Source of the DNA: a virus
DNA: 20,884 bases
Reading direction: 5' to 3' (one strand)
IMG/VR virus record: IMGVR_UViG_3300032820_000151
Span: 1-20,884 of that record
Part shown: positions 1 to 20,884 of the stretch, piece after piece
Position numbering within the stretch: position 1 is the first letter of the stretch
How the letters are laid out: every line of letters begins with the position of its first letter
Program-made: the position numbers and the translations under genes
The notes under the pieces: model-generated
Database searches by the model: none
Seen by the model: the letters and a program-made list of their open reading frames with translations, nothing else
Told to the model about the DNA's origin: nothing

Positions 1-83
1 GTAAAGGTCCAGCAGTTGAAGGACCGCCTCAAGATGTTGTGTGTGATTATACTTCTGGTAAAGAAGTAGAATATAAGGAGTAG
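1..83 (+). CDS. 3' end of an unidentified protein (5' truncated by the window)
   Basis: The frame beginning at base 3 is open to a TAG at 81-83 and encodes the last 26 residues, which run KGPAVEGPPQDVVCDYTSGK and then EVEYKE. The composition looks like real coding sequence. The AAGGAG ribosome site of the next gene (75-80) lies in its last two sense codons, so the two genes are tightly linked. Too little is present to identify the product. Lying directly upstream of small basic proteins and a tail adaptor, it could be the end of a capsid, scaffold or portal gene, but that is only a positional guess. Confidence 0.6.
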   Translation, partial: KGPAVEGPPQDVVCDYTSGKEVEYKE

Positions 84-87
84 TGTC

Positions 88-777
88 ATGGCAGCAGGTC
101 CAATAGCAAGAACAACTACTAAAGTAGTTAAGGCAGCTAAACGAGGTCGTCCTAAAGGATCAAAAAAAGGTCGTAAGGCTATTCCAGAAGCTATTAAGAA
201 AAAAGCTAAAGATGCTGGTTTTACATCTGTAAAAAAATGGAAGGAAGCTGGTTCACCTGAACCTAAGAAGGAAAAAGCTAAGAAGAAAAAAGATAGTGAA
301 CCTAAAATAACTGGTAAACGAAAAAGAGAAATAGACGCACTGATCAGAGCGCAGAGGGCTGATGATATGGAAGTAGCAGGTAGCCCAAGACGTAGAATGG
401 TTTCGGGTGTAGCTGAAGGTCCAAATAGTCCTGCCCTTTCAAAAGTTATTCCTCCAAAAATGTCTGCCGCACAAAGAAGAGATAGAATTAAACGAGGTCT
501 TGTTGGAGGTCCAAGACCGGCAAGACCGGGACGTAAGGGAGAACAGGTTAGAGATATTGGTGAATATGCTCCTCCTCGACAACAAATTGCAGAGGAGATG
601 GGCTTAACAAATAGAGGACAGTCTGGACTTGGAGAGGGGTTACCTTCTTTAGAAGAGCTTGCAGGTATGGGTTTTCAAATTGCTAAAAAAGGCGGTCAAG
701 TTAAGAAAAAATCAAAGAAAAGTTCTAAGAAGTACAAAGGGTGGGGAGCCGCTAGAAAACCAAAAAGGAGTAAATAG
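88..777 (+). CDS. Lys/Arg-rich phage protein with AT-hook-like motif
   Basis: A 229-residue, strongly basic protein. Residues 19-23 read R-G-R-P-K within KRGRPKGSKKGRK, the core of an AT-hook, a motif known to bind the minor groove of AT-rich DNA. The first ~75 residues are a lysine-rich, histone H1-like tail and the middle (about 85-195) is low in hydrophobic residues and probably disordered. The C-terminus is again Lys-rich, after a GGQV motif at residues 202-205. The start is supported by AAGGAG at 75-80, seven bases before the ATG. Its first residues (M-x-x-G-P-I-x-R) match those of the next gene, so the two may be related or share a tag. A DNA-associated or internal head protein is a reasonable inference from composition and position. 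I do not recognise a named family. Confidence 0.8.
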   Translation: MAAGPIARTTTKVVKAAKRGRPKGSKKGRKAIPEAIKKKAKDAGFTSVKKWKEAGSPEPKKEKAKKKKDSEPKITGKRKREIDALIRAQRADDMEVAGSPRRRMVSGVAEGPNSPALSKVIPPKMSAAQRRDRIKRGLVGGPRPARPGRKGEQVRDIGEYAPPRQQIAEEMGLTNRGQSGLGEGLPSLEELAGMGFQIAKKGGQVKKKSKKSSKKYKGWGAARKPKRSK

Positions 778-779
778 TT

Positions 780-1298
780 ATGGTATTAGGACCAATAGTA
801 AGAAGTGGTAGACGGATACTAGGTGAAGCTGCAAAGAAACGTAAAGGTGTTACGGCAGATATAGCAAGAAAAGAAAAGAAACTTACTGCTACGGAAAACA
901 AACTTAAAGATGCAAAAAAGACATTACAAACTAAAAGACAAGCCGCTAAAAATCTTGAGAAGAGTACTAATACAAAGAAAAGAGTTAAGGCTGGTCAAGA
1001 AGTAGTTCAGATTAAAGATCAAATTAAAACACTAGAAGAAGAAATAAAAGGTTTAGTTTCTGCTATTAAAGGAAATGTAAAAAGAACTTATGGAACTAAA
1101 AAAACTCCTGATTGGCAACGAACTGCAAAACCTGGAGAAGTTTCAGATACTGCTGGAATGACTAAACGTAATACTACTGGTCAACGAGAACATGTAGGTC
1201 CAAGAAAAAAAGGTGGTCAAGTAACTTATCGTGCTGGTGGTGGTTTAGTATCTAAAAAGAAAACCATGTATGGTTATAAAGAAGGTGGGCAAGTTTAA
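780..1298 (+). CDS. basic coiled-coil phage protein ending in GGQV
   Basis: A 172-residue basic protein. Residues about 24-98 are rich in Lys, Glu, Ala and Leu with a heptad-like pattern, so a long helix or coiled coil is likely. The C-terminal third is a glycine/lysine linker with three copies of one motif: GGQV at 145-148, GGLV at 154-157 and GGQV as the last four residues. The N-terminus (MVLGPIVR) resembles that of the preceding gene (MAAGPIAR). AAGGAG at 765-770 gives a nine-base spacing to the ATG, which lies two bases after the upstream stop. Function unknown; a minor virion or DNA-condensing protein is possible. Confidence 0.78.
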   Translation: MVLGPIVRSGRRILGEAAKKRKGVTADIARKEKKLTATENKLKDAKKTLQTKRQAAKNLEKSTNTKKRVKAGQEVVQIKDQIKTLEEEIKGLVSAIKGNVKRTYGTKKTPDWQRTAKPGEVSDTAGMTKRNTTGQREHVGPRKKGGQVTYRAGGGLVSKKKTMYGYKEGGQV

Positions 1299-1301
1299 TT
1301 A

Positions 1302-1607
1302 ATGGCTACTCAAAAGCCAAAACGTAAAGGTACTATGAAAGGTCATACCATTAAGGGAGGTCATAAGCGACCAACTAAAAAGGGTGCAGGTATGACAGCT
1401 AAAGGAGTACGGAAGTATAGAAAGGATAACCCCGGTAGTAAACTTAAAACTGCTGTGACAAAAAAGAATGTTAAGAAGGGTAGCAAGGCAGCAAAAAGAC
1501 GTAAATCATTTTGCGCTAGATCGGCAGGACAAATGAAAAAGTTTCCTAAAGCTGCCAAGAACCCTAACTCAAGATTACGTCAAGCAAGAAAAAGATGGAG
1601 ATGTTAG
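1302..1607 (+). CDS. small very basic conserved phage protein with SFCAR motif
   Basis: A 101-residue protein in which about one third of residues are Lys or Arg. Visible signatures are AKGVRKYRKDNPGSKLKTAV in the middle, RRKSFCAR at about residues 66-73 (Cys71) and a terminal RKRWRC (Cys101). I recognise the combination 'AKG...YR...GS.LK..V...RR+SF.AR...(R/K)W.C' as a widespread but uncharacterised family of small phage proteins, recalled from memory and not searched. It begins three bases after the previous stop, with the weak ribosome site AAGGTGGG (1282-1289) inside the upstream gene. The charge suggests contact with packaged DNA, but no function is known to me. A minus-strand frame across it is a shadow. 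Confidence 0.8.
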   Translation: MATQKPKRKGTMKGHTIKGGHKRPTKKGAGMTAKGVRKYRKDNPGSKLKTAVTKKNVKKGSKAAKRRKSFCARSAGQMKKFPKAAKNPNSRLRQARKRWRC

Positions 1608-1610
1608 GGA

Positions 1611-2285
1611 ATGGCTGTAAGTAGTACATTTAATTTTAATCTAGATATAGATGATGTTATCCAAGAGGCTACCGAGATGATCGGTGGTGAACAAACTCTT
1701 GGATATGAACCGGCATCTGCAAGACGTTCTTTAAACCTAATGCTTAAAGATTGGCAGAATAGGGGCATACTTCTATGGAGTACGGAGGCATCTGTTATTA
1801 CGGTAACAGCTAGTGTATCTTCATATGCATTAAGTAATTCAACGATTGATGCTTTACAAGTTATTGTTAATAGAAGTAATACCGATTTACCTTTAACTAG
1901 AATTTCATATGAAGAATATCTTCAAATACCTAATAAAGGTCAGACAGGTAGAGCTACACAATATACTGTAAAAAGAGATAGGGATAACCCTACAATTTTT
2001 GTTTGGCCTATTCCTGAAAATTCTACGGATAAATTAAAAGTAGAAAAGATTAGTGAACTTACAGATATTAATAAATCTGCTACACAAAATGCGGATGTTC
2101 CTAAAAGATTTCTTCCTTGCCTTTCGGCTGGTTTAGCTTTTTATATGTCATTAAAAAGAGCAAATGTTCCGCCACAGAAGGTAACATTTCTAAAACAAAA
2201 TTATGAAGAATTACTTAATAGAGCTTTAATGGAAGATGCAGAAAAAGCTAGTATGTATATTCGTCCAAGAATAAATAGAGCGTAA
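1611..2285 (+). CDS. P22 gp4-like tail accessory factor / head-tail adaptor
   Basis: A 224-residue protein. The N-terminal part, with DDVIQEATEMIGGEQTLGYE followed by a helix containing S-L-N-L-M-L-K-D-W-Q, fits the P22 gp4-type tail accessory family, in which two early helices with an 'LN.ML..W' core pack against the portal. The middle is beta-rich and the last 60 residues are helical (a YEELLNRALMEDAEKA segment). In P22 this protein binds under the portal ring, closes the filled head and receives the tail; gp4 itself is 166 residues, so this is a longer relative. GGAG at 1597-1600 lies in the end of the preceding gene. Position after head-side genes and before the fibre fits the role. The family call is from pattern memory. 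Confidence 0.72.
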   Translation: MAVSSTFNFNLDIDDVIQEATEMIGGEQTLGYEPASARRSLNLMLKDWQNRGILLWSTEASVITVTASVSSYALSNSTIDALQVIVNRSNTDLPLTRISYEEYLQIPNKGQTGRATQYTVKRDRDNPTIFVWPIPENSTDKLKVEKISELTDINKSATQNADVPKRFLPCLSAGLAFYMSLKRANVPPQKVTFLKQNYEELLNRALMEDAEKASMYIRPRINRA

Positions 2286-2286
2286 G

Positions 2287-2565
2287 ATGGCAAGCAATAA
2301 ACAGGCTTTAGCTATATGTGATACTTGCGGATTTAGATATCCTCACAGGATAATGAAGTTAAATAGTTATGGCTTGTTAGTATGTCCTGAAGATTATGAA
2401 GGTGCTTATGATTTAAAAAATAATCCACAAAATAAAGCACCAGATGTTAAGGATGACGAAGCTATAAGAAATGCTCGTCCTCCTGCTAATGACGAAAGAA
2501 ATCTTTTATGGGAAAATGCAACATCCATCTGGAATGAAACAACTCAAGAATGGAATAAAATTTAA
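2287..2565 (+). CDS. small zinc-ribbon-like phage protein
   Basis: A 92-residue protein. Cys11-x2-Cys14-Gly-Phe and Cys33-Pro-Glu-Asp36 form a C-x2-C ... C-x2-D pattern, suggesting a minimal zinc or rubredoxin-like knuckle. The following stretch (residues 37-92) is polar and probably extended, ending in an aromatic segment W-N-E-T-T-Q-E-W. Similar small proteins with 'C.(R/T).GF.YP ... GL.V' are common next to gp4-like adaptors in phage genomes, as I recall it. One base separates it from the previous stop, and its own TAA overlaps the fibre ATG (TAATG), so fibre translation is probably coupled to it. Role in the virion is unknown. Confidence 0.7.
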   Translation: MASNKQALAICDTCGFRYPHRIMKLNSYGLLVCPEDYEGAYDLKNNPQNKAPDVKDDEAIRNARPPANDERNLLWENATSIWNETTQEWNKI

Positions 2566-5500
2566 TGGCTACATTAACTGGAAAACAAATAGCGAATACT
2601 TATAAAGAACTTTTACAAGTTAGTAATTCAGGTTCTAATGATGGTATTGATGGTACAGTCAGAGCCGTATCAGATGGTGAGGGTACTGAATCTGCATTGC
2701 AAATTAGTAATGCTGCTGTTAACATTAATGGTACTTTTCAATTAAATGGAGATTCCATTACTAAAAGTGCCGCTCAGATAAATAACATTGCTGATCTTAC
2801 GGGAAAATCAGGACTGCTTGCAGGTGATGGTTCAAGTGTCTTTGGAAGAACATTAGTTGCGGGAGCAAATGTTACAATTGGTAATGCAGATGGACAATCG
2901 GGCAATCCAACAATTGCTGTTAGTTTAGGTGGAACTGAGATCACAGTTTCAGCCCTTAATGCGGTTGAGGGAACTTTTAGTGGTAATGTAACTGCTGCTC
3001 GTTTTGTTGGGCCGATAACTGGAGATGTAACGGGAGATGTAACAGGCACAGCAATTAATGCTGTAACAGGAGATTTTTCCACAAAGGTTAGCAGTGTTAA
3101 AGTAAATGGAACAAATGCAACATTTTCTAATATTGTATCTGCAACAACTTTTGACGGTAACTTAATTGGAAATGTTACTGGTAATGTTACTGGTGATCTT
3201 ACTGGTGATGTTGATGGTGTTAACGGTGATTTTAGTACGCAACTAAGTGCTACTACTGTTATAGGTAATATTGGTCAGTTTAATGCTAAAGTATCTTCTG
3301 CATTAGTTAATGCTACATATATTAGTGCAACAGATTTTTTTGCAGGAACACTAACTTTTACAAGTGTTTCTGTATCTGCATATACGACTAACACTCTTAC
3401 AGTGTTAGCAGCGACATCATTAGATGGTACTCTTGATGTTGGCGATAATGCTACATTTGATTCTGATGTAACTTTTACAGGTGCTTCTTACAATGCAGTT
3501 TGGGATAATTCTGATAATGCTCTAGAATTTGCTAATAACGCAAAAGCAACATTTGGTACTAATGCTGATTTTGAAATTTACCATGACGGGAGTAATACAC
3601 GATTACATGATACTGGTACAGGCAACTTACTTATTCAAAGTAATGGAAGTGGTGTTTACATCCAAAAAGATGCCTCCGAAAATTTAGCAACATTCTTGAC
3701 GGATGGTGTTGCAACTCTTTACCATGACAATAGTGCAAAACTTGCAACTAAATCTGATGGTGTAGATATTACAGGCGAACTTCAAGCAGATAGTTTGGAT
3801 ATTGATGGTAATTCACAATTAGATGGGACATTAACTGTCGGCGTAGACGATACTGGCTACGACGTTAAATTCTTTGGTGCTACGTCTGGCAAATACATGC
3901 TATGGGACGAAAGTGCTGATTCTCTTATTTTAGTTGGTGATGTAGGAATTGGTCTTACCTCCCCACAAACTCTAGTTCATATTCACGATTCTGGAACTGG
4001 AGGTTCTGATTTATTAAGACTAACTACAGGCGACACTGGCTCCGGTAGTAGTGATGGATTTAAAGTCCATTACGAAAGTGATCTTGATATATGTTACATG
4101 AATCTAGAGCAAGGCGACCATAAATGGTACACGCATAACGGAAGTTCAGTTTCTGATAGAATGACACTTTCGGATGCTGGCAATTTAAGTCTTACCGGCG
4201 ATTTCTCTCTGAAGCACGACGGTGCTGTCCTTTATTTCGGCGCTGATAGTGAAATTAATTTAGAGCATGTTGCGGATCACGGTCTAAAGACTAACGGTCA
4301 TCTTAATATCCTTGATGACAAACGTATCTATGTAGGAACTGGTAACGACTTACAACTTTACCACGAAGCTTCTTCAAACAATAGTTACATCGTGGAAAGC
4401 GGTGCAGGCAGCTTGGTCATCAAAGCCACCCATCTGTATCTAAATGACGCTGCTGATGGTGCAATGGCATCTTTTCTGTTGGACGGTGCTGCCACACTCT
4501 TTTATGACACCGCTGCGAAAATTGCGACCACTTCCACTGGTGTTAGTATTACTGGCAATGTTGTAGCTACAGGTGAACTTCAATCAGATAGCCTTGATAT
4601 TGATGGTAATTCACAATTAGATGGTACGTTAACTGTTGGTGTAGACGATACTGGTTATGATGTTAAGTTTTTTGGAGATACCGCTAGTGCATACATGCTC
4701 TGGGATGCCTCTACGGATGATTTGATCTTAGGTGGAGCATCTACATTAGGGGTTGGTACAACAGTCCCAGACGGCAAAGTACATATCCACAGTGCGTCTG
4801 CTGGGTCTGTCACAGCCAATGCAAACGCAGATGAATTAATTATAGAAAATAGTGGATTTGCAGGTCTTTCTATTCTCACTCCGAATGATCAACTGGCAAG
4901 CATCGTTTTTGGTGATCCTGATGATAACGATGTAGCCGGAATCAATTACGACCATAGTGGTAACTCCATGCGGTTTGTGGTCAATGGCGGCGAACATGTC
5001 CGCATTGATAGTAATGGGAATATGATTATCGGCGGGACTACAGCGGTGACAGGAGCGGCGTTAACTGTTGAAGGTCCAGATTCAGCAGCCGGTTCTCTTA
5101 ACTATGTCGCAGCTATCCGTAATAGTGATGCCTACAGCACTACGCCAGCATCCGGTATTATTTTTCAAAATAAATATAATAGTGGTGGTGCTTATGCTGA
5201 TGCTGGTGGTATTGAAGTTGTAAAAGAAAATGCAACTGACGGTGAATATGGATTTGGGTTAGGACTACATACTAGAGCTAATGGCTCCGCTATTACTGAA
5301 AAGCTTCACATTACAGGTGAAGGCTTAGTAATGATCGGTGGTTCTGCTTCCTCGTATGACACAACTCCCTCTCAAGCCGGTCTGTCATTGTATTACGAGA
5401 CAGATACAGGTGCTGCAACAATAGGAACCTATTCTAGTGGTGGAACTACACGACTAGCCTTTTCTACCAACTCTGGGGCAGGCGAAGCTAACGCAGAAAG

Positions 5501-7094
5501 GCTTCGCATCGAAGGTGCTGGGTCTGTTTGGACTCCTACAGTAAGTGGAGCAAACAACAATCTGCGTCTAGGTTATCTTGCTGGTGAAGACATTGAATCT
5601 GGCTCAAATTATAACACTCTTATTGGCGATAGCGCAGGAAAAGAAATTACTACCGGCGATGGCAACACTACTGTCGGATACCAAGCTGGAGATGCGCTGA
5701 CTACGGGCGGGTACAATACCGCAATAGGCCATAATGCTATGTCAGCTAATCAGACGGGCGCTTCCGCTGTTGCTATTGGCAATCAGGCTTTGGCAACGAC
5801 TACGATTGGAAGCATTACCGCTGTCGGTGATGGAGCAGGACAATATCACCAAGACGGAGTTAATCTTACTGCAATAGGATTTAGAGCACTTCAAAACAGC
5901 ACTACCGGAGCAGGCAATACGGCGGTTGGCTCTGCTGCTATGGACGCAACTAATACCGGCGGCTACAATACAGCGGTGGGTACTAATGCGCTAGGAGCGA
6001 ACACTACAGGGTCTTTAAATGTAGCTGTCGGCAATGACTGTCTCTTACTGTCAACAGAATCAAGTTCTAACACGGCTGTAGGAGACGCTGCTTCTAGATC
6101 AAATACCACTGGCACTACAAACGTCGCAATCGGGAAAAGCGCTCTATATGCTAATCAGACAGGAAATTTTAACACAGTTGTGGGTGCTTACGCATTAGAC
6201 GCTGCGAATCCTAGTAGTACGACTACTACTATGATGAATGTGGCGATAGGAGCATATTCAGGTAGTGCCTTAACCACTGGTTACGATAATACATTCGTGG
6301 GTGCAGAATCCGCTCAAGCCGGTACTATAACTGGGTACTATAACACCTGCGTGGGGAAAACTGCTGGATACTATTTGAGTACTGGAAACAACAATACAGT
6401 CATGGGGAAACTTGCTGGGTACACTAATGCAACTGGGTCCAGCAATACATATATAGGGTCCAGTTGTGCGTTTACGGCAGAGGCTGGCGGCAACAATGTG
6501 GCTATCGGACAATCTGCTGCATATTATATGACTACCGGTCACAACAATGTGATCATAGGAAATAGTGCAGGGGTTGGAAATGCCTCGCAGCAGATAACCA
6601 CCGCTGGGCATTGTATTATAATTGGCGACACCGCTTATGCAGGTAGCCAGACAGGCGATTACCAAATGGTTATAGGAACTAGCGGAACAGTTGGTAAAGG
6701 TGCTTCTACTGTTTTTATAAATGCTAATGGTGGTGCAGCGTATCAAGGTGACAATAGCTCCAGTTGGACTACGACTTCCGATAGGCGGATTAAAAAGAAT
6801 ATTTCCGACAACGATGTTGGTTTGGATGCAATCAACCAAATACGAATCCGAAATTTTGAATATCGTAAGCCAGAAGAAATTACTGACCTACCTTCACATC
6901 TCGCTGTTAATAAAGAAGGTGTTCAACTAGGTGTTGTCGCTCAAGAGATTCGAGAAGTGCTTCCTAATGTCGTAAAAGAAGAAGAAACCGGATTCCTATC
7001 AGTTTCAAACGATGACATTACTTGGCACTTGGTCAATGCTGTTAAAGAGTTAAGTGCAAAAGTTAAAGAGCTAGAGGAGAAGTTAAATGGCTGA
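2565..7094 (+). CDS. large tail fibre with C-terminal S74 intramolecular chaperone
   Basis: A 1509-residue modular fibre. Residues 1-80 (GKQIANTYKELLQVSN, GIDGTVRAVSDGEGTESALQ) look like the virion-anchoring head common in aquatic-phage fibres. Residues ~140-225 are short G-N/D-V-T-G-D repeats. Two copies of a ~130-residue beta module follow: an 'IYHDGSN..L.DTG.GNLLI' part, then '..GVATLYHDNSAKLATKS.GV' and 'QLDGTLTVGVDDTGYDVKFF'. Residues ~997-1378 are a YadA-head-like array (N-T-A-V/I-G-x-x-A-L). Residues 1405-1509 are a Peptidase S74 domain: Ser1405 and Lys1410 in TSDRRIKKNI are the expected catalytic pair, followed by LGVVAQEIREVLPNVV and a terminal coiled coil. S74 domains guide trimerisation and then cleave themselves off just before the serine. 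Middle parts are richer in G+C than the start, suggesting module exchange. Confidence 0.9.
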   Translation: MATLTGKQIANTYKELLQVSNSGSNDGIDGTVRAVSDGEGTESALQISNAAVNINGTFQLNGDSITKSAAQINNIADLTGKSGLLAGDGSSVFGRTLVAGANVTIGNADGQSGNPTIAVSLGGTEITVSALNAVEGTFSGNVTAARFVGPITGDVTGDVTGTAINAVTGDFSTKVSSVKVNGTNATFSNIVSATTFDGNLIGNVTGNVTGDLTGDVDGVNGDFSTQLSATTVIGNIGQFNAKVSSALVNATYISATDFFAGTLTFTSVSVSAYTTNTLTVLAATSLDGTLDVGDNATFDSDVTFTGASYNAVWDNSDNALEFANNAKATFGTNADFEIYHDGSNTRLHDTGTGNLLIQSNGSGVYIQKDASENLATFLTDGVATLYHDNSAKLATKSDGVDITGELQADSLDIDGNSQLDGTLTVGVDDTGYDVKFFGATSGKYMLWDESADSLILVGDVGIGLTSPQTLVHIHDSGTGGSDLLRLTTGDTGSGSSDGFKVHYESDLDICYMNLEQGDHKWYTHNGSSVSDRMTLSDAGNLSLTGDFSLKHDGAVLYFGADSEINLEHVADHGLKTNGHLNILDDKRIYVGTGNDLQLYHEASSNNSYIVESGAGSLVIKATHLYLNDAADGAMASFLLDGAATLFYDTAAKIATTSTGVSITGNVVATGELQSDSLDIDGNSQLDGTLTVGVDDTGYDVKFFGDTASAYMLWDASTDDLILGGASTLGVGTTVPDGKVHIHSASAGSVTANANADELIIENSGFAGLSILTPNDQLASIVFGDPDDNDVAGINYDHSGNSMRFVVNGGEHVRIDSNGNMIIGGTTAVTGAALTVEGPDSAAGSLNYVAAIRNSDAYSTTPASGIIFQNKYNSGGAYADAGGIEVVKENATDGEYGFGLGLHTRANGSAITEKLHITGEGLVMIGGSASSYDTTPSQAGLSLYYETDTGAATIGTYSSGGTTRLAFSTNSGAGEANAERLRIEGAGSVWTPTVSGANNNLRLGYLAGEDIESGSNYNTLIGDSAGKEITTGDGNTTVGYQAGDALTTGGYNTAIGHNAMSANQTGASAVAIGNQALATTTIGSITAVGDGAGQYHQDGVNLTAIGFRALQNSTTGAGNTAVGSAAMDATNTGGYNTAVGTNALGANTTGSLNVAVGNDCLLLSTESSSNTAVGDAASRSNTTGTTNVAIGKSALYANQTGNFNTVVGAYALDAANPSSTTTTMMNVAIGAYSGSALTTGYDNTFVGAESAQAGTITGYYNTCVGKTAGYYLSTGNNNTVMGKLAGYTNATGSSNTYIGSSCAFTAEAGGNNVAIGQSAAYYMTTGHNNVIIGNSAGVGNASQQITTAGHCIIIGDTAYAGSQTGDYQMVIGTSGTVGKGASTVFINANGGAAYQGDNSSSWTTTSDRRIKKNISDNDVGLDAINQIRIRNFEYRKPEEITDLPSHLAVNKEGVQLGVVAQEIREVLPNVVKEEETGFLSVSNDDITWHLVNAVKELSAKVKELEEKLNG
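3771..3938 (+). repeat. fibre internal repeat, copy 1
   Basis: This stretch encodes E-L-Q-A-D-S-L-D-I-D-G-N-S-Q-L-D-G and the following T-L-T-V-G-V-D-D-T-G-Y-D-V-K-F-F, then Y-M-L-W-D. A second copy starts 798 bases (266 codons) downstream. Bases 3798-3826 are identical to 4596-4624, and most other differences are at third codon positions. The protein similarity extends upstream of the DNA repeat, through the '..GVATLYHDNSAKLATKS' part. Confidence 0.9.
4569..4736 (+). repeat. fibre internal repeat, copy 2
   Basis: Second copy of the 3771-3938 unit, in the same reading frame. It encodes ELQSDSLDIDGNSQLDG, then the TVGVDDTGYDVKFF part and Y-M-L-W-D. Synonymous differences outnumber amino-acid changes in the core, so the copies have been kept by selection or recombination on the fibre shaft. 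Confidence 0.9.
5550..6705 (+). repeat. YadA-head-like repeat array in the fibre
   Basis: Around 15 degenerate units of roughly 20-30 residues with the pattern N-T-A-V/I-G-x-x-A-(L/G)-x-x-x-T-T-G. Examples are NTTVGYQAGDALTTGGY, NTAVGSAAMDATNTGGY and NNVIIGNSAGVGN. The pattern is that of the left-handed parallel beta-roll of trimeric YadA-type heads, also used in phage fibres. The array lies directly before the S74 domain, so it is probably the distal receptor-facing shaft. Long open minus-strand frames here are a by-product of the repeats. Confidence 0.85.
6777..7091 (+). other. Peptidase S74 (intramolecular chaperone) domain of the fibre
   Basis: Codes for residues 1405-1509. Ser1405 is the predicted cleavage serine (cut before it) and Lys1410 the predicted general base, in S-D-R-R-I-K-K-N-I. 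The conserved core LGVVAQEIREVLPNVV follows, and the end (ELSAKVKELEEKLNG) is a coiled coil that would hold three chains together. The mature fibre should therefore lack about 105 C-terminal residues. The order of elements matches known S74 domains. Confidence 0.88.
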
Positions 7095-7374
7095 TGATCC
7101 GAACCATATCATTATTCCTCCAACTGAAGAACAAATTGCTGTGTTTTTTCACAGTATGGACGTTTCAGCTAACCGTATAAATAATTGCGTAGCAGACGAT
7201 GCAGAGTTTCTTCTTGAAAACCACAATGATGCGGCAGAAACAAAAAATGATATGCAAAGAAATGTAGATCATATGGAAAATCTGATGTCTACAGATTGGT
7301 ACAAAGATTCAAGTAAAGATAAATCTTTGTATGTCTCAGCCGTTGCTGCTGGTAAAAACTATATTGCCTCATAG
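7087..7374 (+). CDS. small acidic phage protein, unknown function
   Basis: A 95-residue protein that overlaps the fibre stop by eight bases, with GAGGAG just upstream (about 7075-7080) inside the fibre gene. After an extended N-terminus (HIIIPPTEEQ) it is helical and acidic/polar, with segments such as DDAEFLLENHNDAAETKNDM and DHMENLMSTDWY, and it ends with Y-V-S-A-V-A-A-G-K-N-Y-I. No signal peptide, membrane segment or catalytic motif is visible. The position right after a fibre gene is where fibre-assembly chaperones often sit, so that is one possibility, but nothing in the sequence proves it. Confidence 0.72.
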   Translation: MADDPNHIIIPPTEEQIAVFFHSMDVSANRINNCVADDAEFLLENHNDAAETKNDMQRNVDHMENLMSTDWYKDSSKDKSLYVSAVAAGKNYIAS

Positions 7375-7390
7375 GGAAAGGAACTGAATT

Positions 7391-7765
7391 ATGTCTACTA
7401 CAATTGAATGGCTAGTAGAAGCATTAGATTGTTATCCTACAAAAGATAGCAAGACTGATGTTGTTATGATGGTTCATTGGCGTTGCAATGGGTCTAAAGA
7501 GAAACCCAGTGAGGAAGAAAAGGAAGAAAAGGAAGGGGAGGAAGAAAAGGAAAAAGAATATTATAGCTCAACTTCTTATGGTACGGTTGGCGTAACCTAT
7601 GAAGATGGTGATGCTTTTACTCCCTTTGCAGATTTAACTAAGGATCAAGTTCTTGGTTGGGTTTGGGAAGATGTAGATAAGGATGAAACTGAATCTAATG
7701 TTCAAAAAGGTATTGACAATCAAATTAATCCTCCTATAATTCAACCTGACCTACCGTGGTCTTAA
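7391..7765 (+). CDS. small conserved phage protein with Glu/Lys-rich insertion
   Basis: A 124-residue protein. The frame around TIEWLVEALDCYP, then M-V-H-W-R and later YGTVGVTYEDGDAFTPFADL, K-D-Q-V-L-G-W-V-W-E and V-D-K-D-E-T-E with a C-terminal P-W resembles a small phage family I know as 'DUF7936-like' (memory, not searched), thought to be a compact beta domain of unknown role. Residues 36-56 (bases 7496-7558) are almost only Glu and Lys and interrupt the usual loop between two strands. AAGGA at 7378-7382 gives a normal spacing to the ATG. The final 50 bases carry a promoter-like sequence for the genes downstream. Confidence 0.75.
   Translation: MSTTIEWLVEALDCYPTKDSKTDVVMMVHWRCNGSKEKPSEEEKEEKEGEEEKEKEYYSSTSYGTVGVTYEDGDAFTPFADLTKDQVLGWVWEDVDKDETESNVQKGIDNQINPPIIQPDLPWS
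7713..7740 (+). promoter_or_regulatory. sigma-70 promoter-like site, both hexamers at consensus
   Basis: TTGACA at 7713-7718 and TATAAT at 7735-7740 are both perfect consensus hexamers with a 16-base spacer. It lies inside the 3' end of the gene at 7391-7765, so transcription would begin near 7747 and the first complete gene would be that at 7789, which has a strong ribosome site. A chance match is possible in A+T-rich coding DNA, and I know of no experimental data. Confidence 0.5.
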
Positions 7766-7771
7766 TAAAAT

Positions 7772-7779
7772 AAAAGGAG
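7772..7779 (+). promoter_or_regulatory. strong ribosome binding site
   Basis: AAAAGGAG, nine bases before the ATG at 7789, in one of the few real intergenic gaps (23 bases). It is among the strongest in the window, consistent with the 7789 gene being the first gene of a transcript from the promoter-like site just upstream. Confidence 0.6.
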
Positions 7780-7788
7780 AAATAAATA

Positions 7789-8046
7789 ATGACTCAAGAA
7801 GAAAATAATAATAATATCATTAATATTAATGGGACTGATTATTCTCAAGATGATCTTAGTCAAGAGCAGAAATACATGATTGCTCAAGTCAGGGATTTGC
7901 AAATGAAAGCAGCCCAGACCAAGTTTCAGCTTGATCAAATCCAAGTATCGCTAGATCATTTTACTAATAAGGTAATTGAAAGTATTGAAGATAAGGAGCA
8001 AGATTCTTCTCCTGCTGAGATTGTTCAGAAACAATTGGTGAATTAA
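7789..8046 (+). CDS. small coiled-coil phage protein
   Basis: An 85-residue protein. The opening I-I-N-I-N-G-T-D-Y-S-Q-D-D-L-S followed by one long helix (about residues 27-65, QKYMIAQVRDLQMKAAQTKF and on) fits the small phage family with 'I.INGKEY..DDLS.E......I..(L).....L..' (DUF6447-like, recalled and not searched). These are short coiled-coil proteins of unknown role, often beside the small protein type seen at 7391-7765. The run of Asn after the start comes from an A+T-rich tract and is probably disordered. Confidence 0.75.
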   Translation: MTQEENNNNIININGTDYSQDDLSQEQKYMIAQVRDLQMKAAQTKFQLDQIQVSLDHFTNKVIESIEDKEQDSSPAEIVQKQLVN

Positions 8047-8055
8047 TAGTTAGCT

Positions 8056-8748
8056 ATGGGTACTGGCGCAATATTTTTATTTGGAGTTACTGGAGGTGGT
8101 TCAGGAGGAACATCAGCAACTAATCTTATAATTGATGCTGATGTTCAAGATTATAATGTTTTAACTACTTCTACTGCTTTAGGATATGATAATTCTTCTG
8201 GTGCAAACATTACTATTACAGTAACTATCGACTCTGGTGTTAATGTAACTGCAAGTGCATTAGGTGGAACTGCATTTACTACTGGCGCTTTGAATGCAAA
8301 TACTACAGTTAGAATTATTAATAACGGTAATATTCAAGGTAATAACGGTGCTAGTGGTGCCGCAGGGTCAACTGGTGGTTCTGGTGGTAAAGGAATTTTC
8401 TTTAATACTCTTACCGGTGGAACAGCTACCCATAGTTTAGAAAACAACGGCACTGTCTCTGGAGGAGGCGGTGGAGGCGGTGGTGGAGGTAGAAGAGAAA
8501 CATGTGAGGATGATGGTGACGGGGGGCAAGAGTGTGGTTCTCCAGTTGCAGAAGGTAATAGTGGTGCTGTTGGAGCTTTAGGGGAAAGCGGTCAACCGGG
8601 TGCTAATCCTTCTGCTCAAGGTATTTGTGCTTGTCCTCTAAGTCCTTCTGCTGGTTCCGGTGGTTCTGGTGGTGATTCTATAGACAAGAATGGTCGTACA
8701 GTTTCTCAATCTGGTACAGGCACATATAATGGAACTCAAAGAGCATGA
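8056..8748 (+). CDS. glycine-rich adhesin-like tail protein
   Basis: A 230-residue Gly/Ser/Asn/Thr-rich protein. Residues ~20-110 are beta-rich with Thr/Ile alternation, then come glycine-rich stretches (NNGNIQGNNGASGAAGSTGG), a run of ten glycines at 136-145 (bases 8461-8490) and more Gly-rich segments. The 'N-G-x-I/V-x-G-G-G-G-G' layout is shared with glycine-rich tips of phage host-recognition proteins, such as T-even gp38-type adhesins and lambda-like tail tips. Just after the Gly run is a charged, cysteine-containing insert (Cys150, Cys160 and a C-x-C near 194-196). No clear ribosome site is seen, and TAG at 8047-8049 fixes this ATG as the first in frame. A receptor-binding role is inferred. 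Confidence 0.65.
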   Translation: MGTGAIFLFGVTGGGSGGTSATNLIIDADVQDYNVLTTSTALGYDNSSGANITITVTIDSGVNVTASALGGTAFTTGALNANTTVRIINNGNIQGNNGASGAAGSTGGSGGKGIFFNTLTGGTATHSLENNGTVSGGGGGGGGGGRRETCEDDGDGGQECGSPVAEGNSGAVGALGESGQPGANPSAQGICACPLSPSAGSGGSGGDSIDKNGRTVSQSGTGTYNGTQRA

Positions 8749-9587
8749 GGGTATTAGTACCTTATAGTGGTTTAGGAACCAATAGTACTTATGGAATGTA
8801 TCGTTGGTTAACAGAAACAGACTATGAAGTAGTAGCTATGTTTTTAGATGTATATTATTCTTCAGATGAATATACTGCTTTTGAAAGAGAACATTTTTAC
8901 AGAGGAGTTAAATGGTTTAAAGATAATATAAGAGATTTTAAAACTATAGAAAAAAAATGTGAACAAGTATATCCTGATTCCTATGAGCCAGTAAGAGAAA
9001 ATTTTACTTTAAATATGGAAACAGGTTCTTATAAAAATATGAGAAAGGTTTATATAGATACTGCTAAAGAATATAAAGTTGATTTTTTAAGTAGTGGTAA
9101 ATCAGGAGAAGACTCAAATGGTTCTTTGAGCAAAGCTGTTAGTATTTCAAAAGGATCAGGTTATGATTATATCCATCCTTCTTGGTCTTTAACAGAACCA
9201 GTTACTTTAGAGAATAGAGATCAAGCGATAAAAGAAATGTCTGCTAAATGGAGTCAACGAGAAAAGTTACCGCAAGAACTAAGAAATATTATTACTGATT
9301 GTACTTGTAAAGGTGATAAAGGGATATGTTATTTTTGTTTGGATTTACTTTTAAATGAAGTTCGACCAGAAACAGGACAAGAGCTTGATGATGTTATACT
9401 AGAAAAATTATGTGCAGGAAAATTTAGACACTTAGCTGATCCAAAAACTTTTAGACTAGACCGGCGAACAAAAACATATTTTATGTTATTAGGTTATGAT
9501 ACGGAACAGTGGTGTAATGATCCAGTTGTGGAAAAAGAATTAAGTGATAAAGCTAAAGATATGTATGCAAAGGCAGGTAATATATGA
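8745..9587 (+). CDS. QueC-like PP-loop protein with degenerate ATP-binding loop
   Basis: A 280-residue protein. The N-terminal V-L-V-P-Y-S-G-L-G-T-N-S-T-Y aligns with the PP-loop 'SGGxDST' of QueC/ExsB-type ATP pyrophosphatases, but with one extra residue and Asn13 where the signature Asp should be. Later features also fit: a strand-loop at D113-F-L-S-S-G-K-S-G-E-D-S-N125 and a C-terminal cysteine cluster Cys186, Cys188, Cys195, Cys198, resembling the QueC zinc site. QueC makes preQ0, used for tRNA queuosine and, in some phages, for 7-deazaguanine DNA modification. No QueD, QueE, FolE or transglycosylase partner is in this window. The start overlaps the previous stop (ATGA) and its own stop overlaps the next start. 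It may be inactive as QueC or have a changed reaction. Other PP-loop enzymes remain possible. Confidence 0.6.
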   Translation: MRVLVPYSGLGTNSTYGMYRWLTETDYEVVAMFLDVYYSSDEYTAFEREHFYRGVKWFKDNIRDFKTIEKKCEQVYPDSYEPVRENFTLNMETGSYKNMRKVYIDTAKEYKVDFLSSGKSGEDSNGSLSKAVSISKGSGYDYIHPSWSLTEPVTLENRDQAIKEMSAKWSQREKLPQELRNIITDCTCKGDKGICYFCLDLLLNEVRPETGQELDDVILEKLCAGKFRHLADPKTFRLDRRTKTYFMLLGYDTEQWCNDPVVEKELSDKAKDMYAKAGNI

Positions 9588-9979
9588 TAAAGAAAATATT
9601 ATTCTTAACAACATTTATCTTTTGTGTTGTCTTCTTTAATACAGAAGCTAAAGCACAAGATGTAGTTTGGAAGGTTGGAGACTTAATTTATACAATTGTT
9701 TTATGTAGAGAAGAAGAGGATATTTTAGAGGTAGCTTATGCTGATTCTAAATCTGAAATTTCTTTTAGAAATATTTTAAATATAAAGTTTAATAACGCAA
9801 GTTGTTTTGGTTTACAACCCCCTATAAGATTACAAGTAAAAAAAATTCTTGGAGAATATGTAGATCATAGAAATATAGGTACAATTATTATTGGCGCAAG
9901 CAGTATAGAAACTAATGAAATGGTTGGTTATTTAATTGTAGCTGGAAGACAGCTAACGGATAAAGAAAATTCTCATTAA
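9584..9979 (+). CDS. small exported (periplasmic) protein, unknown function
   Basis: A 131-residue protein with a textbook type I signal peptide: M-I-K-K, a hydrophobic core (ILFLTTFIFCVVFF), then A-K-A before Gln25, so cleavage after Ala24 is likely. The mature part is beta-rich, starts DVVWKVGDLIYTIVL and has two cysteines (Cys41, Cys74) that could form a disulfide in the periplasm. It has no second membrane helix, no lipobox and no enzyme motif. Its ATG overlaps the stop of the QueC-like gene (ATGA), so the two are probably translated together. Exported phage proteins of this size can act in superinfection exclusion, envelope alteration or lysis, but nothing here selects one. Confidence 0.72.
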   Translation: MIKKILFLTTFIFCVVFFNTEAKAQDVVWKVGDLIYTIVLCREEEDILEVAYADSKSEISFRNILNIKFNNASCFGLQPPIRLQVKKILGEYVDHRNIGTIIIGASSIETNEMVGYLIVAGRQLTDKENSH

Positions 9980-9992
9980 TAAGGAATAGAAA

Positions 9993-10931
9993 ATGGCAAG
10001 TACTTATACCACAAATATTAGATTGAATAAGCAGGGAGATGGCGATAACCCGAATAGTTGGGGTACTATCCTCAATACACAGGTTATTGATATGGTTGAC
10101 GAAGCTATCACTGCTTATACAACAGTTACATGTAGCTCTGGTAATATAACATTAACTGTAGCTAATGGTACAACTGATCAGGCAAGGTCAGCAATTCTTG
10201 AATTTGTAGGAACCTGTTCTCAAGCAACTAATGTTATTATTCCTGATAAAGATAAGTTTTATGTTATTAATGATAAAACAACTAGACAGAATGATGCTGT
10301 ATTAAAAATTAAAACTGGTAGTGGTGATGGAAAAACGGTAGCTGCTGGAGAGCAATCAGTTGTATTCTGTAATAGTGTTACAGTGTATGGCTTAAATACT
10401 GCTGGTTTTGAGTTAGATTCTACATATGCTCGTTTAGCAGCCGCCAACACCTTTGCTGCTGCTAATACATTCTCAACATCGGCAACATTTACAACAAGTG
10501 TAAAAGCTGCTCATGTTAGCGCAACTAATATCCGTAGTACAAATGAGGTAGCAGCCGCTTCTGTTTCTGTAGACACTGCTTATGCTGTAAATAATACAGC
10601 CGTAAGAAATGTAAATACGGTAACTACACTTACGGATTCAACTACACTAACCTGTGATTTGGATGTAGCTCAAAATTTTTATATGACTATAGGAGGTAAT
10701 AGAACTCTTCTAATGACTAATCCTACAGTTGGACAAACGGGTTATATTTATGTTATTCAAGATGGAACGGGAAGTAGAACTTTAACATATCCGACAACAT
10801 GGAAATACAGCGGTGGTACAGCCCCAACTCTTTCAACTGATGCAAATGCCGTAGACGTATTGGTTTATAATGTAAGGGCGGCAACAGCTATTGATGTAAT
10901 TTTTGCAGGAAATTTTAAGGCAGCAAGCTAA
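9993..10931 (+). CDS. second tail-fibre-like protein
   Basis: A 312-residue beta-rich protein. The opening TTNIRLNKQGDGDNPNSWGT and then N-T-Q-V-I-D-M-V-D-E-A-I is, as I recall, a very common start of fibre-like proteins in phages from aquatic metagenomes. Residues ~145-200 are a repetitive Ala/Thr/Ser shaft (FAAANTFSTSATFTTSVK). The C-terminal part, with T-I-G-G-N-R-T-L, G-Y-I-Y-V-I-Q-D-G-T-G-S-R-T-L-T-Y and G-G-T-A-P-T-L-S, is a beta domain also seen at the end of phage fibres. AAGGA at 9981-9985 lies eight bases upstream of the ATG. It directly precedes the gp10-like gene, so it may be the fibre or spike attached to the tail hub. Confidence 0.75.
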   Translation: MASTYTTNIRLNKQGDGDNPNSWGTILNTQVIDMVDEAITAYTTVTCSSGNITLTVANGTTDQARSAILEFVGTCSQATNVIIPDKDKFYVINDKTTRQNDAVLKIKTGSGDGKTVAAGEQSVVFCNSVTVYGLNTAGFELDSTYARLAAANTFAAANTFSTSATFTTSVKAAHVSATNIRSTNEVAAASVSVDTAYAVNNTAVRNVNTVTTLTDSTTLTCDLDVAQNFYMTIGGNRTLLMTNPTVGQTGYIYVIQDGTGSRTLTYPTTWKYSGGTAPTLSTDANAVDVLVYNVRAATAIDVIFAGNFKAAS

Positions 10932-12779
10932 ATGTCCACAGAATCTAGACTTATTAAGTTAAACTTTAAGCCCGGTATTAACCGAGAATCTACAGAGTAT
11001 GCTGAAGAAGGTTCTTGGTATAATGGTGATAAAGTTAGGTTTAGGCAGGGTCGTCCTGAAAATTTAAGAGGATACTCTAAAAGAGTATCTACTGCTTTTG
11101 ATGGGACGGCTGTAGATTTAATTGCATGGACTAATAATGAAACTTATAAGTTTGCTGCTTGGGGTACAGATAAAAAATTATACGAATATAATAGTAATAT
11201 TGTTGCTGATATTACACCAATTAAATCTAAAGCATTTAATACTTCAGCCGTTGTAACGGTTGATGGAACTAATAATGGTTTTTATACAGTTAATACCGAA
11301 ACAACCATTATTACTTCTATCTCAGCACATGGTGCAGAAACTGGAGACTTTGTAACCTTTACCTCTTCTACAACAGCAATTGGAGGTAATCAAGATTTAA
11401 CCGGGAAAACTTTTCCTGTATCTGTTATTAATGTAAATAGATTTCATTTCCAAGTTACTGTAGCTTGTAATGCTACTCAAAATAAAGTAGGTACAGCAAC
11501 ATGTAAATATCTTTTACCAACCAGTTCAGATGTTAATATGCCGGGTCTTGGTTATGGTGCGTCAACCTACAATGCTGGTGCAGAAACACCGGGAGAGCGT
11601 GGATGGAATGAACCAACCGATAGTTCAACCATTGTTAATAGAGCTACCCAATGGTCTTTAGATAATTATGGTGAAGATTTAGTTGCCTGTCGAAGAGGTG
11701 GTCGTATTTATTATTGGAATAATACAGTTCAAGATGATGCTCCAAGGGCAGGATTTGTTACTGCTTCTCCGACAGTTAATAATTATATCTTAGTGTCACC
11801 TAATGATAGACATTTAATAGCTTTTGGGTCTACTGAATTTGGAACAGGTAACTATAATCCAATGTTAGTTCGTTGGTCTGATCAAAATAATTATAATAAC
11901 TTCACACCTTCTATTGCTACAACATCTGGTGAAAATATTTTAACAGATGGTACTGAAATTAGAGGTGCTATACGAGCTAGAAATGCTATTAATATTTGGA
12001 CAGATAATGCTTTATGGCTTATGACTTTTGTTGGTCCTCCGTTTGTTTTTAAATTTCAACAACAGGGAAGTAACTGTGGTTTAATAGGTAATCATGCAGC
12101 AGTTGCTTTTAATAGCATGTCTTTCTGGATGGGTGATGATAACTTCTATGTATTTGATGGAACGGTTAAAGTTATAGACTGCACTGTAAGACGTTATGTT
12201 TTTGATGACTTTAATATAGAAGAAGGCGGTAAAGTATACGCAGCTACCAATTCAGAATTTAATGAAATTATTTGGTTATACCCTTCTGCAAACTCTACAC
12301 ATTGTGATAAATATGTTATTTTTAATCCAATTGAAAGAACATGGACTATTGGTAATAATGATTGGACAACTTTTGCAGATAAAGAAGTTTTTGGAAATAC
12401 TTTAACAACAAGTAATACATCATTTTTATATGATAACGAACCTCCTGATTTATATACAGCCGATGGTGAAGCCCAAGTTTCATTTATAGAATCAGCACCA
12501 TTTGATATTGAGGATGGTAATGATATGTTATTTGTTGATAGGTTGATACCTGACTTTACTTTGGTTGGAGGAAACTTAGGATTCACAGTTAAAGCTCAAA
12601 ATTTTCCTGTAAATGATGTTGTAACAAAAGGACCATTTACAATCACACCGACTACAAAGAAGGTTGATTTAAGGGCAAGAGGAAGGCAAGCACTCGTTAG
12701 GGTATCTTCTGGTGAACAGGGAACTGAGTGGCGGTATGGCTCTTTGAGGCTTTCTTTACAAGAGGACGGACGTAGATAA
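10932..12779 (+). CDS. P22 gp10-like packaged-DNA stabilisation protein (tail hub)
   Basis: A 615-residue protein. Its start LIKLNFKPGINRESTEYAEE, then G-S-W-Y-N-G-D-K-V-R-F-R-Q-G-R-P-E-N-L-R-G-Y, is the signature opening of the P22 gp10 (Phage_stabilise) family. Many aromatic, beta-propeller-like repeats follow (NIWTDNALWLMTFVG, SMSFWMGDDNFYVFDGT, ERTWTIGNNDWTTF), which fits the family. The end is a basic 'RARGRQALVRVSSGEQGTEW' beta segment. P22 gp10 (472 residues) forms the hexameric hub that attaches under gp4 and helps retain packaged DNA; this one is longer. It begins right after the previous stop, with weak AAGG upstream, and its stop overlaps the next ATG (TAATG). Confidence 0.78.
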   Translation: MSTESRLIKLNFKPGINRESTEYAEEGSWYNGDKVRFRQGRPENLRGYSKRVSTAFDGTAVDLIAWTNNETYKFAAWGTDKKLYEYNSNIVADITPIKSKAFNTSAVVTVDGTNNGFYTVNTETTIITSISAHGAETGDFVTFTSSTTAIGGNQDLTGKTFPVSVINVNRFHFQVTVACNATQNKVGTATCKYLLPTSSDVNMPGLGYGASTYNAGAETPGERGWNEPTDSSTIVNRATQWSLDNYGEDLVACRRGGRIYYWNNTVQDDAPRAGFVTASPTVNNYILVSPNDRHLIAFGSTEFGTGNYNPMLVRWSDQNNYNNFTPSIATTSGENILTDGTEIRGAIRARNAINIWTDNALWLMTFVGPPFVFKFQQQGSNCGLIGNHAAVAFNSMSFWMGDDNFYVFDGTVKVIDCTVRRYVFDDFNIEEGGKVYAATNSEFNEIIWLYPSANSTHCDKYVIFNPIERTWTIGNNDWTTFADKEVFGNTLTTSNTSFLYDNEPPDLYTADGEAQVSFIESAPFDIEDGNDMLFVDRLIPDFTLVGGNLGFTVKAQNFPVNDVVTKGPFTITPTTKKVDLRARGRQALVRVSSGEQGTEWRYGSLRLSLQEDGRR

Positions 12780-13060
12780 TGGCTAGATATCCTGAATTAT
12801 CTTCGTTCGTCCAACTTGATTCAGAAGAATTAAAAAATGTTTATGAGATGTTTCAACAGTGGGTATCTGAATTAATTTTAGAATTAGATACAAGAGATAT
12901 ACAGGTAGATGCCACACCATCTACAAATATTTATAGTGTTGTAACAATAACAGATATAGGTAGACCTAACGCAGGAGATGTAGCTTATGTAGCTAGTACA
13001 GGAAAGTTTAAAGGTTATGTTAGTGTGGGTGGTACAACAGCTTGGCAAGATTTAAATTAG
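12779..13060 (+). CDS. small phage protein after the gp10-like gene
   Basis: A 93-residue protein. The N-terminal half is a helix (SEELKNVYEMFQQWVSELIL, then ELDTRDIQ). The C-terminal half is a small beta unit with G-R-P-N-A-G-D-V-A-Y-V-A-S-T-G-K-F-K-G-Y and a final T-A-W-Q-D-L-N, a layout seen in many small phage tail proteins. It starts at the TAATG overlap with the gp10-like gene, so the two are coupled. In P22 the tail needle gp26 follows gp10, but gp26 is 233 residues and a long coiled coil, so this is at best a positional counterpart. Confidence 0.72.
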   Translation: MARYPELSSFVQLDSEELKNVYEMFQQWVSELILELDTRDIQVDATPSTNIYSVVTITDIGRPNAGDVAYVASTGKFKGYVSVGGTTAWQDLN

Positions 13061-13069
13061 GATAAAGGT

Positions 13070-15103
13070 ATGAGAAACACAAAGAATACATTTGATCTAT
13101 CTTTAGATATCCCTCTTTACGGAAATATTAATAAATTAAATTTCTGTAATGAATATGAATTAAACCATTATTGTTTCGCAGAAGGTGACGCTGACGCTGA
13201 AGAAGGTGATCTAGGTGCAGAGTTTGCTGCTGAAGCTGAATTTGGTGATTTTGGTGGCGTTCTTGCCGGTGATCCCGGTAATCCCGGTGATCCCGCTGAA
13301 TTTAGTGGATTTAGTGGCGGCTACTATGGCGGTTATGATTCAGGTGATGAAGGAGGTGGTTGGGGACCAGACGACTCTTTTGTGGGACCGCCGGGTACTA
13401 TGGATGATGCTGCATTGGCGAATGCGACAATGGCGGCAGTTCTAGGCGATCCTGAATTTGATGACGAGGATGATTTGGGAACTACGAATGCTGCGACCGC
13501 TGCCGCTATAGCCGCAATGGATGCAGAGGCGCAAGCCTATAACAGAGGAGTAGCGCAGGAAATGGGATACACTGGCCCATTTCCAGATATGGGACAGTTT
13601 GTTCCAGCCTTGACTCCAGGAGTGGATACGGTTTTGGTAAATGTTACTCCACCGGGTGACCAATTTGGCTATCATGGTCCTGGTGAATATGCTATTTTAC
13701 CGGCTGATATAGCAGCATATCAAGGCAATTTTGCTAATATGCCCGCTATGGAAACATTAGCAATGCATATGGCTATTCCTGAACCCGGCAAGACCCCATT
13801 TGATAATACTTATCAAGCCGCCTACAATAGAGCTACAGAAGCATATGATCCCGGTGCCACCGCTAGAGGAGCCGAGTTCATGGGATTCGAGATTGGTCCT
13901 AGAGGATGGGCTGCTGATCAGGCCGGTACACCGGCTGGTTTTGATCCCGGTGGATTCTTTACGGGGTTGGCAGGACTTCTTACTGGCAGTCCTTTTGTTG
14001 CACCAGCACTGGATACTCTGTTAGGTAGAGGAGGTACAAACTGGGCCGGATGGGGTAATTTAGCAGAAACCTTGACAGGTTGGGATGCTAACCAAACCTT
14101 TGCAAATTTATCAGATGCTGGGCAAACTGCTGTGGACGCTGCATTGGAAGCGCTTGGATATGAGCCTGATGAGGTGCCCCCAGCAGTAGCTCAAGCTATA
14201 GCTAATTCCTTGGCGGCGACGACAATTAGCCATGTAGGCAAAGGACCAGAAGGGAGTTTTGAAGGGTTCAAAGAGGGCGGCTTAATTAGTTTAGCAGAAG
14301 GTGGTGTTCCTGATGATAACAGAATAAGCTACGTCAGACAGAATATTGATACTTCTGCTGGTCGTCCTGCTGACAATTGGTTTGATAGATTAGATAAAAA
14401 TACACAAGATTATTTAAAAGGTGCAAAAGGTTATGATGAGTGGGCTACGGTTCATGGTCTTGAAACTTTAGATATGGATTGGGATGATTTTATTGAAGGA
14501 GGTGCGGCTGCTCTTGATCCGATGGATTGGGGTGAATATGGATTATCGGACCAAAACCCTGCAAGTGACCCATTGACAGGTCTTGTATATGGTAGAGGTA
14601 ATGTAGGAGATATTAGAAAGTATAATATAATAGATCAACTTGTTTCAGATGTTGGAGTAGCTAGACCTGATATGACTTGGGATCAGTGGGGCGATCTCGA
14701 CAGCGGTTTACAGGGTATTGGTAAACCTTCGATAGAATATAGAAAGTGGCTCCGAAATAAAACGGGTTTCCCTGCTGGGCTTGAAGAATCGGATTTTAGG
14801 GAAGAAATGTCACCTATACCGTCTAGAAATATTAACTATAGAGTAGGATCAGTTAATGAACAATATAATGCTCAAGAGGGTGGAGGTATTAGAGACTTAA
14901 TTGAAAGTCAAATGACTTTAGTTGATGTACTCAATACTGGACAAGCTATACCGCCTAATATGGGAACACAACAAACCCAAGGTAGCATGAATGTTGCTCA
15001 ACCTACAGCACCTAATCAACAGAATGTTTATACTCAAAGTACACAACCACAATCTTTTTATGCTCAACCACAACAGGTAAAGAATTATGGCAATTTATAT
15101 TGA
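13070..15103 (+). CDS. large acidic virion protein candidate
   Basis: A 677-residue protein of unknown family. Residues ~38-115 are rich in Asp, Glu, Gly and Phe with a short G-D-P-G-N-P-G-D-P stretch, so mostly disordered and strongly acidic. Residues 115-150 are Ala-rich. Residue 403-412 is GGLISLAEGG, repeated almost exactly in the next gene. The last 50 residues are Gln/Asn/Thr/Pro-rich (QPTAPNQQNVYTQSTQPQ). No signal peptide or catalytic motif is visible. G+C is higher in the first ~1.1 kb than in flanking genes. The end overlaps the next gene by 17 bases. By position (after gp10-like) it is a candidate internal or ejection protein. Confidence 0.75.
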   Translation: MRNTKNTFDLSLDIPLYGNINKLNFCNEYELNHYCFAEGDADAEEGDLGAEFAAEAEFGDFGGVLAGDPGNPGDPAEFSGFSGGYYGGYDSGDEGGGWGPDDSFVGPPGTMDDAALANATMAAVLGDPEFDDEDDLGTTNAATAAAIAAMDAEAQAYNRGVAQEMGYTGPFPDMGQFVPALTPGVDTVLVNVTPPGDQFGYHGPGEYAILPADIAAYQGNFANMPAMETLAMHMAIPEPGKTPFDNTYQAAYNRATEAYDPGATARGAEFMGFEIGPRGWAADQAGTPAGFDPGGFFTGLAGLLTGSPFVAPALDTLLGRGGTNWAGWGNLAETLTGWDANQTFANLSDAGQTAVDAALEALGYEPDEVPPAVAQAIANSLAATTISHVGKGPEGSFEGFKEGGLISLAEGGVPDDNRISYVRQNIDTSAGRPADNWFDRLDKNTQDYLKGAKGYDEWATVHGLETLDMDWDDFIEGGAAALDPMDWGEYGLSDQNPASDPLTGLVYGRGNVGDIRKYNIIDQLVSDVGVARPDMTWDQWGDLDSGLQGIGKPSIEYRKWLRNKTGFPAGLEESDFREEMSPIPSRNINYRVGSVNEQYNAQEGGGIRDLIESQMTLVDVLNTGQAIPPNMGTQQTQGSMNVAQPTAPNQQNVYTQSTQPQSFYAQPQQVKNYGNLY

Positions 15104-16673
15104 TAGACAAAAACCAAATAGCGGATTAGCTAGTTTCCTTGCTGCTAGAGGTAGACATGGGGATACTGAACTTGTTCATATGACAAAGCCTGAAGTTAAG
15201 CGGCTAATGAATACTGGTCTAATGACGCTTAACCCAAGGACAGGTCTTCCTGAAATGTTTCTTGGAGACGTATTTAAGGGTATAAAAACATATGTAAAGA
15301 ATTTAATTAAACCTAAAAACTTAATTCCTACTCTTGCAGGAATGGTAGGTGGAGCGTACTTGGGACCATTGATAGGAGGTGCCGCACCATTTTTAAGTCG
15401 TGCAGGAGCGGCAGCTATTGGTAAGGGTTTGGGAGTTGCGGCAGGAAGCCTCCCTTTTCGTGACTTAGGAGAGTCTGCCCAAGCTGGTACTACTGCTGCT
15501 TTTATGGATTATGGAACATCAGTTATGGGGGATATGCTGCGACCCGGCCCGGATGCATATGGTCTTCCCAGAAGCAGTGATGCATATGATAGATATGTTG
15601 GTGATGCTTTAATGGAAAGGCAGAAAGTAGGAGAATTAGATAATCAATTTGCTTCAATGGATATGGAGTCGGGTGGTGTTGGTGGTGATAGTTATGGTAT
15701 TTTAGATACAGCTCCTGTATATCAATATGCTGATCTTTCAGATGTTAATACAAAAATAGCTGGACTTCCACCGAAACCATCTCCTGCATTTACTAAATGG
15801 AGTAATAATTTAACAGGTAGAGAGTTAGGTCAAAAGTTTAGGATGGCTCCCGAAGCAGTTCAAAATAGATTGGTAGGTAGGCAGCAAGCGGACCCAAGAC
15901 AACTTAGAGCGTTTATAGAAGGTAAACAACCAGAGTATGCTGGTCCTCTTGAATTTGGTAGTCTGGGTCCAGATGAGGCAGCTAGAAAAGCTCTTGCTCG
16001 TCAGTGGGCTATGAAGAATAACGCAATATTAACGGAAAAAATGAGGCGGCAAGTAAATGATCCTTGGGCTGGTGTTAAAGAACAAGTTTCAGGTGCTGAT
16101 GGTTTAAGTTCTATTAATATTAAAGAATTAGGAAGTGCTATACCACTGGGTGAGGTACTATCTGATGTTGCTACAACTCAAGAAGCTCTTGGAATAACGG
16201 ATATGTTATCAGCACAAGCAGAAGCTGAAGAAGAAGCAAAGAAAGAGTTAGAAAAGATGGGAAGCAGAACTTACACACATACAAGACCCGGTGGAGTTCG
16301 TTATGTTGTGCCTCAAGGTAAAAACTTGTTACCACCAATTAAGTTTAGAAGGGCTGAACAGGGTGGTCTTATATCTTTAGCTCATGGTGGTGATATGAGA
16401 AGAGATTTTGAAGGATTGGTACAAGGTCGTGGACATGGTATGCAAGATAATGTTATTATGGATATAAAACAAAAGGGTGGTCTACTGGCAGTATCTCCTA
16501 AAGAATATGTTGTACCTGCTGATGTTATGTCGGGTTTAGGTAATGGTAATCCTGATGCGGGTGCGGAATATATGGACGAATTTATTAGTGACTTCCGAAA
16601 AAAGAAATATGGTAGAGACAAGCAGCCTCCTGAAATGGATGGTAGGTCTGCATTACAATCTTTAATGGCTTAG
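15087..16673 (+). CDS. virion protein candidate with GGL and EYVVPADV motifs
   Basis: A 528-residue protein. Residues ~60-115 are Gly/Ala/hydrophobic (NLIPTLAGMVGGAYLGPLIG) and could insert in or cross a membrane. The middle is polar and helical. GGLISLAHGG is at 426-435. The C-terminal block G447-R-G-H-G-M-Q-D, then K-G-G-L-L-A-V-S-P-K and E473-Y-V-V-P-A-D-V, continuing S-G-L-G-N-G-N-P-D-A-G-A, is one I recognise as recurrent in phage virion-associated proteins. Its biochemical meaning is not settled. The start lies 17 bases inside the previous gene, with AGGT just upstream, so translation is coupled. A tail-tube or ejection-type protein is a reasonable inference. Confidence 0.72.
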   Translation: MAIYIDRQKPNSGLASFLAARGRHGDTELVHMTKPEVKRLMNTGLMTLNPRTGLPEMFLGDVFKGIKTYVKNLIKPKNLIPTLAGMVGGAYLGPLIGGAAPFLSRAGAAAIGKGLGVAAGSLPFRDLGESAQAGTTAAFMDYGTSVMGDMLRPGPDAYGLPRSSDAYDRYVGDALMERQKVGELDNQFASMDMESGGVGGDSYGILDTAPVYQYADLSDVNTKIAGLPPKPSPAFTKWSNNLTGRELGQKFRMAPEAVQNRLVGRQQADPRQLRAFIEGKQPEYAGPLEFGSLGPDEAARKALARQWAMKNNAILTEKMRRQVNDPWAGVKEQVSGADGLSSINIKELGSAIPLGEVLSDVATTQEALGITDMLSAQAEAEEEAKKELEKMGSRTYTHTRPGGVRYVVPQGKNLLPPIKFRRAEQGGLISLAHGGDMRRDFEGLVQGRGHGMQDNVIMDIKQKGGLLAVSPKEYVVPADVMSGLGNGNPDAGAEYMDEFISDFRKKKYGRDKQPPEMDGRSALQSLMA

Positions 16674-16684
16674 TGGAGTAAGAT

Positions 16685-19642
16685 ATGGCTGGATTTTATA
16701 ATGCGTTTGGTGGTAGCACTGGATATACGGGCAAAGCACCAGCATCAGTAGTTGGTACAACGATGACCAATGAAGGGTTTCAACTTCAACAACCCTTCCT
16801 TGAGGATTTGTTTGGTACTGCTGGAGAAACATTTTTTGAGACTAGTGTTGATGATGCTGGTGTTGAAACTAAAACTTTAAGAATACCAGAACAATACGCT
16901 GGCGAAACTATTGCTGGATTTACTCCTGAACAGGAAACCGCATTTAATATGTTAACTGGCATTGGTGCTGGTGGTCTTGCTGCAACCGGTCAGGCTGGGT
17001 CTGGTCAATATATGACTAAGGCTAGAGAGTTTGCAGACTTAGTTGGGCAGGAGTTTGACTCTGCTACCGCTGAAAAATATATGAATCCATATCTAGAAAA
17101 TGTTACTAGACAGGCTGAAGACGAAGCTCTTAGAAGATACCGTACAGAGATTGAACCTAAGTTAGGTGCTGAAGCTGCCGCTGCTGGAGCATTCGGTGGA
17201 TCAAGGGCGGCTCTCCTAGAATCAGAAGGGCAACGTAATCTTCTAAGACAGATGGGAGATATTAGAGAAAGAGGTTTGGCTGCTGGTTTTGATCAGGGTC
17301 GTAGAGCCTTTGAGGCACAGAAAGCTAGGGAGCAGGGTCTTGCTGGTTTCTATGGTCAGTTGGCTGAATCTGCACCTAGAATTGGTGCTATGGAAGCTGG
17401 TCTTGTATCTTCTGTTGGTGAACAAAGGAGAGGGATAGAACAAGCTAGATTAGATAGGGCTGAAAAAGAATTTATTGAGCAACGAGATGCGCCCATGAGG
17501 CAGTTGGCTCAATATCAAAGTATCCTGCAAGGGTTCCCATACTCACCATCTACCTATGAAGTTAAATCAACTTATCAACCACAACCTTCTTTTGGGCAAC
17601 AGCTTATTGGTGGATTAGGTACTGCTGGAAGTCTATATGGTGCCTTCGGTGGATTTAATCCAGCAGGTAGAAGAAGGTATGGTGGTCTAGTTAGTAGACG
17701 TTCTGGTGGTCAGGTACAAGGTGGTCTGGCTGGCTTAGAGCGTCATGCCGATATTAATTATACTCGTCAATATGGTTCCCCAAGAGGTAGTTCTAGCTCT
17801 CGTACAGGAACTCCTTTGGGTACAGGTTATAATTTGAGTGATCAAATAATAGAATTAATAGGTGGTATGGGTGGTCCTCGTAAAGGAGATTATAAAGATT
17901 TTATAAGGGAACATATTTTCGGCTTCCGACCTGATGTTCGTAGAGCGGAGCTTGGTTATAGAATACCAGATTATGTAGATACTTTATCTATGGACGAAGA
18001 TATACTCGGATTTATAGAACAATTAAATGCACCGTCAGGAGACGTTAGATTTGGTAAAGAATTGGGGATCAGTACACCAGTATTCCCTCCTAAACCTAAA
18101 CCTGAAAAACCTTCTGCTCAATCTAGATCATCTGAGAGAAGCAGAAATTTCCAAAAGAGGATGGATTTGGTGAAGAAAGCGGAGGCGGCGGGAATGCTCA
18201 CACCATATCCTAGATTTGGAGGAGAGGATGAGGCTGCTAAAAAATATTTAGGACAGGTAGCTGAAGCTAAAGCTCGTCAACGAAGCACAAATTTACGAAA
18301 TAATATGAAGTTGGTGAAGGAAGCAGAGGCGGCAGGAATGCTCACACCATATCCTAGATTTGAAGGAGAGGATGAGGCTGCTAAAAAATATTTAGGACAG
18401 GTAGCTGAAGCTAAAGCTCGTCAACAACGACAAGTAGCTGAAGCTAATGCTCGTTTAGATAATCCCGCAAACTATAGTGATATGAAGGATGCAGAAGGAG
18501 ATTTGGGATTAGACCTATCAACTATTAGAGAAAGGGCGCAGCAGAATGCGGCGGAAAGAGTTCAAAGAGGAGAGAACAATAATGTAGCACAAGGTAATGA
18601 TGGTGCTAATTGGTTTGATGCGGCGACGGCTGGGGCGACTAAAGCATGGGATAAGGTTGGCGAGGCTGTCGCCGGTGCGGTCGATAGTTTTAAGGAGTCT
18701 CAACTAGAACGAAGGAAAGACAGGATAGCAAACGACGAGGTTAAGGCTATATTAGAAAAGGGTGAATTGGAAGCTAACGCTGGAGATGATCCCGGTTCTG
18801 CGTCGGCGGTGGAAAGTCCTCCAAAAGCTGTAACTGGCACCGGTACACCGGCTGGGGCATCTCCAAAAAGAAATTCGGGTTCTGGTCCCGGTGGATACAC
18901 TGATTTAGGCAGAGCAATAGGAGTAGTTCCGCTTGCTCCAAAGGGAAAAGGTGGAAGTTCTGTTGATCCTATGGATAAATATTTTAAAGAATATATGGAT
19001 GCAATATCAGATCAACCTACTGGTGAACAAGAATTAACAGAAGCAGATAAAAGATTACAAAAAGATATGTGGTTATCACTTGCTGCTGCCTTTAGTAGGT
19101 TTGGATCAACTGGACATGCCGGTGGAATAGTGCCTGCATTCTTAAAAGAAGTACCTCAGACAATAGCAGATGTTAAAAAGGCCCAGAAAGCCTATAGAGA
19201 AGATCAGAAATATGCAAACAAGCAGAATGCATTGTTGGCGAAAGATAAACTAACTGCTGATTTAGCTAGGCAAAATATATTCCTGAAACGTATGGGAGTT
19301 GAAGCTGATTTGATATCAGCAAATGCAGCACTGGTGAAAGCTGGGATGATGGATCGGATGGATTATCAAGACTTTACAAGAATGCTAGTTCAGTTTACAG
19401 ATACATCTAATCTAGCACAACTGGACGTTCAAAAAGTACTAGCTGAAGCTATGCGGCGAGTACAAGAAAACCCCAGAGACTTGTCTAAAGTTTTAACTGA
19501 GACTCTACAGTGGGCAAGAGATGGTGGTAATGATGGAGAGATTGAATTGAAAACAGGTAGTTTGCCCCCTGCTTCGAAAAACAACGGACGAGAAACGGCA
19601 ATGACACTTACAGACGCTGCTGTGGAAAAACTGAGGAAGTAG
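16685..19642 (+). CDS. large internal/ejection protein candidate with tandem repeat
   Basis: A 985-residue protein. Residues ~80-290 are helical, with the recurrent phage signature Y132-M-N-P-Y-L-E-N-V-T-R-Q-A and, later, A-A-A-A-G-A-F170-G-G-S-R174 and QYQSILQGFPY, found in many large phage virion proteins of unknown role. Residues 333-350 carry GGLVSRRSGGQVQGG. Residues ~495-580 contain a 48-residue tandem repeat (MLTPYPRF.GEDEAAKKYLG). Residues ~640-790 are polar and likely disordered, with a basic G-P-G-G linker. The C-terminus (~790-985) is helical. GGAG at 16674-16677 gives a good ribosome site, and the gene starts 11 bases after the previous stop. Confidence 0.75.
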   Translation: MAGFYNAFGGSTGYTGKAPASVVGTTMTNEGFQLQQPFLEDLFGTAGETFFETSVDDAGVETKTLRIPEQYAGETIAGFTPEQETAFNMLTGIGAGGLAATGQAGSGQYMTKAREFADLVGQEFDSATAEKYMNPYLENVTRQAEDEALRRYRTEIEPKLGAEAAAAGAFGGSRAALLESEGQRNLLRQMGDIRERGLAAGFDQGRRAFEAQKAREQGLAGFYGQLAESAPRIGAMEAGLVSSVGEQRRGIEQARLDRAEKEFIEQRDAPMRQLAQYQSILQGFPYSPSTYEVKSTYQPQPSFGQQLIGGLGTAGSLYGAFGGFNPAGRRRYGGLVSRRSGGQVQGGLAGLERHADINYTRQYGSPRGSSSSRTGTPLGTGYNLSDQIIELIGGMGGPRKGDYKDFIREHIFGFRPDVRRAELGYRIPDYVDTLSMDEDILGFIEQLNAPSGDVRFGKELGISTPVFPPKPKPEKPSAQSRSSERSRNFQKRMDLVKKAEAAGMLTPYPRFGGEDEAAKKYLGQVAEAKARQRSTNLRNNMKLVKEAEAAGMLTPYPRFEGEDEAAKKYLGQVAEAKARQQRQVAEANARLDNPANYSDMKDAEGDLGLDLSTIRERAQQNAAERVQRGENNNVAQGNDGANWFDAATAGATKAWDKVGEAVAGAVDSFKESQLERRKDRIANDEVKAILEKGELEANAGDDPGSASAVESPPKAVTGTGTPAGASPKRNSGSGPGGYTDLGRAIGVVPLAPKGKGGSSVDPMDKYFKEYMDAISDQPTGEQELTEADKRLQKDMWLSLAAAFSRFGSTGHAGGIVPAFLKEVPQTIADVKKAQKAYREDQKYANKQNALLAKDKLTADLARQNIFLKRMGVEADLISANAALVKAGMMDRMDYQDFTRMLVQFTDTSNLAQLDVQKVLAEAMRRVQENPRDLSKVLTETLQWARDGGNDGEIELKTGSLPPASKNNGRETAMTLTDAAVEKLRK
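18167..18281 (+). repeat. tandem repeat unit 1 within the 16685-19642 gene
   Basis: Encodes L-V-K-K-A-E-A-A-G, then MLTPYPRFGGEDEAAKKYLG and Q-V-A-E-A-K-A-R-Q. Nearly identical to 18311-18425, giving a period of 144 bases (48 codons). The unit is polar and helix-forming apart from a conserved M-L-T-P-Y-P-R-F turn. Confidence 0.93.
18311..18425 (+). repeat. tandem repeat unit 2 within the 16685-19642 gene
   Basis: Second copy of the 18167-18281 unit, differing at only a few bases (for example AAGAAAGC versus AAGGAAGC). A further partial copy of its end (Q-V-A-E-A-N-A-R, 18431-18454) follows at once, so at least one slippage or unequal exchange has occurred here. Confidence 0.93.
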
Positions 19643-19659
19643 AAGGAACAAACTAGGCT

Positions 19660-20884
19660 ATGACAGTTTCTAGACATTCACAAACATTCCATGAAGTTTT
19701 GTATAAACTTTCTGATCCTGAAGAAAAAAGAAGTGGGTCAGAAATTCTTCAGGCTTATGATTATGATCCAGATGAATATAAAAATGAGCTAGAGAAGTAT
19801 AGATCGGAACTAAAATCTGGTGAGTTCAATCCTGAAAATGCTTGGGGAATGCAGTCATCTTTCTTTCAGACCCCATCAGTACCCGCTCGTATTGTTTCAA
19901 GTACTGTTGGCAAACTAGGAAAAGGTTTATATGGTCTAGCGGAGTGGGGTGCTGACGAACTAGGTAAAGAAGATGAATTTAATCAACTTATGGATACATT
20001 TTCAGGTGCATTATCTAAGGATCAAAAGAAATTTTTGGTAGATACTTTTGATCCTTATCATGGTGATGGATTGGGTGGAGCATTAACTGATGTTACCTCT
20101 GATTTAGCTACTATTTTTGTACCTATCGGTGCGGCTAGTAAAGCAAGTAAAGCTAGGGGGTTTGGGGAAACTGGAAAAAGACTAGCACGTTATCTTGGCT
20201 ATGGTGGTAGTAGTCTTATATGGTCTGGTCAAGAACAGTTAGATGAAAATCTATTAAATATATTAGCAGATTCTCCTTTCGTACAGGATAATGATACCTT
20301 AGATAGTATGGGTAGATTGTTCGGTATTGATAATGCTTCTAGAAAACTTGGTGATTCAATGAGAATTGATTCAAATGATCCTTCGGCAAAATCAAAACAG
20401 ATTATTTCTAATTTAGGTTTGGAGGTTCTTCTTGGTGGTGGTATTCATGCGGCAGGTAAAGTTAAAAATTCAAAAACTATGAATAGTTTTTGGTCTTTGT
20501 TTGGCGCACAAAGGGGTACTGATCAAGCCATGTTAGACCTTGCTGTTGAAAGAAGTCAGGCAGCGGGGGCAGCATTGACAAAAGTAAGAGGCTTTAACGA
20601 ACCTCTTCTTAAAGAATTAAAACGTAACAATTTATATAATGACGATTATTTAGAAAATGTTGTTAATAAAGCTCTTGGAGGTGTTGATGATACTCTACCT
20701 AGAGCTAGGCAGTTACAAGAACGTGATTCCGCATTGCAACAGTTGACTTTAGATTCACCTGAAGCGGCGGATATAGTTACAGATATGCGTAACGCTGTTG
20801 ATGATCTATCAAGATATGTTGGTGATACTGTTGTAAAAGATGTTAATTTAAAAGCTAAAATTAATTCTAATATAGGTACATATT
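19660..20884 (+). CDS. large virion protein candidate, 3' truncated by the window
   Basis: An open frame from ATG 19660 with no stop to the right edge (408 complete codons). It begins M-T-V-S-R-H-S-Q-T-F-H-E-V-L-Y-K-L. AAGGA (19643-19647) precedes the ATG by 12 bases, and the start is 17 bases after the previous stop. Residues 88-103 read KGLYGLAEWGADELGK. Residues 128-167 contain D-P-Y-H-G-D-G-L-G-G-A-L and the hydrophobic, Ala-rich A-T-I-F-V-P-I-G-A-A-S-K-A-S-K, which could contact a membrane. The rest is helical with many Ser/Asp/Asn. It resembles the large internal virion (ejection) proteins of short-tailed phages by size, position and helix/alanine-rich make-up; no transglycosylase motif is visible in the part present. 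Family not identified. Confidence 0.75.
   Translation, partial: MTVSRHSQTFHEVLYKLSDPEEKRSGSEILQAYDYDPDEYKNELEKYRSELKSGEFNPENAWGMQSSFFQTPSVPARIVSSTVGKLGKGLYGLAEWGADELGKEDEFNQLMDTFSGALSKDQKKFLVDTFDPYHGDGLGGALTDVTSDLATIFVPIGAASKASKARGFGETGKRLARYLGYGGSSLIWSGQEQLDENLLNILADSPFVQDNDTLDSMGRLFGIDNASRKLGDSMRIDSNDPSAKSKQIISNLGLEVLLGGGIHAAGKVKNSKTMNSFWSLFGAQRGTDQAMLDLAVERSQAAGAALTKVRGFNEPLLKELKRNNLYNDDYLENVVNKALGGVDDTLPRARQLQERDSALQQLTLDSPEAADIVTDMRNAVDDLSRYVGDTVVKDVNLKAKINSNIGTY

Follow-up and report, generated by a model that had tools for sequence, protein, structure and literature searches.

A recurrent Gly-Gly-x-(Val/Ile) motif on unrelated late proteins of marine phages as a candidate docking tag

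Results

The window, which is the whole 20,884-base stretch of IMG/VR phage record IMGVR_UViG_3300032820_000151, was analysed through 19 of its proteins. Its late genes run from basic proteins through an SU10-type adaptor, a fibre and a stabilisation-type protein to three large late proteins. The genes relevant here and the positions of the motif are as follows.

88..777, + strand: Lys/Arg-rich protein of 229 aa (P1) with KKGGQVKKK at 685-711; GGQV at 691-702 (residue 202), then the tail ..GWGAARKPKRSK
780..1298, + strand: Lys/Arg-rich protein of 172 aa; GGQV at 1212-1223 (residue 145), GGLV at 1239-1250 (residue 154), terminal GGQV at 1284-1295 (residue 169)
1302..1607, + strand: motif-free basic neighbour with the short C-terminal module DUF6321 (Pfam PF19846)
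1611..2285, + strand: SU10-type portal adaptor (PF24175), motif-free
13070..15103, + strand: P7, late protein; GGLISLAEGG at 14276-14305 (GGLI at residue 403)
15087..16673, + strand: P8; GGLISLAHGG at 16362-16391 (GGLI at residue 426)
16685..19642, + strand: P9, DNA-ejection-protein family; GGLV at 17681-17692 (residue 333), GGQV at 17705-17716 (residue 341)

All motif copies which a preliminary description had listed for five proteins of the window were found in place. GG[QL][VI] was observed eight times compared to 0.93 expected from shuffles of 40-residue blocks, a number reached by 0 of 2,000 shuffles, and it occurred in five of the 19 proteins (0.84 expected, P 0.0005), while the reversed motif was present twice. 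The same description considered the motif absent from fibre and tail-hub genes. This holds for the Q/L form in the protein encoded at 10932-12779, but the wider GGx[VI] is present there as GGRI and GGKV. Two forms have to be separated: basic proteins carry [K/R]xGGx[VI], and acidic ejection proteins carry GG[LI][VI]xLAxGG. A nearly identical 10-mer is common to P7 and P8, and the form found in P9 (GGLVSRRSGGQVQGG) is intermediate. A literature search revealed no paper on the motif, which is weak evidence for novelty.

As GG[QL][VI] was defined after the data had been seen, enrichment was tested on relatives, which provided an independent test. Their loci were gathered via the adaptor and the stabilisation-type protein, neither of which selects for the motif, and 12 longer relatives were added later. 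In a first set of 380 nonredundant proteins, GGx[VI] occurred 116 times in Lys/Arg-rich proteins versus 11.6 times after shuffling (10-fold); non-basic proteins of this set showed no enrichment (109 versus 108) and the reversed motif matched expectation. The second set comprised 1,334 nonredundant proteins of related marine phage contigs, evaluated by local shuffling. It omits loci fetched via the GGLISLA pattern and includes loci fetched via YGYK and RAI-tail patterns, so that for the basic form the first set is the one free of this bias. Here, GGx[VI] following a charged or polar residue ([polar]xGGx[VI]) was found 186 times versus 13.4 in basic proteins (14-fold; reversed 9) and 39 times versus 11.9 in ejection proteins, which represent three homologous families only (3.3-fold; reversed 10). 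The 1,110 other proteins of this set showed no enrichment (109 versus 98). The longer pattern GGx[VIL]xLx(x)GG occurred 17 times versus 0.3 in ejection proteins (reversed 0) and 0 times in basic proteins. GG[LIVM][IV][SGNAR] was enriched in both classes (23 versus 3.3 and 20 versus 2.1) and fell below expectation elsewhere (15 versus 23). These counts, which repeat the excess of the window directionally in relatives, show that the recurrence of GGx[VI] is far above chance, directional and limited to these protein classes.

In the basic proteins, the motif copies are mostly located at most about 30 residues from the C-terminus, often paired nine residues apart, with K or R usual at -2 or -3 of GG. 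They lead into one of a small number of tails (GYKxGGQV and GGQVMSGSDLVSSLYD, both terminal, GGPVRQRYAMA.. or GGPIGVGAARTGFG..). The tail-bearing proteins are encoded between the adaptor gene and the major capsid gene, which in the relative G003 matches PF25209 (Phage_capsid_4). The C-terminal tag of the 780-1298 protein, MYGYKEGGQV, belongs to a terminal YGYKxGGxV ending that recurs on many dissimilar proteins: a scan of IMG/VR yielded 63 stretches, many of which encode small basic proteins that end in this way and are otherwise dissimilar. Cultured phages with the 780-1298 protein were looked for and none was found, and the cultured adaptor relatives HTVC023P, CRP-901 and DSL-LC04 have few tags or none. 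When the tails (last 45 residues) were stripped, 82 tagged proteins fell into 37 clusters without mutual BLAST similarity, which is weak evidence because the basic cores are of low complexity. One core family of 18 members carries at least three tail types (a, c, d/e), and this tail exchange on one core family is direct evidence for modularity. Two different genes of L016 have the common terminal ending GGGMIGNKGVMYGYKSGGQV. DUF6321 of the motif-free neighbour is likewise a short C-terminal module on families of very different length. Its matches are to the C-terminal ends of PHROG families that span 99 to 928 positions, and it is thus a mobile C-terminal module as well, but it differs in sequence (FCARS..RxRWxC) and has no GG motif.

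Comparison of the 780-1298 protein with its homologues revealed 87% identity in the motif region and 60% in the remainder for L107, and 90% and 87%, respectively, for L105. For P7, P8 and P9, motif identity exceeded that of the remainder in five of five comparisons, and the kept residues show synonymous changes. The motif of P1 is not better conserved than the remainder of the protein; KKGGQ[VI] is kept in the homologues of L105 and L107. The motif was retained at homologous sites in relatives; P7 keeps GGLISLAxGG in L002, L075, G003 and G007 and has lost it in G004 and G005. The first glycine of the motif is encoded by GGT in 73-81% of cases and by GGA in only 14-16% (background 31%). This codon use is the reverse of that expected for a GGAGG site and contradicts a ribosome-binding-site origin, and a Shine-Dalgarno origin of the terminal GG was rejected.

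Residues 67-326 of P9 match phrog_4287 (DNA ejection protein, E 4e-13). The motif and a long variable extension lie outside the matched domain, and the motif sits where the conserved helical N-terminal domain gives way to the extension. About 16 long homologues have it at this boundary too, some of them in intermediate forms (GGLVSRRSGGQVQGG, GGQVVPRQSGGQIRGG, GGKVKGKKR). Short distant homologues (about 290 aa) end at this boundary and have neither motif nor extension. These relatives were recovered by a profile search of the fetched loci; a peptide scan of IMG/VR found none. The P8 motif lies in a stretch that is predicted to be disordered. Immediately after it comes a conserved C-terminal module (about 16404-16670) with the pattern GxGxGMxDNV..SxxEYVVPADVMxxLGNG, in the window ..GHGMQDNVIMDI..SPKEYVVPADVM..LGNG, which contains GGLL at 16476-16487. 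The module is kept as far as cyanophage Pag-Yong1 and gave no convincing match in Pfam or PHROG. An N-terminal module, GDTxLxHxxxxExxxLxxxGxGTxNPxTGLPE, is common to residues 1-60 of P8 and several P9 homologues (L230, L225).

AlphaFold models of low confidence (pTM 0.30 for P9; 0.25 for P8, too weak for a fold search) place the motif regions of P8 and P9 in disordered segments (pLDDT about 31-38), a supporting rather than strong indication since the underlying alignments are shallow. The motifs of ejection proteins (GG[LI][VI]xLAxGG; GGx[VI]xGGL) are predicted to lie in flexible linkers at module boundaries. A fold search with the P9 model gave no PDB match with E <= 0.001. In a viral library its matches were for the most part uncharacterised phage proteins; internal virion proteins and DNA transfer proteins appeared among the weak matches only. 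Sequence searches for solved structures of P8, P9, the capsid protein and the adaptor gave no useful match; hits of the adaptor to coronavirus spike chains (E 0.03-0.05) were treated as chance.

A related tail, GG[MIR][VI]xR[DN]P[YN]..RAI (GG[MI][VI]xR[DN]PY..RAI in its narrower form), terminates several enzymes. Its carriers are proteins with a tail-lysozyme domain (PF18013), a phage-lysozyme domain (PF00959; L241 scores just below the curated cut-off, L079 above it) or a GNAT acetyltransferase domain; one further carrier shows an HExxH-like stretch, recognised by eye, and has no convincing Pfam match. Five RAI-tail loci were fetched by the tail pattern, whereas G009, G010 and further examples were obtained independently of it. 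Several of these genes are located between terminase and portal, and in G008, G009, L242 and L244 they adjoin the portal gene directly upstream. The portal proteins there begin with MA[TIV]ERNP[FYN] (L242:2589-5159, L244:152-2593, G008:13638-16196, G009:29468-32080) and thus have R[DN]P[YF] in common with the tails of the neighbouring enzymes. Within 330,352 aa, [EMQ]R[DN]P[YFN] occurred 17 times, six at portal N-termini, ten in RAI tails and one elsewhere. Relatives with a different portal N-terminus (G012, HTVC023P, DSL-LC04) have tails without RNPY. The match between portal N-terminus and tails tracks phylogeny and is a lead, not proof.

Pelagiphage HTVC203P encodes a homologue of one tail-bearing enzyme within its group of internal virion protein genes, and a further homologue carries the annotation 'internal virion protein'. 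Two tail-bearing lysozyme-type genes (L079 12884-13549, with PF00959, and G010 43944-44555) each come after a small holin-like gene. Their products may be ordinary endolysins, which weakens the reading of the tail as a pure capsid address. The L240 and L241 tails are almost identical in DNA. In phage DSL-LC04, a PcfJ-like protein encoded between terminase and portal (L202:8495-10972) carries GGx[VI] three times close to its N-terminus. In L035, a LysM-domain protein (PF01476; L035:6157-6780) has a C-terminal GGGKI tail. A gene annotated as GroES-like co-chaperonin lies near the portal gene of cultured relatives (L199:9631-10071, L202:14271-14723, L201:14633-15013), and similar ORFs are found near portal in G003, G006 and G010.

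Discussion

The proposal that one short linear signal is reused on unrelated proteins gained support from directional enrichment, conserved position in homologues, predicted disorder and the exchange of tails among cores, and it is plausible that the basic form and the ejection-protein form are one signal. From these sequence data, the recurring GGx[VI] is probably an address tag which docks proteins into the assembling particle. More specifically, GGx[VI] could be what a group of related short linear tags has at its core, the tags serving as docking or virion-incorporation peptide for a common particle partner, a reading that we put forward tentatively and at somewhat less than an even chance. 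The partner, which might be the inner face of the capsid protein, the scaffold (for which a phrog_28737 gene is a candidate) or the portal, would bind the tag, and tagged proteins would thereby be incorporated or correctly placed. The two glycines would form a turn, and Val/Ile together with flanking residues would provide the contact. The tag would head the interchangeable C-terminal tails of basic proteins and the RAI tail of enzymes encoded between terminase and portal, and would occupy linkers in the ejection proteins. That tagged proteins enter the head is suggested by the position of their genes, by the ejection proteins as hosts of the motif and by homologues of one tailed enzyme among internal virion proteins.

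Possible but doubtful is an explanation by at least two unrelated motifs, one a basic tail with KxGGx[VI] at the C-terminus and the other a GGLISLAxGG turn element of the ejection module GxGxGMxDNV..SxxEYVVPADV, which would look alike because both start with Gly-Gly and an aliphatic residue. The flanks indeed differ (basic versus LAxGG), GGx[VIL]xLx(x)GG is confined to ejection proteins in this comparison (17 versus 0 in basic proteins) and the P8 copy abuts a conserved folded module; the intermediate forms in P9 homologues and the enrichment of GG[LIVM][IV][SGNAR] in both classes, but below expectation elsewhere, argue for a connection. RGG-like nucleic-acid-binding elements of basic, DNA-associated head proteins would agree with the high Lys/Arg content and with K/R near the GG. 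The RGG box is defined by Arg-Gly-Gly repeats in a basic context, however, and the copies of P7 and P8 are non-basic, the invariant features are direction and V/I at +3 rather than charge, and the enzyme tails end in PY..RAI, which leaves this interpretation a slim chance.

A neutral by-product, arising from a short end segment that is prone to recombination and was copied from one late gene to another, or from a sequence kept as the ribosome binding site of the next gene, seems quite unlikely to us. Tight gene packing and the nearly identical DNA of the L240 and L241 tails would fit such an origin, but the preference for GGT over GGA at Gly1, the many identical residues specified by different codons and the conserved position of internal copies far from gene ends do not. 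Processing of ejection proteins is known from other phages, and the P9 copy lies at a module boundary, as a cleavage site might. The preliminary description had considered cleavage by a prohead protease and co-occurrence with such an enzyme. Neither gained support: S78 (PF04586), ClpP (PF00574), S49 (PF01343) and Mu-like (PF10123) proteases gave 0 matches in 13 records, the window record, itself a fragment, and 12 relatives, in a search that had no positive control for PF10123 and did not include the T4 gp21 family. Cleavage also makes little sense where the motif itself constitutes the last four residues, as in several copies at the extreme C-terminus, and copy number varies between proteins. 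A prohead-protease or other processing site is accordingly very improbable. With cleavage lacking a recognisable protease of the families searched and a ribosome-binding-site origin contradicted, a linear docking element remains.

Such a docking element would have parallels in known systems. Short capsid targeting sequences bring unrelated proteins into the head, as described for T4 internal proteins and phage P1 DarB; they are N-terminal, and in T4 the prohead protease cleaves them (PMC9024508). The motif described here is similarly a short peptide common to otherwise unrelated proteins of one phage group. Its copies are C-terminal or internal, in contrast to the T4 and P1 sequences, targeting is a candidate function and the searched protease families were not found. 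Encapsulin targeting peptides with the consensus GSLxIGSLK are located at cargo C-termini (PMC10960027). The likeness consists in short C-terminal peptides of Gly and aliphatic residues on unrelated enzymes (lysozyme families and GNAT sharing one tail) and in an HK97-type shell protein in the system. The motifs here differ in being GGx[VI]-based, and the shell is a phage capsid, to whose inner face the tails might bind. That GGLISLA resembles GSLxIGSL is no more than a lead, and we do not claim membership in either group. An address code in the encapsulin manner, in which interchangeable C-terminal tails, some with R[DN]P[YF] of the portal N-terminus, would load enzymes and basic proteins at the site of the procapsid where the portal is placed, appears unlikely at present.

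Should the tag prove to be a docking peptide, tailed phages, whose known cargo-loading signals are mainly N-terminal, would have a C-terminal one as well. It would also provide a sequence rule for predicting which of the unknown proteins encoded by abundant uncultured marine phages travel in the particle.
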